Source of the DNA: Sporomusa malonica
GTDB lineage: Bacteria; Bacillota; Negativicutes; Sporomusales; Sporomusaceae
DNA: 64,000 nucleotides
Reading direction: 5' to 3'
Assembly: GCF_900176355.1 (NCBI RefSeq)
Contig: NZ_FWXI01000002.1
Location: 217,073 to 281,072 of the forward strand
A program made the translations under genes and the position numbers. The notes beneath the pieces were generated by a model. The model did not search any database, was not told the origin of the DNA, and saw nothing but the letters and a program-made list of their open reading frames with translations. Below, piece by piece: positions 1 through 64,000 of the stretch (positions are counted from its first letter, which is position 1; every line of letters begins with the position of its first letter).

Positions 1-123
1 GACGTAGATATGGCTAAAGAAATGACCACCTTCCAGAAGAACAACATCCTTAATCAGGCTGCTCAAGCTATGTTGGCGCAAGCTAACCAACAGCCTCAAG
101 GCGTTCTTCAATTACTCCGGTAA
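1..123 (+). CDS. Flagellin, C-terminal fragment (gene enters from the left edge)
   Basis: An open frame of 40 codons enters from the left edge and ends at TAA 121-123. It encodes a conserved flagellin D0 C-terminal helix: the stretch [15 protein letters not shown] followed by [22 protein letters not shown] is typical of the last 40 residues of bacterial flagellins, which pack in the filament core and carry the export/chaperone-binding region. The following flagellin-glycosylation genes agree with this. Only the end of the gene is visible, so the number of flagellin genes and the glycosylated surface domain cannot be judged. A strong terminator follows. Confidence 0.9.
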
Positions 124-146
124 ATTACTGATTCGTAAACGATTGA

Positions 147-180
147 TAAAATGGCTGATCTTAACCGGTCAGCCATTTTA
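147..180 (+). terminator. Rho-independent terminator after flagellin
   Basis: A perfect 12-bp stem (147-158 with 169-180, TAAAATGGCTGA and its complement) encloses a 10-nt loop. It lies 24 bases after the flagellin stop. The 3' arm ends in TTTTA. It should separate highly expressed flagellin from the glycosylation operon. Confidence 0.8.
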
Positions 181-214
181 TAATAATAGCCACGAATTGT
201 AAAAAAATGCTTTT

Positions 215-284
215 ATTTCTTATTTCAAAAGGTTTTGTAGGCTAACTCAACCTTTAGCCTACGAAGGTTTTTGAAATGAGAAAT
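215..284. repeat. 30-bp near-perfect inverted repeat ahead of the DUF115 gene
   Basis: Arms 215-244 and 255-284 are complementary at about 25 of 30 positions, with a 10-nt spacer (ACTCAACCTT). As RNA this is one long hairpin ending 41 bases before the ATG at 326. It has no U-tract, so it is not a typical terminator. It may be a leader structure, an operator or a remnant of a small palindromic mobile element. The palindrome is directly visible; the function is unknown. Confidence 0.7.
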
Positions 285-325
285 GACTTGAGAAGATTTC
301 CAAGACAGAAAAAAAGGGGTAATTT

Positions 326-2218
326 ATGACTAACGAAATATTACACAAAAATCTTGAGACGATTGCACAATACACTCCGTTCATATTAAACGAACTACTT
401 CAACTGGATTTTTCTCAATTAGATGGCGGTGTAGCTGAAGAAATTGCTAACAACGGCAGTCGTGACATATATTTCTGTCATAGTGAGAAGGTGTATTTGC
501 TGCACAGCAGTTATGACCCTATTGCAGAAGCCAAAAGGATTGTACGCGATGTAGATAAAGCTAAAGATTCTTTATTTGTTGTGTTTGGTATGGGGCTTGG
601 ATTTCATTTATTGGAACTGAAGAAAAAAATATCTAAGGATACAAAAGTAGTCATTATTGAGCATAATATTGATGTTTTAAAATATGTATTGACTCATTTC
701 GATTTGTCAGATATTTTTAAGAGCGGTCAGTTTGTGCTGGTCTTTGGCGATGATCAGCAGATTGGAAAAATGGCATTATACCTGCCGGCACTTAATTTCT
801 ATAATTTGGTTCATAATATTCAAGTATTATCTTTGCCCAATTATTACGTTTATGCAAATCAAAACAAGAGTGCTTTACAACATATATCGAAAATCATGCT
901 CAATACAGTCATATCTTTTGGCAATGCGTTGGACGATCAGTTTGTAGGATTTGCAAATATGTGCCACAATACTGATGCCATTATGAAAAGCAATTCCATT
1001 GAGGATATAAGAGGAAAATATAAGAATGTTCCGGCCATTATTGTAGCTGCCGGGCCATCGCTGGATAAAAACATCCAGTATCTGAAAGAGGCTAATGGCA
1101 AAGCCTTGATTATTGCCTGTGACGCCAGTATGCGGGCGTGTGAACGGCAGGGTGTTCAGCCTGACGCCATAGCCAGTATTGAACGGGATGAACCTACTTA
1201 TACCTTTTATTATAAAGACAGAAAGTTTCCCCAAGACCTGGTATTGGTTGCGCCTGGCTCTATTTGGCCTAATATTTATGATGAATTTGAGGGTAAATCA
1301 ATAATCATGGCGCGCAATGATTTAGGCTTTGAACAAATGTGGTTATCAGCCTTCGAGCAATTCAAGTTTGTCGGTCTTGGTCATTCTTGTGCAACTGTGG
1401 CCTTCGCTGCAGCCAGGGAGGCTGGATGCAATCCAATTATTCTCATTGGTCAGGATTTGGCTTACACCAGCGGCAAAAAGCATAGTAACTTGACACATAC
1501 CGAATATGAAGGCGAAAATAATGACCGTGATTCCACTGCTGGTGTCTATTTGGAAGACCATGAAGGAAATTTACTCCAGTCTCATATTGTTTATAAAATC
1601 TTTAAGGAATGGTATGAGATGCAGATCCTGACCAATCGTGATTTACAGGTCATCAATGCCACCGAAGGTGGTGCTTATATAAAAGGTACGACCCGCATGA
1701 CCCTGCAGGAGGCCATTGCAGAATACTGTCATACACCTGTGGATAAGCGTCTGGTGGGCTATCTTCAGGAAAAGCATATAAGCAATAAAGATAGGCTTAA
1801 AAAATATGACGAGTTACTCAAGACTATTAGACGTGATTTGAATTTATTAAAAAGAACTCAGAAAGCAGCCTTGTCGCATATGAATATGCTAATTAAGCTA
1901 GAAGAAACAATCACTCAGGACTGCACTGAGGAACAGTTGGAGAAGATTGTTCTGAAAATGCAGGCTGGCGATAAAGTAATCCGCAACATCGTTACTGCAG
2001 ACTCAATTGAATCCTATTATTCACCAATTATTGTGCCGACTATAATGCACGTAAAAAAGATTGGTAACGAGTTAACTGTGGAGAATGTACAACAGAATCG
2101 CTTACTGCAACATAATTTGATGTATATGATTGCTAACAGTACAAACCTGATTATTCAGGAGTACAGCAACGCTAAAGACATTTTAGAAAAAAACAGAGAT
2201 ATCATAATTACCGATTAG
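326..2218 (+). CDS. DUF115/MAF family flagellin glycosyltransferase (motility accessory factor)
   Basis: A 630-aa protein of the motility accessory factor type (6-hydroxymethylpterin pyrophosphokinase MptE-like fold, DUF115). An N-terminal domain (about 1-200) carries LFVVFGMGLGFHLLEL. The central catalytic-like domain (about 230-430) contains IIVAAGPSLDKNI, IACDASMRA and ILIGQDLAYTSGK, the family signatures. The C-terminal 150 residues are helical. Known members attach pseudaminic or legionaminic acid to Ser/Thr of flagellin in the cytoplasm before export. Position directly between flagellin and the Pse genes supports that role. ATG 326 follows AAAAAGGGG. The next gene starts 11 bases after the stop. 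Confidence 0.88.
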   Translation: MTNEILHKNLETIAQYTPFILNELLQLDFSQLDGGVAEEIANNGSRDIYFCHSEKVYLLHSSYDPIAEAKRIVRDVDKAKDSLFVVFGMGLGFHLLELKKKISKDTKVVIIEHNIDVLKYVLTHFDLSDIFKSGQFVLVFGDDQQIGKMALYLPALNFYNLVHNIQVLSLPNYYVYANQNKSALQHISKIMLNTVISFGNALDDQFVGFANMCHNTDAIMKSNSIEDIRGKYKNVPAIIVAAGPSLDKNIQYLKEANGKALIIACDASMRACERQGVQPDAIASIERDEPTYTFYYKDRKFPQDLVLVAPGSIWPNIYDEFEGKSIIMARNDLGFEQMWLSAFEQFKFVGLGHSCATVAFAAAREAGCNPIILIGQDLAYTSGKKHSNLTHTEYEGENNDRDSTAGVYLEDHEGNLLQSHIVYKIFKEWYEMQILTNRDLQVINATEGGAYIKGTTRMTLQEAIAEYCHTPVDKRLVGYLQEKHISNKDRLKKYDELLKTIRRDLNLLKRTQKAALSHMNMLIKLEETITQDCTEEQLEKIVLKMQAGDKVIRNIVTADSIESYYSPIIVPTIMHVKKIGNELTVENVQQNRLLQHNLMYMIANSTNLIIQEYSNAKDILEKNRDIIITD

Positions 2219-2229
2219 GAGGGGCTGTC

Positions 2230-2790
2230 TTGCATCATCCGTTTTTAAATACCAACATATTTTACTTGCGGCGACTGGAAAAGGAAGATCTGGAAAGCAA
2301 CTATTTTCAGTGGCTTAATGACCAGAACATTACAAAGTGGATGCGGCATGGCATTTTCCCTAATAGCTACGAATCAATGAAGAATTTTTATGATAGCCAG
2401 GCTATGAGTAAAACTGATGTTGTTTTTGCAATTGTATTGAAAGAGCAAGACCGGCATATTGGTAATATCGGCCTTCATTCGATTAACTACGTATTTCGCT
2501 CTGCCGAGATCGGTATCATTATTGGTGAGACTGACTGTTGGGGGAAAGGGTATGCTGCTGCAGCCATCTCCTTACTCTCAGAGCATTGTTTTAGTCGGTT
2601 AAATATGAACCGTCTGGCAGCAGGCGCTGTTGATAAAAATATTGGTTCGATACGAGCTTTTGAAAAGGCCGGATTTAGTAGAGAAGGGATTTCGCGTCAG
2701 GCCTACTTTTGCGAAGGACAGTATCATGACTGTGTGAATCTAAGTTTATTGCATAGTGAGTGGTTGGGGAAAGACCATGGCTCAATATAA
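2230..2790 (+). CDS. GNAT N-acetyltransferase, RimJ/RimL-like; candidate PseH-type sugar acetyltransferase
   Basis: A 186-aa GNAT protein. The acetyl-CoA loop region reads GETDCWGKGYAAAAI (around residues 97-111), followed by NRLAAGAVDKNIGSIRAFEKAGF, the usual end of the fold. The start is TTG 2230, 6 bases after TAGGAGGGG. In flagellin loci such enzymes acetylate a 4-amino group of UDP-4-amino-4,6-dideoxy sugars (PseH/PerB-like), which is the only pseudaminate step otherwise missing from this island. It could equally serve the adjacent DegT/Gfo-Idh set. The 3' end overlaps the next start by 14 bases, so the two are translationally coupled. Confidence 0.75.
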   Translation: MHHPFLNTNIFYLRRLEKEDLESNYFQWLNDQNITKWMRHGIFPNSYESMKNFYDSQAMSKTDVVFAIVLKEQDRHIGNIGLHSINYVFRSAEIGIIIGETDCWGKGYAAAAISLLSEHCFSRLNMNRLAAGAVDKNIGSIRAFEKAGFSREGISRQAYFCEGQYHDCVNLSLLHSEWLGKDHGSI

Positions 2791-3787
2791 AGCGGCTGTT
2801 GTTGGCTTAGGGCAGATCGGTTTGACTTATGATCTGGATCCCAAAAGGGAACGTCCTTCTTCACACACATTAGCTTATGAACTTCATCCGCAAATTGAAT
2901 TGGTTGCTGCAGCCGATGTAAGCAAGGCCCAGGGTGTGGTTCTGAACAACCTTGTACCAGAAGTTGGGTTTTATCAGAGTCTGCCTGAACTTTTGCAAAA
3001 TCACGCAATTGATATTATTAGTATTTGTACTCCAGCGGTTGATCATCTGCCTGCCATCCAATATGTCTTACGTAATTCAGCTACTAAAATTATTTTTTGC
3101 GAAAAACCATTGGTACGCTCGCTGGAAGAAGCCGCTATATTAAAACAACAGCTTACAGATTCTGATTGTTTGCTTGTGCCGAATCTTTCCCGCCGCTGGA
3201 ATAATGGGATGCAGCGAGTAAAAGACGAAGTGTCGAGCGGGAAATATGGTGAGTTGCAGAAAGTGCATGTCAGATACACCAGAGGTATTTTTAATACGGG
3301 AGCACATATTTTTGATTTATTGCAATGGTGGGCGGGACCGATAGACCAAGTACAAGTCATTGGCAGGGTTGTTACATCGGCTGATACTGACAATGATCCT
3401 TCGTTTACGTTTGCCTTCAGAATCGGTGACAATGTAACGGGTTTTGCCGAGGCATTTAATGATAAGCAATATTATTTATTCGAAATCGATCTTTATTTTT
3501 CACAAGGTAAAATTTCAATTCGTAATAGTGGCGATGACGTTTCATACTATTACGTAGGAGAGCATCATCTATTTTCTGGTTTTAATAGCCTGAAATTAGA
3601 ACGGCAGGAAAGTAAGCTTTTAGCGGACGCCAATTTAGCCAATGCTGTTGACAATCTTGTTAATGTGCTTGCTGGCATTGAGCAGCCGCGGTGTACGATT
3701 GATGATAGTATAGATCCCTTGTATATAGTGCATGCATTATTACGGTCATATAACAATAATTTTTCCCAAGAAAGGGCTGGACGGTAA
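2777..3787 (+). CDS. Gfo/Idh/MocA family NAD(P)-dependent sugar oxidoreductase
   Basis: A 336-aa protein with an N-terminal Rossmann fold (AAVVGLGQIGLTYDL, residues 5-19). EKPLVRSLEEA (about 112-122) carries the catalytic-lysine EKP motif of this family. The C-terminal alpha/beta domain has a GAHIFDLLQWW-type helix. Family members oxidise or reduce carbon 2, 3 or 4 of nucleotide sugars. Followed at once by a DegT aminotransferase, it probably makes the keto-sugar that is then aminated. An upstream GTG at 2756 is in frame, but ATG 2777 has the better spacing from GGGGAAAG. The stop overlaps the next ATG by one base. Confidence 0.85.
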   Translation: MAQYKAAVVGLGQIGLTYDLDPKRERPSSHTLAYELHPQIELVAAADVSKAQGVVLNNLVPEVGFYQSLPELLQNHAIDIISICTPAVDHLPAIQYVLRNSATKIIFCEKPLVRSLEEAAILKQQLTDSDCLLVPNLSRRWNNGMQRVKDEVSSGKYGELQKVHVRYTRGIFNTGAHIFDLLQWWAGPIDQVQVIGRVVTSADTDNDPSFTFAFRIGDNVTGFAEAFNDKQYYLFEIDLYFSQGKISIRNSGDDVSYYYVGEHHLFSGFNSLKLERQESKLLADANLANAVDNLVNVLAGIEQPRCTIDDSIDPLYIVHALLRSYNNNFSQERAGR

Positions 3788-5085
3788 TGAGTAAACTGGC
3801 TTTATTGGGGGGGGCTCCGGTTAGACAGACAGCGATTCCTTGGACTAACACTATGGGGGAAGAGGAAAAAGCTGCCGTTATTAAGGTTATGGAGTCTGGT
3901 ACCCTTTCGGCATTTCTAGGGCGGGCTGGCGAGGGTTTCCTCGGCGGGCCCAAGGTAAAAGAAATTGAATATGAATTTGCAGAAAAATTTGGTGTAAGAC
4001 ATGGCATTTCTGTTAATTCGGCTACTACTGCGTTGCATACGGCGATTGCTGCCTGTGAAATTGGGCCTGGCGATGAAGTTCTGGTTACACCCTATACAAT
4101 GGCTGCTACGGCCACTGCCATTTTAATGAATAATGCTGTACCGGTTTTTGTGGATGTTTGTTCCGAAACGTATAATTTGAATCCAAACGAGCTGGAAAAA
4201 TGGCTAACTCCTCGGTCAAAGGCGATTATTGTGACTAACTTGTTTGGGCTACCTGCAAATTTGCCGGAAATAATGAGGTTTGCCAAAAAACATGGATTAT
4301 ATGTAATCGAGGATAATGCACAGTCGCCTGGCGCCACGATAAATGGTAGGCAGGCAGGGACATTTGGCGATTTAGGTATCTTTAGTCTTAATTACCATAA
4401 GGTTATTCATAGCGGCGAAGGTGGCATTATTTTAACCGACAATGAAAAGTTGGCCTATCGTTGTCAATTGATTCGTAATCATGGAGAACTTATTGTGGAT
4501 GAGCTCAATGACTCTGATACCGTGGTTTTGGGGTCTAACTATCGAATGACTGAGCTGCACGCGGTAATTGGTATTGAACAACTAAAAAAATTAGATGGAT
4601 TCTTAAAGATGCGTCGCAAGTTGGCTGACCGGTTGACTAGCGGTTTAAACAAATACGGTGGCCTAAAAGGTGTTACTGTACCTGCGGGCTACGAACATTC
4701 TTACTATGTTTATCCTATTCAATTTGACAAAGCTGTTTGGGGTATCAAGCGAGCTACCTTTGCCGCTGCCATGAAAGCCGAAGGGTTCCCGCTGGGTGAA
4801 GGTTATGTTAAACCACTCTATTTATTAAAAATATTCCAACATAAAAAGGTCTATAACCAGACGCAATATCCTTTTTCACTCATCGATAATCCCGTACAAG
4901 ATTACCATAAGGGAACTTGCCCGGTGGTAGAAAATCTGCATGAAGAAAGGCTCTTAAGTGCCGATGTTTGTCGGGTACCTTATCACGAGCAGGATATTGA
5001 TGATTTCCTGGCAGCGGTGGAAAAGGTATGGCAATCACGCCAAGAGCTTCATGAATATGAAAAAAATAGTTTTTCTGGCTCATGA
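3787..5085 (+). CDS. DegT/DnrJ/EryC1/StrS family PLP-dependent sugar aminotransferase
   Basis: A 432-aa member of the nucleotide-sugar aminotransferase family. Visible landmarks are HGISVNSATTALHTAI (cofactor phosphate binding), VIEDNAQSPGA (Asp for the pyridine nitrogen) and NYHKVIHSGEGG, where Lys is the expected Schiff-base residue. It probably transfers an amino group from glutamate to a UDP-keto sugar made by the preceding oxidoreductase. At 432 residues it is slightly longer than PseC-type members; the extra sequence lies in the C-terminal part around KPLYLLKIFQH. A second DegT paralogue (12273) looks more PseC-like, so this one likely serves a different sugar. Confidence 0.87.
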   Translation: MSKLALLGGAPVRQTAIPWTNTMGEEEKAAVIKVMESGTLSAFLGRAGEGFLGGPKVKEIEYEFAEKFGVRHGISVNSATTALHTAIAACEIGPGDEVLVTPYTMAATATAILMNNAVPVFVDVCSETYNLNPNELEKWLTPRSKAIIVTNLFGLPANLPEIMRFAKKHGLYVIEDNAQSPGATINGRQAGTFGDLGIFSLNYHKVIHSGEGGIILTDNEKLAYRCQLIRNHGELIVDELNDSDTVVLGSNYRMTELHAVIGIEQLKKLDGFLKMRRKLADRLTSGLNKYGGLKGVTVPAGYEHSYYVYPIQFDKAVWGIKRATFAAAMKAEGFPLGEGYVKPLYLLKIFQHKKVYNQTQYPFSLIDNPVQDYHKGTCPVVENLHEERLLSADVCRVPYHEQDIDDFLAAVEKVWQSRQELHEYEKNSFSGS

Positions 5086-6061
5086 CCCAGGCGGGTATGA
5101 TGTAATTTTTCCAGTTGCCAAGTCCTGCGAACATGATGGTATTTCTGGACTGTTTTATTGCATAGGCCCTGCCGCACAACTGAATCCTTTGCATGGTATA
5201 GTGGCAAAGGAGGCTCTGCAAGCAATACAAGATCTGCTTGACAGTAGAAAGATAGCTGGACTTGTAACCGGCACAAGCTGGGGAAGTTCGGTGGAATTGC
5301 AGGCCATAGCTGCTTGTAAGCAAGCCGGAATACCTAATGTTGCGATTTTGGACTATTGGTCAAATTACCAAATACGGTTTGTCAGCCAGGCAGGAGAGGT
5401 CATTTACCCAGATTACTACATTGTGATGGATGAACTGGCTAAAGCAGAAGCAGTTCAGGCCGGTGTACCACCAGCGATTATTTCGGTCCTGGGGCACCCG
5501 GGTCTGGATAAGTATATTGCTTGTCAAAGTTCAGCACGTGGTTTGAACGAACAGCGAAAGAAGATATTATTTCTTTCTCAGCCCTTATCAGTTTTGTATG
5601 GTGAGACTTTAGGCTATACCGAGCAGCAGGCATTAGCCGATTGCTGCAAGGTGGTTGCCAACCAGGACAACTGTATTTTACACGTTAAATTTCATCCCAA
5701 GGATGAGGCCAGTTTCCAACAGCGTTATGATGAGTTAGCGGTGGCGGGAAATTTAATTGACATCATGCCTGAGTACGACTTGATTATCGGTATGTCGACA
5801 ATGGGGTTACTGCACGCTGCCCTCCTGGGAATTCCGACAATAAGTTATCAGCCTAATCTGCGGAAGCAAGATCTGTGCATTACCAATAAGCTGGGCCTGA
5901 CTAAACGAGCCGATTCGCCTCAAGAACTGCAGTTGCTGCTGTCTGCAAAAATGGATGGACAAGTTAATAATAATAGTAGTCAGTTGTCGCATAGGCTAAT
6001 CTGGCTTGACGGGCGTTCGACTGAACGGGTTGTCAGATTTATTAGGGAGGTATTTAAGTGA
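5057..6061 (+). CDS. Predicted GT-B-fold glycosyltransferase or epimerase-like protein
   Basis: A 334-aa protein, family not firmly recognised. The N-terminal half is Rossmann-like (KKIVFLAHDPGGYDVIFPVA; VTGTSWGSSVE; PDYYIVMDE). The C-terminal half has KKILFLSQPLS, HVKFHPKDE and DLIIGMSTMGLLHAALLGIPTI, a layout like UDP-GlcNAc 2-epimerase and CDP-glycerol transferase GT-B folds. The ATG at 5057 (or 5051) lies inside the end of the aminotransferase; a longer reading from 4958 would overlap that gene by 128 bases and adds no recognisable sequence. It shares a GTGA overlap with the next gene. It may transfer or epimerise the sugar made by its neighbours. Confidence 0.65.
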   Translation: MKKIVFLAHDPGGYDVIFPVAKSCEHDGISGLFYCIGPAAQLNPLHGIVAKEALQAIQDLLDSRKIAGLVTGTSWGSSVELQAIAACKQAGIPNVAILDYWSNYQIRFVSQAGEVIYPDYYIVMDELAKAEAVQAGVPPAIISVLGHPGLDKYIACQSSARGLNEQRKKILFLSQPLSVLYGETLGYTEQQALADCCKVVANQDNCILHVKFHPKDEASFQQRYDELAVAGNLIDIMPEYDLIIGMSTMGLLHAALLGIPTISYQPNLRKQDLCITNKLGLTKRADSPQELQLLLSAKMDGQVNNNSSQLSHRLIWLDGRSTERVVRFIREVFK

Positions 6062-6795
6062 AGTTTAATGCTATAGTTGCGGCCCGGATGACATCTTCCC
6101 GACTGCCGGGGAAAGTATTAATGGATTTAGCTGGACAACCGGCTTTAGTTAGACTTATAGAAAGACTCAGAAGATCAAAATACCTAAATGATATTGTCAT
6201 TGCTACGACCATCAACCCAAGTGATAATGTAATAATGGAGACAGCTAAAGCACAGGGAGTCAAGTACTACCGGGGTAGCGAGGAAGATGTACTGCTGCGC
6301 ACTGTTGAAGCGGCAGAAGCTACGGCTGCTGATTTTATTGTTCAGATAACCAGTGATTGTCCGCTGTTAGATAATGAAACAATTGACCGGGTTATTGAGC
6401 AGATGCTGGAGCATCCATATCTTGATTATGTGGCAACCCAATTGGTGCGGACATACCCCTTAGGGTTTAGTGTGGAAGTTTTCCGTACTACAGCTTTACG
6501 CCAAGTGGAGCAGACCATAACTGATGCCACTGTCCGGGAGCATGTGTCTTTATATTTTTATGAGCATCCTGAACTATATCACTTGTCCAATGTGGAAGCA
6601 CCTTGTTTTGTGCGCCATCCCAACTACCGTTTAACCCTTGATACCGAAGATGACTACCGGCTAATCAGGAGTGTATATGAGGCGCTGTATCCTGTTAAGC
6701 CAGCATTCGATTTATATGATATTACCCGTTATTTGGAGCAGCATTCCGAGATAGCGTCTATGAACACTCATATAGCACAGAAGAAAGCTAGATAG
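6058..6795 (+). CDS. SpsF-type cytidylyltransferase family protein (first paralogue)
   Basis: A 245-aa nucleotidyltransferase. The N terminus AIVAARMTSSRLPGKVL is the nucleotide-binding signature seen in SpsF/CMP-sugar synthetases. ITSDCPLLDNETIDRVI and RLTLDTEDDYRLI are further family motifs. The likely role is activation of a nonulosonic or other sugar with CTP. The start GTG 6058 overlaps the previous stop (GTGA) and follows TTAGGGAGG. A second paralogue with the same motifs lies at 8516, so the island may activate two different sugars. Confidence 0.8.
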   Translation: MKFNAIVAARMTSSRLPGKVLMDLAGQPALVRLIERLRRSKYLNDIVIATTINPSDNVIMETAKAQGVKYYRGSEEDVLLRTVEAAEATAADFIVQITSDCPLLDNETIDRVIEQMLEHPYLDYVATQLVRTYPLGFSVEVFRTTALRQVEQTITDATVREHVSLYFYEHPELYHLSNVEAPCFVRHPNYRLTLDTEDDYRLIRSVYEALYPVKPAFDLYDITRYLEQHSEIASMNTHIAQKKAR

Positions 6796-6808
6796 ATAGG
6801 TGGTAAAT

Positions 6809-7819
6809 TTGAACTTTTTTACAGGACGAAAAATCCTAATTATCGGGGGTACGGGGACAATTGGTCAGAGTGTACTCAGATACATATTAAACGAGGATCC
6901 TGAGGTTGTTCGGGTTTTTAGCCGTGATGAACATAAACAGTTTGAATTGCGGGAAAAAATGGGCCACTTCTCAAATATTCGCTATTTGATTGGCGATATT
7001 CGGGATTGTGACCGTATTGAACGCGCGATGCAGGATATTGATTATGTATTTCATTTGGCGGCGATGAAACATGTTCCTGCTTGTGAGTACAATCCGTATG
7101 AAGCGGTAAAAACTAATATTATTGGTACACAGAATATTATTAAGTCTGCACTTAATACAGGTGTAAAGAAGGTCATTTTTACCAGCACGGATAAAGCCAT
7201 TGCCCCGACCAATACCTATGGGGCCTCAAAACTTATGGCAGAACGCTTGATTGCCTCGGCACAGTGTAACAGTGGTAATAATGGAACGATATTTGCAGCT
7301 GTCCGTTTTGGGAATGTCATGGGGTCACGTGGTTCGGTAATTCCCTTATTTAAAGCGCAAATTGCGGAGAAACGCAAGATAACTGTTACCGATCTTACTA
7401 TGAGCCGGTTTATGATGACCTTGGGACAAGCCACAGATTTGACTATCAAAGCGATGCAAACCGCCCAAGGTGGTGAAGTATTTGTTTTGAAGATGCCGGT
7501 GATCTGTTTGAAGGATTTGGCTGAAGTTATCATAGAAGAAACAACGGAGAAGTTGGGTATAGCTGCAGCCGATGTTGAAATATATGAGGGCGGATTGCGT
7601 CCGGGTGAGAAGATGTTCGAGGAACTAATGACAATCGAAGAGGCCAAAGATGCTTACGAACTGCCTGATATGTTCGTTATTCCTAATATGTTTTTACAAA
7701 GAGAACTCTCCTATCCTGGGGCCAAGAAGGCCATCCAGAAAAGCTATAGTTCGGATGACGAGATGTTGGTCAGTCGCCAAAAGCTTCGAGAAATGCTGCA
7801 AGAAAATGGACTTATATAA
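6809..7819 (+). CDS. pseB: PseB/CapD-like UDP-N-acetylglucosamine 4,6-dehydratase
   Basis: A 336-aa short-chain dehydrogenase. Cofactor motif IIGGTGTIGQ; RVFSRDEHKQ and HLAAMKHVPACEYNP are hallmarks of the PseB/FlaA1/CapD branch. FTSTDKA and NTYGASKLMAE give the active-site Asp-Lys and Tyr-x-x-x-Lys set; GNVMGSRGSVIPLF is also typical. It should catalyse step 1 of pseudaminate synthesis (C6 dehydration with C5 inversion). TTG 6809 is preferred because AGGTGG lies 5 bases upstream; GTG 6800 is an in-frame alternative. Legionaminate-type or other dehydratase specificity cannot be excluded. A terminator follows. Confidence 0.82.
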   Translation: MNFFTGRKILIIGGTGTIGQSVLRYILNEDPEVVRVFSRDEHKQFELREKMGHFSNIRYLIGDIRDCDRIERAMQDIDYVFHLAAMKHVPACEYNPYEAVKTNIIGTQNIIKSALNTGVKKVIFTSTDKAIAPTNTYGASKLMAERLIASAQCNSGNNGTIFAAVRFGNVMGSRGSVIPLFKAQIAEKRKITVTDLTMSRFMMTLGQATDLTIKAMQTAQGGEVFVLKMPVICLKDLAEVIIEETTEKLGIAAADVEIYEGGLRPGEKMFEELMTIEEAKDAYELPDMFVIPNMFLQRELSYPGAKKAIQKSYSSDDEMLVSRQKLREMLQENGLI

Positions 7820-7857
7820 TGGTTTTTTGTTCTTTGGGTATGTAGCCGCGGATAAGG

Positions 7858-7888
7858 GGGCGGTTGATGAACCGCCCTATTTTGTTTA
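7858..7888 (+). terminator. Rho-independent terminator
   Basis: The stem GGGCGGTT (7858-7865) pairs with AACCGCCC (7870-7877) around a GATG loop, followed by TATTTTGTTT. It lies between the PseB-like gene and the small unknown gene, so the second half of the island may have its own promoter or depend on readthrough. Confidence 0.75.
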
Positions 7889-7902
7889 ATGGGAGTATGA
7901 AT

Positions 7903-8499
7903 ATGCAGATTAAAATATTGGATAAGGTGTATGAATGCGAAAATCAAATTGCTGCGGTTGGAGCTATTTTTGATCAGGTCCAGCAACTACTGACTCAGTC
8001 TAATACTAGTCTTAGCAGTTTTGAAATAGATGGTGTAAAATTATACTCCAATTATGATCAATATATCGTTGAGCATATCGAGAATATCAAAATAGTTGTT
8101 ATACATGTTAAAACTCTGAAGGAATTAATGGATGATACTCTTAGTTCAATTAATGAATACTTAGTTAGGGCCATTCCCGAGATTGATAAAATGGTGGATG
8201 AATTTTATCAGGGAGCCAGTCAGAACACTTGGGATAAGTTTGCCCAGTTGTTGGAGGGCTTACAATTCATTATCGATAGCCTAAATACTATTGGTGATAA
8301 TCAGCATTGGTATTACAACGCCTCGCAGTTGGGGCTTGTAAAGCAAGATATTTTGCGGCAAATTGTAATGCTGCAAGTAGCTATGGAAAATGAGGATCGT
8401 GTTAAATTAAGCGATGTTCTACTTTATGAGATTATCCCTACGTTTAGGGCACTAATTAAAGAGATAACTGTGAATAACGATTATGGTCAAGTACAATGA
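7903..8499 (+). CDS. Unknown helical protein within the flagellin modification island
   Basis: A 198-aa protein not recognised. It opens with a short beta-rich segment (MQIKILDKVYECENQI), then has mostly helix-forming, acidic sequence with many Ile/Leu/Asn. No signal peptide, membrane segment or catalytic motif is visible. ATG 7903 is chosen because GGGAG at 7891-7895 is 7 bases upstream; the frame extends back through the terminator hairpin, which is not believable as coding. The gene sits just after a terminator and 16 bases before the second SpsF-type gene. A chaperone or regulator of flagellin or of the glycosylation enzymes is possible but untested. Confidence 0.7.
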   Translation: MQIKILDKVYECENQIAAVGAIFDQVQQLLTQSNTSLSSFEIDGVKLYSNYDQYIVEHIENIKIVVIHVKTLKELMDDTLSSINEYLVRAIPEIDKMVDEFYQGASQNTWDKFAQLLEGLQFIIDSLNTIGDNQHWYYNASQLGLVKQDILRQIVMLQVAMENEDRVKLSDVLLYEIIPTFRALIKEITVNNDYGQVQ

Positions 8500-8515
8500 G
8501 TGAAGGTGACTGCAC

Positions 8516-9259
8516 GTGAAAACAGTAGCAATTATTCAGGCCAGAATGGGTTCAACAAGATTGCCAGGAAAGATATTAATAGATTTGATGGGGAAAACTG
8601 TTCTACAGCATGTAATCGAACGGGTTCAACAGGCTAAAAGTATTGATGAAATAGTGATTGCTACAACGACACTTGATCAAGACGATGCGGTGGTGGAAGA
8701 AGCCATAAAGTGTGGAGTCAAATATTTTAGAGGCAGTGAAGCTGATGTTTTGGCTCGCTATTATTTTGCCGCTAAAGCTAATAGTGCAGATGTAGTTGTT
8801 CGCATTACTTCGGATTGCCCGTTAATAGACCCCCTAGTAACCGACAATATTGTTAATTTCTTTAAGAATGAAAATATATATGATATAGTGACCAATGCGA
8901 GCAGCGATTTGGGTACAAGAACATATCCCCGAGGATTGGATACAGAGGTTTTTTCTTTTGATGTATTGGAAAAAGCATATAAGCAGGCAGAAAAACAGTA
9001 TCAACGTGAGCATGTGACCCCATATATTTATGAAAATAGTACACAGGTCTATTATTATAAATATATAGTCGATTATTCCATGTACAGATGGACACTGGAT
9101 ACTGAAGAGGATTTTGCACTAATTAAGGAAATATATAGTCATTTATATAGAGGCACTCATAATTTCTATTTACTAGATATTATCAATGTTTTTAACGACC
9201 ATCCTGAATTAATAGGTATAAATCAACACATTGAACAAAAAAAGCTAATAGCCAACTAA
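8516..9259 (+). CDS. SpsF-type cytidylyltransferase family protein (second paralogue; PseF-position candidate)
   Basis: A 247-aa paralogue of the 6058 gene. AIIQARMGSTRLPGKIL is the nucleotide-binding signature, with ITSDCPLIDP and RWTLDTEEDFALI conserved. It is encoded just before the PseI-PseG-PseC set, so it likely makes the CMP-activated nonulosonic acid, the role of PseF or of SpsF in the Bacillus sps operon. It is not of the canonical PseF/NeuA sequence type. GTG 8516 follows GTGAAGGTGAC. The adenine-rich base use is closer to the next gene than to the first half of the island. Confidence 0.8.
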   Translation: MKTVAIIQARMGSTRLPGKILIDLMGKTVLQHVIERVQQAKSIDEIVIATTTLDQDDAVVEEAIKCGVKYFRGSEADVLARYYFAAKANSADVVVRITSDCPLIDPLVTDNIVNFFKNENIYDIVTNASSDLGTRTYPRGLDTEVFSFDVLEKAYKQAEKQYQREHVTPYIYENSTQVYYYKYIVDYSMYRWTLDTEEDFALIKEIYSHLYRGTHNFYLLDIINVFNDHPELIGINQHIEQKKLIAN

Positions 9260-9295
9260 TCGAAACCATTGACAAGATAATTTGGAGGAATAAGC

Positions 9296-10063
9296 ATGAG
9301 TAAGAAAGAAGAAATATTGCACTATTGGAATGAGCAGGCAATCCAATATAAAGAAAGCCCGTTAGCAACAACTCCGGACATAATTGCTTTTGAAATGGAG
9401 ATCAATGTAATTTTAAAAGAGCTTAAGGATGGACAAACAGTTTTAAATATAGGATGCGGCAATGGTGTTAAAGATATAGAGTATTGTCGACACAGAAATA
9501 TAGACCTAAAGGGGATAGACTTTTCTCAAGAAATGATAGAGATTGCGAAATCACAGTCAAAAATAACTAATGAATTAAAAGGCCGGTTGCAGTTTGAACA
9601 TGGAGATGTTTTAAAACTAAAAGAACCACATACGTATGATGTAGTAGTTACCAATAGATGTTTGATAAATTTGGAAAATGACGAACAGCACATAAAGGCG
9701 ATTAGTAATATATATGACACTCTCGTGAAAAATGGTGTGTTTTTGATGCTGGAGTGTACACAACAGGGATTAATCAACATAAACAATGTAAGAAAGGAAT
9801 TTGGACTAGAAGAAATTAAAGAAAGATGGCATAATAAATACCTAGATGAAGACAAGATCTTAAATTATGTTAAAACAAAATTTACTAGTGTGAAAGTAAA
9901 CAATTTCAATAGCACGTACTTTTTGATATCTAGGACCTTAAATGCTTTGATGGCTAAGCAGAGTGGGGAAATTAATTACACATCTGATATTAATCAATAT
10001 GCTTCTAAATTGCCTCCCTTAGGTGAATTTGCTCCTCTTAAATTGTTTATACTTCAAAAATAG
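9296..10063 (+). CDS. Class I SAM-dependent methyltransferase
   Basis: A 255-aa Rossmann-fold methyltransferase. Motif I is VLNIGCGNG (around residues 49-57), the acidic ribose-binding residue is in DLKGIDFSQEM, and motif IV-like DVVVTNRCLINLEN follows. TTGGAGGAATAAGCATG gives an excellent start. It probably O- or N-methylates the sugar or its activated form, since methylated Pse/Leg derivatives occur on flagellins. It sits between the CMP-transferase and PseI genes and is visibly more AT-rich than most neighbours, suggesting later insertion. The substrate is not determinable. Confidence 0.78.
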   Translation: MSKKEEILHYWNEQAIQYKESPLATTPDIIAFEMEINVILKELKDGQTVLNIGCGNGVKDIEYCRHRNIDLKGIDFSQEMIEIAKSQSKITNELKGRLQFEHGDVLKLKEPHTYDVVVTNRCLINLENDEQHIKAISNIYDTLVKNGVFLMLECTQQGLININNVRKEFGLEEIKERWHNKYLDEDKILNYVKTKFTSVKVNNFNSTYFLISRTLNALMAKQSGEINYTSDINQYASKLPPLGEFAPLKLFILQK

Positions 10064-10080
10064 AATCTTGGAGGTGGGCC

Positions 10081-11130
10081 ATGAATCGCATAATTCAGAT
10101 AAAAGATAGAAAAATTGGTGAAAACTGTGGATGTTACGTGATCGCTGAAATGTCAGCGAATCATGCTGGCCATATCGAACGGGCTATCGAGATTATTCAT
10201 GCTGCTAAAGCAAGTGGTGCAGATTGTATAAAACTACAGACATATACTCCAGACACCATGACCATTGATTGTGATAAAGAATATTTTCATATTTCGCAGG
10301 GAACTTGGCAGGGAGAAAGTCTGTATAAGCTTTATCAGAAAGCATATACACCATGGGAATGGCATGGTAAGCTAAAAGAAGAAGCAGACAAGGTTGGACT
10401 AGATTTTCTTTCTACTCCTTTTGATAAAACATCAGTTGATTTTTTGGAAAATTTAGGTGTAAATGCCTATAAAGTAGCATCTTTCGAATTGACAGATATA
10501 CCGTTAATAAAGTATATTGCCTCAAAAGGGAAGCCAATAATTATGTCGACTGGAATGGGAACTCTGGGAGAAGTTGAAGAGGCGATTAATGCTGTTGCAT
10601 CGCAAAATAATAATAATCTTTGCATCCTAAAGTGTTCAAGTTCATATCCGGCAGTACCTGAAGATATGAATCTTAGAACTATGAATAACCTGTATGAAAC
10701 ATTTGGTGTGCCGGTAGGTTTATCTGACCATTCTATGGGGTCTATCGGCGCAGTAACGGCTGTTGCCTTAGGAGCAACTGTAATTGAAAAACATTTCTGT
10801 CTAAGCAGAGAGATAGAAAACCCAGATGCTCTATTTTCTATGGAGCCAGGTGAATTCAAAGAAATGGTTGATGATATAAGAACAGCTGAACGGGCCCTAG
10901 GTCGCGTAACGTACCAATTATCCGAACGGGAGCAGGCTAATAGGACTTTTCGCCGCTCTATTTTTGTAGTAAAGGATATAAAGAAAGGAGAAGTCTTTAC
11001 CGAAGAAAACATCCGTGTTATTCGGCCTGCACATGGACTACCACCCAAAGAGTATGAAGGTATCTTAAAAAGAGTTGCTATAAGAGATATTGAGCGGGGA
11101 ACTCCACTAGAGTGGGGGATGATTAATTGA
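10081..11130 (+). CDS. pseI: Pseudaminic acid synthase PseI (NeuB family with SAF domain)
   Basis: A 349-aa NeuB-family synthase condensing a 2,4-diacetamido-trideoxy hexose with phosphoenolpyruvate. VIAEMSANHAGHIERAIEII and CIKLQTYTPDTMT begin the TIM barrel. LYQKAYTPWEWH is the feature that separates PseI from NeuB/LegI. STPFDKTSVDFL, IIMSTGMGTL and GLSDHSMG follow. The C-terminal 60 residues (RRSIFVVKDIKKGEVF, VIRPAHGLPPK) form the antifreeze-like SAF domain. ATG 10081 follows CTTGGAGGTGGGCC. The stop overlaps the next start as TTGA. Full family length. Confidence 0.92.
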   Translation: MNRIIQIKDRKIGENCGCYVIAEMSANHAGHIERAIEIIHAAKASGADCIKLQTYTPDTMTIDCDKEYFHISQGTWQGESLYKLYQKAYTPWEWHGKLKEEADKVGLDFLSTPFDKTSVDFLENLGVNAYKVASFELTDIPLIKYIASKGKPIIMSTGMGTLGEVEEAINAVASQNNNNLCILKCSSSYPAVPEDMNLRTMNNLYETFGVPVGLSDHSMGSIGAVTAVALGATVIEKHFCLSREIENPDALFSMEPGEFKEMVDDIRTAERALGRVTYQLSEREQANRTFRRSIFVVKDIKKGEVFTEENIRVIRPAHGLPPKEYEGILKRVAIRDIERGTPLEWGMIN

Positions 11131-12251
11131 GACTACCAAGGAAACCCAATAGGCTTACTATTGCCTTTCGTGCCGATGGCGGGGAAAATATTGGCTTGGG
11201 CCATATTATGCGCTGTTTATCGTTAGCTAAAGAGTTTAGGCGAGAAGGACACAAAGTAGTTTTTCTCAGTAAGCTAACCGAGGGTATTGAAAGAGTAAGA
11301 AGTGAGAATTTTGAGGTTACCCGTTTGCCTTCTGTAGAGTTTGAAACAGAAGGTTTTTTTTACGAAATCAGCTCCCCTTTATCAGAAGAAGTAACTGAAA
11401 TGAATGCATTTTTTAAAAAAAATGTAATTGATATTCTTATAGTAGATACTTATAACGTCAGTAGAAATTTTTTTGTCGGTATAAAGCCTTATGTAAGCAA
11501 ATTGGTGTATATCGATGACAACAATAACGAGTCTTTTCCAGTTGATATATTAATTAATGGTAATATCACCGCTGAATCATTAGGATATAATAAACACAAT
11601 GGAAATCAATTGTTTTTGTTGGGTCCGCAATATAATATGATACGGGACGAGTTTAGACATATGCCGCTTCGAACTATCCGGGAGAAGGTATCGGAGGTTA
11701 TGATAACTACCGGAGGAAGTGACCCTAATAATCTGACCAGCAAGATTATTGAAATTATCCTGCAACAAGAAGAATTTAGGCATCTGCGTTTTAATGTCTT
11801 GGTTGGTAGTGGTTTTACCCATTACGTGTCTCTTATTGAAATGAGTGTACAATATGATAATGTATTTCTTTACGCCAACTCCGCTATCACTGAACGAGTG
11901 AGGGATATTACCTATTCTCCGGTGTCTGCAATCATGCTACGATCTGATTTGGCCATCTCCGCAGGCGGCAGCACCCTATATGAATTTGCCGCATCCGGTA
12001 CTCCTGTAGCGGCCTTCATAATGGCAGATAATCAGGAATTCCTTGTAGATACACTTCAAACATTAGGCTACTTAAAGAGTTTAGGTTGGTACGATAACTT
12101 GGAATCACGTCAAACTATTGAAATATTGTTAGGCATGATGAATGATTTTAAGGGACGTAAAGAGCTGAGCCATAAAGGTCAAAGTCTGGTAGATGGCAAA
12201 GGTACAGAACGAATTGTCCAGCGTATTATTGAAAGCTTGCAGGTTAATTGA
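11127..12251 (+). CDS. pseG: PseG, UDP-2,4-diacetamido-trideoxy-altropyranose hydrolase
   Basis: A 374-aa GT-B-fold hydrolase that removes UDP from the pseudaminate precursor, giving the free sugar used by PseI. The diagnostic N terminus is FRADGGENIGLGHIMRCLSLA (residues 14-34), with the catalytic His in GLGHIMRC. LIVDTYNVS, MITTGGSDPNNLT and DLAISAGGSTLYEFAASGTP are the UDP-binding half. It starts at TTG 11127, overlapping pseI by 4 bases, so the two are translationally coupled. Homologous to SpsG of spore-coat sugar operons. No acetyltransferase fusion at the C terminus, unlike some PseG proteins. Confidence 0.92.
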   Translation: MRLPRKPNRLTIAFRADGGENIGLGHIMRCLSLAKEFRREGHKVVFLSKLTEGIERVRSENFEVTRLPSVEFETEGFFYEISSPLSEEVTEMNAFFKKNVIDILIVDTYNVSRNFFVGIKPYVSKLVYIDDNNNESFPVDILINGNITAESLGYNKHNGNQLFLLGPQYNMIRDEFRHMPLRTIREKVSEVMITTGGSDPNNLTSKIIEIILQQEEFRHLRFNVLVGSGFTHYVSLIEMSVQYDNVFLYANSAITERVRDITYSPVSAIMLRSDLAISAGGSTLYEFAASGTPVAAFIMADNQEFLVDTLQTLGYLKSLGWYDNLESRQTIEILLGMMNDFKGRKELSHKGQSLVDGKGTERIVQRIIESLQVN

Positions 12252-12272
12252 GAAAGAGAGGATGAGCTGGTA

Positions 12273-13430
12273 GTGAGAGAAACCTACTTACCTTACGGTA
12301 AACAGTGGCTTGATGAGGATGATATCAAGGCTGTAGTAGATGTACTACAATCTGATTACCTAACGACCGGACCTAAAATTGCAGAGTTTGAAAAGGCTTT
12401 TGCCCAGTGTGTTGATGCCAAATTTGCAGTAGCTATATCGAATGGTACAGCGGCGCTGCATGCAGCGTGTTATGCAGCAGGAATCACAGTTGGTGATGAG
12501 GTTATTACCAGTCCCATTACTTTTGCTGCCTCTGCCAATGCAGTACTCTACTGCGGTGGCACTCCGGTATTTGCCGATATTGATACTGCTACATATAATA
12601 TCGACCCGCAGGAGATTCGTAAGAAGATAACTGACAAGACCAAAGCTATCATTCCAGTGCATTTTTCTGGACAGCCTTGTGATATGGACGAGATAGAAAG
12701 AATAGCCAAGGAATATAATTTGATAGTAATCGAAGATGCTGCACACGCTGTAGGTGCCGATTATAAGGGTAAGTTGATTGGTGGCATTTCAGATATGACG
12801 ACATTTAGTTTCCACCCTGTAAAGCATATCACTACCGGTGAAGGCGGTATGATTACTACTAATAATGAAGATATATACCAAAAGCTGCTTTTGTTTAGAA
12901 GTCATGGTATTACCAGAGACAAAGATAGGATGTTAGATCAGCAAGGACCATGGTATTATGAACAGCTTGAGTTAGGCTATAATTACAGGATGACTGATAT
13001 ACAAGCGGCTTTAGGGCTTAGCCAGCTCAATAAGGCGGACAAGTTTTTGCACAGACGCCGCGAAATAGCCGACATGTATACGGAAGCATTCAAAGATACA
13101 ACTGCTTTGAGAGTACCATTTCAGCAAAACGGCTGTAATTCAAGCTGGCATTTATATGTAATCCAATTAAATCTGGAACGGCTTAGTTTTGACCGGAAAA
13201 AATTTTTTGAAGCAATACATAGAGAAAATATTGGTGTAAATGTGCATTATCTTCCTGTATACAAGCATCCTTATTATCAGCAAAACGGCTATCGGGAAGT
13301 AAAATGTCTGCATAGCGAAAATCTATATGAAAGAATCATAAGTCTGCCTATTTTCCCTAAGATGACCAATCAAGATATAGATGATGTAATAACTAGCGTA
13401 AAAACCATTCTTGAAAGGAATGAAAAGTAA
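12273..13430 (+). CDS. pseC: PseC, UDP-4-amino-4,6-dideoxy-N-acetyl-altrosamine aminotransferase
   Basis: A 385-aa DegT-family aminotransferase. LPYGKQWLDEDDIKAV and SDYLTTGPKIAEFE are typical of the PseC N terminus. AISNGTAALHAAC, VIEDAAHAVGA and SFHPVKHITTGEGG (Lys of the Schiff base in PVKH) are the PLP site. It should aminate C4 of the PseB product using glutamate. GTG 12273 follows AGAGAGGATG. Encoded directly after pseG and 2 bases before the epimerase. SpsC of Bacillus is homologous, so the sps naming would also fit. Confidence 0.9.
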   Translation: MRETYLPYGKQWLDEDDIKAVVDVLQSDYLTTGPKIAEFEKAFAQCVDAKFAVAISNGTAALHAACYAAGITVGDEVITSPITFAASANAVLYCGGTPVFADIDTATYNIDPQEIRKKITDKTKAIIPVHFSGQPCDMDEIERIAKEYNLIVIEDAAHAVGADYKGKLIGGISDMTTFSFHPVKHITTGEGGMITTNNEDIYQKLLLFRSHGITRDKDRMLDQQGPWYYEQLELGYNYRMTDIQAALGLSQLNKADKFLHRRREIADMYTEAFKDTTALRVPFQQNGCNSSWHLYVIQLNLERLSFDRKKFFEAIHRENIGVNVHYLPVYKHPYYQQNGYREVKCLHSENLYERIISLPIFPKMTNQDIDDVITSVKTILERNEK

Positions 13431-13432
13431 AT

Positions 13433-14380
13433 ATGAAGGTGTTAGTTACAGGCGGAGCAGGATTTATTGGGCGATGGGTTGTAAAAAGACTGTTAGAAGA
13501 TGGACACGAGGTTTGGGCCGTAGATGACTTGTCTAACGGTCGGACGGAGAATATTGAGGAGTTCAAGAGACATCCGCGGCTAAAAGAGTTTATAGCGGGT
13601 GACATTAAGAATTTGGAAATGCTTGATAAGCTGTTCCTCAATCGTTTTGATATTTGCTATCATCTGGCCGCTAGTATCAATGTGCAGGACAGCATTGATG
13701 ACCCGCGAACTACTTTTGAAAATGATGTAACCGGTACGTTTAATGTTTTGGAACAGTGTAAGAAGAATAACACTAAAATTGTTTTCATGAGTACTTGTAT
13801 GGTATACGACCGTGCTAATGATAAGAACGGAATTACCGAATTGCACCCTGTTAAGCCGGCTTCCCCCTATGCCGGCAGCAAAATCGCCGGCGAGAATATG
13901 GTTTTGTCATATTGGTATGCCTACGGTTTGCCCGCCGTTGTCGTTCGTCCTTTTAATACCTACGGTCCTTTCCAAAAGACCGGCGGTGAAGGCGGCGTAA
14001 TCGCTATCTTTATCAAAAATGCTCTTGCAGGTGCCGACTTGGGTATCTATGGCAGTGGTGAGCAAACCAGGGATTTCCTTTATGTAGAGGATTGTGCTGC
14101 TTTTGTGGTTCAGTGTGGATACAACGAGGCGGTAAATGGTGAAATTGTCAATGCCGGACTGGGCAGAGATGTTTCAATTAATGAATTGGCTTTGCTCATT
14201 GCTAAGGATGAAGCAAGAATTAAACATTTGCCGCATATTCATCCTCAGAGTGAGATCATGAAATTGCTTTGCAATTCTACGAAAGCGAATAATTTGCTGG
14301 AGTGGCAGCCAAAGAATGATTTAGAAATGGGGATTGACAAAACAACAGAGTGGATTAAAAATAATGCTAACCTCATATGA
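13433..14380 (+). CDS. NAD-dependent epimerase/dehydratase (extended SDR)
   Basis: A 315-aa extended short-chain dehydrogenase. The NAD site is VTGGAGFIGRWV (residues 5-16). The catalytic set is Ser/Thr in FMSTCMVYD and Tyr-x-x-x-Lys in SPYAGSKIAGE. PFNTYGPFQ, RDFLYVEDCA and NSTKANNLLEWQP are typical of UDP-glucose 4-epimerase and dTDP/GDP-sugar dehydratase relatives. The substrate is unknown; it may make the 4-epimer or supply a dehydrated hexose for the first sugar set. Last gene of the forward island, 2 bases after pseC, followed by a bidirectional terminator. Confidence 0.83.
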   Translation: MKVLVTGGAGFIGRWVVKRLLEDGHEVWAVDDLSNGRTENIEEFKRHPRLKEFIAGDIKNLEMLDKLFLNRFDICYHLAASINVQDSIDDPRTTFENDVTGTFNVLEQCKKNNTKIVFMSTCMVYDRANDKNGITELHPVKPASPYAGSKIAGENMVLSYWYAYGLPAVVVRPFNTYGPFQKTGGEGGVIAIFIKNALAGADLGIYGSGEQTRDFLYVEDCAAFVVQCGYNEAVNGEIVNAGLGRDVSINELALLIAKDEARIKHLPHIHPQSEIMKLLCNSTKANNLLEWQPKNDLEMGIDKTTEWIKNNANLI

Positions 14381-14449
14381 ATGAGCCACTCAACCCGCCT
14401 TAGGCGTCCAGGCTACTATGTGAAGTTTGTAAGTAGTAGCTAGAACATG

Positions 14450-14487
14450 AAAAAAGCGGCGTTGCCCGTAGGTAATGCCGCTTTTTT
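14450..14487. terminator. Bidirectional rho-independent terminator
   Basis: AAAAAAGCGGC (14450-14460) pairs with GCCGCTTTTTT (14477-14487); the inner 16 bases can extend the stem with G-U pairs. It lies between convergent genes (epimerase + and glycosyltransferase -) and has A/T runs on both sides, so it can serve both directions. Confidence 0.88.
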
Positions 14488-14502
14488 GATAACATGTACT
14501 TA

Positions 14503-15552
14503 TTACAAAGTCGCCAGTCGTCTTTTTGCCAGTTCATAATTGCCACATCGTCTATAATAGGCTGTTGCTTCTTTTTTGTAACCTAAGATTTCATATATAA
14601 CGGCAATGTTATAGTTTGCCAAATATGAATTGACGCCTTTCATCTTTCCTTCTTTCATACCAGTGCAATTTAGAAAACTTTCCACTGCTTTGCTGAAGAG
14701 GGCGTTGTTCATATATATGAGACCCATCAGAAAGTTAAAATCAGGAGAGTTTTGGTAGTGTTTGCTATATTGCTCAATGTTAAGTGCCAGGCTATATTTT
14801 TCGATGTTTATCAGTGTATACCCAAAGCTTTCAACGAGATCTTGTACATATTCGTAAGCATAATTTAATGGCAGTGATAAAGCGGTTTGGAAACTATCAT
14901 ATGCTTGTTGGTAGTCTTTTGCCATATAGTATGACTTTCCAAGTTGATAATGTAAATACGGATCATGAGGAGCTTCGGCAATTGCCTGCAGCAACATGGT
15001 GATATTGCGGGTTAGTTTGTCCTTTTTATTGACGACTTCTTTGGCATAGCCAACATGATCTACAGTGATCCCTACAGAAATGGTTTCATAAGAATTGCAG
15101 CCATTTTTGTCTACTATCTGTTCATGAATCATTCCTTCGTAGTGGAAAAAGCGCCTGTTGAATAAACGGCTTATTTTTTCGGTGTTCCAGGCTGGACCCC
15201 ACTTATCTTCAATACTATTTATTCGTTTTATTCTACCTACGGTCAATTCACCGATTTGTGCAAGTGATGCCGAAATATTTTGGTCAAATTCGATCACTAA
15301 CTCGTCCGCATCCAGTACTAAAATCCAGTCATTAGATGCCTTAGATATCGAAAAATTTCTTGCTTTCGAAAAATCATTACACCAATCAAAGTCGTAAATT
15401 TGGCTGGTGAACTGACGGGCGATTTCTTTTGTTTTATCAGTGGAACCTGTATCAACAATAATAAACTCACTAACGTGAGGAATAATCTGCTCCAAACATT
15501 TACGTAATAACTCTTCCTCATTTTTTACTATCATACACAAACTTATCTTCAT
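14503..15552 (-). CDS. Family 2 glycosyltransferase with C-terminal TPR repeats
   Basis: A 349-aa protein. The N-terminal GT2/GT-A domain (1-210) has ISLCMIVKNEEELLRKCL, VDTGSTDKTKEIA and the metal-binding ILVLDADEL. The C-terminal TPR section contains PHDPYLHYQLGKSYYMAKDYQQAYDSF and further helical repeats. This architecture is common in Firmicute loci for glycosylating surface proteins and in flagellar clusters. ATG 15552 (complement) follows GGGAGGAAATCAC. Transcribed against the Pse operon, facing the bidirectional terminator. It may add a sugar to flagellin or elongate the glycan; the acceptor is not known. Confidence 0.85.
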   Translation of the reverse strand: MKISLCMIVKNEEELLRKCLEQIIPHVSEFIIVDTGSTDKTKEIARQFTSQIYDFDWCNDFSKARNFSISKASNDWILVLDADELVIEFDQNISASLAQIGELTVGRIKRINSIEDKWGPAWNTEKISRLFNRRFFHYEGMIHEQIVDKNGCNSYETISVGITVDHVGYAKEVVNKKDKLTRNITMLLQAIAEAPHDPYLHYQLGKSYYMAKDYQQAYDSFQTALSLPLNYAYEYVQDLVESFGYTLINIEKYSLALNIEQYSKHYQNSPDFNFLMGLIYMNNALFSKAVESFLNCTGMKEGKMKGVNSYLANYNIAVIYEILGYKKEATAYYRRCGNYELAKRRLATL

Positions 15553-15726
15553 GTGATTTCCTCCCGGATAATTCTTCTCTTTCTTGTTCGATAATTATCT
15601 ACAAAAACCTTTAAAGTATTGCACAATCCTAAAACGGAGTTAGATACTTAGTAAGTCCGTTTATCCTGTGCTTGCTTCAAATATAGCATTCAAGTTTTGT
15701 TTAATAATAAGGAGGAATAATTCTTT

Positions 15727-16974
15727 ATGGCAAATAAAACTCGTAAAGTTCTTCAGCCACAGTATATGAAGAAATTCCACTGTATCGGGGCTGACTGTGA
15801 GGAAACCTGCTGTGGTGGCTGGCGGATTGTGATCGACAAAAATACTTTTCAAAAATATCGGGAATGTCCAGATAAGGATTTGCGCAAACAGTTGAAGCAA
15901 CATGTAACTCGTATTCGCACCGATGCTGATGATACGAATTATGCTAAAATCAAATTGAATCCTGATGATGGAAGCTGCCCGCTACTTGATGGTGATAAAC
16001 TTTGCTCCCTGCAGCGCAAATTTGGGGAAGAATTTTTATCATTGACTTGCACTGCCTATCCACGCTTAACCAACATAGTTAACGGTGTGTCCGAAAAGGC
16101 ATTGACTGTGTCTTGCCCCGAGGCGGCGCGAATAGTTCTGCTTAATCCTGAAGTCATGTCGTTTGACGAAACTGAAGAAGATGCAAGTGTTCGCAACACC
16201 AACGGCAAAATTATGGAAACCGATGATTTTAAGTTGGCCCATACTGGGTTGCGCTATTTTTGGGAATTGCGCATTTTTGTCATCTCTTTACTGCAAAACC
16301 GTGCCTATAAACTGTGGCAGCGTATGGTTATTCTTGGATTGTTTTGCCGAAATTTGGATCAGCTTATTAGTGAAGGTAAAGTTCCGGCTATACCCAAACT
16401 CATAGGTACTTATCTTGACCATCTGGACTCGGGTGTATTCCGCGATGAACTCAATACCATTCCCAATGAATTTACTATTCAGATGAAATTAATGAAAGAA
16501 GTGGCAGATCAACGTATTTTTTCAGGCGGCGTCAATCTGCGCTATTATGAGTGCTTTGCTGAATTTCTTGAAGGTATTCAATATATCAGTGAAAGTAAAG
16601 TAGAGGATATTGGGAAAAACTATGTTGAAGCCTATGAAAAATACTATCGCCCATTTATGGAAACACGTGAGTATATTATGGAAAATTACTTGGTTAATGA
16701 TGTTTTCTCCAACTTGTTCCCGTTTAAAGGGGGAAAACAGGTTTTCGACAATTATGTTATGTTTGTCGTTAATTACTCTATGATCAAGCTGCTACTTATC
16801 GGCATGGCTGGTTTGCACAAAGAAAAATTTAATACAGATCATGTCATTAAGCTTATCCAGTCTTTTGCTAAAGTAATTTCCCACGATGAAAATTTTTTGA
16901 AAGGCGTAATAGAATTATTGAAAGAAAATAATTTCAATACCATGCCATATATGGCCATTTTACTCAAGAGCTGA
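15727..16974 (+). CDS. fliB: FliB-like flagellin lysine-N-methylase
   Basis: A 415-aa protein. The cysteine-rich N terminus CIGADCEETCCGGW (about 19-32) is the hallmark of the FliB family. It is followed by the Cys clusters SCPLLDGDKLCSLQ and FLSLTCTAYPRL, giving a probable metal or Fe-S site. In Salmonella FliB methylates lysines on flagellin. ATG 15727 follows AAGGAGGAATAATTCTTT. With the DUF115 glycosyltransferase, two independent types of flagellin modification are encoded here. The rest of the protein is helical without recognised motifs. A weak terminator follows. Confidence 0.85.
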   Translation: MANKTRKVLQPQYMKKFHCIGADCEETCCGGWRIVIDKNTFQKYRECPDKDLRKQLKQHVTRIRTDADDTNYAKIKLNPDDGSCPLLDGDKLCSLQRKFGEEFLSLTCTAYPRLTNIVNGVSEKALTVSCPEAARIVLLNPEVMSFDETEEDASVRNTNGKIMETDDFKLAHTGLRYFWELRIFVISLLQNRAYKLWQRMVILGLFCRNLDQLISEGKVPAIPKLIGTYLDHLDSGVFRDELNTIPNEFTIQMKLMKEVADQRIFSGGVNLRYYECFAEFLEGIQYISESKVEDIGKNYVEAYEKYYRPFMETREYIMENYLVNDVFSNLFPFKGGKQVFDNYVMFVVNYSMIKLLLIGMAGLHKEKFNTDHVIKLIQSFAKVISHDENFLKGVIELLKENNFNTMPYMAILLKS

Positions 16975-16981
16975 ATAGCTG

Positions 16982-17014
16982 AAAAAAGATCACTTTCTAC
17001 CTTAGATCATTTTT
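16982..17014 (+). terminator. Weak terminator-like hairpin after fliB
   Basis: AAAAAAGATC (16982-16991) and GATCATTTTT (17005-17014) pair with one mismatch. The stem is AT-rich, so efficiency is uncertain. Confidence 0.4.
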
Positions 17015-17141
17015 GACAGGTGGCTAGTCGATAACTGTGTGGACTGTAAGCTAAAATGTTTACTGAGCCGGAGACTTTAAGAAAATTAACGAGACTACTG
17101 TTAAATTTAACCAATATTCCAAACCCTTGCAAAATATTTGC

Positions 17142-17170
17142 TTGCTTTTTTAGCATGGCAAACCTATAAT
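17142..17170 (+). promoter_or_regulatory. Strong sigma-A promoter for the structured RNA
   Basis: -35 TTGCTT (17142-17147), a 17-base spacer, and consensus -10 TATAAT (17165-17170). Transcription should start near 17177-17180, exactly where the closing helix of the RNA begins. Confidence 0.8.
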
Positions 17171-17177
17171 TTAATAT

Positions 17178-17432
17178 AAGAACCAATTTGCTTAGGTCTG
17201 TGGTTGAAAGTCGATGCCAGTCGCAGGCGAAACGACCCACGTAAGGAGCCCAAAGCGGCTTTGAGCATGGTGCGGCTTAGAGGTAAGACCTGCCGGTCCC
17301 AGGAACAGACGTGTATAAAGTAAAAGTTTGACCGAGAGGAACTGTAGTGAGGGGTTAAATCCTATTAGCGAAATTCCCAGCAGGCGGGTGTGGGGTCAAA
17401 GACCAGGTCGGCTAAGCAGTGGTTTTTAAATT
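17178..17432 (+). ncRNA. Structured noncoding RNA, probable raiA-motif RNA
   Basis: About 255 bases lie between a consensus promoter and the zinc-ribbon gene without a credible ORF. Long-range helices are visible: closing stem TGCTTAG 17189-17195 with CTAAGCA 17412-17418, continued by AACCA 17181-17185 with TGGTT 17420-17424; GTCTGT 17196-17201 with ACAGAC 17305-17310; TTTGACC 17327-17333 with GGTCAAA 17394-17400; plus local hairpins. The 3' closing strand runs into TTTTT, so it can also terminate. The raiA-motif RNA of Firmicutes has about this size and this neighbourhood (zinc-ribbon protein, csp, hpf/raiA, secA). The assignment rests on context and complexity, not on an alignment. Cobalamin and T-box leaders were considered and lack their hallmark boxes. 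Confidence 0.65.
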
Positions 17433-17455
17433 CATAAGGTGAGGGGATTTCGTTA

Positions 17456-17749
17456 ATGGCTTTTCAGGACAGAACTCTTAAGTGCAAGGACTGTGGAGTA
17501 GACTTTGTTTTCACAGCAGGAGAGCAGGAGTTTTACGCAGAAAAAGGTTTTGAAAACGAACCTGCCCGTTGTCGTGAATGTCGGGGCAACAGAAGACGCA
17601 GCCGGGATGGCGGCGAGGTTCAGTCAACGCAGCGGGAAATGCATGAAGCAGTATGTGCTGAGTGCGGCGTAACTACTCAAGTTCCATTTAAGCCTCGCAA
17701 TGATCGTCCTATTTATTGCCGTGACTGTTTTACCGCCAAAAAAGGATAA
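17456..17749 (+). CDS. Small double zinc-ribbon protein
   Basis: A 97-aa cytosolic protein with two Cys4 units: CKDCG...CRECR (about residues 10-42) and CAECG...CRDCF (about 65-92). This is the zinc-ribbon/CxxC-x-CxxC type found beside cold-shock and hpf genes in Firmicutes. The middle is Arg/Gly-rich (RGNRRRSRDGGE), suggesting nucleic-acid or ribosome contact. Start ATG 17456 follows AAGGTGAGGGG. It may be cotranscribed with the structured RNA when that RNA does not terminate. The exact function is unknown. Confidence 0.82.
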   Translation: MAFQDRTLKCKDCGVDFVFTAGEQEFYAEKGFENEPARCRECRGNRRRSRDGGEVQSTQREMHEAVCAECGVTTQVPFKPRNDRPIYCRDCFTAKKG

Positions 17750-17781
17750 TAATACATATAGAATAAATTGCGCCAGATAAT

Positions 17782-17812
17782 GCCCGGGATGTTGATCCCG
17801 GGCTTTGACTTT
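17782..17812 (+). terminator. Rho-independent terminator
   Basis: A perfect 9-bp stem GCCCGGGAT / ATCCCGGGC (17782-17790, 17795-17803) with loop GTTG, followed by TTTGACTTTG. Confidence 0.85.
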
Positions 17813-17881
17813 GCCTGAGTAGGGAATTTATGGACAAAATACTGGAAAAGTATATTGTGTAAGGACATAATGTGCCTTGTT

Positions 17882-17893
17882 CATGTATACATG
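17882..17893. promoter_or_regulatory. 12-bp palindrome CATGTATACATG, candidate operator
   Basis: A perfect palindrome 10 bases upstream of the -35 box of the ABC importer promoter. Position and symmetry fit a dimeric regulator site, perhaps nutrient control of the importer. No regulator is encoded next to it. Confidence 0.4.
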
Positions 17894-17902
17894 TTAAACT
17901 AC

Positions 17903-17931
17903 TTGTCTAATTATACATAGACTCGTATAAT
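17903..17931 (+). promoter_or_regulatory. Sigma-A promoter of the substrate-binding protein gene
   Basis: TTGTCT (17903-17908), 17-base spacer, consensus TATAAT (17926-17931), 40 bases before the GTG start at 17972. Confidence 0.72.
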
Positions 17932-17971
17932 TATTACATGAACTTTTTAACACTTTTAAGGGGGTTACTAC

Positions 17972-18760
17972 GTGTCAAAAAAACTGATTGCGTTGTCTGT
18001 TCTCGTTATGTTTGTTCTGGCCTTCGGACTTGCCGGCTGTGGTCAGCAGTCTGCTAAGCCTGCTGAGCAGCCGAAACCGAAAGTGCTCAAGGTTGGTTCT
18101 GATACCGCATTTGCTCCGTTTGAGTTCCAGGATGAAAAATCAAAAGAATATGTTGGCTTTGACATGGATCTGATCAAAGCAATTGGCAAGCAAATGGGTA
18201 TGGAAGTTCAAGTGCAAAGCATGAACTTCGACGGGCTTATTCCTGCGCTTGAAGCAGGTAATATTGATGCCACTATTTCGGCCATGACCATTACTGATGA
18301 ACGGGCTAAGAAGGTCAACTTCACCAAGCCGTATTACAAATCTGGTTTATCCATGGTTGTTAAAGCAGACAACAACACGCTGAAAACCTTTAAAGACCTT
18401 GAAGGCAAGCGCATTGCTGTACAAATTGGCACTACCGGTGCTGATGAAGCTAAAAAGATTAAGGATGCTAAAATCCGCGAGTTTAATACTGCTCCCGAAG
18501 CCTTTATGGAACTTAAAGCCGGTGGCGTAGATGCAGTTGTGAATGACCTGCCTGTTAACGAATATTATATCGCTCAGGCTGGCGGCAAAGATGCAAAAAC
18601 TGTGGGCGAACCGCTCACCTCTGAAGATTATGGTATTGCTACTTCCAAGAAAAGCACCGAGTTAGCTGACAAAATCAATAAAGCCTTGGAAGAACTTAAG
18701 AAGAACGGCGAGTATGAAAAGATCTACGTGAAGTGGTTTGGCAAAAAGCCTCCCCAATAA
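17972..18760 (+). CDS. Polar amino acid ABC transporter, substrate-binding lipoprotein
   Basis: A 262-aa family 3 solute-binding protein. The signal peptide ends in lipobox LAGC (Cys23), so the mature protein is lipid-anchored. The binding fold begins KVLKVGSDTAFAPFEFQDE and contains GFDMDLIKAIGKQMG and ITDERAKKVNFTKPYY. These are GlnH/ArtJ/HisJ-type motifs for a polar or basic amino acid or glutamine. GTG 17972 follows AAGGGGGTTACTAC. A terminator separates it from the permease gene, which has its own promoter, a common way to make the binding protein in excess. Confidence 0.9.
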   Translation: MSKKLIALSVLVMFVLAFGLAGCGQQSAKPAEQPKPKVLKVGSDTAFAPFEFQDEKSKEYVGFDMDLIKAIGKQMGMEVQVQSMNFDGLIPALEAGNIDATISAMTITDERAKKVNFTKPYYKSGLSMVVKADNNTLKTFKDLEGKRIAVQIGTTGADEAKKIKDAKIREFNTAPEAFMELKAGGVDAVVNDLPVNEYYIAQAGGKDAKTVGEPLTSEDYGIATSKKSTELADKINKALEELKKNGEYEKIYVKWFGKKPPQ

Positions 18761-18761
18761 G

Positions 18762-18791
18762 GCGAGATTGCTTCGCTATGCTCGTAATGAC
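18762..18791 (+). repeat. REP-like dispersed repeat, copy A
   Basis: A 30-base unit starting GCGAGATTGCTTCGC and ending CTCGTAATGAC, immediately after the stop of the binding-protein gene. It matches the units at 24282 and (inverted) 57442 except for a few positions. Confidence 0.75.
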
Positions 18792-18817
18792 GGTTTTTGT
18801 TTGATTAATGACTATGC

Positions 18818-18844
18818 AACGGCGCGATTTCGCGCCGTTTTTAC
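18818..18844 (+). terminator. Rho-independent terminator
   Basis: AACGGCGCG / CGCGCCGTT stem with an ATTT loop (18818-18839), followed by TTTTAC. Ends the substrate-binding protein transcript. Confidence 0.82.
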
Positions 18845-18880
18845 ATTGCTCACCAGCTACCCTTGTATCTAAAAAAATTA

Positions 18881-18909
18881 TTGACACTCACTGCCTGTCC
18901 GCATATAAT
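18881..18909 (+). promoter_or_regulatory. Perfect consensus sigma-A promoter for permease-ATPase
   Basis: TTGACA (18881-18886), exactly 17 bases, TATAAT (18904-18909): every core base matches consensus. It gives the permease and ATPase genes independent transcription. Confidence 0.88.
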
Positions 18910-18957
18910 TGTCATGGGATTTTAGAACCTTATACATTTTAATTAAGGGTGAGGAAT

Positions 18958-19623
18958 TTGAATTTTGATTTTGATTTAATTATTCGCTCGTTTCCGCTGC
19001 TCCTTATGGGTGCCGGTGTTACAGTGCAGATTTCGGCGTTAAGTGTAAGTTTTGGTTTACTTATTGGTATGTTTGTCGGAATGGCGCGGTTGTCGGTGAT
19101 ATGGCCGGTTAAGATGCTGGCTGCGGTGTACGTGGATGTTATCCGGGGAACGCCGCTGCTTGTGCAGATCTTTCTGATTTATTTTGCCTTGCCACTTGTG
19201 GTCGGACAACGGATTGACCCTTTTATTGCCGCTATTACGGCTTGCAGTGTGAATAGTGGTGCCTATGTTGCCGAGATTTTCCGGGCAGGTATCCAGTCGA
19301 TTGATAAAGGGCAGATGGAGGCTGGCAGGTCTTTGGGCATGACTTGGGCTCAGACTATGCGCTATATTATTTTGCCTCAAGCCTTTAAACGCATTATTCC
19401 ACCCTTGGGTAATGAGTTTATTGCTATGCTCAAGGATTCATCCCTGGTGTCGGTTATCGGCTTTGAGGAGCTCACCCGGCGCGGACAGCTTATTATCGCC
19501 CGTACCTATGGCTCGTTTGAGATTTGGCTCACAGTGGCCTTTATTTACCTTATGATGACCTTTACCATATCCCGCGTTGTGGATTATCTCGAGCGGAGGT
19601 ACAAGACCGATGATAAGCATTAA
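18958..19623 (+). CDS. Polar amino acid ABC transporter, permease
   Basis: A 221-aa His/Glu/Gln-type permease with about five membrane helices. [20 protein letters not shown] opens the first helix. The EAA-type coupling motif is [21 protein letters not shown] (about 124-144), which docks on the ATPase. [17 protein letters not shown] is conserved in the family. TTG 18958 is preferred (GGTGAG just upstream); GTG 18949 is in frame. The 3' end overlaps the ATPase start by 14 bases. Confidence 0.88.
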
Positions 19624-20329
19624 AAATCTTCATAAAAAATTTGGCAAACTGCATGTGCTAAAAGGGGTTGATACCCATATTAGCGAGCAGGAGGTTGTTG
19701 TTATCATCGGCCCCAGCGGCTCAGGCAAGAGCACGCTGCTTCGCTGCATCAACTATCTTGAACAGCCAACTGAGGGCGAGATTGTTGTTGACGGACTGCC
19801 GCTGACCAATGAAGCTAATATCAATAAAGTTCGGGAAGAAGTGGGCATGGTTTTTCAGCGCTTCAACCTGTTTCCCCATATGACCGTATTACAAAATATC
19901 TCCCTGGCACCGCGCAAGGTTCGGAAAATGCCGCCAGCTGAAGCTGAAAAAGTGGCTCTTGATTTATTGGAAAAGGTTGGTCTTGCTGACAAAGCGAATG
20001 CATACCCTGAGCAACTATCCGGTGGTCAGCAGCAGCGGGTGGCTATTGCTCGGGCACTGGCCATGAGGCCCAAGGTAATGCTGTTTGACGAACCCACCTC
20101 AGCCCTTGATCCAGAGATGATCAAAGAGGTTCTGGATGTTATGAAAACACTAGCTAATGAGGGGATGACCATGGCGGTTGTTACTCATGAGATGGGTTTT
20201 GCCCGCGAAGTAGGCGATCGGGTAATCTTTATGGATGAGGGCCGGATCGTCGAAGAAGGTACTCCCGATGAAGTCTTTTTACATGCTAAAGAAGAGCGGA
20301 CTCAGGCTTTCCTCTCTAAGATCTTGTAA
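19610..20329 (+). CDS. Polar amino acid ABC transporter, ATP-binding protein
   Basis: A 239-aa GlnQ-like ATPase. Walker [11 protein letters not shown]-loop [10 protein letters not shown], signature LSGGQQQR, Walker [15 protein letters not shown] and switch His in VVTHEM are all intact. ATG 19610 follows GAGCGGAGGTACAAGACCG; the frame extends 11 codons upstream without a better start. Cytoplasmic motor of the importer formed with the two preceding genes. The next promoter starts 1 base after its stop. Confidence 0.92.
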
Positions 20330-20330
20330 A

Positions 20331-20359
20331 TTGACATTGCTGTAAATATATGTTATACT
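20331..20359 (+). promoter_or_regulatory. Sigma-A promoter of the cold-shock gene
   Basis: TTGACA (20331-20336), 17-base spacer, TATACT (20354-20359). A leader of about 48 bases follows, shorter than the long cold-responsive leader of E. coli cspA. Confidence 0.82.
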
Positions 20360-20413
20360 TCCACTTGTGACTGCAAGAAGGCGGTCTGTAGTTTATCTTA
20401 GGAGGAGTTTCAC

Positions 20414-20614
20414 ATGATTGGTAAAGTTAAGTGGTTTAGTGCAGAAAAAGGTTACGGATTCATTGAGAGAGAAGATGGCGGCGACGTATTCGTACACTTC
20501 TCGGCTATTCAAGATCAAGGTTTCAAAACCCTGAATGAAGGCCAACAAGTTGAATTTGAAATCGTTGACGGCGCTCGCGGACCGCAAGCCAGCAACGTAT
20601 ATAAAGCTCAATAA
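20414..20614 (+). CDS. CspA-family cold-shock protein
   Basis: A 66-aa single cold-shock domain (OB fold). RNP1 is KGYGFIER and RNP2 is VFVHFSAI, with the aromatic residues for single-stranded nucleic acid binding present ([11 protein letters not shown]). It acts as an RNA chaperone. ATG 20414 follows TTAGGAGGAGTTTCAC, a very strong ribosome binding site. Monocistronic between its own promoter and terminator, immediately upstream of hpf. Confidence 0.95.
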
Positions 20615-20636
20615 TAATATAACGACATAAACTATA

Positions 20637-20670
20637 CCCGGCGATATCTAATATCGCCGGGTTTTGATTT
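20637..20670 (+). terminator. Rho-independent terminator
   Basis: An 11-bp stem CCCGGCGATAT / ATATCGCCGGG with a CTA loop, then TTTTGATTTT. Confidence 0.9.
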
Positions 20671-20842
20671 TATATATATCTGGACATTTCTAAGTCGTTT
20701 CGAAGTTATGCTGTAGCCGAAGTTTCGGGAAATGTGTAAAAAAAATCAGTAGAAAAAAATAAAAGTATGAATTTTTAGACAGGAATTTTTAATTGAATAG
20801 GGAATATTAAATATATAGGATCCAGGAAAGGGGATGGGTAGT

Positions 20843-21388
20843 ATGGCAATTGCAGTACGTGGAAAAAACATTGAGATTACACCAGCACTAAAAGACTATG
20901 TCGCCAAGCGCGTTGGCAAAGTTACTAAATACTTTGACGGTGCTAGTATGGGCGAGATTACCGCAATCCTCACTGTTAACAAAGGCCGGCATATTGTTGA
21001 GGTTACCGTGCCGATCAATGGAATACTTCTTCGGGGCGAAGAAGCTACGACTGACATGTATGCGTCCATCGATTTAGTTATTGAAAAACTGGAAAAACAA
21101 ATTGAAAAATATAAGACCAAATTAGCCCGTAAGTTAAAAAGCGGCAGCTTCAAAACTGAGTTGATACCTGCACCTTCGCTGGTAACGCAAGCCGTCAACG
21201 AAGACGAGTTCAGCATCGTAAAAACTAAACGGTTTGCTATCAAACCGATGAATGCCGATGAGGCTGTTATGCAGATGAATCTGATTAACCATGATTTCTA
21301 TGTATTTATGAATTCTGATACAGAGGAAGTCAATGTCGTATACCGGCGTAAAGACGGTCAATACGGTCTAATTGAACCAGAGTTCTAG
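20843..21388 (+). CDS. hpf: Ribosome hibernation-promoting factor, long form (HPF/RaiA)
   Basis: A 181-aa protein. The N-terminal RaiA domain starts AIAVRGKNIEITPALKDYV and includes VEVTVPINGILLRGEEAT. A linker follows, then the C-terminal dimerisation domain (KTKRFAIKPMNADEAVMQMNLINHDFYVF and VVYRRKDGQYGLIEP). The two-domain form makes 100S ribosome dimers in stationary phase. ATG 20834 is in frame and could be the start; 20843 gives the family-typical N terminus. Its presence near the structured RNA at 17178 supports the raiA-motif interpretation. Confidence 0.93.
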   Translation: MAIAVRGKNIEITPALKDYVAKRVGKVTKYFDGASMGEITAILTVNKGRHIVEVTVPINGILLRGEEATTDMYASIDLVIEKLEKQIEKYKTKLARKLKSGSFKTELIPAPSLVTQAVNEDEFSIVKTKRFAIKPMNADEAVMQMNLINHDFYVFMNSDTEEVNVVYRRKDGQYGLIEPEF

Positions 21389-21400
21389 AGCAACAAAAGT

Positions 21401-21428
21401 AACGAGCCGGGTGTTAACCCGGCTCGTT
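21401..21428. terminator. Bidirectional terminator
   Basis: A perfect 11-bp stem AACGAGCCGGG / CCCGGCTCGTT with a 6-base loop, between convergent genes; TTTAATTTT follows on the + side and ACTTTTGTT on the - side. Confidence 0.85.
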
Positions 21429-21433
21429 TAATT

Positions 21434-21658
21434 TTAACGAGGCGTTCGCATTTCTAGTCTGCGTTTCATAAGAATCTCCGCAAGTGACGCTGATTCCAAT
21501 TCTTGAGCTTTTTGTGCGAATTCCTGTCTGGTGAATAATCCTTTTTCGATGAAAAGCTCTATAAGTACAGCAATAGCTAGGGTGTTTTTATAATCGACAT
21601 CTTTAAGGTCGCCTAGTTGAGCGGCCACATCCAGCATATTCATCACATCGCGACTCAT
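21434..21658 (-). CDS. Small acidic helical protein of unknown function
   Basis: A 74-aa protein starting MSRDVMNMLDVAAQL. ATG 21658 (complement) is 8 bases from GGGAGG; the upstream in-frame TTG would overlap that ribosome binding site. It has predicted helices, an IAVLIELFIEKGLF segment and a basic tail RRLEMRTP. No recognised family, no signal peptide. Convergent with hpf and upstream of, but opposite to, the hydrogenase operon; a shared regulatory region of 284 bases lies between them. Confidence 0.72.
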   Translation of the reverse strand: MSRDVMNMLDVAAQLGDLKDVDYKNTLAIAVLIELFIEKGLFTRQEFAQKAQELESASLAEILMKRRLEMRTPR

Positions 21659-21942
21659 GATTATACCTCCCAAGGGTAAAAACTATCATATCCTATTTCT
21701 ATTAGTATGCACAAGGGTGACTTTTTCTAAACCAATATTTGGATATTTTGACAAATAGTGAAATAAATAACTTGTTCAGACTATTCCAATATTATTGACA
21801 AGTCCTCAAATATAAATTACAGTTAGACCATGGTATTATTTATCCTATAGTACTCGATAGGCACCATACGTTCTAAATTTCACAATATCATTTGTTACAC
21901 AGGCACTAATATTCTAATTTTCATGGGTGAGGAGGTTTTGTC
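21659..21942. promoter_or_regulatory. Divergent control region ahead of the hydrogenase operon
   Basis: 284 AT-rich bases. TTGACA at 21795-21800 is followed after 17 bases by TACAGT, a poor -10, as a candidate hydrogenase promoter. CCAATATTTGG near 21733 is a short palindrome. No riboswitch or ORF was recognised. Regulation by redox or hydrogen is plausible but nothing here proves it. Confidence 0.35.
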
Positions 21943-23202
21943 TTGAAAGGTTTCCAATCACAGGAGTTAACCCGTATTATTGAAATTGACCGCAAGACAT
22001 GCAAAGGCTGTGATTCGTGTAAGGCGTTTTGCCCAACAGACGCTATCGATGGCAAGTATGGGGCCATACACAAGATCAACAGCGAAAAGTGTATCTCTTG
22101 TGGTCAATGCCTTGTCAACTGTCCGTTTGGCGCTCCCCAAGACACTGTTGACGTAGTGGATAAGGTGATTGACAAGCTCAAGAACAAGCAAGTGACTGTT
22201 GTTGGCACAATTGCACCTGCTGTTCGTGTCGCTATCGGCGAGGAGTTTGGGATGGAGCCAGGCAGTCTGGTTACTGAGAAGATGTATGGTGCCATGAAAC
22301 AGGCCGGCTTTAAAGTTCTTGATACCAACTTTACTGCTGACCAGACCATTATGGAAGAAGGCATGGAGCTTATTGCCAAGATCCGGCACTACGCTTTGGG
22401 TGAGCCGTCTGAGCATCATTTGGGGCCATTACCGCAGTTTACTTCCTGCTGTCCGGCCTGGGTTCGGTATGCCGAGTTGTACTACCCTGAACTGTTACCT
22501 AATATGTCTTCTGCTAAATCACCAATGATGATGGCAGGTGCGCTGGGTAAAACCTATGGTGCAAAAGAAATTTGGAAGGTTGATCCTGCAAGCGTATTTA
22601 TGGTTGGGGTTATGCCTTGTACTGCTAAGAAGTTTGAGGCTTCGCGTCCTGAGTTCAACAGCGCCGCTCACTACTGGCAAACCCAGGGTAAATCAGGCAG
22701 CTATCCTGATATTGATGTAGTTCTCACTACGAGAGATTTGGCTCGCCTGTTCAAGAAATTGAACATCGACATCAAAACGGTTGCTGAATTTAGCGACAAA
22801 GATAATCCGCTCGCCCAATACAGCGGTGCTGGTACGATTTTTGCCAACACTGGCGGTGTAATGGAAGCGGCCTTGAGAACAGCCTACTTTGTAATCACTG
22901 GTAAAGAGCTTGATGTACTTGAGTTTAAACCTGTACGCGGTCTAAAAGGCGTAAAAGAAGCCAGTGTTACCATGAAAGACGCCAAGACAGGCAAAGAGGT
23001 TACTCTTAAAGTAGCTGTAGCTCACGGCACTAAGGAAAATGTAAAACCGCTTCTGGATGAGGTCAAAGCCGGTAAATCGCCGTACCATTTCATTGAGATA
23101 ATGAACTGTCCAGGCGGCTGTGTCAACGGTGGCGGTCAGCCGATCAATCCGATGGGCACCTCATGGCTGGATAAAGCCAAGGCCGTATTGCCTTGGTCAT
23201 AA
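21943..23202 (+). CDS. hydA: [FeFe] hydrogenase catalytic subunit (periplasmic HydA type)
   Basis: A 419-aa catalytic subunit for reversible H2 oxidation. The N-terminal two-cluster ferredoxin domain has CKGCDSCKAFCP and CISCGQCLVNCP (about 20-62). The H-cluster motifs are all intact: L1 TSCCPAW (about 167), L2 MPCTAKKFE (about 224), L3 MNCPGGCVNGGGQP (about 387). No signal peptide of its own, so it probably rides the Tat pathway with HydB. TTG 21943 follows GGTGAGGAGG. The cofactor-maturation genes hydEFG are not in this window. With HydB and the cytochrome b it forms a membrane-bound uptake hydrogenase. Confidence 0.94.
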   Translation: MKGFQSQELTRIIEIDRKTCKGCDSCKAFCPTDAIDGKYGAIHKINSEKCISCGQCLVNCPFGAPQDTVDVVDKVIDKLKNKQVTVVGTIAPAVRVAIGEEFGMEPGSLVTEKMYGAMKQAGFKVLDTNFTADQTIMEEGMELIAKIRHYALGEPSEHHLGPLPQFTSCCPAWVRYAELYYPELLPNMSSAKSPMMMAGALGKTYGAKEIWKVDPASVFMVGVMPCTAKKFEASRPEFNSAAHYWQTQGKSGSYPDIDVVLTTRDLARLFKKLNIDIKTVAEFSDKDNPLAQYSGAGTIFANTGGVMEAALRTAYFVITGKELDVLEFKPVRGLKGVKEASVTMKDAKTGKEVTLKVAVAHGTKENVKPLLDEVKAGKSPYHFIEIMNCPGGCVNGGGQPINPMGTSWLDKAKAVLPWS

Positions 23203-23214
23203 GGAGGGAACATT

Positions 23215-23526
23215 ATGGCGCGTTATGATTATGTAGAAAAGGCCGTCAAAGTTTCACGGCGCGAATTCTTAGGAATAATGGGCGTGACTGGCGCCGTTTT
23301 GTGGACTGGTGCGTATGTGGCCACAGATTTGGTGCAGGACCGTACAAAATACATTAAAATGCGGGCACAAGGCATTTACAAAGATGACGAAAAGTCAAAA
23401 ATCCGTCAAAGCCATAATAATCAGGCTGTAACTGACGTGTACAAGAGGTTTGCTCATAACCCGCTCAGCCATCTGGCCGAGGAGCTGTTTCATACTAAAT
23501 ATGTAAATCGGACTAAGTTGGTTTAG
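23215..23526 (+). CDS. hydB: [FeFe] hydrogenase small subunit with Tat signal
   Basis: A 103-aa small subunit. The Tat motif is SRREFLG (residues 14-20) followed by a hydrophobic helix IMGVTGAVLWTGAYVAT. The mature part (about 55-103, KIRQSHNNQAVTDVYKRF, HPL-like NPLSHLAEELFHTKY) resembles the HydB subunit that wraps around HydA in Desulfovibrio. ATG 23215 follows AAGGAGGG. It exports the HydA-HydB pair across the cytoplasmic membrane. Confidence 0.9.
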   Translation: MARYDYVEKAVKVSRREFLGIMGVTGAVLWTGAYVATDLVQDRTKYIKMRAQGIYKDDEKSKIRQSHNNQAVTDVYKRFAHNPLSHLAEELFHTKYVNRTKLV

Positions 23527-23540
23527 GAGGGATACTACTG

Positions 23541-24239
23541 ATGAGTCATCATGATGAACACGGCCCGAGAGTGCTGAAACATCCGCTTATCTCGCGGTTA
23601 TTTCACTGGGGTTTGATTCTAGGCTTTTTGCCGGCGGCAATTACCGGATTTTTTATCTGGCTTAAGCCGTTCGGCGATGATATGCAAAACCTTGTCATGC
23701 AAATTCATATTGTCGGTGCTAGCATTCTTACTTTATCCTGTATCTTCTATACCATTTTTGCCTTAGACAGAGTTGTTGCTTTTACCCGCCGTATATTCAC
23801 TTGGGATGATAGGGATATCAAGTGGATGATGATTTGCGGCGGCTATCCGCAAAAAATGCTGTTAGGCAAAACCATTCCTGTACCACCAATGGGTAAAATG
23901 AACTCAGGTCAGAAGCAGATGGGTATTATGATGTTATTTGGCGGCATAATCCTTATTGTTACTGGCTGGGCGCTGTACGCGTTCCTGCCTGTAGCACCAA
24001 AAGCTGCAATGTACTGGTTTGATATGTTCCATCTGGTAATTGGCATAGTCCTCGGACTAGCTGTATTCGCTCATATCTTCCTTGGTATCTACAACTGGGG
24101 CGAGTTTCTCTGCATGTTTGGTGACGGTACTCAAACGGTAGAAGAAGCTAAGCATCATAACCCAGTTTGGGTAGAAAACGAGATTGAGCCGGTTAAAGGC
24201 GGCCAAATTAGCGCCCCTGGACAACACCAGGCTGGTTAA
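23541..24239 (+). CDS. Membrane cytochrome b subunit of the hydrogenase (FdhI/HydC-like)
   Basis: A 232-aa integral membrane protein with four predicted helices. Candidate heme-b ligands are H in SRLFHWGLILGF, H in MQIHIVGAS and H in FDMFHLVIGI and FAHIFLGI. It resembles the formate dehydrogenase gamma subunit (cytochrome b556). It should pass electrons from periplasmic H2 oxidation to menaquinone and anchor HydAB. ATG 23541 follows TTTAGGAGGG. Last gene of the operon; an inverted REP pair with a T-run follows. Confidence 0.9.
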   Translation: MSHHDEHGPRVLKHPLISRLFHWGLILGFLPAAITGFFIWLKPFGDDMQNLVMQIHIVGASILTLSCIFYTIFALDRVVAFTRRIFTWDDRDIKWMMICGGYPQKMLLGKTIPVPPMGKMNSGQKQMGIMMLFGGIILIVTGWALYAFLPVAPKAAMYWFDMFHLVIGIVLGLAVFAHIFLGIYNWGEFLCMFGDGTQTVEEAKHHNPVWVENEIEPVKGGQISAPGQHQAG

Positions 24240-24281
24240 GGCAGTAAGTTTTGATAGACTGCAAAGATTAATAACTTAAAA

Positions 24282-24362
24282 GCGAGATTGCTTCGCGAGG
24301 CTCGCAATGACAAGGGTAAAAGCTCACCCAACAGTCATTGCGAGCACTAGCGTGGCAGTCTC
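24282..24362. repeat. REP-like inverted pair, copy B, doubling as a terminator
   Basis: The unit GCGAGATTGC...CTCGCAATGAC (24282-24311) and its inverted, diverged partner GTCATTGCGAG...GCAGTCTC (24334-24362) face each other across a 22-base loop. The inner 11 bases are perfectly complementary. TTTTTT follows at 24363, so the pair can form a terminator between the hydrogenase operon and secA. Confidence 0.8.
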
Positions 24363-24389
24363 TTTTTTGTTTTCCAACTAACCCAATTT

Positions 24390-24418
24390 TTGACTTTATA
24401 CAGGGTTTCTGTTAAAAT
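24390..24418 (+). promoter_or_regulatory. Sigma-A promoter of secA
   Basis: TTGACT (24390-24395), 17-base spacer, TAAAAT (24413-24418). The leader carries a small hairpin GACCGT/ACGGTC (24446-24463) before the TTG start. Confidence 0.75.
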
Positions 24419-24510
24419 CATATATTAGGCACATACTAAGCCTACGACCGTCCATAAACGGTCTAAACTAGTTGAATGTATATTTCATTGTTTGTCGGGG
24501 AGTTGATAAT

Positions 24511-27033
24511 TTGTTTAAGTTTCTAAAGAACTTATTTGGTGATGATAACGAAAAAGAAATTAAACGCATGTTACAATTGGTTGAAAAAATCAATGCGTTT
24601 GAGCCCGAGCTTCAGAATATGAGTGATACTACGCTGACTACCAAGACAAGTGAATTTAGACGTCGTCTTGATAAAGGTCAGACACTTGATGATATTCTGC
24701 CTGAAGCCTTTGCTGTAGTGCGGGAAGCGTCACGCCGCGTACTTGCCATGCGTCATTTTGATGTGCAAATGGTGGGTGGGATAACACTGCATGAAGGTAA
24801 AATTGCAGAGATGCGTACAGGTGAAGGTAAAACACTGGTTGCCACCCTGCCGGTATACTTAAACGCACTGACAGGTAAAGGCGTGCATGTTGTTACCGTC
24901 AATGACTACCTGGCCCGTCGTGATAGTGAGTGGATGGGAAAACTGTACCGCTATCTCGGTCTGTCAGTGGGGCTGATTGTGCATGGTCTTGATTTTGACG
25001 AGCGTAAGCTAGCATATAGCTCTGATGTTACATACGGAACCAACAACGAATTTGGGTTTGACTACCTCAGGGATAACATGGTTATTTACCCGGAACAGAT
25101 GGTGCAACGGCCGCTGAACTACTCGATTGTCGACGAAGTTGACAGTATTTTAGTTGATGAAGCGCGGACACCGCTCATAATTTCCGGCCCTGGTGAGAAG
25201 TCTACCGACCTTTACTATGTATTAGCTAAAATTGTGCCAAAACTAAAAGCGGGCGAAGACTACACCATTGATGAAAAAGCAAATACTGTTGCCCCTACCG
25301 AAGCCGGTGTAACCAAGGCTGAGAAGCTGCTTAATGTTCAGAACCTATATGAAAGTGAAAACATAGAGATGTCGCATCACTTTAACCAGGCACTTAAAGC
25401 TAATGCTCTAATGAAACGCGATCGCGACTATGTGGTTAAAGACGGCGAGGTCATCATTGTTGACGAATTTACCGGCCGCCTTATGTTTGGCCGCCGTTAC
25501 TCTGACGGTCTTCATCAGGCTATCGAAGCTAAGGAAGGCGTCAAAATTGAGCGCGAAAGCCAGACGTTGGCCACAATCACCTTCCAGAATTATTTCCGCA
25601 TGTATAAGAAATTAGCCGGTATGACAGGTACAGCCAAGACTGAAGAACCTGAATTCCGTAAAATTTATAACCTTGACGTTATCGTTATCCCTCCCAACCG
25701 GGGAATGCAGCGCCAGGATTTGGCTGATATCATTTATAAAACAAAGCGGGCTAAATACAAGGCAGTTATTGCTGAGATTGGTGAAAAGCATAGCAAGGGC
25801 CAGCCGGTTCTTGTCGGTACCACTTCTATCGTCCAGTCGGAAGATTTGTCGGCTATGCTGAAAAAACAGGGCGTGCCTCACAATGTGCTGAATGCAAAAT
25901 ATCATGAAATGGAAGCTCAGATTATCGCTCAGGCTGGTCAGGCTGGGGCTGTAACTATTGCGACCAATATGGCTGGCCGCGGTACTGACATTGTGCTCGG
26001 AACTGGTGTAGCTGATCTTGGTGGACTCCACATTATTGGTACCGAACGGCATGAAAGCCGCCGGATTGATAACCAGCTGCGCGGCCGGGCCGGTCGTCAG
26101 GGTGACCCAGGTTCATCCCGTTTTTACCTGTCGCTGGAAGACGATCTTATGCGTCTGTTTGGCTCAGACAACATTGCCGGTATCATGGATAAACTGGGTA
26201 TGGAAGAAGATGAGCCGATAGAGCATGCATTGATCACTCGTTCCATCGAGCAGGCCCAGAAGAAGGTAGAAGCCCGTAACTTTGACATTCGTAAATATGT
26301 GCTTGAATATGATAATGTAATGAACCAGCAGCGTGAGGTTATTTACAGTCAGCGCAAGAAAATCCTGATCGGTGAAAACCTCAAGGAAAATATCTTTAAC
26401 ATGATTGATAAAATCGTTGATCATGGGATGGACTTGTATGCCAATGAGAAGATTTACCCGGAAGAATGGGATTATGCAGGTCTGATTGAGTACTGTGAAG
26501 GCTTTTTTGCACCTGAAGGTGAACTTAAACAAGATGTCCTTGATAAACTGAGCCGGGAAGAGCTTAAGGAAGAACTTATGCGGGCAGCTGAGGCCGCCTA
26601 TCGCGGACGTGAAGATCTATTCGGTTCGGATAATATGCGTGAACTGGAAAAAGTCGTTATGCTCAAAACCGTGGATGCCAAGTGGATGGATCACCTTGAC
26701 GCCATGGAAATGCTGCGGCAAGGCATTGGTTTAAGAGCCTATGGACAAAAGGACCCGCTGATTGAGTATAAACTTGAAGGTTTTGACATGTTCCAGCAAA
26801 TGATTGAACATGTCCAGGAAGATATTGTCCGCTATATGTTTAGAGTTAATATTATTTCCCAGGCCCAGCCTGAAGACCATCTGCGGGGTGCCCATACCAG
26901 CCGGGGCGGTGAAGAGGGTGACGGACAGGCGCAGCCGGTAGAGCCGGTGGTGAATGCCGATACAACAGGCCGCAATGAATTGTGTCCCTGCGGCAGCGGT
27001 AAAAAGTATAAACGCTGCTGTGGGTCTAAATAG
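24511..27033 (+). CDS. secA: Preprotein translocase ATPase SecA
   Basis: An 840-aa SecA. Walker A is MRTGEGKT (about 101-108) and the DEAD-type box is in [30 protein letters not shown] and [22 protein letters not shown] are the second nucleotide-binding domain. The C-terminal zinc-binding SEC-C motif [14 protein letters not shown] ends the protein. TTG 24511 is chosen because CGGGGAG lies 8 bases upstream and gives the canonical [15 protein letters not shown] start; an earlier ATG 24472 is in frame. It drives Sec-dependent export at the membrane. prfB follows after 11 bases, the usual Firmicute pairing. Confidence 0.97.
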
Positions 27034-27044
27034 GAGATGAGAGT

Positions 27045-28149
27045 GTGCTTTTGGAAGACTTACGCGGGTCGATTGAGACCCTGGCCAAACGGCTTGATGA
27101 AATGAGGGGTTCTCTTTGACGTTGCCGGCAAATCGGAACGTATCGAAGAATTAGAAGATAGAATGAGCGATCCAACCTTCTGGGATAACCCTGAGGAGGC
27201 CCAGAAGGTTGCCCAGGAGGTTACTCGCTTAAAAGACAGTATTAGCCAATACCATGACATGATTACCCGGCATAGTGATATGGCCACCTTATGGGAACTG
27301 GGAATGGAAGAACGTGATGAAAGCGTTTATCCTGAAGTCACAGCTGCTCTGGCCGGTCTTGAGCAGGATATTGAGCATCTTGAACTTACCCGGATGCTGT
27401 CAGGTGAGTATGATGGCAATAATGCTATCTTGACGCTCCACGCTGGTGCTGGCGGCACTGAGGCGCAGGACTGGGCGCAGATGCTGCTCAGAATGTATGT
27501 CCGTTGGGCTGAAAAGAATAACTACAAAGTGGAGACCATGGACTTTTTAGCTGGTGACGAAGCTGGTGTCAAAAGTGTGACCCTCATGATTGCCGGCACC
27601 AATGCCTATGGCTACTTAAAAGCCGAGAAAGGCGTTCATCGCCTTGTCCGGATCTCGCCGTTTGATGCAAGCGGCCGCCGCCATACCTCGTTTGCTGCTG
27701 TAGACGTTATGCCTGAGATTGATGACTCGGTAGAAGTAAGTATCAATCCGGTTGATCTCCGCGTTGATACCTTCCGGGCCAGTGGCGCCGGTGGGCAGCA
27801 TATCAATAAAACCGATTCGGCTGTTCGCATGACTCACCTGCCCACAGGTGTTGTTGTGCAGTGCCAAAGTGAACGTTCCCAAATTCAAAACCGCGAACAG
27901 TGTATGCGCCTCTTACGTGCTAAACTGTTTGAGCTTGAACGGCAAAGGCAAGACGAAAAGAAGGCTGAACTCGGCGGTGAATATCAGGCCATCGAATGGG
28001 GCAGCCAAATCCGCTCCTATGTTTTCCATCCGTACAACTTGGTGAAAGACCACCGTACGGCGGCTGAGACCGGTAATGTGCAGGCCGTTATGGATGGGGA
28101 GATTGAGTTGTTTGTTGAGGCTTACCTAAAGAGTGATTTGAATCAATAA
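27045..28149 (+). CDS. prfB: Peptide chain release factor 2, programmed +1 frameshift
   Basis: Two frames make one 367-aa RF2: 24 codons from GTG 27045 to CTT 27114-27116, a +1 shift skipping T27117, then frame 27118-28149. The stop codon motif SPF is in RISPFDASGRRHTSF (about 204) and the catalytic GGQ is in ASGAGGQHINK (about 249-251). Residue positions match the usual RF2 numbering. RF2 recognises UGA/UAA, and the in-frame UGA lets the protein control its own level. GTG 27045 follows AGGAGATGAGA. Confidence 0.95.
27105..27119 (+). promoter_or_regulatory. RF2 autoregulatory frameshift site
   Basis: Internal Shine-Dalgarno-like AGGGG (27105-27109), four bases, then CTT TGA C. The zero frame ends at TGA 27117-27119; the +1 frame continues with the universal RF2 sequence. 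Same layout as the well-studied E. coli site. Confidence 0.93.
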
Positions 28150-28162
28150 GGGGGCGTATGAC

Positions 28163-28855
28163 ATGAAACGCCTGACAACAATAATCCTGTTCCTTACCAT
28201 GGTGTTAGCTGCTGTCGAAGTTGTGCTGCCCAAATTAGTGTCTGATGCTGTAGCCCAGGGACTGCGCGATCTGACAGGCAGTAAACAGGTGACAGCCAAA
28301 GTCGATAAAAGCCCAGCCATTCTTATGCTGGGCGGCAAGCTTGACCGGGTGACAGCAGATGCCAGTGATGTCAAAACCGATAAGTTAACTGTTAGGAATA
28401 TGCATATTGCCTTAACAGGTGTTGACGTCGATATCCACTCATTGATTACAAACAGGACGTTGGTACTCCAAAAGTTAGACAATGTTGATCTTACTGCCAC
28501 CATTACTCAGGAAGAATTGGCAGCGTTTTTAAATAGTTCGGTCAAAGGTGTTAAGAACGCTGTTGTGGCCATTACCCCAGGTAAGGTAGAGATCAGTAGT
28601 GCCTTGACCCTGGGCGGTTTTGCCCGAGTGGATGTTAAGCTGGAAGGCCGGATTGCCGGTGACAGAGAAAACCGGAGAATTAAGTTTGTCACTGATCGGT
28701 TTTGGCTTAACAACACCCCGGTCGGCAGTATCGGCGGTTCACTCCTGACAGAAGTACCGCTGCTAGACCTTAAGAAACTGCCATTTGGCGTCAATGTGCG
28801 CGATATTGTCATGGAACAGGGGCAGGTTATTATTTATACTGATAATCGTAATTAG
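28163..28855 (+). CDS. DUF2993 (LmeA-like) lipid-binding protein
   Basis: A 230-aa protein with an N-terminal hydrophobic helix (TTIILFLTMVLAAVEVVLP) acting as signal or anchor. A repetitive beta-rich domain follows, with LMLGGKLDRVTADASDVKTD and KLTVRNMHIALTGVDVDIHSL typical of DUF2993. The mycobacterial relative LmeA binds phospholipids in the periplasm. ATG 28163 follows AAGGGGGCG. A palindromic repeat starts 15 bases after its stop. Its function here is unproven; envelope lipid handling is the family-based guess. Confidence 0.78.
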   Translation: MKRLTTIILFLTMVLAAVEVVLPKLVSDAVAQGLRDLTGSKQVTAKVDKSPAILMLGGKLDRVTADASDVKTDKLTVRNMHIALTGVDVDIHSLITNRTLVLQKLDNVDLTATITQEELAAFLNSSVKGVKNAVVAITPGKVEISSALTLGGFARVDVKLEGRIAGDRENRRIKFVTDRFWLNNTPVGSIGGSLLTEVPLLDLKKLPFGVNVRDIVMEQGQVIIYTDNRN

Positions 28856-28870
28856 CACTCCATCTCCCTC

Positions 28871-28998
28871 AAAACCAATGATAGTTTGCGCATCTTTTTC
28901 CGCACTGCTTTGTTGTCGTCGCCTTACATATAGCCGATATGCGCGGCTCCTCCGCCTCGCATTGCGAAAAAATCTACACAACCTATTCCATAGGTTTT
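28871..28998. repeat. Diverged palindromic element related to the 124-bp family
   Basis: 128 bases with complementary ends AAAACC/GGTTTT and long imperfect arms (for example TTTGCGCATCTTTTTCCGCA with TGCGAAAAAATCTACACAA). A small central hairpin CATAT/ATATG and a TTGTTG box resemble the layout of the elements at 33117, 34188 and 58416, but the sequence is different. It lies 15 bases after a stop codon and before DUF5693. Confidence 0.5.
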
Positions 28999-29108
28999 AA
29001 GAAAGATGAAGTACTAGTGTTTTTCTCCTTTTTGGGGAATAGTAACACATACCATAGAACACTTGAAACAGCAGTTAGCAAGCAGTTTCAAATAAGGGTG
29101 GAGAGATT

Positions 29109-31178
29109 TTGACGACCTTTAGATATAACAAACTGCTAATCGGCCTGATACTTGTCGGGCTGTTAGCGGCGTTTACGGTTGACAGGCAGCGTCACACGGT
29201 AGAACAAGCTAATTCCACCGTGGAGCTGGTCATGGATTATGAAGATCTTGTGGAATTGGCGCAAATCGAGGGTGCCCAGCCGGACAGCCTGCTTACGCAG
29301 TTTAAGGGAGCAGGTATAACTTCATTGGCTGTGTATGAAGCCACCCTGGAAAAGCTCAATAAAAGCGGCAAAGTAACAGCATTGCCTGGTGCAGACATTC
29401 TCCACCAAAATCGCACCGGTACGCTCGCAGACCCGTTTTGGCGCAGCTTAATTGCCGAGGGGAAAATAAAGGCCGAGGACGTATATGTTGTTGGCCAGGA
29501 TAAAAAAGTCTTTTCAGAAGTATTCGGCGATCTTAACCGCCGGTTGGGGCCAGGCAGGGTAACCCTGCTTGCTGAAGGTGACCGTCCGGTACTGGCAGCC
29601 AAAGCCAATTTTGAGAAAGTGGTCAAATGGAACCTCGGTCTCCCGTCAGATGAACTGGCGGCTGTAGATAAGTTGGGTTTTTACGTAGTAGCCCGCCCGA
29701 CAAACTATACCAAGGTAACGGCTGATGATGTTAATTCAGTATTTGGCAGGTTATCAGGGATTAATAACCTGAGTTCCATTATTTTTGTCGGGGATGAAGT
29801 TTTGGGATATCCTGATCTGTTACCCCTTACTGCCAGCAATTTCAAAGAACGAAAACTAACCCTGGCCATGATTGAACATCCGCTTCAACTGCAATTTTTT
29901 AAGCAGGAAGGCCTGACTGAACTGGCTGTTGCCAATAACTATCAGGCGGCCCGGGTATATGCTATTCCCAAAGATGAGCAGCCCAAACTCAAAATAGCGG
30001 AAGCCATTCAGCGCTGGACAGTGACTGATCAGGAACGTAATATCCGTATCAACCTTATGCGTAAGTATGATAAAGCTGAGCCTGGAAAAACACTGGTTGA
30101 AACCAATTTGGCCTATGTGACAGGTGTAAAAGAAGAGTTGGTCGCTGCGGGTTTTACCACTGGGCGGGCGACTACATACATTCCGTATTTTCCTGCGCCA
30201 TGGCTGCTCGCACTGATTGTACTTGGGGCTACAGCTGCCGGGGTGCTGTTCTTGTCACTCGTTTATCCGTTTCCTGTTCGCTGGCAGTATGTGCTAACCG
30301 TATTACTGGCAGCGCTGCTAATATTCCCTATTCTTAAGGGCGGCGGGACACTAAGCCGCCAGATGGCTGGCCTCGCCAGTGCTATTATTTTTCCTGCCTT
30401 GGCTATGACCTGGCAGCTTGACCGCTGGCGAAAACAAGAGATTGCAGGGCAATACGGGAATCCTGCCGGTATTGGCCGAATTATTGCTGCCGGTTTTGGC
30501 GCCATTGTTGTTACAACACTTTTGTCCTTGGTTGGCGGCCTATATTTAGGGGCTGTTCTGAGTGACGTGCGCTTTTTCCTTGAGATGGAAATATTCCGGG
30601 GCGTAAAACTGACTTTTGTTGCGCCGCTTATGCTTGTAACCCTGGTGTATTTAACCCGCTATAATCTATTTGAAAATGTTCAGTCTGTCAATGCCAGAGG
30701 TTTGTGGCGTCAGATAATTAGTATCTTAAATCATCCTGTTACCATTAAGACACTGTTATTATGTGGGACGGCTGTGTTTGCAGCTTGGGTATTTGTTGGT
30801 CGTTCCGGACATACGGCTGGTGTACCTGTACCGGCGGCTGAGCTTAAGCTCAGGTCACTCTTAGAGCAGGCTATGTATGCGCGGCCGCGGGGAAAAGAGT
30901 TTTTAATCGGCCATCCGGCCTTTATGTTGGCTGTTATGGCTGTCTTTCATCAGTGGCCGCGGCTTGTTCAATACCTGCTGATTATAACCGCAACGATCGC
31001 CCAGGGCTCGCTTGTTGAGACCTTCGCACATCTGAGAACACCGATATTTATGTCAATCATCCGGGGCTTAGATGGTTTGGTACTGGGCGCAATAATCGGC
31101 GCGGCTATAGTGATTGGCGTGTATGCGGTTCAAGTCGTAATCGCCCGTTTGGGAAGGAGTCCGGCAGCCCATGAGTGA
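29109..31178 (+). CDS. DUF5693 family multi-spanning membrane protein
   Basis: A 689-aa protein. One N-terminal helix (LLIGLILVGLLAAFTV) anchors a large extracytoplasmic domain (about 30-355). At least eight membrane helices follow in the C-terminal half. The extracytoplasmic part has LAQIEGAQPDSLLTQFKGAG and SIIFVGDEVLGYPDLL. TTG 29109 follows GGGTGGAGAG. DUF5693 genes commonly precede csaB in Firmicutes, as here (8-base overlap), suggesting a role in making or exporting the pyruvylated wall polymer. The exact reaction is not known. Confidence 0.82.
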   Translation: MTTFRYNKLLIGLILVGLLAAFTVDRQRHTVEQANSTVELVMDYEDLVELAQIEGAQPDSLLTQFKGAGITSLAVYEATLEKLNKSGKVTALPGADILHQNRTGTLADPFWRSLIAEGKIKAEDVYVVGQDKKVFSEVFGDLNRRLGPGRVTLLAEGDRPVLAAKANFEKVVKWNLGLPSDELAAVDKLGFYVVARPTNYTKVTADDVNSVFGRLSGINNLSSIIFVGDEVLGYPDLLPLTASNFKERKLTLAMIEHPLQLQFFKQEGLTELAVANNYQAARVYAIPKDEQPKLKIAEAIQRWTVTDQERNIRINLMRKYDKAEPGKTLVETNLAYVTGVKEELVAAGFTTGRATTYIPYFPAPWLLALIVLGATAAGVLFLSLVYPFPVRWQYVLTVLLAALLIFPILKGGGTLSRQMAGLASAIIFPALAMTWQLDRWRKQEIAGQYGNPAGIGRIIAAGFGAIVVTTLLSLVGGLYLGAVLSDVRFFLEMEIFRGVKLTFVAPLMLVTLVYLTRYNLFENVQSVNARGLWRQIISILNHPVTIKTLLLCGTAVFAAWVFVGRSGHTAGVPVPAAELKLRSLLEQAMYARPRGKEFLIGHPAFMLAVMAVFHQWPRLVQYLLIITATIAQGSLVETFAHLRTPIFMSIIRGLDGLVLGAIIGAAIVIGVYAVQVVIARLGRSPAAHE

Positions 31179-32262
31179 TATTGTTGTTTCAGGCTATTAC
31201 GGTTTCGCCAATGCCGGCGATGAAGCCATGTTGGCGGCCATGATTGAGGCCCTGACCGACATCGAGCCTAATATTAATATTACTGTTATTTCTGGCGATC
31301 CGGACGATACCAGGCGGCGGCACGGCGTAGCGGCTGTCTACCGGCTTAATTATCCGGAAATTGCTCGCGTAATGTCGAAAAGTGATCTGTTAATCAGTGG
31401 CGGCGGCAGTTTGCTCCAGGATGTAACAAGTGACCGCAGTCTGTACTATTATCTAAGTATTATGATGCTGGCTAAGAAGCTGGGTAAGCCTGTCATGCTT
31501 TATGCCCAGGGGATTGGTCCGGTACAAGGTTCACTGGCCCAAGGAGCTATGCGCTATATCGGTAATATGGTTGACCTTATTACTGTCCGCGACGATGGCT
31601 CTTATGAAGAGCTAAAACGGTTAAACATAACCGCACCACCTATCTATATCACAGCCGACCCTGTGCTGGCTATGCATCCTGTTGATAAACAGATTGGCCG
31701 CTCTATCTTGAGAAAACACGGCCAGGAAGGCGTGGCCCCGTTAATCGGCATTTCGGTACGGGAGTGGAAAGACTGGAGCCATTTTAAACAGGTTTTGGCC
31801 CATGCAGCAGACCGGATGATTGAGGAACTAGGCGCCAGGATTGTGTTCATACCTATGCAGTGGCCTGATGATCTCAGTGTATCAAAAAAAATTGCCAGTC
31901 GTATGAAAAATAAGAGTGGAGTGCTGCCGGGAGAATATACTACCAGTGAATTACTTTCTCTTGTCGGCAACCTGGATCTATTAATCGGTATTCGTTTGCA
32001 CGCGCTCATTTTTGCGGCCGTTATGCATGTGCCTATGGCTGGCATATCCTATGACCCCAAAATTGACCGGTTTCTCGAAACCATTGGTGAAAGGCATGCC
32101 GGCACACTCAAGTCCGTGACAGCTGATAGCCTGATGGACAGAATACGCGGGCTGTGGGATGAACGCAAACAGCCTAACCGGGAGCGGGAACAACATATCA
32201 ACATTTTACGTAACAAAGCTTTTCAAAACGCCGAACTCGCGCTCAGCCTGGTGAAAAAGTGA
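31171..32262 (+). CDS. csaB: Polysaccharide pyruvyl transferase CsaB
   Basis: A 363-aa CsaB. The start DIVVSGYYGFANAGDEAML is diagnostic, followed by LLISGGGSLLQDVTSDRSLYYY and the C-terminal GIRLHALIFAAVMHVP (catalytic His/Arg region). CsaB adds ketal pyruvate to a cell-wall polymer, creating the ligand for SLH domains of S-layer and surface proteins. It overlaps DUF5693 by 8 bases, so the two are coupled. Cytoplasmic or membrane-associated. Confidence 0.93.
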   Translation: MSDIVVSGYYGFANAGDEAMLAAMIEALTDIEPNINITVISGDPDDTRRRHGVAAVYRLNYPEIARVMSKSDLLISGGGSLLQDVTSDRSLYYYLSIMMLAKKLGKPVMLYAQGIGPVQGSLAQGAMRYIGNMVDLITVRDDGSYEELKRLNITAPPIYITADPVLAMHPVDKQIGRSILRKHGQEGVAPLIGISVREWKDWSHFKQVLAHAADRMIEELGARIVFIPMQWPDDLSVSKKIASRMKNKSGVLPGEYTTSELLSLVGNLDLLIGIRLHALIFAAVMHVPMAGISYDPKIDRFLETIGERHAGTLKSVTADSLMDRIRGLWDERKQPNREREQHINILRNKAFQNAELALSLVKK

Positions 32263-32272
32263 GGAGGTAGCG

Positions 32273-33118
32273 ATGGTGAAGTGGAAGGGGCTGCGTGACT
32301 ATTTAGGCATTGTGCTGGGTACGGTAATCACCGCACTGGCGCTTAATATGTTTTTGATCCCTAACAAAGTTGCGGCTGGCGGCATTAGCGGCTTGGCCAC
32401 AGTACTCCACCATACCTTTGGGTTGCCTGTAGGCATGACCATGTTGGCGTTTGATATACCGATGTTTTTAGTTAGTGTCAAAGTATTGGGCACACGCTTT
32501 GGCCTCAATACCTTACTTGGTGCCGGCATACTGGCGGCAAGTATTGACCTGACCGCCCCGTTTGTACCTGTTCTAACCCGTGATTTGCTGCTGAATTCAT
32601 TATATGGCGGTGTACTTGCCGGTGTTGGCATGGGGATTGTGTTCAAGTTTAAAGGAACAACCGCCGGTACTGATTTGGCAGCAGCCATTATTAATAAATT
32701 GACAGGCATTAGCATTGGGCAGGCGCTCCTAGGCGTCGACTTTTTCGTTATTGCCCTGGCAGGTATTGTCTTTGGCAGTGCTGAATTATCACTCTATGGA
32801 CTTATCTCTTTATTTGTCACTACGCAGATCATCGACCTGGTGCAGGAAGGCCCCAGCGCGGCGAAAGCCTTTTTTATCATGTCCAATTCATCTGATAAGG
32901 TGGCTGATGCCATCATGGCTGAACTTGGCCGAGGGGTTACTTTTTTAAATGGACGAGGCGCTTATACTCAGACCAACCGCGATGTGGTGTTCTGTGTGGT
33001 CAGTACCCGCGAAGTATCCCACCTGAAAGAATTGGTATATCGCATTGACCGTGAGGCCTTTGTTATTGTCGCCGATGCTCATGAAGTTTTAGGCGAAGGC
33101 TTCAATACACTCCGCTGA
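32273..33118 (+). CDS. YitT family membrane protein (DUF161 + DUF2179)
   Basis: A 281-aa protein. Five to six membrane helices in the first 200 residues (LGIVLGTVITALALNMFLIPN, IAAGGISGLATVLHHTFGLP, FKFKGTTAGTDLAAAIIN) are the YitT/DUF161 pattern. The C-terminal DUF2179 domain is GRGVTFLNGRGAYTQ and VVSTREVSHLKELV. Function is unknown; it is a putative transporter with a ligand-sensing tail. ATG 32273 follows GTGAGGAGGTAGCG. Its stop TGA shares bases 33117-33118 with the end of a palindromic element. Confidence 0.85.
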   Translation: MVKWKGLRDYLGIVLGTVITALALNMFLIPNKVAAGGISGLATVLHHTFGLPVGMTMLAFDIPMFLVSVKVLGTRFGLNTLLGAGILAASIDLTAPFVPVLTRDLLLNSLYGGVLAGVGMGIVFKFKGTTAGTDLAAAIINKLTGISIGQALLGVDFFVIALAGIVFGSAELSLYGLISLFVTTQIIDLVQEGPSAAKAFFIMSNSSDKVADAIMAELGRGVTFLNGRGAYTQTNRDVVFCVVSTREVSHLKELVYRIDREAFVIVADAHEVLGEGFNTLR

Positions 33119-33240
33119 AACTGGCTATAAACGCCCATCTGCGTTGTTGCTTCTGCGGGCGTTCTCTCCGACGTACTTCCCAGTACGACTACGGTCACGT
33201 CCTCGGCGCGCCTAGCACCTGGGCATTTCTAGCCAGTTTC
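33117..33240 (+). repeat. 124-bp palindromic element, copy 1
   Basis: 21-base terminal arms 33117-33137 and 33220-33240 are complementary at 19 of 21 positions (GAAACTGGCTA.AAA.GCCCA). The core carries CATCTGCGTTGTTGC and a small hairpin GTACT/AGTAC. The core is nearly identical to the copy at 58416. The left arm begins inside the YitT stop codon. Confidence 0.88.
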
Positions 33241-33307
33241 AGGCCTGTTCATTGATAATAAATTTAATGTAATATAGTTAAGAAGATCATGGGAGGTTAT
33301 GAAAGAT

Positions 33308-34153
33308 ATGGTAAATAAGTTATCTCCGGAACAGCTGAAAGAGCTTGCTGGCCGGGCTACATCCATCAGGCGCAATATTGTAAGCATGGTTACTGAAGCG
33401 AAATCAGGCCATCCAGGCGGTTCGCTGTCGTCTGCCGATATTTTGTCTGTGCTGTATTTTGCCGAGATGAATGTTGCACCTGCCAAGGCCAAAGACCCTG
33501 AACGCGACCGCTTTGTGTTGTCTAAAGGTCACGCTGCGCCGGTACTCTACGCTACGCTTGCCGAAAAAGGCTACTTGCCGGTGGAGGAGCTCTTAACACT
33601 GCGCAAGGTTAACAGTCGTCTGCAGGGACACCCTGAGATGAAAGGCATCCCTGGTGTCGATATGTCAACAGGTTCTTTGGGACAAGGTCTGAGTGCTGCC
33701 AATGGTATGGCGCTGGCAGGCAAGCTTGACGCTAGAGACTACAGGGTGTATGCCCTGTTAGGTGACGGCGAATTGGAAGAAGGACAGGTTTGGGAAGCGG
33801 CTATGTTTGCTGCTCATTACAAATTGGACAACCTCACAGCTTTTGTTGATTTTAATGGCCTGCAAATTGACGGCCCTGTGACCGAAGTCATGTCGCCGTT
33901 GCCGATCCCAGAAAAGTGGCAGGCCTTCGGCTGGAATGTACTTGTCATCGACGGTCACGACTATAACGCCATCTATGACGCCATCCAAGAAGCCAAAACT
34001 GTAAAAGGTAAACCAACCATGATTGTGGCTAAAACCGTAAAAGGCAAGGGTGTCTGCCAAATGGAAAACATCGTCGACTGGCACGGCAAAGCCCCCAGCC
34101 GCGAAGAATGCTCACTGTTCTTAGCTGAATTAAACGAGATGGAAAGTCAATAA
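33308..34153 (+). CDS. Transketolase, N-terminal (TPP-binding) subunit
   Basis: A 281-aa split transketolase subunit. SGHPGGSLSSADIL, SKGHAAPVLYATLAEKGY and the TPP/Mg motif GDGELEEGQVWEAAMFAAHYKLDNL are intact. It forms a two-subunit enzyme with the 34333 gene, moving two-carbon units between sugar phosphates in the pentose-phosphate pathway. ATG 33308 is preferred (11 bases from GGGAGG); ATG 33299 would leave a 2-base gap. Palindromic elements lie on both sides, at 33117 and 34188. Confidence 0.93.
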   Translation: MVNKLSPEQLKELAGRATSIRRNIVSMVTEAKSGHPGGSLSSADILSVLYFAEMNVAPAKAKDPERDRFVLSKGHAAPVLYATLAEKGYLPVEELLTLRKVNSRLQGHPEMKGIPGVDMSTGSLGQGLSAANGMALAGKLDARDYRVYALLGDGELEEGQVWEAAMFAAHYKLDNLTAFVDFNGLQIDGPVTEVMSPLPIPEKWQAFGWNVLVIDGHDYNAIYDAIQEAKTVKGKPTMIVAKTVKGKGVCQMENIVDWHGKAPSREECSLFLAELNEMESQ

Positions 34154-34187
34154 TTCTCTCTCGTTATTAAAAATTATGAATTTACAC

Positions 34188-34309
34188 GCGGGTGGCTATG
34201 AATGTCCAGATGCTAGGCGCGACGAGAACCGTAGCGGAGGCGTACACGTGGTACGCTGAGCAACGGATCGCAGGAGCAACAACGCAGATGGGCGTTCAGA
34301 GTCACTCGC
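34188..34309 (-). repeat. 122-bp palindromic element, copy 3 (inverted)
   Basis: Reverse-complemented, this stretch carries the same core (AACGCCCATCTGCGTTGTTG, then TCGCGCCTAGCATCTGGAC) as copies 1 and 2. Arms 34188-34208 and 34289-34309 pair, with several G-U pairs, using yet another outer sequence. The centre is GCGTAC/GTACGC rather than GTACT/AGTAC. It lies 34 bases after the transketolase N stop. Confidence 0.85.
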
Positions 34310-34332
34310 CTACGAAAGAGGTGCAAAGTAAA

Positions 34333-35277
34333 TTGGCTAATCAACTTGCCACCCGCGAAGCCTATGGCACAGCCCTTAAAGAATTAGGCGACCGTAATAA
34401 AAATGTCGTAGTCTTGGACGCCGACTTGTCCAAGTCCACTAAGACCAATGTATTCGCCAAAGCCCATCCTGACCGGTTCTTCAATGTCGGTATTGCCGAG
34501 CAGAACCTGATGGGTGTGGCTGCCGGCTTAGCTGCCGCAGGGAAGATTCCTTTTGTATCTACCTTTGCTATGTTTGCCACAGGCCGGGCATTTGAACAAA
34601 TCCGTAACTCTATTTGTTATCCTCAGCTCAATGTGAAGATTGCTGCCACTCATGCAGGTCTGACTGTTGGTGAGGACGGCGCTTCCCATCAGTCGATTGA
34701 GGATATCGCGATTATGCGGGCACTGCCTAATATGACGATCATTGTGCCAGCCGATCCGGCTGAGACCAAGCAAGCTATCGACTTTGCGGCCGAGTTTCAA
34801 GGTCCTGTCTATATCCGGCTGGGGCGCGCGGCTGTGCCGAATATATTTGGTGAATCCTATGAGTTTCGTCTGGGGAAAGCAGCACTTTTAACTGATGGAA
34901 CTGATGTGACCCTTATCGCCTGCGGCGTTATGGTAGCACCTGCCCGTCACGCAGCTGAGCAACTTATTTCCCAGGGAATTAGTGCCAGGGTACTTGATAT
35001 GGCTACCATTAAGCCGATTGATAAAGAGGCAATTATTGCCGCTGCACGTGATACCGGTGCTATTGTTACCTGCGAAGAACATAGCATTATCGGCGGTCTC
35101 GGCGGTGCAGTAGCCGAAGTGCTTGGTGAAAACTTCCCTGTACCGCTTGAGCGGGTCGGCGTCATGGACACGTTTGGCGAGTCAGGTACACCAAACGAGC
35201 TGCTGAAAAAATATAATCTGACTGAAGAGGCTATTGTCGCTGCCGCCAAGAAGGTTGTTAGCCGCAAAAAAGCATAG
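34333..35277 (+). CDS. Transketolase, C-terminal subunit
   Basis: A 314-aa pyrimidine-binding plus C-terminal subunit. ATREAYGTALKELGDRN, VLDADLSKSTKT, FNVGIAEQNLMGVAAGLA (catalytic Glu in AEQNL), SHQSIEDIAIMRALPNM and ITCEEHS-like VTCEEHSIIGGLG are present. TTG 34333, 9 bases after AAAGAGGTG, gives the family-usual length. The frame is open back to 34192, but those 47 codons are mostly the inverted palindromic element. GTG 34321 is another option. Partner of the 33308 gene. Confidence 0.9.
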   Translation: MANQLATREAYGTALKELGDRNKNVVVLDADLSKSTKTNVFAKAHPDRFFNVGIAEQNLMGVAAGLAAAGKIPFVSTFAMFATGRAFEQIRNSICYPQLNVKIAATHAGLTVGEDGASHQSIEDIAIMRALPNMTIIVPADPAETKQAIDFAAEFQGPVYIRLGRAAVPNIFGESYEFRLGKAALLTDGTDVTLIACGVMVAPARHAAEQLISQGISARVLDMATIKPIDKEAIIAAARDTGAIVTCEEHSIIGGLGGAVAEVLGENFPVPLERVGVMDTFGESGTPNELLKKYNLTEEAIVAAAKKVVSRKKA

Positions 35278-35292
35278 AACTGTTGAAGCATT

Positions 35293-35341
35293 AAAAAAGC
35301 CCGCACATGCATATCTATTATGTATGTGCGGGCTTTTATTC
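35293..35341 (+). terminator. Strong rho-independent terminator
   Basis: A 14-bp stem AAAAGCCCGCACAT / ATGTGCGGGCTTTT (35295-35308, 35324-35337) with A-run and T-run flanks. Ends the transketolase transcript. Confidence 0.92.
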
Positions 35342-35361
35342 GTTTTAAAAGGAGGGATTGT

Positions 35362-36102
35362 GTGAACTCCTGGCGAGTGATAAACCTTGGCCGGCGGGTG
35401 CTCAGGCGGGCCGGAATCGGGATTATTGGCTTGTTTGCATTGGTGCAGATGGGCGGGGCCTTCTCAACGGCCGTGTCGATGCTGGTATCGCTAGCGTTTT
35501 ATGCCTTAGCTTTCGGCAGCAGATTTGCGCTGGGGTTTATTTTTCTCTTACTGGTACATGAATTGGGGCATGTGGCAGCTTCACGCATTGTCGGACTCCG
35601 CGCCAGTGGGCCGACCTTCATCCCTTTCATCGGTGCAGTTATTAGTTTAAATCGTGCGCCGATCAACGCCAAGATGACGGCCAATATCGCCATTGGCGGT
35701 CCAGCGGCCGGAACACTCAGCGCTCTGGGGTGTTTGGCGTTATACCTGTGGAGTGACAGTACGCTCATGTTGGTGCTGGCGTACACCTCATGCCTGTTGA
35801 ATCTTTTTAATCTGATTCCCTGCGCACCGCTTGACGGTGAACGCATTGCCGCTGCCATCTCGCCGCGACTTTGGTGGATTGGCAGTTTTGTTATTGGCAT
35901 TGTATTTTTGTATACATATAACATATTAGTTTTCATTATTTTCCTATTTTCCTTGTTTGAGCTATGGCGGGGAGACGATCAACAGGCGAGCAGTTACTAT
36001 CGGTTGACAGCCACCCAGCGTCTTAATGTGGCCTGGTGGTATTTCGGTTTGTTAAGCGTGTTGGGGGTTACTACATTGTATACGATGGATTTATTAAAAT
36101 AG
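35362..36102 (+). CDS. M50 (site-2-protease-like) membrane metalloprotease
   Basis: A 246-aa membrane protein with about six helices. The zinc-binding HELGH is at residues 66-70 (LLVHELGHVAASRIVG); the third ligand is the Asp of NLIPCAPLDGERI, matching the NxxPxxPLDG pattern. GTG 35362 is 7 bases after AAAGGAGGG; the frame runs back into the terminator. Such proteases cleave transmembrane segments in signalling or act on envelope proteins. No anti-sigma partner is next to it. Confidence 0.85.
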   Translation: MNSWRVINLGRRVLRRAGIGIIGLFALVQMGGAFSTAVSMLVSLAFYALAFGSRFALGFIFLLLVHELGHVAASRIVGLRASGPTFIPFIGAVISLNRAPINAKMTANIAIGGPAAGTLSALGCLALYLWSDSTLMLVLAYTSCLLNLFNLIPCAPLDGERIAAAISPRLWWIGSFVIGIVFLYTYNILVFIIFLFSLFELWRGDDQQASSYYRLTATQRLNVAWWYFGLLSVLGVTTLYTMDLLK

Positions 36103-36147
36103 AGTCATTATCTGGAAAAAAATAGCAATATGTAAATTTAGCAATAG

Positions 36148-36168
36148 ACGAAAAAGGAGGTTTTTCGT
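36148..36168 (+). promoter_or_regulatory. Leader hairpin with a ribosome binding site in the loop
   Basis: ACGAAAAA (36148-36155) pairs perfectly with TTTTTCGT (36161-36168); the 5-base loop is GGAGG. It is followed by a five-codon frame GTG ACT CAT GTC GAA TAG. It lies about 60 bases ahead of the ftsE start. Confidence 0.4.
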
Positions 36169-36229
36169 GACTCATGTCGAATAGCAACAATACTTTAGTC
36201 TTTGACTTAGCAATGGAGGTACTTTAGTT

Positions 36230-36916
36230 TTGATTTACATGAGTGATGTGTCGAAAGTGTATAGCAACGGTTCGGTTGCTCTAGCAGACGTTACAGTGGA
36301 AATCGGCAAAGGGGATTTTATTTTTGTAGTGGGTCCGAGTGGCGCTGGCAAATCGACATTCATTAAACTGATTTTTAGAGAAGAATTGCCTACTAGCGGG
36401 CGTCTTGTCGTTAATGGGCGCAACGTTGTGGATATGATGCCAAAGGAAGTGCCATATTTACGGCGGGGACTGGGGATTGTATTCCAGGATTATCGCCTGC
36501 TGCCTAATAAAACGGTATATGACAATGTGGCTTTTGCCATGCAGGTGATTGAATCATCGCGTCGTGAGATGCAAAAAAGAGTTCATAATGTGCTTGACTT
36601 AGTCGGTCTCAGGCACAAAGTGCGCACATATCCTTCAGAACTGTCAGGTGGCGAACAGCAGCGGGTAGCCATTGCCAGGGCGATTGTTAATAATCCGGTT
36701 GTTGTGATTGCCGATGAACCAACAGGCAACCTGGATCCAGATACCTCGTGGGAAATCATGAAAGTGTTTGACACAATCAACAAGGCAGGCACCACTATTG
36801 TTATGGCTACACATGACAAAACAGTGGTTGATGCCATGAAAAAACGCGTTATTGCCATTGAAAAGGGCCGTATCGTCCGAGATCAGGTAAAAGGAGTATA
36901 CGGCTATGAAGATTAG
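36230..36916 (+). CDS. ftsE: Cell-division ABC-type ATPase FtsE
   Basis: A 228-aa FtsE. Walker A GPSGAGKST (35-43), Q-loop VFQDYRLLPNKTV, signature LSGGEQQR and Walker B VVIADEPTGNLDP are intact. It powers FtsX to activate a peptidoglycan hydrolase. TTG 36230 lies 9 bases after GGAGGT and matches the normal family length; the ATG at 36239 is too far from the ribosome binding site. Overlaps ftsX by 11 bases. Confidence 0.95.
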   Translation: MIYMSDVSKVYSNGSVALADVTVEIGKGDFIFVVGPSGAGKSTFIKLIFREELPTSGRLVVNGRNVVDMMPKEVPYLRRGLGIVFQDYRLLPNKTVYDNVAFAMQVIESSRREMQKRVHNVLDLVGLRHKVRTYPSELSGGEQQRVAIARAIVNNPVVVIADEPTGNLDPDTSWEIMKVFDTINKAGTTIVMATHDKTVVDAMKKRVIAIEKGRIVRDQVKGVYGYED

Positions 36917-37793
36917 GACAATTGAATATTTTGTGCGTGAGGCCGTTTCTTCGCTCAGACATAATGGGCTTATGAGCATTGCGTCAGTAAGCACGGTAGC
37001 GCTGTCACTCTTAATTTTGGGTATGTTCTTAGTTATGGTGCTCAATCTGAACCATATGGCCTCAACCCTGGAAACCCAAGTGCAGATTACCGTATATATG
37101 GAAGATGGCCTGTCTGACCGGGACATGCGGGAAATTGGAACAAGAATAACCAAGTTGAATGGTGTTACGCAGGTTATGTTTATTGATAAAGAGCAGGCAA
37201 TGGTTAAGTTTAAAGAACGGCTGGGCGAACAACAAGGCTTACTTACTGCCTTGGGTGATACTAATCCGCTGCCGAACTCTTTTGAAGTTAAGGTAGACAA
37301 GCCCGAATATGTTAAACCTGCGGCTCAGGCTATTGGTCAGCTCAAGGGCGTGGAAACTGCCAAATACGGTCAGGAGGTCATTGAACAGCTGTTTAGCCTG
37401 ACCAAGATGATCCGGATCTTTGGGCTTATCCTAATAGTCTTCCTGGCACTGGCCGCTTTGTTCATTATTGCCAATACCATCAGAATTACCGTATTTGCCC
37501 GTCGTAAGGAAATCGGGATTATGAAGTATGTTGGTGCAACTGACTGGTTTATCAGATTGCCCTTCATGATTGAAGGAATGATATTAGGCTTTGGCGGAGC
37601 CCTCATCGCTGTGCTTATCTTGGGCCAGACCTACAGCACGATTACCGAAAAAGTCTATGAATCACTGGCGTTTTTACCGCTGATTCCTAAAAATCCATTT
37701 TTAACCCATATTAGCATCGTGCTGCTGGTGGTGGGCACGGCAATCGGCGCGTTGGGCAGTACTATTTCACTTCGCCGCTTCATGAGGGTGTAA
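36906..37793 (+). CDS. ftsX: Cell-division membrane protein FtsX
   Basis: A 295-aa FtsX. The N-terminal cytoplasmic part YFVREAVSSLRHNGLMSIAS precedes helix 1. A periplasmic loop of about 120 residues (LETQVQITVYMEDGLSDRDMR) follows. Three C-terminal helices contain RKEIGIMKYVGATDWFIRLPF, the coupling helix to FtsE. The extracytoplasmic loop should contact the EnvC-like activator encoded next. Confidence 0.95.
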   Translation: MKIRTIEYFVREAVSSLRHNGLMSIASVSTVALSLLILGMFLVMVLNLNHMASTLETQVQITVYMEDGLSDRDMREIGTRITKLNGVTQVMFIDKEQAMVKFKERLGEQQGLLTALGDTNPLPNSFEVKVDKPEYVKPAAQAIGQLKGVETAKYGQEVIEQLFSLTKMIRIFGLILIVFLALAALFIIANTIRITVFARRKEIGIMKYVGATDWFIRLPFMIEGMILGFGGALIAVLILGQTYSTITEKVYESLAFLPLIPKNPFLTHISIVLLVVGTAIGALGSTISLRRFMRV

Positions 37794-37808
37794 CAGGAGG
37801 GAGAACCG

Positions 37809-38945
37809 TTGGTAATTAAACGAATTTTATCTTTAGGCTTGGCTGTCTCGCTTACCGTCACTGTACTCAGTACAGCGCTGGCTGACGAAATCGACCAGAA
37901 ACAGCGCCAACTGCAAAGTATTCAACAACAGATGGAAGCCCAGCAAAATAGGGCAGCGCAGGCCCAACAACAGGTTAACAGTGTATCAGACCAACTGCGG
38001 ACGATTCAAGGCGATCTTGATACTGCAGCTGGCGAATATAACGCTATTTTATCAAAGCTGGCAGCTACCGAGCAGCAGATCGAGGCTAACACGGAATTGT
38101 TGGCCAAAGTGGAAAAAAATCTGGCAGAGCGCAGCCAGATTCTCAACAAGCGGATGCGCGACATCTATAAAAACGGTCAGGTGAACTATGTAGATGTGCT
38201 GTTTGGTGCTGCTGACTTTGCGGATTTTACCACAAGGGCCGACTTGCTAAAACGGGTTGTTAACCAGGATCTGACGCTTGTTGCTCAGGTAAAGGCAGAG
38301 CGTGAGCTTGTTGTCCAAAAACGGGCAGAACTTGAGCGTGACAAGGTTGCCATTGTTGACCTTAAGCAGCAGGCAACTGCAAAAAAGGCTGTAATTGAGG
38401 CCCGGAAAAATGAGCGGGAAAAAGTATTGGATTCAGCAGTAAGTGAACGTGATACGGCTGAGCGTGCCTATCAGGAACTGATGGATACCTCGCGGCAGAT
38501 TGAACAAATGATCAGGAATATCCAGTCTGGCGGAACAGCATCAGGGCCTGCAGGTGGCAGCGGTGCACTCATGTGGCCGGCCTCTGGCCCGATTACCTCG
38601 CCGTTTGGTTGGCGGACACACCCTATATTTGGTACCCAGCGGTTCCACAGTGGTATTGACATTGGTGCTGATTATGGTGATTCAATTATGGCAGCTGACA
38701 GTGGAACTGTTATCTTCAGCGGCTGGATGGGGGGCTATGGTAAGGCGGTTATCGTCGATCATGGTGGCGGTATCTCAACCCTGTACGCTCATAATTCAGA
38801 GCTGCTAGTGGAAGAAGGCTACCGGGTGCAAAAAGGGCAGACCATCTCCCGTTGCGGCTCGACTGGCTACTCGACCGGCCCGCACCTGCATTTTGAAGTG
38901 CGTGAGAACGGTTCACCAGTCAGCCCGATGGGGTATCTGCCGTAG
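37809..38945 (+). CDS. EnvC-like murein hydrolase activator / M23 peptidase
   Basis: A 378-aa secreted protein. Signal peptide 1-26 (ending TALA). Long coiled coil with Gln/Ala-rich heptads (about 27-245; QRQLQSIQQQMEAQQNRAA). The C-terminal LytM/M23 domain has RFHSGIDIGADYG (zinc His and Asp, about 279-283), TLYAHNS and HLHFEVREN (about 358). All zinc ligands appear present, so unlike E. coli EnvC it may be an active endopeptidase. TTG 37809 follows AGGAGGGAG. Expected to be driven by FtsEX at division or sporulation. Confidence 0.9.
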   Translation: MVIKRILSLGLAVSLTVTVLSTALADEIDQKQRQLQSIQQQMEAQQNRAAQAQQQVNSVSDQLRTIQGDLDTAAGEYNAILSKLAATEQQIEANTELLAKVEKNLAERSQILNKRMRDIYKNGQVNYVDVLFGAADFADFTTRADLLKRVVNQDLTLVAQVKAERELVVQKRAELERDKVAIVDLKQQATAKKAVIEARKNEREKVLDSAVSERDTAERAYQELMDTSRQIEQMIRNIQSGGTASGPAGGSGALMWPASGPITSPFGWRTHPIFGTQRFHSGIDIGADYGDSIMAADSGTVIFSGWMGGYGKAVIVDHGGGISTLYAHNSELLVEEGYRVQKGQTISRCGSTGYSTGPHLHFEVRENGSPVSPMGYLP

Positions 38946-39046
38946 AGCCTAGAATATTTACAAGCAATTTGACATATAGTTAAAAGGATAAAATGAAAAA
39001 GGGATAAGTCCGGTTTCGAACCCGCGACTTCTGCGAGGTGTATTGA

Positions 39047-40183
39047 TTGAGCCGCCGTAAAATAATTTTTGGCGCAGTGCTATTAGTTTTAGTGACATTT
39101 TTGACTACATCGGCCGGATTCCTCTATCTGATGAATGCCTGGTCGTCTGATGTTGTCAGCACGCTGAGAGTGCTGCGGGCACTGCAGGTGGTCAAGTCCC
39201 GCTATGTCGAAGAGGTTCCGGTTGAAACGCTGATGGCTGGATCAATTAAAGGCATGGTTAACTCTCTGAATGATCCCCATTCAGTATATATGGATGCCAA
39301 GATGTTTAAAGAGTTTATGATTGAAACCGAGGGTTCCTTTGGTGGTGTTGGTATTGTTATTGGCACCAAAGATAAACTACTCACAGTTGTTGCTCCCATT
39401 GAAGGAACTCCCGGCGAAAAGGCTGGTATCAAAAGTGGTGACCAGATTATCAAGATAGACGGTCAGGACACCAAGGACCTTGCGCTTGATGAAGCTGTCA
39501 ACAAAATCCGCGGCCCGGAAGGCAGCAAAGTTGTGCTGACTGTTAAGCGGGGCCAGGAGATGAAAGATTATACTCTTACCCGCTCTAACATTCAGATTAA
39601 GACAGTGGCCGGTAAAATGTTGGATAATCATATCGGCTATATTCGAATCTCTATGTTTAACGAAAACACGGGTAATGACTTTGTTCGTAAATTACAGGAA
39701 CTTGAAAAACAAGGTATGAAAGCCATGGTGCTTGACCTTAGGGATAACCCCGGTGGACTCTTGGATGAAAGTGTTAAAGTTGCCAGTCAGTTTGTACCCA
39801 AAGGACCAGTCGTCTCGGTAGTTACCCGGGATGGGCGGCGCGAAACGCACTCTTCCAACCTGGAAACGCCGAAATATCCGGTAGCCATTTTGGTTAACGG
39901 CGGCAGCGCCAGCGCCTCTGAGATTGTAGCCGGGGCGGCGCAAGATACTGGCGTGGGTACGCTGATTGGTACCAAGACGTATGGTAAAGGCTCAGTTCAA
40001 ACAGTCGTCCGTCTTGACGAGGGTTCAGGCATTAAGCTAACAATAGCTAAGTATTTGACTCCTAAAGACAGGTCGATCAATGGGGTAGGCATTGAACCTG
40101 ATATTAAGGTTGAATTGCCTGAAACCAAAGATAAAGATGTACAGCTTGATAAAGCACTTGAGGTTTTAAAAACTAAACTGTAG
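39047..40183 (+). CDS. S41 C-terminal processing protease (CtpA/CtpB type)
   Basis: A 378-aa protein with an N-terminal signal anchor (IIFGAVLLVLVTFLTTSAGFL). A PDZ domain lies around 95-180 (GIVIGTKDKLLTVVAPIEG). The peptidase core has the nucleophile Ser in NGGSASASEIVAGA and the general-base Lys in GTKTYGKGSVQ, giving an intact Ser-Lys dyad. In Bacillus CtpB cleaves the sporulation factor SpoIVFA; other members process envelope proteins. TTG 39047 follows GCGAGGTG. A tRNA-like scrap precedes the gene at 39002. Confidence 0.92.
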   Translation: MSRRKIIFGAVLLVLVTFLTTSAGFLYLMNAWSSDVVSTLRVLRALQVVKSRYVEEVPVETLMAGSIKGMVNSLNDPHSVYMDAKMFKEFMIETEGSFGGVGIVIGTKDKLLTVVAPIEGTPGEKAGIKSGDQIIKIDGQDTKDLALDEAVNKIRGPEGSKVVLTVKRGQEMKDYTLTRSNIQIKTVAGKMLDNHIGYIRISMFNENTGNDFVRKLQELEKQGMKAMVLDLRDNPGGLLDESVKVASQFVPKGPVVSVVTRDGRRETHSSNLETPKYPVAILVNGGSASASEIVAGAAQDTGVGTLIGTKTYGKGSVQTVVRLDEGSGIKLTIAKYLTPKDRSINGVGIEPDIKVELPETKDKDVQLDKALEVLKTKL

Positions 40184-40260
40184 GTTAGTATTGTATAACA
40201 GTCTTAGGTTGGTTTATAACTATATAAACCAACCTAATCTTCATTTGAGGTGAGGACAAC

Positions 40261-41502
40261 TTGTTTCCATGGTCTGATATTACTTTACTCATTATCCGCG
40301 GGGCATTAGGTCTTGTATTTGATTTTAATTTCTGGCTAATTCTTGCTCTGGTCGGGTACCAGTACTGGCAGATGCAGAAACGCCAGCGCCAAATGTTTGG
40401 CGTCTGCAATTATACCCTGACTCAGCAGATTCTGATGGCTGGGTTTTATGGACTTATTGGCGGTATTGTCGGCAGCTTTTTGCTGACACTTGTTGGTGTC
40501 AAACTTAACCAGCTCGGCCTCGGTTACATCTGGCCGGTGGCACTGGCACTTATGCTGATCAATATGCGCTTTTTGTGCTTCGCCTATGCTGGTGGCCTGG
40601 TGGCTTTAGCTAATGTCTTATTTGGCTGGCCTGAGGTCGATGTGCCGCAAGTGCTGTCGCTTGTTGCCGTACTTCATATTACCGAGAGCCTGTTAATTGC
40701 CATTAGCGGTGGCTACAGCGCAATGCCAATGATTGTCAAAAAGGGAGATGGCCGCTTAGTCGGTGCGTTCAGCCTTCAGAACTTCTGGCCTCTGCCGCTT
40801 ATGATCCTGGCGGCTGTGGCTGTGCCCTCAGAAACTGTGCCTGGTGGCATTATTAAAATGCCGGAATGGTGGCCCTTGCTGCCATTAGCCTTGGAACCGC
40901 AAGCTGGTTCAACCTGGATTTATCTGATGGCTCCGGTTGTAGCCGCCCTTGGCTATACCGACATGGCTATAGCCAGTTTGCCACAGCAGCGGCGATGGCA
41001 GTCAGCGCTGAATCTGGCAGTATATAGCATCATTCTATTAGCGCTGGCACTGCTTTCGGCAAAGTACTCCTGGCTGAAAGTGTTTGCAGCCATACTATCG
41101 CCGGTAGGACATGAACTGCTCATCCAATTGGATAACCGCCGCGAAATGGAAGCACCGCCCCGGTTTGTTCCGCCGTCGTACGGCATAATGGTTCTTGACA
41201 CTGTTGTTGATACACCGGCAGCTAAAGTACTCAAACCAGGGGATATCATTACAAACCTGGCTGGCCTGCCGCTTAGCAGCCGCGATGATTTGGCGGCTGC
41301 CATTAGTCACGCTCCTGAACGGTTCAGCGTAGCTTTTGAACGAAATGGCAAGGCGCTGCATAAGGAGTTCAAGTTTAAGCAGGGTGAACGGCGGTTGGGT
41401 GTTATTTTGGTTCCTGATGGGGATGAGCAGTTTTATGCTGAGATGACAAGTGAGCGTTATGGACTCATTGATTGGATTATAGATAAGTTTAAGAAGCAAT
41501 AA
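40261..41502 (+). CDS. Multi-spanning membrane protein with C-terminal PDZ domain (MinJ-like)
   Basis: A 413-aa protein with about eight membrane helices in the first 285 residues. A soluble PDZ domain (about 300-395) contains SYGIMVLDTVVDTPAAKVLKPGDIITNLAG. The architecture and the place after ctp and before uvrB match Bacillus YvjD/MinJ, which links DivIVA to MinD at cell poles. TTG 40261 follows GAGGTGAGGACAAC. The name is based on architecture and position only. Confidence 0.78.
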   Translation: MFPWSDITLLIIRGALGLVFDFNFWLILALVGYQYWQMQKRQRQMFGVCNYTLTQQILMAGFYGLIGGIVGSFLLTLVGVKLNQLGLGYIWPVALALMLINMRFLCFAYAGGLVALANVLFGWPEVDVPQVLSLVAVLHITESLLIAISGGYSAMPMIVKKGDGRLVGAFSLQNFWPLPLMILAAVAVPSETVPGGIIKMPEWWPLLPLALEPQAGSTWIYLMAPVVAALGYTDMAIASLPQQRRWQSALNLAVYSIILLALALLSAKYSWLKVFAAILSPVGHELLIQLDNRREMEAPPRFVPPSYGIMVLDTVVDTPAAKVLKPGDIITNLAGLPLSSRDDLAAAISHAPERFSVAFERNGKALHKEFKFKQGERRLGVILVPDGDEQFYAEMTSERYGLIDWIIDKFKKQ

Positions 41503-41526
41503 GAATAGATCGTAGGTGAGATAACT

Positions 41527-43605
41527 ATGGCAACTGTACCAAAACTCAATACCGTCCACCAGGAAGGTGGTATCCCTTTCAAAGTCGAAGCACCGTTTAC
41601 GCCCACAGGTGATCAACCCTCAGCCATTGTCCAATTGGTTGAGGGTATTGAGCGTGGCGATATGGCCCAGGTACTGCTGGGCGCCACCGGTACTGGCAAG
41701 ACCTTTACCATGGCCAAAGTCATTGAGGCTGTGCAAAAACCAACCCTGGTCATTGCTCACAATAAAACGCTGGCCGCTCAGTTGGCCAGCGAGTTTAAAG
41801 AATTTTTCCCCAATAATGCTGTTGAGTATTTTGTTAGCTACTATGACTACTACCAGCCTGAAGCCTATATTGCTCAGACTGACACTTATATTGAAAAAGA
41901 CGCTTCCATTAATGATGAAATAGACAAACTGCGCCATTCGGCTACCAGCTCGCTGTTTGAGCGGCGTGATGTCATTATTGTTGCCAGTGTTTCCTGCATT
42001 TATGGTTTGGGCTCGCCGGATGAATACCGGGGCTTGGTGCTGTCACTCAGGCAAGGTCAGGTAAAAGACAGGGATGACATATTGCGCAAGCTTGTCGATA
42101 TCCAGTATGAGCGCAATGACTATAACTTTACCCGGGGCACCTTTCGGGTACGGGGCGATATTGTTGAGATTTTTCCGGCAGCCTATGGGGAAAAGGCGCT
42201 GAGGGTCGAGTTATTTGGTGATGAAGTGGAGCGAATCTTAGAAATCGATACGCTGACAGGTGAGATTCTTGCCGAGCGCAAACATATTGCTGTTTATCCG
42301 GCCTCCCACTATGTCACCTCACGGGAAAACATGCTGCGGGCTGTGCAGGATATTGAAGCCGAGCTTGATGAGCGATTGGCTTATCTCAGGGATAACGGTA
42401 AGCTCTTGGAGGCGCAGCGCCTAGACCAGCGCACCAGATATGATTTGGAAATGATGCTGGAAATGGGCTACTGCTCAGGCATTGAAAACTATTCCAGGCA
42501 TCTCACTCAGCGTCAGCCAGGCGAGTCGCCATTTACGCTAATTGACTACTTTCCCGAAGACTTTCTTATTGTAGTTGATGAGTCCCATGTTACGCTGCCT
42601 CAGGTTAGAGCCATGTACGCTGGCGACCGGTCACGCAAGGAATCACTTGTGGGAAATGGTTTTCGTTTGCCGTCGGCGTTTGATAACCGTCCGCTGACCT
42701 TTGATGAATTTAATGGCAGGATCAATCAGATTGTTTATGTATCAGCTACACCGTCCGCCTATGAGTTAAAATTAGCCAACCAGGTAGCACAGCAGGTCAT
42801 CCGGCCGACAGGGCTGATCGATCCAGAGATTGAAATCCGACCCATCAAAGGCCAGATGGATGACTTGCTTGATGAGATCAAACTTCGTTCAGCAGTGAAT
42901 GAACGGGTGCTTGTGACCACCCTGACGAAGAAAATGGCTGAAAACCTAACAGAATACCTGAAGGGTATGGGGATCAAGGTGAACTATCTTCACTCTGATA
43001 TCGCGACAATTGAACGGGTAGAGATTATCCGGGATTTGCGCGCTGGGGTGCATGATGTGCTTATTGGTATAAACCTGCTGCGGGAAGGGCTTGATATGCC
43101 AGAGGTGTCACTTGTGGCCATATTGGATGCAGATAAAGAAGGCTTCCTGCGTTCGGAAACATCGCTCATTCAGACCATTGGCCGCGCTGCCCGTAACGCG
43201 CATGGCAAAGTCATTATGTATGCCGATAGAATCACCGATTCTATGCGCCGGGCCATGAGCGAGACTGACCGCCGCCGTGAGATACAGATGGCCTATAATG
43301 CTAAACATGGCATAACCCCTAAGACAATTGAAAAACGGGTGAAAGAACTCATCGAAACCACCAAAGTCGCTGAGACTCCAGCTGCCTACAAGGCCGACCG
43401 CATTGGCAACATGGGCCGCGACGACATGCTTGAACTGGCAGCCAACCTGGAGAAAGAAATGCGTCAGGCCTCCAAACTGCTTGAGTTTGAGCGGGCTGCT
43501 GAGTTAAGGGACATGGTTGTCGAACTCCGCCAGAAAGCCGGGACCGGACCGGCAAAGGCCAAAGCGTCTTCAGGCAGCAAGTCTGCCAAACGGCAGAAGA
43601 AATAG
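41527..43605 (+). CDS. uvrB: Excinuclease ABC subunit B
   Basis: A 692-aa UvrB. Walker A GATGTGKT (about 52-59), the beta-hairpin region [24 protein letters not shown]-like [10 protein letters not shown], and helicase motifs [10 protein letters not shown] and QTIGRAARN are intact. The C-terminal UVR domain ([22 protein letters not shown]) binds UvrC. It verifies DNA damage in nucleotide excision repair. ATG 41527 follows TAGGTGAGATAACT. Basic tail [12 protein letters not shown]. No SOS-type LexA box was seen upstream. Confidence 0.97.
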
Positions 43606-43747
43606 TGTGCCTGAGATGGAGAAGGACAAGGGGTATAATTTTATTGCGGTGAAATGCTACCACTGAAATATAAATACTGGTATAATATAAAAGTCGAATA
43701 ATCAATATCAATTAATATATAGTAGCCTCGAGAAAGGGAACCGAAAA

Positions 43748-46582
43748 ATGACAGATAGCATTATTGTTAAAGGTGCCAGACAGCACAATTTAAAAAACAT
43801 TGACATAACGATTCCGCGCGATCAGCTTGTCGTTATTACCGGTCTGAGCGGTTCAGGCAAGTCCTCGCTGGCCTTTGATACCATTTACGCCGAAGGGCAG
43901 CGCCGCTATGTTGAGTCACTGTCAGCCTATGCCCGCCAATTTTTGGGCCAGATGGACAAACCGGATGTTGACTATATCGAAGGCTTGTCACCTGCCATAT
44001 CGATTGATCAGAAGACGACCAGCCGCAATCCACGTTCGACGGTAGGTACAGTCACTGAGATTTATGACTACCTTCGCCTATTATTTGCCCGCGCAGGCCG
44101 CCCATTTTGCCCGAAGTGCGGCAAGCCGATCAGTCAGCAGACAGTGGAACAGATGGTTGACCAACTAATGGCCTTAGGTGATGGTGCTCGATTGAGCATC
44201 ATGGCTCCTGTTGTGCGGGGTAAGAAAGGCGAGCATCAGAAGGTTCTGGAAGACATTCGTAAGAACGGCTATGTCCGGGTGCGGGTGGACGGCGAAATCC
44301 GTGATATTACCGATGAGATTAAGCTTGAGAAAAATAAAAAACACACCATCGAGGTAGTTGTTGACCGGATTGTGGTGCGTGAGGGCGTAGCCGCCCGTAT
44401 GGCAGATTCAATCGAGACAGCACTCAATCTCGGCGGCGGCATTCTCACTGTGGATGTTGGCGGCACAAAGGAAATGATGTTCAGCCAAAACTTTGCCTGT
44501 GTTGATTGCGGCATCAGCCTGCCTGAGATTGCGCCACGGATGTTTTCGTTTAATAGCCCCTTTGGTGCATGCCCTGACTGCACCGGTCTGGGCAATAATC
44601 TGGAGCTTGACCCGGCACTGGTTATTCCAGATCCAGGCAAGTCCTTCATTGACGGCGTAATCGCGCCGCTTAGCAAGAGTTCAAACACCTATTTTATGTG
44701 TCAATTAGAGGCTGTACTCGAACACTATGGCCACACGCTGTATGATACCTGGGAAAAGACGCCTGATAACCTTAAAGAGATCATTCTCGGGGGCGCAGGC
44801 CAGGATAAATTTACCTTCCGCTATGAAAATATGTATGGCGAGTCTAAGACCTATCATTCGACCTTTGAAGGTGTTATTCCCATGCTTTCCCGCCGGCACC
44901 GTGAATCCACCTCTGACTGGTCCAGGGAAGAGATCGAAGAATACATGAGTTCAAAGCCATGTCCAGCATGTAAGGGAGCGCGTCTTAAGCCAGAGGCGCT
45001 GGCTGTTAAGATCGGCGGTAAGAACATTAATGAAGTAACTCGCATGACTGTGGCAGATTCCCAAGAATTCTTTAGCAGCCTTGAGCTTACCGAGCGCGAG
45101 ACTGTGATTGCCAATCAAATATTAAAGGAGATCAATGCCCGCCTGGGCTTCTTGCTCAATGTCGGCCTAGATTACCTGACACTGGACCGGGCAGCCGGCA
45201 CACTCTCTGGCGGCGAGGCCCAGCGTATCCGTCTGGCTACCCAGATTGGCTCCGGCCTGGTAGGGGTGCTCTATATCCTGGACGAGCCCAGTATTGGTCT
45301 CCATCAGCGTGATAACAACCGGCTCTTAGATACCCTAAAGCATATGAGAGACCTTGGCAATACGCTCTTAGTGGTTGAGCATGACGAAGATACTATGTAT
45401 GCGGCTGACCATATTATTGACATTGGCCCAGTGGCCGGTGCAGGCGGCGGAACCATTGTCGCCCAGGGTACAGTGGAAGAAATTAAAGCCAGTGAAGATT
45501 CAGTGACCGGACAGTATTTGAGCGGGCGTAAAGCCATCCCGGTACCGGCTGTGCGTCGTCAGCCTAACGGCAAATGGCTGGAGGTCATTGGGGCTAAGGA
45601 AAACAACCTCAAAAAGCTGAATGCCCGTTTCCCGCTGGGGGTATTTACTGCTGTCACCGGTGTATCCGGTTCAGGCAAAAGTACCTTGGTCAACGAAATT
45701 TTATACAAAGGTCTGGCCAGTCAGCTGTATCGTGGCAGCCACGCCCGGCCAGGAGCGCATGACGGTCTTCGCGGCCTTGAATATATTGATAAGATTATTG
45801 ATATTGACCAGTCACCCATTGGCCGCACGCCGCGCTCTAACCCGGCTACCTATACCAGCTTGTTTGACAACATCAGGGAGGTGTTCAGCCAGACACCTGA
45901 ATCCAAGATGCGTGGCTATAAACCTGGACGGTTTAGCTTTAATGTCAAGGGCGGCCGTTGTGAAGCCTGTAAAGGCGACGGTATTATCAAGATTGAGATG
46001 CATTTTTTACCTGACGTATATGTGCCCTGCGAGGTATGCAAAGGCGCCCGGTACAACCGTGAGACATTAGAGGTTCGCTACAAAGGGAAAAGTATTGCCA
46101 ATGTGCTTGATATGGTGGTTGATGAGGCTGTTGAGTTTTTCCAGAATATCCCCAAGATTCACCGTAAGCTGCAAGTCTTACAGGATGTGGGTTTAGGCTA
46201 TATCAAACTTGGCCAACCTGCTACCCAATTGTCAGGTGGCGAGGCACAGCGGATTAAACTGGCGACAGAGTTGGCCCGCCGCAGCACCGGTAAGACACTG
46301 TATATCCTGGATGAGCCCACCACCGGCCTGCACACGGCTGATATTCACCGGCTGCTGGAGGTATTGCAGCGTCTGGTTGATGGCGGCGATACCGTTGTGG
46401 TGATTGAACACAACCTGGACGTCATTAAGACAGCCGACCATATTATCGACTTAGGGCCTGAAGGCGGGCACAGGGGCGGGACAATCGTTGCCCAAGGCAC
46501 ACCAGAACAAGTTGTCACCATACCTGAGTCATACACTGGACAATATTTGGCTCCGATTTTAGCGCGCGGACCGCGGCAATAA
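43748..46582 (+). CDS. uvrA: Excinuclease ABC subunit A
   Basis: A 944-aa UvrA with two ABC modules. First Walker A GLSGSGKS (about 32-39); second GVSGSGKS (about 640). Zinc modules [14 protein letters not shown]...CPDCTGLG and CEACKGDG...[10 protein letters not shown] are complete. Signature LSGGEAQRI occurs in both halves, with Walker [12 protein letters not shown] and [11 protein letters not shown]. It finds damage and loads UvrB. ATG 43748 follows GAGAAAGGGAACC. uvrC follows 15 bases downstream. Confidence 0.97.
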
Positions 46583-46597
46583 AGGAGGTGTCCGGTC

Positions 46598-48412
46598 ATG
46601 TCTGTACTATCTCCTGAAATAGAGGAAAAACTGGCACTCTTGCCTGATAAGCCTGGCGTCTATTTGATGAAAGATGACAAAGGCCGGATTATCTATGTTG
46701 GCAAAGCCATCAATCTAAAGAATCGCGTACGCTCATATTTTCAATCCAGCCGCAATCATTCGCCCAAAGTTCAGGCATTGGTGGCGCGGATTGCCGATTT
46801 AGAATATATCATTACGGCATCTGAGATTGAGGCACTGATATTAGAGTGCAACCTAATAAAAAAGCATCGACCTAAGTACAATATCAGCCTCAGGGACGAT
46901 AAAACCTATCCATATATTAAAGTAACCTATGAAGACTTTCCCCGGGTGTATGCCACCCGTAAGGTAATAAAAGACGGCGCCCGTTACTTTGGGCCTTACA
47001 CTAGCGCTGGGGCAGTACACGAGACATTGCGCCTGCTGAAAACACTGTTTCCGCTGCGTTCCTGCCGGAATCTTGATGCCAAGCGCCCTTGCCTCGAACA
47101 CCATATCAAACGGTGTTTGGCGCCTTGTGCCGGCAAAATCGATAAAGAAACCTACGATGAGATGATTAAAGCTGTAGGTCTGTTTCTCGAAGGACGCAGC
47201 GATGCGGTTGTTAAAAATCTCAAGCGGCTCATGGCTGATGCGGCTGAGGAGCTGGAGTTTGAGCAGGCGGCCAGGCTGCGTGACCAGCTCACCGCTGTTG
47301 AGAAGATCATCGAAAAGCAAAATATTGTGACAGGCAGCGGCGACCAGGATGCCATCGGTCTGGCCCGGTCAGCTGCCGGTATTTGTGCCCAGGTATTTTT
47401 CATCCGCAGCGGCAAAATGGTGGGGCGTGACCACTTTATGCTGACAGGTGGTGAGGATGAGATTGATCAGAGTATCCTGGAGGCGTTTGTCAAACAGTAC
47501 TACAGCCAAGCAGCTTTTATTCCCCGGGAAATCCTGCTGCCGCTTGAACTTGAGGAACAGTATCTGCTAGCCGATTGGCTGAGCAGTATTAAAGGCGGCC
47601 GGGTACAGGTTGAAACACCGAAACGCGGCACCAAAAAGGATTTAGTGAATATGGCGGCAGGTAATGCCGCTACTGTGCTACAAGAGCAGGCTACGCGGCT
47701 GGAGGCTGATGCCGGTAAGACAGCTGGCGCAGCTGCTGAGCTGGGGCAGTATTTAGGTTTGCCGGCTGCGCCTGAACGGATTGAGTGTTTTGATATCTCA
47801 CATATTCAGGGCTCGGAAACGGTAGCTTCCATGGTCGTATTTGAGGGCGGTCAGCCTAATAAAAATGAGTATCGCCGTTATAAGCTCAAGACAGTAGAGG
47901 GCAAGCCTGACGACTTTAAATCCATGCAGGAGGTAGTGGGGCGGCGTTACCGCGAAGCTATCGAAAAAGGTCCGATCCCTGACTTAATCATCATTGATGG
48001 TGGCAAAGGCCAGCTTAGCTCGGCACTGCCTATTATCCGGGCTGCCGGGCTCAGTGATGTGACTGTTGTCGGCCTTGCCAAAGAATTTGAACACATTTTC
48101 CGCGAAGGGATCAGCGAACCACTCATCCTGCCGCGCCACTCCCAGTCACTCTATCTGGTCCAGCGCATTCGTGATGAGGCCCACCGTTTTGCTATCACCT
48201 ATCACCGCAAACTGCGCTCCAAGCGTAACCTGGTCTCAGTGCTTGACCATATTCCGGGCATTGGTGCCAAACGCCGCAAAGCGCTATGGGATCACTTCGG
48301 TAGTTTGGCTAAAATAAAAGCCGCCGAAGTGGCGGAGCTGGCCAAGGTTGAAGGTATGAATATGCCGTCGGCTGAAGCCGTGTACAGTTTCTTCCGCAAC
48401 AAAAATATATAA
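46598..48412 (+). CDS. uvrC: Excinuclease ABC subunit C
   Basis: A 604-aa UvrC. The GIY-YIG nuclease starts KPGVYLMKDDKGRIIYVGKA (about 18-37) and makes the 3' cut. The UVR domain is around 200-240 (FEQAARLRDQLTAVEK). The RNase H-like domain with ECFDISHIQGSE and IIDGGKGQL makes the 5' cut. The C-terminal helix-hairpin-helix pair is around HIPGIGAKRRKALWDHFG. ATG 46598 follows AAAGGAGGTG. Last gene of the uvr set; an antisense RNA promoter starts 7 bases after its stop. Confidence 0.97.
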   Translation: MSVLSPEIEEKLALLPDKPGVYLMKDDKGRIIYVGKAINLKNRVRSYFQSSRNHSPKVQALVARIADLEYIITASEIEALILECNLIKKHRPKYNISLRDDKTYPYIKVTYEDFPRVYATRKVIKDGARYFGPYTSAGAVHETLRLLKTLFPLRSCRNLDAKRPCLEHHIKRCLAPCAGKIDKETYDEMIKAVGLFLEGRSDAVVKNLKRLMADAAEELEFEQAARLRDQLTAVEKIIEKQNIVTGSGDQDAIGLARSAAGICAQVFFIRSGKMVGRDHFMLTGGEDEIDQSILEAFVKQYYSQAAFIPREILLPLELEEQYLLADWLSSIKGGRVQVETPKRGTKKDLVNMAAGNAATVLQEQATRLEADAGKTAGAAAELGQYLGLPAAPERIECFDISHIQGSETVASMVVFEGGQPNKNEYRRYKLKTVEGKPDDFKSMQEVVGRRYREAIEKGPIPDLIIIDGGKGQLSSALPIIRAAGLSDVTVVGLAKEFEHIFREGISEPLILPRHSQSLYLVQRIRDEAHRFAITYHRKLRSKRNLVSVLDHIPGIGAKRRKALWDHFGSLAKIKAAEVAELAKVEGMNMPSAEAVYSFFRNKNI

Positions 48413-48418
48413 ATACTA

Positions 48419-48448
48419 TTGTTAAAATAAGTATAAAGCGGTTATAAT
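48419..48448 (+). promoter_or_regulatory. Promoter for a small RNA downstream of uvrC
   Basis: TTGTTA (48419-48424), 18-base spacer, consensus TATAAT (48443-48448). No ORF with a ribosome binding site follows on this strand before the terminator at 48547. Confidence 0.55.
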
Positions 48449-48459
48449 GAAAGTAAGCT

Positions 48460-48522
48460 TTACATGACAAACGCCCTTGCTGGTAACAAGAGCGTTTGTT
48501 TAAGAATAGTGGAAATCCACAT
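48460..48522 (-). CDS. Candidate 20-residue peptide opposite the small RNA
   Basis: ATG 48522 (complement) is 8 bases after GGGAGGTGA and opens a 20-codon frame ending TAA at 48460. The peptide is hydrophobic-basic (MWISTILKQTLLLPARAFVM). This is shorter than typical membrane toxins of type I systems, so it may be a decayed toxin or only a leader-like frame. No clear promoter was found on this strand. It is wholly covered by the + strand RNA. Confidence 0.35.
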   Translation of the reverse strand: MWISTILKQTLLLPARAFVM

Positions 48523-48546
48523 GGATCTCACCTCCCTATTCGGTTA

Positions 48547-48583
48547 TTGAGCAGAGCGTGCGATCTCTGCTCAATTTTATTTT
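48547..48583 (+). terminator. Rho-independent terminator of the small RNA
   Basis: A perfect 10-bp stem TTGAGCAGAG / CTCTGCTCAA (48547-48556, 48565-48574) with an 8-base loop, then TTTTATTTT. Confidence 0.85.
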
Positions 48584-48630
48584 ACATTAAAGTTATGATT
48601 TATGTCTCTAAGTATTGATATTTTTTTAGT

Positions 48631-48659
48631 TTGCATTGTTGTTCCATAAATAGTAAAAT
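48631..48659 (+). promoter_or_regulatory. Sigma-A promoter of rubredoxin
   Basis: TTGCAT (48631-48636), 17-base spacer, TAAAAT (48654-48659), 40 bases before the ATG. Confidence 0.72.
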
Positions 48660-48699
48660 ATAAACATCCAGTCCAATTATCAAAAAGGAGTGATTGTCA

Positions 48700-48858
48700 A
48701 TGGAAAAATACAAGTGTATGGTATGCGGTTATGTATATGATCCAGATCAGGGCGACATGGATCATGATGTTAAGCCAGGAACGCCATTTGAGGCTGTATC
48801 AGAAGATTGGCAATGCCCAGTCTGCGGTGTAGGCAAAGATCAGTTCGAGAAGATATAA
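48700..48858 (+). CDS. Rubredoxin
   Basis: A 52-aa rubredoxin. The single iron is held by CMVCGY (Cys6, Cys9) and CPVCG (Cys39, Cys42); the conserved aromatic core YVYDPDQGD and [11 protein letters not shown] is intact. Electron carrier typical of anaerobes, often feeding peroxide- or superoxide-detoxifying enzymes or oxygen reductases. ATG 48700 follows AAAAAGGAGTGATTGTCA. Monocistronic, between its own promoter and a very large terminator. Confidence 0.96.
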
Positions 48859-48861
48859 GCT

Positions 48862-48955
48862 AAAAAGTCGCGCAGTTAATTACCCCCCTCTTGTTAGTTG
48901 CAGTAGATCATGCTGACTAACAAGAGGGGGTAATTGATTAAGCGCGACTTTTTTT
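48862..48955. terminator. Very long bidirectional hairpin terminator
   Basis: Outer stem AAAAAGTCGCGC (48862-48873) with GCGCGACTTTTT (48942-48953). Inner stem AATTACCCCC..TCTTGTTAGT with ACTAACAAGAGGGGGTAATT. About 94 bases in all, between convergent rubredoxin and DUF3231-like genes, with A-run and T-run ends. Its size is well above a usual terminator. Confidence 0.85.
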
Positions 48956-49493
48956 AATGGGTTATTTTTTTGAGGTGTGGCAGCCAGCCGCGGTTAAGCA
49001 TAAGTTGAAGGAGGCGGTAGTCCCAATCCAGGCCGTCATCTAAGGCTTTACGGAACATCAGGGCTACGTCAAGCTGATAGGATTGGTGCAGGGCGGTTAG
49101 AAGGGCCATTTGCGAGCCTTTAGCCATAGTACCAACTGCTATGGCTATCTCTTGGTCAGTCAGGTGGGCGTCGTCAGGAATCGTAAGCGGGTGACTATGC
49201 AGATTTCGTTTGACAAAACGTAGAGAAGGGGTATGACCGTCGCTGTCAGTCAGCTTATCTTCGGCTTCATTGACAGTCATTTTGGTGTGCTCGTTAATGG
49301 CTTCTTTGATGAGGCCTTTGAGTTCAGGATCGTTGGCATGATTATACAAAACCTGGAGTAAAGCTACATTAAAACGCCCTTGTGCGATCATGCCGTATAA
49401 TCCGGCTGCTTCAATGTAATTAAGCGGTTCTTTGTCAAACATCATATTCATAATGTTGCGGGTTTGTGAGCTGACTTTATCCATTACCGTCAT
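48954..49493 (-). CDS. Helical-bundle protein, DUF3231/spore-coat-like
   Basis: A 179-aa protein, mostly helical. LNYIEAAGLYGMIAQGRFN, LYNHANDPELKGLIKEAIN and IAIAVGTMAKGSQMALLTALHQSYQLD resemble ferritin-like DUF3231/CotF-type proteins of spore-formers. ATG 49493 (complement) lies 7 bases after AGGAGG; an earlier in-frame ATG at 49592 lacks a ribosome binding site and adds a Cys-rich leader that looks non-coding. The stop codon lies inside the bidirectional terminator. The family call is tentative. Confidence 0.68.
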   Translation of the reverse strand: MTVMDKVSSQTRNIMNMMFDKEPLNYIEAAGLYGMIAQGRFNVALLQVLYNHANDPELKGLIKEAINEHTKMTVNEAEDKLTDSDGHTPSLRFVKRNLHSHPLTIPDDAHLTDQEIAIAVGTMAKGSQMALLTALHQSYQLDVALMFRKALDDGLDWDYRLLQLMLNRGWLPHLKKITH

Positions 49494-49646
49494 CTTGTTA
49501 CCTCCTGTATTTAGTAAATCGCATAGATGTAATATGAGCAAGTTGACAAATTTTATACTCGACTTATGACACTGACAGCAGGATTTTAGCATAAAAAAAA
49601 GGAATTCAACAAAGGTAAGGAATGTCTAACTCAGGAGGGACTCAAT

Positions 49647-50660
49647 GTGGATATAAATAGCATTAAGGGTGCAGCAAAAGTAAAGTTTTGCGGCGCATGC
49701 CGACTTTGTCCTGTGTGTAACGGAGTGGCCTGTGCCGGTGAAGTGCCAGGGATGGGCGGCTTGGGGACAGGTGCTGCCTTTCGTCACAATGTACAAGCCT
49801 TGGCTGAGTGCCGGCTGAACTTAAGAACAGTCCATAGTGTAAAAAATCCTGATTTATCCTGTCGTATCTTAGGCTTGGATTTGGCACTGCCGGTTATTGG
49901 CGCAGCCATCGGCGGCATTGCTATGAATATGAATGGTGCCATGACAGAAGAGGAATATACCGAGGCCATCATTAGCGGCTGCCGCAAAGCAGGTACTATT
50001 GGCATGACAGGTGACGGTCCGAAGCCTTTGATTTTTGACTCAGGCATGACTGCTGTCGTCCGTGAGCAGGGCTGGGGTATACCTATTGTTAAGCCGCGAG
50101 AGACTGACAAGGTCATTGAACTGGCCAAACAGGCTGCTGCTGCTGGTGCTCCGGCCTTTGGCATGGACATTGACGCTGCTGCGCTTGTCAATATGACCAA
50201 TGCCGGACAGCCAGTGGGTCCCAAAACGATTCAAGAGCTCGAATATATTAAAAACAATACAACCATTCCGTTTATTGTCAAAGGTATTATGACCCCAGAC
50301 GATGCCGAATCCTGCTGGCAGGCAGGGGTGGACGCGATTGTCGTCTCCAATCACGGCGGACGGGCGCTTGATCATACACCTGGCACGGCTGAAGTGCTGC
50401 CCTATATTGCCGAGGCGGTCAAAGGCAAAATGACTGTGCTGGTTGATGGCGGTATTCGCAGTGGTGCTGACGTTCTTAAAATGTTAGCCCTGGGCGCTGA
50501 CGCCGTGCTGCTTGGCCGGCCGCTGGCTATTGGGGCAGTAGGCGGTGGGATTGACGGCGTGGAGTTTATTATAAATAAATTTAAGGCTGAACTTAGCGCT
50601 GCCATGACGTTGACAGGCACAGCCCAGGTGAACGATGTGCCTGTGGAGATTCTATGGTAA
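49647..50660 (+). CDS. FMN-dependent alpha-hydroxy-acid oxidizing protein (LldD-like)
   Basis: A 337-aa TIM-barrel flavoprotein of the lactate dehydrogenase/glycolate oxidase family. The active-site His is in VVSNHGGRALDHTPG and the Arg in VLVDGGIRSGADVLKML; GADAVLLGRPLAIG binds FMN phosphate. The N terminus has an unusual Cys cluster CGACRLCPVCNGVAC (about 15-29), as in clostridial members, perhaps a metal or Fe-S site. GTG 49647 follows CAGGAGGG. It likely oxidises a 2-hydroxy acid such as lactate. Overlaps ogt by 7 bases. Confidence 0.87.
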   Translation: MDINSIKGAAKVKFCGACRLCPVCNGVACAGEVPGMGGLGTGAAFRHNVQALAECRLNLRTVHSVKNPDLSCRILGLDLALPVIGAAIGGIAMNMNGAMTEEEYTEAIISGCRKAGTIGMTGDGPKPLIFDSGMTAVVREQGWGIPIVKPRETDKVIELAKQAAAAGAPAFGMDIDAAALVNMTNAGQPVGPKTIQELEYIKNNTTIPFIVKGIMTPDDAESCWQAGVDAIVVSNHGGRALDHTPGTAEVLPYIAEAVKGKMTVLVDGGIRSGADVLKMLALGADAVLLGRPLAIGAVGGGIDGVEFIINKFKAELSAAMTLTGTAQVNDVPVEILW

Positions 50661-51175
50661 AAGCGATAAATCTTTATAGCAATATCATTACTACCGGATG
50701 GGGACCGGTGGCTGCCGTATGGTCTGATGTTGGTCTGTGGGAGCTGGGTTTTCCCCGACCTGATGAGGAACTGGCCTTTGCCGACATTCGCGCTAAAGAG
50801 TTTGCCCGACTGGAGGCAGGTCATGACGCCTGTCTGTGGTCAGAGCAACTAGCTGACGAACTCAAACTATATTTTCAGGGATTCCCTGCGTCTTTTGCTG
50901 TGCCTATCGACTGGCGGTTTTATAGCCTGTTTCAGACATCAGTTCTTAAGTATACGGCAGCTATTCCTTATGGAACCACTGTCAGCTATCAGGCTGTTGC
51001 TCAGGCTGTCGGTAGTCCCAAGGCCGCCAGGGCGGTCGGTGGTGCCATGCACAGCAACCGTACGCCGCTGGTTGTACCATGCCACCGGGTTGTGGGCTCA
51101 AATGGCAGTCTTACTGGCTTTGGGGGCGGGGTGGAGATGAAGAAGGCGCTGCTGTTGTTAGAGTCTTCGGAGTGA
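50654..51175 (+). CDS. ogt: Methylated-DNA--protein-cysteine methyltransferase (Ogt)
   Basis: A 173-aa O6-alkylguanine repair protein. The acceptor Cys is at about 143 in VVPCHRVVGSNG; the DNA-binding helix is TVSYQAVAQAVGSPKAARAVG and the Asn hinge HSNRTP is present. It transfers the alkyl group to itself irreversibly. ATG 50654 lies inside the end of the preceding oxidase gene, so translation is coupled. The N-terminal domain is diverged but of normal length. Confidence 0.93.
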   Translation: MVKAINLYSNIITTGWGPVAAVWSDVGLWELGFPRPDEELAFADIRAKEFARLEAGHDACLWSEQLADELKLYFQGFPASFAVPIDWRFYSLFQTSVLKYTAAIPYGTTVSYQAVAQAVGSPKAARAVGGAMHSNRTPLVVPCHRVVGSNGSLTGFGGGVEMKKALLLLESSE

Positions 51176-51190
51176 GTGATAAAAAAAATC

Positions 51191-51220
51191 TTGCCGGAAT
51201 TTTGTCCTGTGGGATATAAT
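51191..51220 (+). promoter_or_regulatory. Candidate promoter of the holin-family gene
   Basis: TTGCCG (51191-51196), 18-base spacer, consensus TATAAT (51215-51220). Confidence 0.5.
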
Positions 51221-51277
51221 AAATACTATCGGCTGTAGGCTAGAAAACTGTCTAGGGCGGCAGGAGGAGTAAACTCA

Positions 51278-51622
51278 GTGAGTGGTTTTTTGCTTAGGAT
51301 TATAATCAATGCAGTTATTTTGATTGTGGTGGTAACTGAACTTCCAGGGGTTTTTGTGGATACCTTGGGAGGGACATTACTCGGGGCGGCCATTGTCGGC
51401 TTGGCTAATGCGGCCATCAGGCCGATGTTAGCTATTGCTGCTCTACCGTTTGATATGCTGACACTGGGCAGTATTACTGTCATGACCAATATCTTTACAC
51501 CGCTCATGGTCGTCAAGGCACTGCCCGGTTTTCAAATCTCTGGTGCGGTAACCTTGTTAACAGGCATCTTGCTGATGACGTTATGCAGTTTCACTTTATC
51601 GAAAGTGATACATGACAGGTAA
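51278..51622 (+). CDS. Phage holin family IV-like membrane protein
   Basis: A 114-aa protein with four predicted membrane helices: IIINAVILIVVVTELPGVF, LLGAAIVGLANAAIRPMLAI, LGSITVMTNIFTPLMVV and AVTLLTGILLMTLCSFTL. The ANAAIRP segment is typical of this widely conserved chromosomal family (Phage_holin_4_2-like). No other phage gene is nearby, so it is probably a housekeeping membrane protein of unknown role. GTG 51278 follows GCAGGAGGAG. Confidence 0.82.
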   Translation: MSGFLLRIIINAVILIVVVTELPGVFVDTLGGTLLGAAIVGLANAAIRPMLAIAALPFDMLTLGSITVMTNIFTPLMVVKALPGFQISGAVTLLTGILLMTLCSFTLSKVIHDR

Positions 51623-51630
51623 ATAATTGT

Positions 51631-51662
51631 GGGAATTTTGCAAACAGCAAAATTCCCTTTTT
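51631..51662 (+). terminator. Rho-independent terminator
   Basis: A perfect 11-bp stem GGGAATTTTGC / GCAAAATTCCC with loop AAACA, then TTTTT. Confidence 0.9.
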
Positions 51663-51687
51663 AATTATAGGAAAAGGAGATAATCAT

Positions 51688-52485
51688 ATGACGATAAAAC
51701 TGGTAGCCTTGGATTTGGACGATACCTTATTAGATAGCAAGCTGGCCGTTTCACCACGGGCCTGTGAGGCCATCCGCAAGGCAGTGGCGCAGGGGGTAAC
51801 TGTGACCATCGCCACAGGGCGGATGTATTGCTCGGCCCTCCCTTATGCCAGACAACTGGGGCTTGATGTACCGCTTATTACCTATAACGGAGCGCTGATT
51901 AAATCCAGTATATCTGGAGAGACACTACTGCATCAGCCGGTTGACAAGGAACTTGCCAGGCAGGCGCTTGAATTATGCCGGGAACATGGCTGGTATATCC
52001 AGACATATGTGAACGACGAACTCTATGTGAAAGAAATCGATCAATATGCTGACTACTATTCGAGACTGTCGGGTGCTCCTGCTATAGCCCTTGGTGACGC
52101 CTTTTTTACTGGTGGAGAACGGCCGACAAAGATGCTGACTATGTCGACGCAGGAAGGCATCATTGAAATATATAACACTTTTAAAGCTGTATTTGGCAAT
52201 AAACTCAATTTAGCGATATCTAAACCGACTTTTATGGAAATTACTGACCCGGCGGCAAATAAGGGCCGGGCATTGGCATTTTTAGCTGACAAACTGAGAA
52301 TAAAGCAAGAAGAAATCATGGCTCTGGGAGATAGTGGCAATGATTTGGATATGGTCAAATATGCAGGCTGGGGTGTTGCTATGGGTAACGCCAGTGCTGC
52401 GGTTAAGGCCGCTGCCCGGCTGGAAACATTGTCAAATGATGCGGATGGCGTAGCTGAAGCCATTGAAAAATATGTACTAGGATAA
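51688..52485 (+). CDS. Cof-type HAD-IIB hydrolase
   Basis: A 265-aa HAD phosphatase. Motif I is ALDLDDTLLDS (Asp9, Asp11), motif II is in TIATGRMY, the Cof-type cap lies at about 85-185, and motif III/IV is LALGDSGNDLDMVKYAG with Lys in PAANKGRALAFL. Members hydrolyse sugar phosphates, FMN or PLP. ATG 51688 follows AAAAGGAGATAATCAT. Monocistronic between terminators. Confidence 0.92.
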   Translation: MTIKLVALDLDDTLLDSKLAVSPRACEAIRKAVAQGVTVTIATGRMYCSALPYARQLGLDVPLITYNGALIKSSISGETLLHQPVDKELARQALELCREHGWYIQTYVNDELYVKEIDQYADYYSRLSGAPAIALGDAFFTGGERPTKMLTMSTQEGIIEIYNTFKAVFGNKLNLAISKPTFMEITDPAANKGRALAFLADKLRIKQEEIMALGDSGNDLDMVKYAGWGVAMGNASAAVKAAARLETLSNDADGVAEAIEKYVLG

Positions 52486-52586
52486 TCCGAAGTTTCTAAA
52501 ATTAAATTTGCATAATTCGATACTATACAGCAGGAAATTGCTCGCGCCGCTGAGAATTCAATACCAAAAGGGTATGGAGGCTCATT

Positions 52587-53012
52587 ATGCGGGATAAAAC
52601 CATGAGTATATTGTTGGTTGAAGATGATGAAGTAGATATCATGAATGTTAAACGAGCCTTTAAAAGAATTAACCTAAGTAATCCTTTATACATAGCCCGT
52701 GATGGTGTTGAGGCGTTAGCTATGCTGCGCGGGCAGAGCGGCCAGTCAAGCAGGCCGTGGCCTGGGTTAATCCTCCTTGATATTAATATGCCGCGCATGA
52801 ATGGGATTGAATTCTTGCATGAGATCAGACAGGATCCGGAGTGTAAGATGATTACCGTTGTTGTTCTGACAACATCAAATGAAGAACGCGATGTTGTTGC
52901 TGCTTACCAGCTTAATGTGGCTGGCTATATTATTAAACCGGTATCATTCGAACAATTTGTCGAAACCATGGCTGCGCTTGATCACTATTGGACATTGAGC
53001 GAAATGCCATAA
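52587..53012 (+). CDS. Stand-alone response regulator (Rcp1-like receiver domain)
   Basis: A 141-aa single receiver domain. Acid pocket VEDDEVD (Glu12-Asp14), phospho-acceptor Asp65 in LILLDINMP, Thr in VVLTTSNEERD, Lys in YIIKPVSFEQF. The Rcp1 type works in phosphorelays with hybrid or phytochrome-like kinases. ATG 52587 follows TATGGAGGCTCATT. Its gene lies 15 bases before the REC-GGDEF-EAL gene, suggesting a shared signalling chain. No kinase is encoded here. Confidence 0.9.
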   Translation: MRDKTMSILLVEDDEVDIMNVKRAFKRINLSNPLYIARDGVEALAMLRGQSGQSSRPWPGLILLDINMPRMNGIEFLHEIRQDPECKMITVVVLTTSNEERDVVAAYQLNVAGYIIKPVSFEQFVETMAALDHYWTLSEMP

Positions 53013-53027
53013 GGGGAGATGTTGGGG

Positions 53028-54716
53028 ATGGCTGAAGACCTCCGGATACTCTTAATAGATGACGATGAAGTTGACCGGATTATGGTCAGGCGAGCGCTTA
53101 AAGCTGCACATGCTGAGATTTTTGTTGACGAAACAGACAATGGCTGTGAGGGACTCTGCAAGGCACTGTCAAGTGATTATGCCTGCATTTTTCTTGATCA
53201 CTGCTTGCCGGGCGACAGTGGATTAGCCGTGCTGTCGGCTATCCGTACGGCAGGGGTTAAAACGCCTGTTATTATTCTAACAGGCCAGGGAGACGAACAA
53301 CTGGCTGTTGACTCAATGAAAGCTGGTGCCACCGATTATCTGGTAAAAGGTAAATTAACGCCAGAAATCCTATCTCAGGGTTTGCGGGCAGCCATCCGGT
53401 TAGGTCGTGCCGAAGCAATGATTGAGTATTTGTCCTATTATGATGCGGCAACTGGTTTACCTAACAGGCTGCTATTGATTGACCGTCTTGTTATGGCACT
53501 GTCGGCAGCCGAGCAGGGCAGCCGTATGTTGGCGCTGCTATTTGTTGGCGTTGACCGCTTTAAAATGGTAAATGACACATTAGGCCATAGCTTGGGAGAT
53601 AAGCTTATCCGTGTTGTTGCTGAAAGGCTAACTAAGTGTGTAGGCGAACAAACTGTGGTTACGCGGGTTGGCGGCGATGTTTTTGGCATTCTGCTGCCTG
53701 GTTTAGCTGGTTCCAAAACAGCTGCCAGTATTGCCGAAAGCATGATTGAGGAAATTCGTCAGCCTGTTGATTTAGATGGCTATAGCTGGCACCCTGCAGC
53801 CAGTGTAGGTATTGCTGTCTATCCCGATGATGGACAGGATGCCGATATGCTGCTGAAAAATGCCGAGTCTGCCATGTACCGGTCAAAGGAACAGGGGGGC
53901 GCCAGTTATCAGTTTTACACAAAAAGCATGAACGCGAACGTGCTTGAACGCATGATGCTGGAAAGCAGCCTGCGGCAGGCGCTTAGCCATAATGAGCTGG
54001 TAGTGTATTATCAGCCGCTCATTGATGGTACTGTTGGCTGCACAGCCGGGATCGAGGCGCTTGTACGCTGGCAGCACCCTAAGCGCGGTCTGGTGCCGCC
54101 ACTAGATTTCATTCCTCTGGCCGAGGAAACCGGTCTGATTGTGCCGATTGGGGAGTGGGTGCTGAGGACGGCATGCGCCCAGAATAAAGCGTGGCAGGAT
54201 GCCGGCTATCCGCCTGTAGTGGTGTCTGTGAATCTGTCCGGCCGTCAATTTCGCCAGCCGAATTTTACTGGTATGGTTAGTCAAGTGCTCATAGATACTG
54301 GATTGGCTCCTGAGTATTTAGAACTGGAAATAACCGAGACCATTGCTCTGGAGGATGTTGATTACACCATTGCTATTCTCAAAGAGCTGGGGGCAATGGG
54401 GATCAAGATCGCTATCGATGATTTTGGTACAGGGTATTCGTCGCTGAGTTATTTGAAACGTTTTCCTATTACCACACTCAAAATAGACAGGATCTTTGTT
54501 AAGGATGCTACCCAAGATGCCCAGGATGCAGCAATTGTATCAGCCATTATCATTTTAGCGCATAACCTTAATCTGAAAGTTATTGCAGAAGGTGTAGAAA
54601 CAGCTGAACAACGGCTGTTTTTACGGGAAAGGCACTGTAATATGATGCAGGGTTTTTTATTCAGTCGTCCGTTGCCAGCGGCCCAGGTAGAAAATATGCT
54701 TGATCGCCGTTGGTGA
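53028..54716 (+). CDS. Receiver-GGDEF-EAL cyclic-di-GMP phosphodiesterase
   Basis: A 562-aa signalling protein. Receiver domain 1-125 (acid pocket IDDDEVD, acceptor Asp57 in IFLDHCLPG, Lys in DYLVKGK). GGDEF-like domain about 135-300, whose active-site loop reads GGDVF (about 215-219), so cyclase activity is doubtful. EAL domain about 315-560 with EALVRW, ELEITETI, DDFGTGYSSL and the Lys in TLKIDRIFV intact, indicating c-di-GMP hydrolysis. ATG 53028 lies 9 bases after GGGGAG; ATG 53019 is in frame but too close. Confidence 0.92.
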   Translation: MAEDLRILLIDDDEVDRIMVRRALKAAHAEIFVDETDNGCEGLCKALSSDYACIFLDHCLPGDSGLAVLSAIRTAGVKTPVIILTGQGDEQLAVDSMKAGATDYLVKGKLTPEILSQGLRAAIRLGRAEAMIEYLSYYDAATGLPNRLLLIDRLVMALSAAEQGSRMLALLFVGVDRFKMVNDTLGHSLGDKLIRVVAERLTKCVGEQTVVTRVGGDVFGILLPGLAGSKTAASIAESMIEEIRQPVDLDGYSWHPAASVGIAVYPDDGQDADMLLKNAESAMYRSKEQGGASYQFYTKSMNANVLERMMLESSLRQALSHNELVVYYQPLIDGTVGCTAGIEALVRWQHPKRGLVPPLDFIPLAEETGLIVPIGEWVLRTACAQNKAWQDAGYPPVVVSVNLSGRQFRQPNFTGMVSQVLIDTGLAPEYLELEITETIALEDVDYTIAILKELGAMGIKIAIDDFGTGYSSLSYLKRFPITTLKIDRIFVKDATQDAQDAAIVSAIIILAHNLNLKVIAEGVETAEQRLFLRERHCNMMQGFLFSRPLPAAQVENMLDRRW

Positions 54717-54832
54717 ACTTATATGGCGGTCTGCTTTATCCGATAATAGTACAAATAGATTAAAATAATGACATTAATTTCTAAAGTGTATCTTGTCAAG
54801 TGACAGACAACCTGGTAATATAAATAATAAAC

Positions 54833-54913
54833 ACATATACGTATAGCAAAGACGCTTTTTGTATAGCAGCAGCAATGCTCGCTTAAAAGCGTCTTTTTTA
54901 TATACGTATATGT
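54833..54913. repeat. Terminator nested in a 13-bp perfect inverted repeat
   Basis: ACATATACGTATA (54833-54845) and its exact complement TATACGTATATGT (54901-54913) flank the terminator hairpin. Each arm is itself nearly palindromic (ATATACGTATAT). It may be two operator half-sites or an extended hairpin. Confidence 0.6.
54848..54899 (+). terminator. Rho-independent terminator
   Basis: AAAGACGCTTTT (54848-54859) pairs with AAAAGCGTCTTT (54885-54896), followed by TTT. Lies between the EAL gene and the chemoreceptor. Confidence 0.75.
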
Positions 54914-54935
54914 CAGGCTGGGGGGGAGATGTCAC

Positions 54936-56672
54936 ATGATGCTTAGAAAATTGCGAATAGGTACTAAAATCAGCCTAGGGTTTGCTATCATGCTTGGCTT
55001 GATTATTATGTTGGGGGGCATAGCTTACGTGTCCCTGAACTCACTCAGTAAAACCCTGGCCTCAATTGATGCTGCCAATAAGCGGTTACAGCTGGCTATG
55101 CAAATCGAGGGAAGCTTTGTTACCGGAGTTGCTGCTACCCGTGGTTTCATTGCTTACGGGGACGAGAAATTTGCCAAGCAGCAGGAGCAGTCCATGAGTA
55201 ATACTGTAGTGCTGGAACACCAGCTTATCGATGTTGTGGACGAAAACTCCCGTCCAGATGTGCAGAAGCTTATTCAGTTGACAAGTAAACATGCTGATGG
55301 TATTGTCAACGATTTAGCACCAGTGGTTCGTGCCTATCATAAGCAGCTGGCTGCGGGAAATGCCGTAGAGGCGCAACTGTTGAAGACCGAAGCTTATGCC
55401 ATTGCCGGCCGGATTATGCCTTATTCTGAGCAGATTGCCGGTATCTTGACAAAAGTGGTCCAAGATAATAAAGACATTGTTGATGAGCATGTAAACGGCT
55501 CTTATATAGGTATGGACAGAAGTTTGGGCATCACTGCCCTGGTTGCTCTGTTTGCCATCATTGCTGGTGCTGGGTTAAGCGTACTGCTCACCCGTATGGT
55601 TTGCCGGCCAATTGAAAATATGCTGACAGTTGCGAATAGTTTAGCCGAAGGTGATTTGAGCATTCCCGTCAAACGGGTAGATGATGGTGATGAATTAAGT
55701 AAGCTGGCGGCGGCGCTTAACACAATGCAGCATCGTTTTAAAACAGCCATTCGGGAAATCCTGGGCTCTGCCAGCCAGGTGGCTGCGGCATCAGATACCT
55801 TGGCTGCTGTTGTGGAAAATTCGGCTCGTGCCGCCAGTCAAGTGGATGAGTCAGTTGCACATGTCGCCTCAGACGCAGAGATTCAATTATCGGCGGCTAA
55901 TGATGCGCTGGCTGTTGCCGGACAAATGGCAGCCGGGATTCAGCAGATAGCCGCCAACGCCGGTGCGGTGGTGGCCGCATCGCAGAATACAGCTTCTGCT
56001 GCTGAGTCTGGTAGTCAGGCAGTTGGCAAGGCTGTTACCCAAATGGAAAATATTGAAGCAACTGTAAACAGTTTGGCCGACGTAATAACCAATTTAAGCG
56101 GGCACTCTAATCAGATTGGTGAAATCGTCAACGCTATTTCCGGGATTGCCAGCCAAACCAATCTATTAGCGCTGAATGCCGCTATTGAAGCAGCCCGGGC
56201 TGGGGAGCAGGGACGGGGTTTTGCCGTTGTTGCTGAGGAAGTGCGCAGACTTGCCGAACAAGCCAGCCAGTCTGCAAAGCAGATTGCTGGGCTGATCGGC
56301 GAGATACAGGCAGAGACTAGTTTGGCAGTTAAGGCTATGGAATCGGGAACACGGGAAGTAAAGCTGGGAGCCGAGGTGGTAAGCACGGCCGGCGGCGTTT
56401 TTGCTGAAATTAGCACCCATATTGATAAGATGTCGGCAGAGGTACGTGAAATATCAGCTGCTATATCGGAGATGGCAGGCGGCAGCCAGCGGATTGTGAC
56501 TGCGGTAGAGTCGTTCTCAGCCAGTAGTAAAGATATTGCCGGCCAGACGCAGACTGTAGCCTCAGCCAGCCAGGAACAGGCAGCCTCCATGCAGGAAATC
56601 GCGGCATCTGGCCAAGGTCTCCAGCAGATGTCACAAGAACTGCATACCTCTGTAAGTAAGTTTAAGCTATAG
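54936..56672 (+). CDS. Methyl-accepting chemotaxis protein
   Basis: A 578-aa chemoreceptor. Helix 1 ([21 protein letters not shown]), an extracytoplasmic helical sensor (about 35-190), helix 2 ([22 protein letters not shown]), a HAMP domain (about 215-265), then a long signalling coiled coil with the tip [20 protein letters not shown]. Ala/Gln/Glu-rich methylation helices flank the tip. No response regulator or CheW fusion. ATG 54936 lies 9 bases after GGGGGGAG. The ligand is unknown; 4-helix-bundle sensors often bind small metabolites. Confidence 0.94.
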
Positions 56673-56744
56673 GTGCCGTTTAACTTTGGTTCTACATATA
56701 ATGTATTAGTACAAAATTATGTTAAACCAAAGGGCGGTGACTCT

Positions 56745-57359
56745 ATGCTACGGAGAATCACAGACTTTTTTCTTCATGAATGGAAGTTTTTCATAATGCT
56801 GTCAGTATTGGTGGTTGCTCTAGGCGTTGCCTATTATGAATATCGTCAATACATAAAAATAACGCATATCCAACCTATCGCAGCAGTCCCCAATATTACG
56901 GTAAATACTAACGGTCAACCCTCCAAATCTGGTGAGACACAGGTGGTCTATGTCAAAGGCGAGAATACACACACTAAAGAAATTGTGTATATTCCCAAAG
57001 AAACAATTGAGACAAAGCAGCCTGACGGGACGATAAAAAAAGAACAAGAAAAGACAGATGTGGAAATAGAACGGAAGCAGGGACTTATCTTCGTCAAAGT
57101 AAATGGCAAAGAATTTGCTGTCCCAGCTGAAGTAAAGGAAGAAAGCAAGTTTGAAAACGGCAAGCTGATGGTTACCGAACAAAGCGAAATGCGCATTAAT
57201 ATTACTGCCCCAAAACCGGCGCTTAACCTGGGCGTGGGCTGGAGTAAAGACGGTCCGGCTGTCCAGATGAACGGCCCATTTTTCAAAAATGTGTCATGGT
57301 GGGTATACGGCGACAAAAAAAAGGCAGCCGGCGGCATCCAGTTCCCGATCTCTAAATGA
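56745..57359 (+). CDS. Membrane-anchored protein of unknown function
   Basis: A 204-aa protein. One N-terminal membrane helix (FFIMLSVLVVALGVAYYEY, about 14-32) places the rest outside the cytoplasm. The middle (about 60-125) is highly charged, Lys/Glu/Thr-rich (ETKQPDGTIKKEQEKTDVEI). The C-terminal 55 residues are Gly/aromatic-rich with alternating pattern (LNLGVGWSKDG, NVSWWVYGDKK), as in beta structures. ATG 56745 follows AAAGGGCGGTGACTCT; the upstream frame from 56673 has no ribosome binding site. Not recognised. Its last codons form one arm of the terminator. Confidence 0.72.
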   Translation: MLRRITDFFLHEWKFFIMLSVLVVALGVAYYEYRQYIKITHIQPIAAVPNITVNTNGQPSKSGETQVVYVKGENTHTKEIVYIPKETIETKQPDGTIKKEQEKTDVEIERKQGLIFVKVNGKEFAVPAEVKEESKFENGKLMVTEQSEMRINITAPKPALNLGVGWSKDGPAVQMNGPFFKNVSWWVYGDKKKAAGGIQFPISK

Positions 57360-57382
57360 CGGGAACTGTTTTTGCTTTTTTT
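57339..57382 (+). terminator. Terminator overlapping the end of a coding region
   Basis: A perfect 9-bp stem CAGTTCCCG / CGGGAACTG (57339-57347, 57360-57368) with a 12-base loop, then TTTTTGCTTTTTTT. The 5' arm lies within the last codons of the preceding gene. Confidence 0.88.
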
Positions 57383-57400
57383 CCCATACTACCCTATAAT
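57372..57400 (+). promoter_or_regulatory. Promoter of the rapZ operon
   Basis: TTGCTT (57372-57377), 17-base spacer, consensus TATAAT (57395-57400). The -35 lies inside the U-tract of the preceding terminator. About 125 bases of leader follow, including a REP-like unit. Confidence 0.65.
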
Positions 57401-57441
57401 TAAGTTATAATAAGCAATATATATATATAGTCTGTGCGATT

Positions 57442-57471
57442 GTCATTGCGAGCAGCGCGAAGCAATCTCGC
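57442..57471 (-). repeat. REP-like dispersed repeat, copy C
   Basis: The reverse complement reads GCGAGATTGCTTCGCG...CTCGCAATGAC, matching copy B at 24282 in all but a few middle bases. It lies in the leader of rapZ. Confidence 0.78.
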
Positions 57472-57528
57472 TTTTGACTGTAACAGGCTATTAGTAAGAT
57501 AAGGCTAGGAAAAGTTGAGGTGTTCACA

Positions 57529-58410
57529 ATGACGATAGATAACTTTCGCCTGGTAATTATTACCGGTATGTCAGGCGCCGGTAAGTCACAGGTTATACGG
57601 GCCATGGAGGACTTGGGATACTTTTGTGTTGATAACCTGCCGCCGATGTTAATCCCTAAATTTGCTGAGTTATGCGCCCAGTCTGGGGGTAAGGTTTCCA
57701 AAATTGCGCTTGTTGTTGATATTCGCGGTGGTGAGTTCTTTGACACACTGCTGCAGGTGCTTGAAGGTATGGAAAAGCAGGGGCTCTTATATGAAATACT
57801 GTTTCTGGAAGCCTCTGATTCCACCATTATCCGCCGTTACAAGGAGACCCGCCGCCGCCATCCCATGGCACCGCATGGTCGTATCAGCGAAGGCATTAGC
57901 CGGGAGCGTGACCGTTTGGAGCAAATCAGGGGACGGGCTAACCATATTATCGACACATCCGGCTTGGCAACCGCCGAGCTTAAAGGCAAGATAACGGCAC
58001 TATTTGCTGAAGAGCGTGAACATGAGCGAATGACGGTGACAGTTGTGTCCTTTGGTTTTAAATATGGCATGCCGCTCGATGCTGATATGGTGATGGATGT
58101 CCGCTTTCTCCCTAACCCTTTTTATGTTGAATCACTGCGGCGTAAAAGCGGCCAAGAGGCTTTGGTCGGTGAGTACATCTGGAAGTGGCCGGTAACCCAG
58201 CAGTTTATGGAAAAGCTGTCAGGGCTGGTTGATTTCCTTGTTCCGCACTATGTTAAAGAAGGTAAAAGCCAGCTGATCATTGCAATTGGCTGTACTGGTG
58301 GTCTTCACCGCTCAGTATTTGTCGCCGAGAAGATCTTTGAGTATCTCAAAGGCAAGGGCTTCAAGGTCAACGTTGAACATCGGGATATAAAACATAACGT
58401 AATCGAATAA
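57529..58410 (+). CDS. rapZ: RNase adapter / nucleotide-binding protein RapZ (YvcJ)
   Basis: A 293-aa RapZ/YvcJ. Walker A is GMSGAGKS (about 13-20), ETRRRHPM and the Walker B-like VDIRGGEFF are family features. The C-terminal domain has SFGFKYGMPLDADMVMDVRFLPNP and IAIGCTGGLHRSVFVAE. In E. coli it senses GlcN6P and steers RNase E; in Bacillus it affects competence. ATG 57529 lies 6 bases after GAGGTG. First gene of rapZ-yvcK-whiA, although a 124-bp palindrome separates it from yvcK. Confidence 0.95.
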   Translation: MTIDNFRLVIITGMSGAGKSQVIRAMEDLGYFCVDNLPPMLIPKFAELCAQSGGKVSKIALVVDIRGGEFFDTLLQVLEGMEKQGLLYEILFLEASDSTIIRRYKETRRRHPMAPHGRISEGISRERDRLEQIRGRANHIIDTSGLATAELKGKITALFAEEREHERMTVTVVSFGFKYGMPLDADMVMDVRFLPNPFYVESLRRKSGQEALVGEYIWKWPVTQQFMEKLSGLVDFLVPHYVKEGKSQLIIAIGCTGGLHRSVFVAEKIFEYLKGKGFKVNVEHRDIKHNVIE

Positions 58411-58415
58411 TGAGG

Positions 58416-58539
58416 GCGGCAGGTTCTAAACGCCCATCTGCGTTGTTGCTCTTGCGGGCGTTCCCTCCGACGTACTTCCCAGTACGACTCCGGTCACGTC
58501 CTCATCGCGCCTAGCATCTGGACATTTATAACCAGCCGC
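58416..58539 (+). repeat. 124-bp palindromic element, copy 2
   Basis: Arms 58416-58436 and 58519-58539 pair at 17 of 21 positions. The core (CATCTGCGTTGTTGC, ACGTACTTCCCAGTACGACT, GTCACGTCCTC, CGCGCCTAGCA) nearly equals copy 1, while the outer arm (GCGGC.GGTT) differs from copy 1 (GAAACTGGCT). It begins 5 bases after the rapZ stop. Confidence 0.88.
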
Positions 58540-58575
58540 AAGCTATTTCGAGATTGAATAGATGCGGGTGATTAA

Positions 58576-59931
58576 ATGCATTTTTTAAAGTGGCTCTACC
58601 CTGGTATGAAGTTCAAACGCTGGCTGCTGCTGTTTTCGGCAGGCGTTATTTTAGTCAGCATGGGCCTGGCCATTGTTTTTAACTATAAATATATAGGTGT
58701 AGTGGAAGAGGCTATCTTCCGGCTGTTTTATCTGACGACAGGTAATTATTATTATGCTGTCACGACAGTTGCTGGGATTGCTGTTATTGTTCTAGGTATG
58801 AGCATTATGCTGGCTGCTACGCGGCAGATCATTAAGTCGGTCATCAGCGTACTGGTGCCAGAAGGCTCTGATAAACTTGTCGAGATTATTTTTGAAAAGC
58901 GCAAACTAAATCGCGGACCGGCCATCGCCGTTATCGGTGGCGGCACGGGCTTGTCGGTACTGCTCAGAGGGATCAAAAGCATTACCAGTAATATAACAGC
59001 TATTGTTACTGTGGCAGATGATGGCGGGTCATCTGGGCGGCTCCGTGAGGATCTTGGCATTATTCCACCTGGGGACCTACGCAATTGTCTGGTGGCGCTG
59101 GCTGATACCGAGCCGCTTATGGAAAAGCTGTTTCAGCACCGTTTTGGCGGCAGCGGCGAGTTGGCAGGACATAGCTTCGGCAACCTGTTTATTGCCGCAA
59201 TGACCGAGATTGTTGGCGATGTAGAACTGGCACTCAAAGAGTCTAGTAAGGTACTGGCTGTGCGGGGGCAGGTGCTGCCCTCCTCCACCGAGCGGGTACT
59301 GCTGGTGGCTGAAATGACAGATGGCACCCAAGTACAAGGCGAATCCCAGATTCCACTCTCAGGTAAGAAGATTAAGCAGGTATATATCAAGCCCGAAAAT
59401 GCTATGCCTGTCAAGGGGGCGATTGAGGCCATCCGTGACGCTGACGCCTGCATTTTAGGGCCAGGAAGTTTATATACCAGTGTAATTCCTAATTTATTAG
59501 TAAAAGATGTTGCCGAGACGCTGCGCGAAAGTGATGCTGTTAAAATCTATATTTGTAATGTGATGACCCAACCTGGTGAAACAGACGGCTACAGTGCTGC
59601 TGACCACATTAAAGCCATTATTGATCATGCCGGTCCAGGGTGTATTGACATGGCTGTTGTCAATGTCCAGGAAGTATTGCCCGAACTTCGGGAGACTTAT
59701 GCGCAGCAGGGTGCATATCCGGTTGTACCTGATATTGATGCCATTGAAGCACTCGGGGTCAAGGTAATTAAGGCCAACCTGATCAGTGAAACCAACCTGG
59801 TGCGCCATGACCCAGGGCGGCTTTCGCGGACAATTATGTCAATGGTTTATGACCTTAAAATTAACTCTGACCGAATGCGGCTGTTAGATTATTATATTAT
59901 GGCCGAGAGCATCAAAAAATTAAAAGACTAA
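58576..59931 (+). CDS. yvcK: Gluconeogenesis factor YvcK (CofD-like)
   Basis: A 451-aa protein. Two N-terminal membrane helices (WLLLFSAGVILVSMGLAIVF; AVTTVAGIAVIVLGMSIML), then the YvcK/CofD domain from about 118: VIGGGTGLSVLLRGIK, TVADDGGSSGRLREDLGIIPPGDLRNC and LGPGSLYTSVIPNLL. Family members bind UDP-sugars and affect cell-wall growth on gluconeogenic carbon. The membrane anchor is absent from Bacillus YvcK but common in other Firmicutes. ATG 58576 follows GCGGGTGAT. Confidence 0.94.
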   Translation: MHFLKWLYPGMKFKRWLLLFSAGVILVSMGLAIVFNYKYIGVVEEAIFRLFYLTTGNYYYAVTTVAGIAVIVLGMSIMLAATRQIIKSVISVLVPEGSDKLVEIIFEKRKLNRGPAIAVIGGGTGLSVLLRGIKSITSNITAIVTVADDGGSSGRLREDLGIIPPGDLRNCLVALADTEPLMEKLFQHRFGGSGELAGHSFGNLFIAAMTEIVGDVELALKESSKVLAVRGQVLPSSTERVLLVAEMTDGTQVQGESQIPLSGKKIKQVYIKPENAMPVKGAIEAIRDADACILGPGSLYTSVIPNLLVKDVAETLRESDAVKIYICNVMTQPGETDGYSAADHIKAIIDHAGPGCIDMAVVNVQEVLPELRETYAQQGAYPVVPDIDAIEALGVKVIKANLISETNLVRHDPGRLSRTIMSMVYDLKINSDRMRLLDYYIMAESIKKLKD

Positions 59932-59948
59932 TCAAAGGACTGACGCCC

Positions 59949-60914
59949 TTGTCGTTTTCAGCTGAAGTAAAAAATGAGCTAGCTCGTATAATTGGCGAGC
60001 AAAACTGCTGCTGTGCCGCTGAACTGGCGGCGCTAATCCGGATGGGTGGAGCTATGTCAATTGGTGGTAATGCCAACCTTGGCATTAACTTTAGCAGTGA
60101 GAATGCTGCTGTCACCCGCAAAGTACTAGGTCTCATCAAACGCTACTCCAATGTAAAAACCGAAGTGGTGGTTACCAGGGGCCGGCGTCTGAAAAAAAAT
60201 AATACATATCATGTACGGGTCGTGCCCTCGCCAGGGGTTAACGAATTATTGGCCTCACTCGGGATCATGCGTTTCGATGGTCTTAATGTCCTGTCTGACA
60301 GTGCCATTCTCCGGAAAATATGCTGTCGCCGCTCGTATCTCAGAGGCGCGTTTTTGGGCGGTGGCTCAGTCAATCGTCCGGAAGGCTCCTACCACCTGGA
60401 ATTGGTTACAGGCAATGCTGATCTGGCTAAATCGCTAGTCAAAATCATGAAGTCGCTTAGCCTGCCAGGCCGTTTGACTGACCGGAAAGATGACTATATT
60501 GTCTACCTAAAAGACGGTAACGCTATTACGGCTTTTCTCCAAATCATTGGCGCTCACAATGCTCTGTTGATGTTTGAGAATGTGCGGGTGGTCAAAGACA
60601 TGCGCAATCAGGTTAACCGCCTTGTTAACTGCGAAACCGCAAACCTGCAGAAAACGGTTAACGCAGCCGTTCGCCAAGTCGAAAGCATTAAGGTTATTGC
60701 CCAGAATATGGGGCTTGACAAGCTGTCGCCGCCTCTTAGAGAAGTGGCTGAGGCACGGCTTGCATATCCGGAGGCTACCTTGTCCGAGTTGGTGGAGGCC
60801 CTGGAAGGGCGGGTGGGTAAATCAGGAATTAACCACCGCCTGCGCAAGCTGGGAGAAATTGCGGAGTCGCTGGGGAGCTGTCTGACCCCAGATGAGCCTA
60901 ATAAAAATGATTAG
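59949..60914 (+). CDS. whiA: Sporulation/division regulator WhiA
   Basis: A 321-aa WhiA. The N-terminal LAGLIDADG-like homing-endonuclease fold (SFSAEVKNELARI, AALIRMGGAMSIGG, YLRGAFLGGGSVNRPEGSYHLE) lacks nuclease function in known members. The C-terminal helix-turn-helix (EARLAYPEATLSELVEALEGRVGKSGINHRLRKL in part) binds DNA. TTG 59949 follows AAAGGACTGACG. It lies 17 bases after yvcK, the usual pairing, and overlaps the deacetylase gene. Confidence 0.95.
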   Translation: MSFSAEVKNELARIIGEQNCCCAAELAALIRMGGAMSIGGNANLGINFSSENAAVTRKVLGLIKRYSNVKTEVVVTRGRRLKKNNTYHVRVVPSPGVNELLASLGIMRFDGLNVLSDSAILRKICCRRSYLRGAFLGGGSVNRPEGSYHLELVTGNADLAKSLVKIMKSLSLPGRLTDRKDDYIVYLKDGNAITAFLQIIGAHNALLMFENVRVVKDMRNQVNRLVNCETANLQKTVNAAVRQVESIKVIAQNMGLDKLSPPLREVAEARLAYPEATLSELVEALEGRVGKSGINHRLRKLGEIAESLGSCLTPDEPNKND

Positions 60915-61668
60915 GATAATCAAGGCGGCTGCTGCGCTGATGCTATTATTTGTTTTCTGGCTGTTAGCGCCAGGCGCCGGCGTTCCCCTATTAGCCTACC
61001 ACCAAGTCAGCAGTGTGCCTGAAGTATATAGCATTGATCCAGATCAATTTGAAGAACATATGCGGTACCTTTCTAGTCATGGTTATACGGCTATCTCGCT
61101 GGCTGAACTGTTTGCTTCCAAAAACGGCGTTCAGCCGCTGCCACCTAACCCGGTCATTATTACTTTTGATGACGGATATGCTGACAATTGCCTTACAGCC
61201 TTGCCGATTATGGAGAAATACGGCATGAAAGCTACTGTGTTTGTCATTGCCGGCCAAGTTGGTCAGCCTGAATATTTGACCTGGGATCAGATTAGATTCA
61301 TGCAGGCGAAAGGAATAGAGATCGGGTCCCATACCTATAGCCATATTGCGTTAAGCGATCTTGATCAGCCTAAGCTTATGGATGAACTAACACGGTCCAA
61401 ACAGGTAATTGAAACTAATCTGGGCAAGCCAGTCGATTTTTTAGCCTACCCCTTTGGTCAATACAACGCAAATACTATTACCGGTGTAAAACAGGCAGGT
61501 TATGTCGGAGCCTGTACTGGGCTGCCAGGATTGGGAACAACCAAGGACGATGCCTATCAGCTTAAACGGGTTAATATTCCCAGACCAAAGTACGGTCTAT
61601 GGGAGTTCCGCCTTAGACTTTTACGGGCACAGATCTACGCAATGCTGTCACCGGTATTCTTTAAATAG
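60892..61668 (+). CDS. Secreted polysaccharide deacetylase (NodB domain)
   Basis: A 258-aa protein. N-terminal signal anchor (AAAALMLLFVFWLLAPGAG). NodB domain: VPLLAYHQVS, metal Asp in ITFDDGYADN, zinc His pair in GSHTYSHIALSDL, and DFLAYPFGQYN. Likely removes acetyl groups from peptidoglycan or another extracytoplasmic glycan; sporulation cortex enzymes of the PdaA/PdaB type are relatives. ATG 60892 overlaps whiA; ATG 60907 is also possible and neither has a strong ribosome binding site. Confidence 0.9.
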   Translation: MSLIKMIRIIKAAAALMLLFVFWLLAPGAGVPLLAYHQVSSVPEVYSIDPDQFEEHMRYLSSHGYTAISLAELFASKNGVQPLPPNPVIITFDDGYADNCLTALPIMEKYGMKATVFVIAGQVGQPEYLTWDQIRFMQAKGIEIGSHTYSHIALSDLDQPKLMDELTRSKQVIETNLGKPVDFLAYPFGQYNANTITGVKQAGYVGACTGLPGLGTTKDDAYQLKRVNIPRPKYGLWEFRLRLLRAQIYAMLSPVFFK

Positions 61669-61710
61669 TTAACAGCCTGTTGCGGTAAACTAAGCTGAGA
61701 CTTAGAAGCG

Positions 61711-62886
61711 ATGCGGCAGGTGATGGCTATTTCCTTGGAAATTCGGTTAGGTATTGCCGGTACGGCGAAAAATACTGGTAAAACAACGACAACAGCAGCA
61801 ATTATTGATGAACTGAGGGATCGCAATATCCCTTTTTTTCTGACAAGCATTGGCTATGACGGTGAAAATATCGATAATATTACTGGTTTGCCTAAGCCTA
61901 AGCTGCGAGTTGAACCTGGAGACTTGGTAGCGACAGCCGAAAAGTGCCTTGAGGTCAGTACTGCCGGCTACAAAGTCTTGACCCCAACAAATATCAGGAC
62001 TCCACTGGGTAAAATTTCGTTAGTACAGGTGACTAAATCTGGCCTTGCAGTCACAGCTGGGCCTAACAAGAGCTCTGAAGTCAGGGCGTTAGCTCAGCTC
62101 TTCCGGGAAACAGGGCCAGGTGTTATGATTTTTGACGGTGCGTTAAACCGCATTGCACCTATGGTCGAGACTGATGGTTTTGTTTTGGCCACTGGGGCGG
62201 CCCGCACCCCTGATATCCCGCGTTTGGCCGAGGAGACCGAGCTAGTCTGGCGTATCGCCAGTTTACCCACAGTGCCCAAGGCGGCGCGAATTGCCAAATA
62301 TCCACCAGTAGTGATTACCCTAATTGATAAAGAGCTAACTGAGCTAAAAAGCTGGCCAGCCGCGTCGCTGATTGGTGAATTTGAGGCGCAAGAACTGGCA
62401 GACGGCTTGGCTGCCATAGTGGTACCGCCTGACAGTTATCTCTACATTCCAGGCATTATCAGTGAGCAGGCACTCTTAGTGCTATGCGCTTATTTTCAAC
62501 AATACAACTGGCCAATATTTCTCACATTTGCTGATCCGATCAAACTATTAGTTTCAAGCAACCCGGTCGCGTATTACACACTCCTGGATAAGATTTTTGC
62601 AGCAGGAGGTTATGTCGGGGTCGTTAAACGCGTGCCACTTCTGGCTGTAACCCTAAATCCCTTCTATCCCGAATATCGCTTTGACTCCAAGACCTATCAA
62701 CCAGCCTTCGTTGACTTCATGCGATTGCAACTGCTGGTGCAGAAAAATATTCAGGCACCTGTCTATAATGTTGTCAAGCAAGGTGCGAAAAGCCTTGTTG
62801 ATAACATCCTAGCTGGCGCGCGCCGTTGGGAAGGGCCGTCAACAATGTACTTTAATAAAGAAAACACGGCTTGCGCCGAGCCTTAG
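61711..62886 (+). CDS. P-loop NTPase-like protein of unknown function
   Basis: A 391-aa protein. The Walker A is GIAGTAKNTGKTTTTAAII (about 14-32). Further visible features are FFLTSIGYDGENID, a likely Walker B VMIFDGALNRIAP, and a C-terminal part with TFADPIKLLVSSNPVAYYTLL. No signal peptide. The overall layout recalls dethiobiotin-synthetase-like or reactivase-type SIMIBI NTPases, but no family is recognised. ATG 61711 is used; ATG 61723 and TTG 61735 (10 bases after AGGTGAT) are alternatives. Alone between the deacetylase and the next secreted protein. Confidence 0.72.
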   Translation: MRQVMAISLEIRLGIAGTAKNTGKTTTTAAIIDELRDRNIPFFLTSIGYDGENIDNITGLPKPKLRVEPGDLVATAEKCLEVSTAGYKVLTPTNIRTPLGKISLVQVTKSGLAVTAGPNKSSEVRALAQLFRETGPGVMIFDGALNRIAPMVETDGFVLATGAARTPDIPRLAEETELVWRIASLPTVPKAARIAKYPPVVITLIDKELTELKSWPAASLIGEFEAQELADGLAAIVVPPDSYLYIPGIISEQALLVLCAYFQQYNWPIFLTFADPIKLLVSSNPVAYYTLLDKIFAAGGYVGVVKRVPLLAVTLNPFYPEYRFDSKTYQPAFVDFMRLQLLVQKNIQAPVYNVVKQGAKSLVDNILAGARRWEGPSTMYFNKENTACAEP

Positions 62887-62988
62887 CGAAAGCGGAAGCC
62901 GATGTTGCCCTTATCCAGACGGAAAGTTATACTTTCTTACAGGACAAGTAACTTTTCTGTCCACCTACTTGTAAAACTTCCCTAAAGG

Positions 62989-63017
62989 TTGATGGATAGG
63001 CTATAGTTTGTTATAAT
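62989..63017 (+). promoter_or_regulatory. Sigma-A promoter of the last gene
   Basis: TTGATG (62989-62994), 17-base spacer, consensus TATAAT (63012-63017). A small hairpin AGGCG/CGCCT (63025-63037) lies in the leader. Confidence 0.72.
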
Positions 63018-63054
63018 TGCCTGGAGGCGTTACGCCTGTTAGGAGGTATGCTTT

Positions 63055-64000
63055 TTGTTAGATTGGTTTCGTCAGGCAAGTGTGGCCGTCGCGGTCACAG
63101 TTGCTGTTAGTATTGTTTCAGACCCTCAGATTGCGCTTGCCAAGCCCGGTTTTCCGGCAAATACCAATATTTACAGTATCGCCGAACTGCCTGTTACTAA
63201 AACCGAGCAGGCTGGTAAGTTGCTGCTTTCCGACAGCCCTGAGATGGTACCAGATGACGGTATTATGTATCAAGACACCGTAAGCGGGGATGTCCGGCTG
63301 TTTTTCCACCATGTCAACGCGACTAAGGAGCTAAAAAAGATTGTAGTGCTGCTTGTAAACGAATCAGACACTGCAGCTGATGTTGTTGTCAATCAGTATG
63401 GCTTGGGTGGACCTAGCTTGGATTATCTGGCTGTTGGGAAATTGGCTCAGTTAAATTACCTGAACCAAGAAGAAGTAGAACTAATTGAGGTGCCAGCCGG
63501 CGGTACCGCGCTCCTTGAACCGGTGCTTAATCAAACTGTTATTGCGCCAGATGCACTGGTTAATGGCATTTATGATTTCCACACTAAAACCCCGGTAAGA
63601 GTTGTTACAATGATGCTGCCGGTTGAGGCCGACCCAGCTGAATTTGTTAAGCTGGCCAGGGTGCTGCCTGCCGACAGTCAGCGGCTGAGGGGAACTTTTC
63701 CTGGCAGGGATCGCCTGATTGTACCAAACGAGGCGTATCATTCGGTTAATCAAGGCGTAGTTGCCATTACGCTGGCCGACCACAAGCTTGACACCTATGT
63801 TTCTGGTATTGATGCCACCGATGGCTCGGCAACGCTTAACTATGGTAACTATGGTGTTATGTACAAGGTGTTTCTCCCGACAGCATTTGAACAAAAATAC
63901 GCTGTCTACCTTAATCCCCGTGGCGGGGAATATGCTGGCGCACTAAAAGTGAAATACCGCCACCAGCAGGAAACGACAATTGGCACCCCGGCAGATAAGC
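63055..64000 (+). CDS. Secreted protein of unknown function, N-terminal part (runs off the right edge)
   Basis: An open frame from TTG 63055 to the window end (315 codons, no stop). AGGAGG lies 8 bases upstream. Signal peptide about 1-30 (ASVAVAVTVAVSIVSDPQIALA). The mature part is beta-rich with repeated short strands (VRLFFHHVNATKELKKIVVLLVNES, VVVNQYGLGG, VRVVTMMLPVE, NYGVMYKVFLPTAF, YAVYLNPRGGEYAG). No family recognised; it resembles secreted Firmicute proteins that sit ahead of copper-amine-oxidase-like or SLH domains, but the C terminus is outside the window. Confidence 0.75.
   Translation, partial: MLDWFRQASVAVAVTVAVSIVSDPQIALAKPGFPANTNIYSIAELPVTKTEQAGKLLLSDSPEMVPDDGIMYQDTVSGDVRLFFHHVNATKELKKIVVLLVNESDTAADVVVNQYGLGGPSLDYLAVGKLAQLNYLNQEEVELIEVPAGGTALLEPVLNQTVIAPDALVNGIYDFHTKTPVRVVTMMLPVEADPAEFVKLARVLPADSQRLRGTFPGRDRLIVPNEAYHSVNQGVVAITLADHKLDTYVSGIDATDGSATLNYGNYGVMYKVFLPTAFEQKYAVYLNPRGGEYAGALKVKYRHQQETTIGTPADK

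Follow-up and report, generated by a model that had tools for sequence, protein, structure and literature searches.

Small palindromic repeats of Sporomusa malonica: a probable family of non-autonomous mobile hairpins with one preferred folding strand

Between co-directional genes of Sporomusa malonica lie palindromic elements whose outer arms differ from one copy to the next and match within each copy. What keeps the two arms paired? Is the fold selected, or is it a by-product of mutation? Which of the two strands folds, and does the element serve the host or merely travel through it?

The copies and their spread among genomes

A sequence-only reading of the window (the whole 64-kb stretch of S. 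malonica DNA analysed here) had listed three copies, and a covariance model of the family, run with cmsearch over the window, returned them at exactly the same coordinates, together with a fourth that the reading had not listed. These copies and the genes beside them (identified from ORFs and Pfam) are:

28883..28984, (-) strand: copy 4, a diverged member (30.9 bits, E 4.9e-5)
32273..33118, (+) strand: YitT/DUF2179 membrane protein gene, upstream of copy 1
33117..33240, (-) strand, the folding strand B: copy 1 (137.8 bits), between the YitT-family and transketolase N genes; arms at about 33117-33138 and 33219-33240
33299..34153, (+) strand: transketolase N-terminal subunit gene, flanked by copies 1 and 2
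34188..34309, (+) strand: copy 2 (110.6 bits), between the two transketolase subunit genes
34276..34290, (+) strand, the folding strand: conserved core of copy 2, GCAACAACGCAGATG, which holds a GA/GA internal loop and a covarying AAC-AAC loop
34333..35277, (+) strand: transketolase C-terminal subunit gene, downstream of copy 2 (start codon inferred by eye from orthologues)
57520..58410, (+) strand: RapZ-type gene, upstream of copy 3
58416..58539, (-) strand: copy 3 (137.7 bits), between the rapZ-type and CofD-domain genes
58576..59931, (+) strand: CofD-domain gene, which we take to be yvcK-type, downstream of copy 3

The genes on either side of copies 1, 2 and 3 are co-directional, as had been claimed. 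The further claim that every copy starts within 35 bases after a stop codon holds for copy 2 (35 bases past the gene end at 34153) and copy 3 (6 bases past 58410), but copy 1 overlaps its upstream gene, which ends at 33118, by 2 bases. The folding strand of copy 2 is sense to both transketolase genes, and its end directly precedes the likely ribosome-binding site of the C subunit gene. The short core CATCTGCGTTGTTGC matches exactly in copies 1, 2 and 3 and nowhere else in the window; with up to three mismatches it has 5 matches where 2.1 are expected by chance, so that on its own it is weak evidence.

How far does the family extend? The suggestion that it is dispersed was borne out, with 24 model matches in the S. 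malonica genome and matches in 30 of 40 relatives (31 of 41 genomes with S. malonica included). Its carriers are Sporomusa and relatives (Negativicutes), other Bacillota, and six deltaproteobacterial genomes, all of them MAGs, with 9-83 copies each; one genome, G025, has at least 86. All copy numbers are lower bounds, the candidates scored per genome being 86 for the relatives, 150 for the deltaproteobacterial set and 11 in another survey, and G343 and G344, which share the coordinates of G002 and G003, were not counted as new. Rfam gave no match at gathering score over any window element or in 19 further loci, and permissive scans, run on two copies and five loci, yielded chance-level matches only. 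Copy 3 matched none of 72,556 plasmid records and none of 50,697 phage records in a distant BLASTN search from which records very near S. malonica may be excluded. The family did not turn up in literature searches, supplements excepted, that dealt with palindromic repeats of Negativicutes, Sporomusa and Geobacter, with the core sequence and with bcr1. This is apparently a large family, present in two bacterial phyla, without a name, and it would add to the catalogue a widespread element outside Rfam, rRNA operons included.

Arm pairing and the folding strand

The outer arms differ across copies and genomes while the interior is conserved, and the early observation that arms unlike between copies match within each copy was confirmed. 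Among S. malonica copies 24 of 40 pairs show both-sided changes, a value reached by none of 500 shuffles, and the covariation is strong. Of the two outcomes that were to refute the sequence-only reading, no further genomic copies and no significant covariation, neither occurred. The count rises to 33 of 40 across 91 distinct copies, and in 23 distinct deltaproteobacterial copies it is 28 of 40, again above every shuffle (alignment A2 left out L014, L017 and L018). Changes in situ can be followed between species at single sites: in 36 of the 38 aligned matches (two long forms were left out), 13 of 32 variable outer-arm pairs are altered on both sides and 9 of the 32 include an unpaired state, with no both-sided change at sites C, c3 and A. 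The central mini-hairpin, also said to change on both sides together, fared less evenly: in 16 aligned copies five of its seven pairs are invariant and none is altered on both sides, whereas three of the seven are so altered in the larger set.

Is covariation of this kind enough to argue for selection, as the sequence-only reading held? It is real, but it is no proof alone, as template switching during replication is another way in which hairpin arms can become alike, according to excerpts of two papers (PMC8794818; PMC8604942). By this account one arm is copied onto the other, sometimes with inversion of the spacer, and any palindromic insertion would appear to covary. The argument for selection draws instead on the asymmetry of the two strands and on a covarying loop. 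On the better-folding strand copies 1-3 reach z scores of -5.2, -7.2 and -5.4 (none of 200 shuffles folded as well, for each copy). That strand, B, is the reverse of the one quoted in the sequence-only reading and reads AATGTCC-AGATGC-TAGGCG...GCAACAACGCAGATG-GGCGTT. The difference between strands is slight in copy 1 (B -53.4, A -52.8 kcal/mol) and large in copy 2 (-62.2 vs -38.0 for the complement), copy 3 (-56.1 vs -43.1) and copy 4, folded as 28875-28995 (-44.0 vs -27.2). Strand B is the better folder in 17 of 17 S. malonica copies, a comparison that left out the two partial BLASTN matches L017 and L018, although strand A still folds strongly in them, and in 22 of 23 deltaproteobacterial copies.

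The pairs themselves are asymmetric as well. G.U outnumbers A.C on strand B by 49:10 in an alignment made without fitting to the model, by 234:31 in the model-fitted alignment and by 36:9 in the fitted deltaproteobacterial set; G.U pairs occupy columns 17:115 and 19:113 in 12 and 9 of 16 copies. Among changes after insertion this bias does not reach significance (12:7 and 18:8; p 0.36 and 0.08). Mismatched internal loops are conserved among copies, and one loop follows a rule linking the base after TGC to the triplet before GCAG: T goes with RAC in 74 of 79 cases and G with GAA in 23 of 25 (9 of 127 elements were unparsed). A-type loops obey the rule in just 6 of 12, and both G-type loops of the deltaproteobacterial set, where 4 of 23 elements were unparsed, break it. 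Because G.U stands far above A.C on one strand and a non-Watson-Crick loop covaries, strand B in particular appears, from these sequence patterns, to be selected to fold.

Sites, neighbours and movement

Of 9 Sporomusa genomes, 8 have an element at the orthologous site of copy 1, where the arms show compensatory changes, and 8 have one at that of copy 2, two of these being altered long forms; at the copy 2 site whole arms differ from clade to clade. Both copies are kept beside the transketolase N gene in 7 of 9. At the site of copy 3 other species carry an inverted element, a long form, a decayed one or arms only, the inverted core lying inside similar arms. A full element is found at sites D, F and G in S. 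malonica only, and two genomes have one at sites A and E; of the mapped sites, the eighth (L024) was left out of the reading. Filled and empty sites indicate mobility, as the suggestion of non-autonomous mobile elements had anticipated. No clear target-site duplication was seen at the sites read; two of them may have CTCC or A-run repeats, judged by eye and inconsistent across sites.

Are the arms part of what moves? Pre-existing hairpins at the target were considered and rejected: in genome G009 the same arm opens 35 of 40 fetched copies (taken among the best-scoring), and these share conserved flanks too, which places the arms inside the mobile unit. Of 100 elements, 48 have a gene 3' end within 40 bases of their B 3' end and 13 have one within that distance of their B 5' end; taken genome by genome, this bias is significant alone in G009 only, and from S. 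malonica 18 of 24 elements were used (four in rRNA/tRNA operons, L034 and L040 were left out). Strand B runs mostly antisense to the genes of protein operons and is therefore often the strand that is not transcribed. In stable RNA operons (rRNA/tRNA) it is sense at all 11 loci where RNA genes were called, L077 being included by separate evidence; at L271, a 5S-type locus, no RNA gene was called. The B 3' end is fixed and the B 5' side ragged, and the element 3' end has been found joined to the 3' halves of tRNA-Asn and 5S rRNA. Ordinary transcription terminators were dismissed as well, with no consistent T-run after the arms on either strand of the copies read (L009 is T-rich there).

How do the possible explanations compare? 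Template switching as the source of the paired arms is possible but doubtful. The clade-to-clade differences of whole arms at the copy 2 site and the inverted core at the copy 3 site, inversion being one of its known products, speak for it, as does the in situ strand bias that falls short of significance; yet the process acts equally on both strands and repairs to Watson-Crick pairs, whereas strand B keeps G.U and A.C is rare, and it leaves both the non-Watson-Crick loop rule and the conserved mismatched loops unexplained. Would the element instead be an RNA kept for the benefit of the flanking operon, as a 3'-UTR stabiliser, attenuator or RNase III processing signal? The persistence of copies 1 and 2, each beside the transketolase N gene in 8 of 9 genomes, the location right after stop codons and the sense orientation in rRNA/tRNA operons would fit, but sister species lack the element at several sites, and in protein operons the strand that folds better is mostly the antisense one. 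Such a role is unlikely.

Two further alternatives involve a transposase. The family has the small size, mobility, palindromic form and high copy number of an ordinary MITE, a cut-and-paste passenger of a DDE transposase that recognises terminal inverted repeats, and the shared starting arm in G009 agrees with this. The arms are near-identical within that one genome and vary elsewhere (the partner search covered Y1 only); variable arms around an interior conserved across copies and genomes are the reverse of a MITE, and the ends are ill-defined on the B 5' side. We regard this origin as rather improbable. A REP/REPIN-like element moved by a RAYT (Y1) transposase would share the strand-specific hairpin near stop codons, and each of four Sporomusa genomes searched has 3-13 Y1 matches. 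However, G025, with its many elements, has none, and an element lies near just 1 of 30 Y1 loci fetched (of 88 matches); dependence on RAYT was rejected on these grounds, leaving a relationship of this kind very improbable. The search for Y1/RAYT transposases found no mobilising enzyme.

The reading we favour, with a probability of about 0.6, is that these are non-autonomous mobile hairpin repeats of about 120-155 bp with one preferred folding strand. Folded strand B, as RNA or single-stranded DNA, would be the form that a mobilising enzyme recognises, so that its shape and loop motifs persist even as the sequence of the arms drifts. A new copy would settle with its B 3' end against a stop codon or stable-RNA gene and then be transcribed as a passenger; its long imperfect duplex is probably cut back by RNase III, and insertion into rRNA/tRNA operons would thereby become tolerable. 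Template switching probably contributes to the arm matching, and part of the arm covariation may come from it. A bolder version, in which strand B RNA is itself the mobile form and is copied by some reverse transcriptase as a minimal bacterial retro-element, would explain why the fold is strand-specific and why the B 3' end is fixed and the 5' side ragged, as well as the sense insertion in highly transcribed operons and the joins to tRNA-Asn and 5S rRNA; we consider it a long shot. The family lends itself well to the study of how such repeats move and of the purpose of their folding.

Comparison with known repeats

Which known repeats does the family resemble? ERIC elements, in the excerpts of the sources used (PMC2229807; PMC10969869), are about 127 bp, mobile, intergenic and present in many copies, and may lie at the 3' ends of genes and be transcribed along with them. 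The likeness to ERIC/IRU, known here from descriptions only, thus covers size, mobility, intergenic site, copy number and gene 3' ends. In those excerpts, however, ERIC ends in TA and has terminal inverted repeats of 7 bp, where this family has variable terminal arms and just some copies both begin and end with TA; its described range is enterobacterial and vibrio, unlike that of this family among the genomes searched (none enterobacterial), and one strand is structurally constrained here. YPAL (RU-2) of Yersinia, by partial description (PMC2229807), is about 168 bp, not A+T-rich and without TA ends, with filled and empty sites. It resembles the family, by that description, in its size, in not being A+T-rich, in lacking TA ends and in its filled and empty sites, but it duplicates 3-26 bp of target on insertion, at dyad symmetries or close to them, where no duplication is clear here. 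NEMIS (Correia) repeats, as far as the excerpts go (PMC2229807; PMC10969869), are likewise palindromic and mobile, and their transcripts are cut by RNase III, a role that would be only inferred for this family; they belong to Neisseria and have 24-bp terminal repeats with TA ends. Multicopy intergenic sequences of Geobacter, including class 4 of G. metallireducens and the Chunjie MITE of G. uraniireducens, are described in part of their literature (PMC2996986; PMC3543383) as high-copy and partly palindromic, in a related bacterial group. By description, which is the basis of this comparison, the family may be identical to some of them; Chunjie differs in its 178-235 bp and conserved terminal repeats. 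The best reading is that the element works like ERIC, YPAL or NEMIS while being a member of none of the families tested. Conserved sequence is the usual mark by which small repeats of bacteria are recognised; in this family it is the shape and the pairing of one strand that are kept, and the arms that drift.

Copies in the window and range of the family

The sequence-only reading described three copies of an element of about 124 bp, and all three are confirmed with exact placement; the window also holds a fourth.

28883-28984: diverged hairpin copy
33117-33240, minus strand: hairpin element, copy 1
34188-34309, plus strand: hairpin element, copy 2
58416-58539, minus strand: hairpin element, copy 3
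17187-17420, plus strand: raiA RNA (RF03072, 195.5 bits)

The orientation quoted in that reading, CATCTGCGTTGTTGC...CGCGCCTAGCA, is called strand A here; the reverse complement is strand B. Scanning of the elements in the window and 19 further loci found no corresponding family in Rfam. How large is this family? With copy 3 as query, BLASTN gives 19 matches in the S. malonica genome (5.19 Mb; E <=0.001), and R1, a covariance model built from 16 copies, gives 24 (E <=0.01). Counting S. malonica, R1 matches are present in 31 of 41 genomes, several with at least 86 elements; across the phylum, with 11 candidates scored in each genome, they are present in at least 23 of 299. The exact 19-base core occurs in 17 stretches among a collection of 84,980 species; 13 of the 17 loci fit R1 (14 matches), and five deltaproteobacterial MAGs account for six of these loci. 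These five, together with the MAG of another core match (L073), contain at least 40, 28, 31, 22, 9 and 83 copies, while R1 finds no copies in the Marinospirillum and Microbacteriaceae genomes, each with a chance match to the core. Four of the six MAG titles name Geobacteraceae, Desulfuromonas or Desulfuromonadales and two merely Deltaproteobacteria; as phylum assignment is taken from these titles, the cross-phylum range is only as firm as they are.

Fold, covariation and the better-folding strand

The element folds into a single long hairpin whose internal loops are conserved: CCA-GA-UGC faces GCA-GA-UGG in the first loop region and UAG-GC-GC faces GC-AAC-AAC in the next, and a GUAC stem close to the tip is almost invariant. 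The proposal that the arms covary between copies holds: in an unfitted alignment of 16 S. malonica copies, 92.5% of pair cells are paired and 24 of 40 pairs show both-sided changes, a value matched by none of 500 shuffles (slid partners give 7-13). In alignments fitted to R1, both-sided changes affect 33 of 40 pairs among 91 distinct copies and 28 of 40 among 23 distinct deltaproteobacterial ones.

Does paired arm change demonstrate selection for the fold, as was also proposed? Orthologous sites offer a view of how the arms evolve. Copies 1 and 2 are each found beside the transketolase N gene in 8/9 Sporomusa genomes (both in 7/9). At the copy 1 site, the arm pair CTGGCTA/TAGCCAG has become CGGGCGA/TCGCCCG in one species, and two others carry GGCAA/TTGCC. 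Across eight orthologous sites, variable outer-arm pairs changed on both sides in 13 of 32 cases and included an unpaired state in 9 of 32. The copy 3 site has an inverted core within similar arms in several species, arms alone in one and a decayed element in another. Such inverted and reduced forms are of a type that template switching can make, so arm covariation, though real, is by itself no proof of selection; strand asymmetry and a loop rule carry that claim.

Strand B gives the better fold in 17/17 S. malonica copies (margin 0.4 to 22.6 kcal/mol) and 22/23 deltaproteobacterial ones. On this strand G.U exceeds A.C in the unfitted alignment (49 vs 10 cells; 18 vs 4 pairs), the fitted one (234 vs 31; 26 vs 2) and the deltaproteobacterial fitted set (36 vs 9; 11 vs 5); a cruciform or strand-blind mutation would be expected to give parity. 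Strand bias among changes since insertion is present but not significant. The loop rule is non-Watson-Crick: the base 3' of TGC goes with the triplet preceding GCAG, as T with AAC/GAC (74/79), G with GAA (23/25) and A with GCC (6/12), counts that are not independent as many copies are orthologues. Among deltaproteobacterial copies T obeys in 10/10 and A in 6/7, and both G cases violate the rule. Asymmetry and rule together fit a folded RNA; folded single-stranded DNA may be an alternative.

Mobility, forms and placement

The family is most likely a non-autonomous mobile repeat; its mobility and strand-specific folding are supported. Of seven orthologous positions (sites A-G, read by eye), A to F are filled in 2/9, 8/9, 6/8, 1/8, 2/8 and 1/9 genomes, respectively; at site G 1/9 has the full element and three others a core-less hairpin. 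This pattern is most simply explained by insertion plus some losses. Two more sites, compared in five genomes each, show relatives with no element, a truncated one or one whose core is deleted, apparently between CAGATG repeats. No target duplication could be fixed at the insertion sites examined; by eye, the element's boundary seems better defined at the B 3' end than on the B 5' side. At site B one genome has a half element followed by a full one (L218), and at site F another has a core-less hairpin right after the stop codon where S. malonica has a full element (L251).

The element takes several forms. In genome G009, 35 of 40 copies fetched share arms and conserved flanks, which implies a unit of about 155 bp there. 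A second subfamily, common to two genera, is distinguished on its B 5' side by an extra hairpin, small and of the GCGTGTTT..AAACACGC type (L014 (= L033), L116, L123, L128, L146). Long forms at several unrelated sites (L092, L090, L104, L106, L248, L096) have a second hairpin, about 62 bases long, placed at one shared position in the internal loop, and two of these six have a further insert on the loop's opposite side, giving hairpins nested in hairpins.

Taking ORFs of at least 80 aa as genes, a gene 3' end lies within 40 bases of the B 3' end, and facing it, in 48 of 100 elements, and of the B 5' end in 13 of 100 (p 0.0002 in G009; 0.08 to 0.39 in three other sets). At sites A, E, F and G, the stop codon next to the element can be matched, by eye, in relatives whose site is empty. 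All 11 stable RNA operon loci with called RNA genes, representing about six kinds of site, have the element on the sense strand. It lies upstream of 23S, 5S, tRNA-Met or tRNA-Phe, or follows an intact tRNA-Asn or 5S rRNA gene and precedes the 3' half of that same gene, joined within a few bases (L265, L274, L023, L025; L027).

Mechanism and relation to known repeats

How might such an element move? Folded strand B would be recognised for movement by a putative factor, Y1 transposases being unlikely movers. The element would be transcribed as a passenger, and the transcript probably cut by RNase III. Likened through the parts of published descriptions used here (PMC2229807, PMC10969869), the family resembles ERIC, YPAL and NEMIS in its way of working, but differs from them, where tested, in host range or terminal features. 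Multicopy palindromic families of Geobacter, known here by partial description rather than alignment (sources including PMC2996986 and PMC3543383), may include it.
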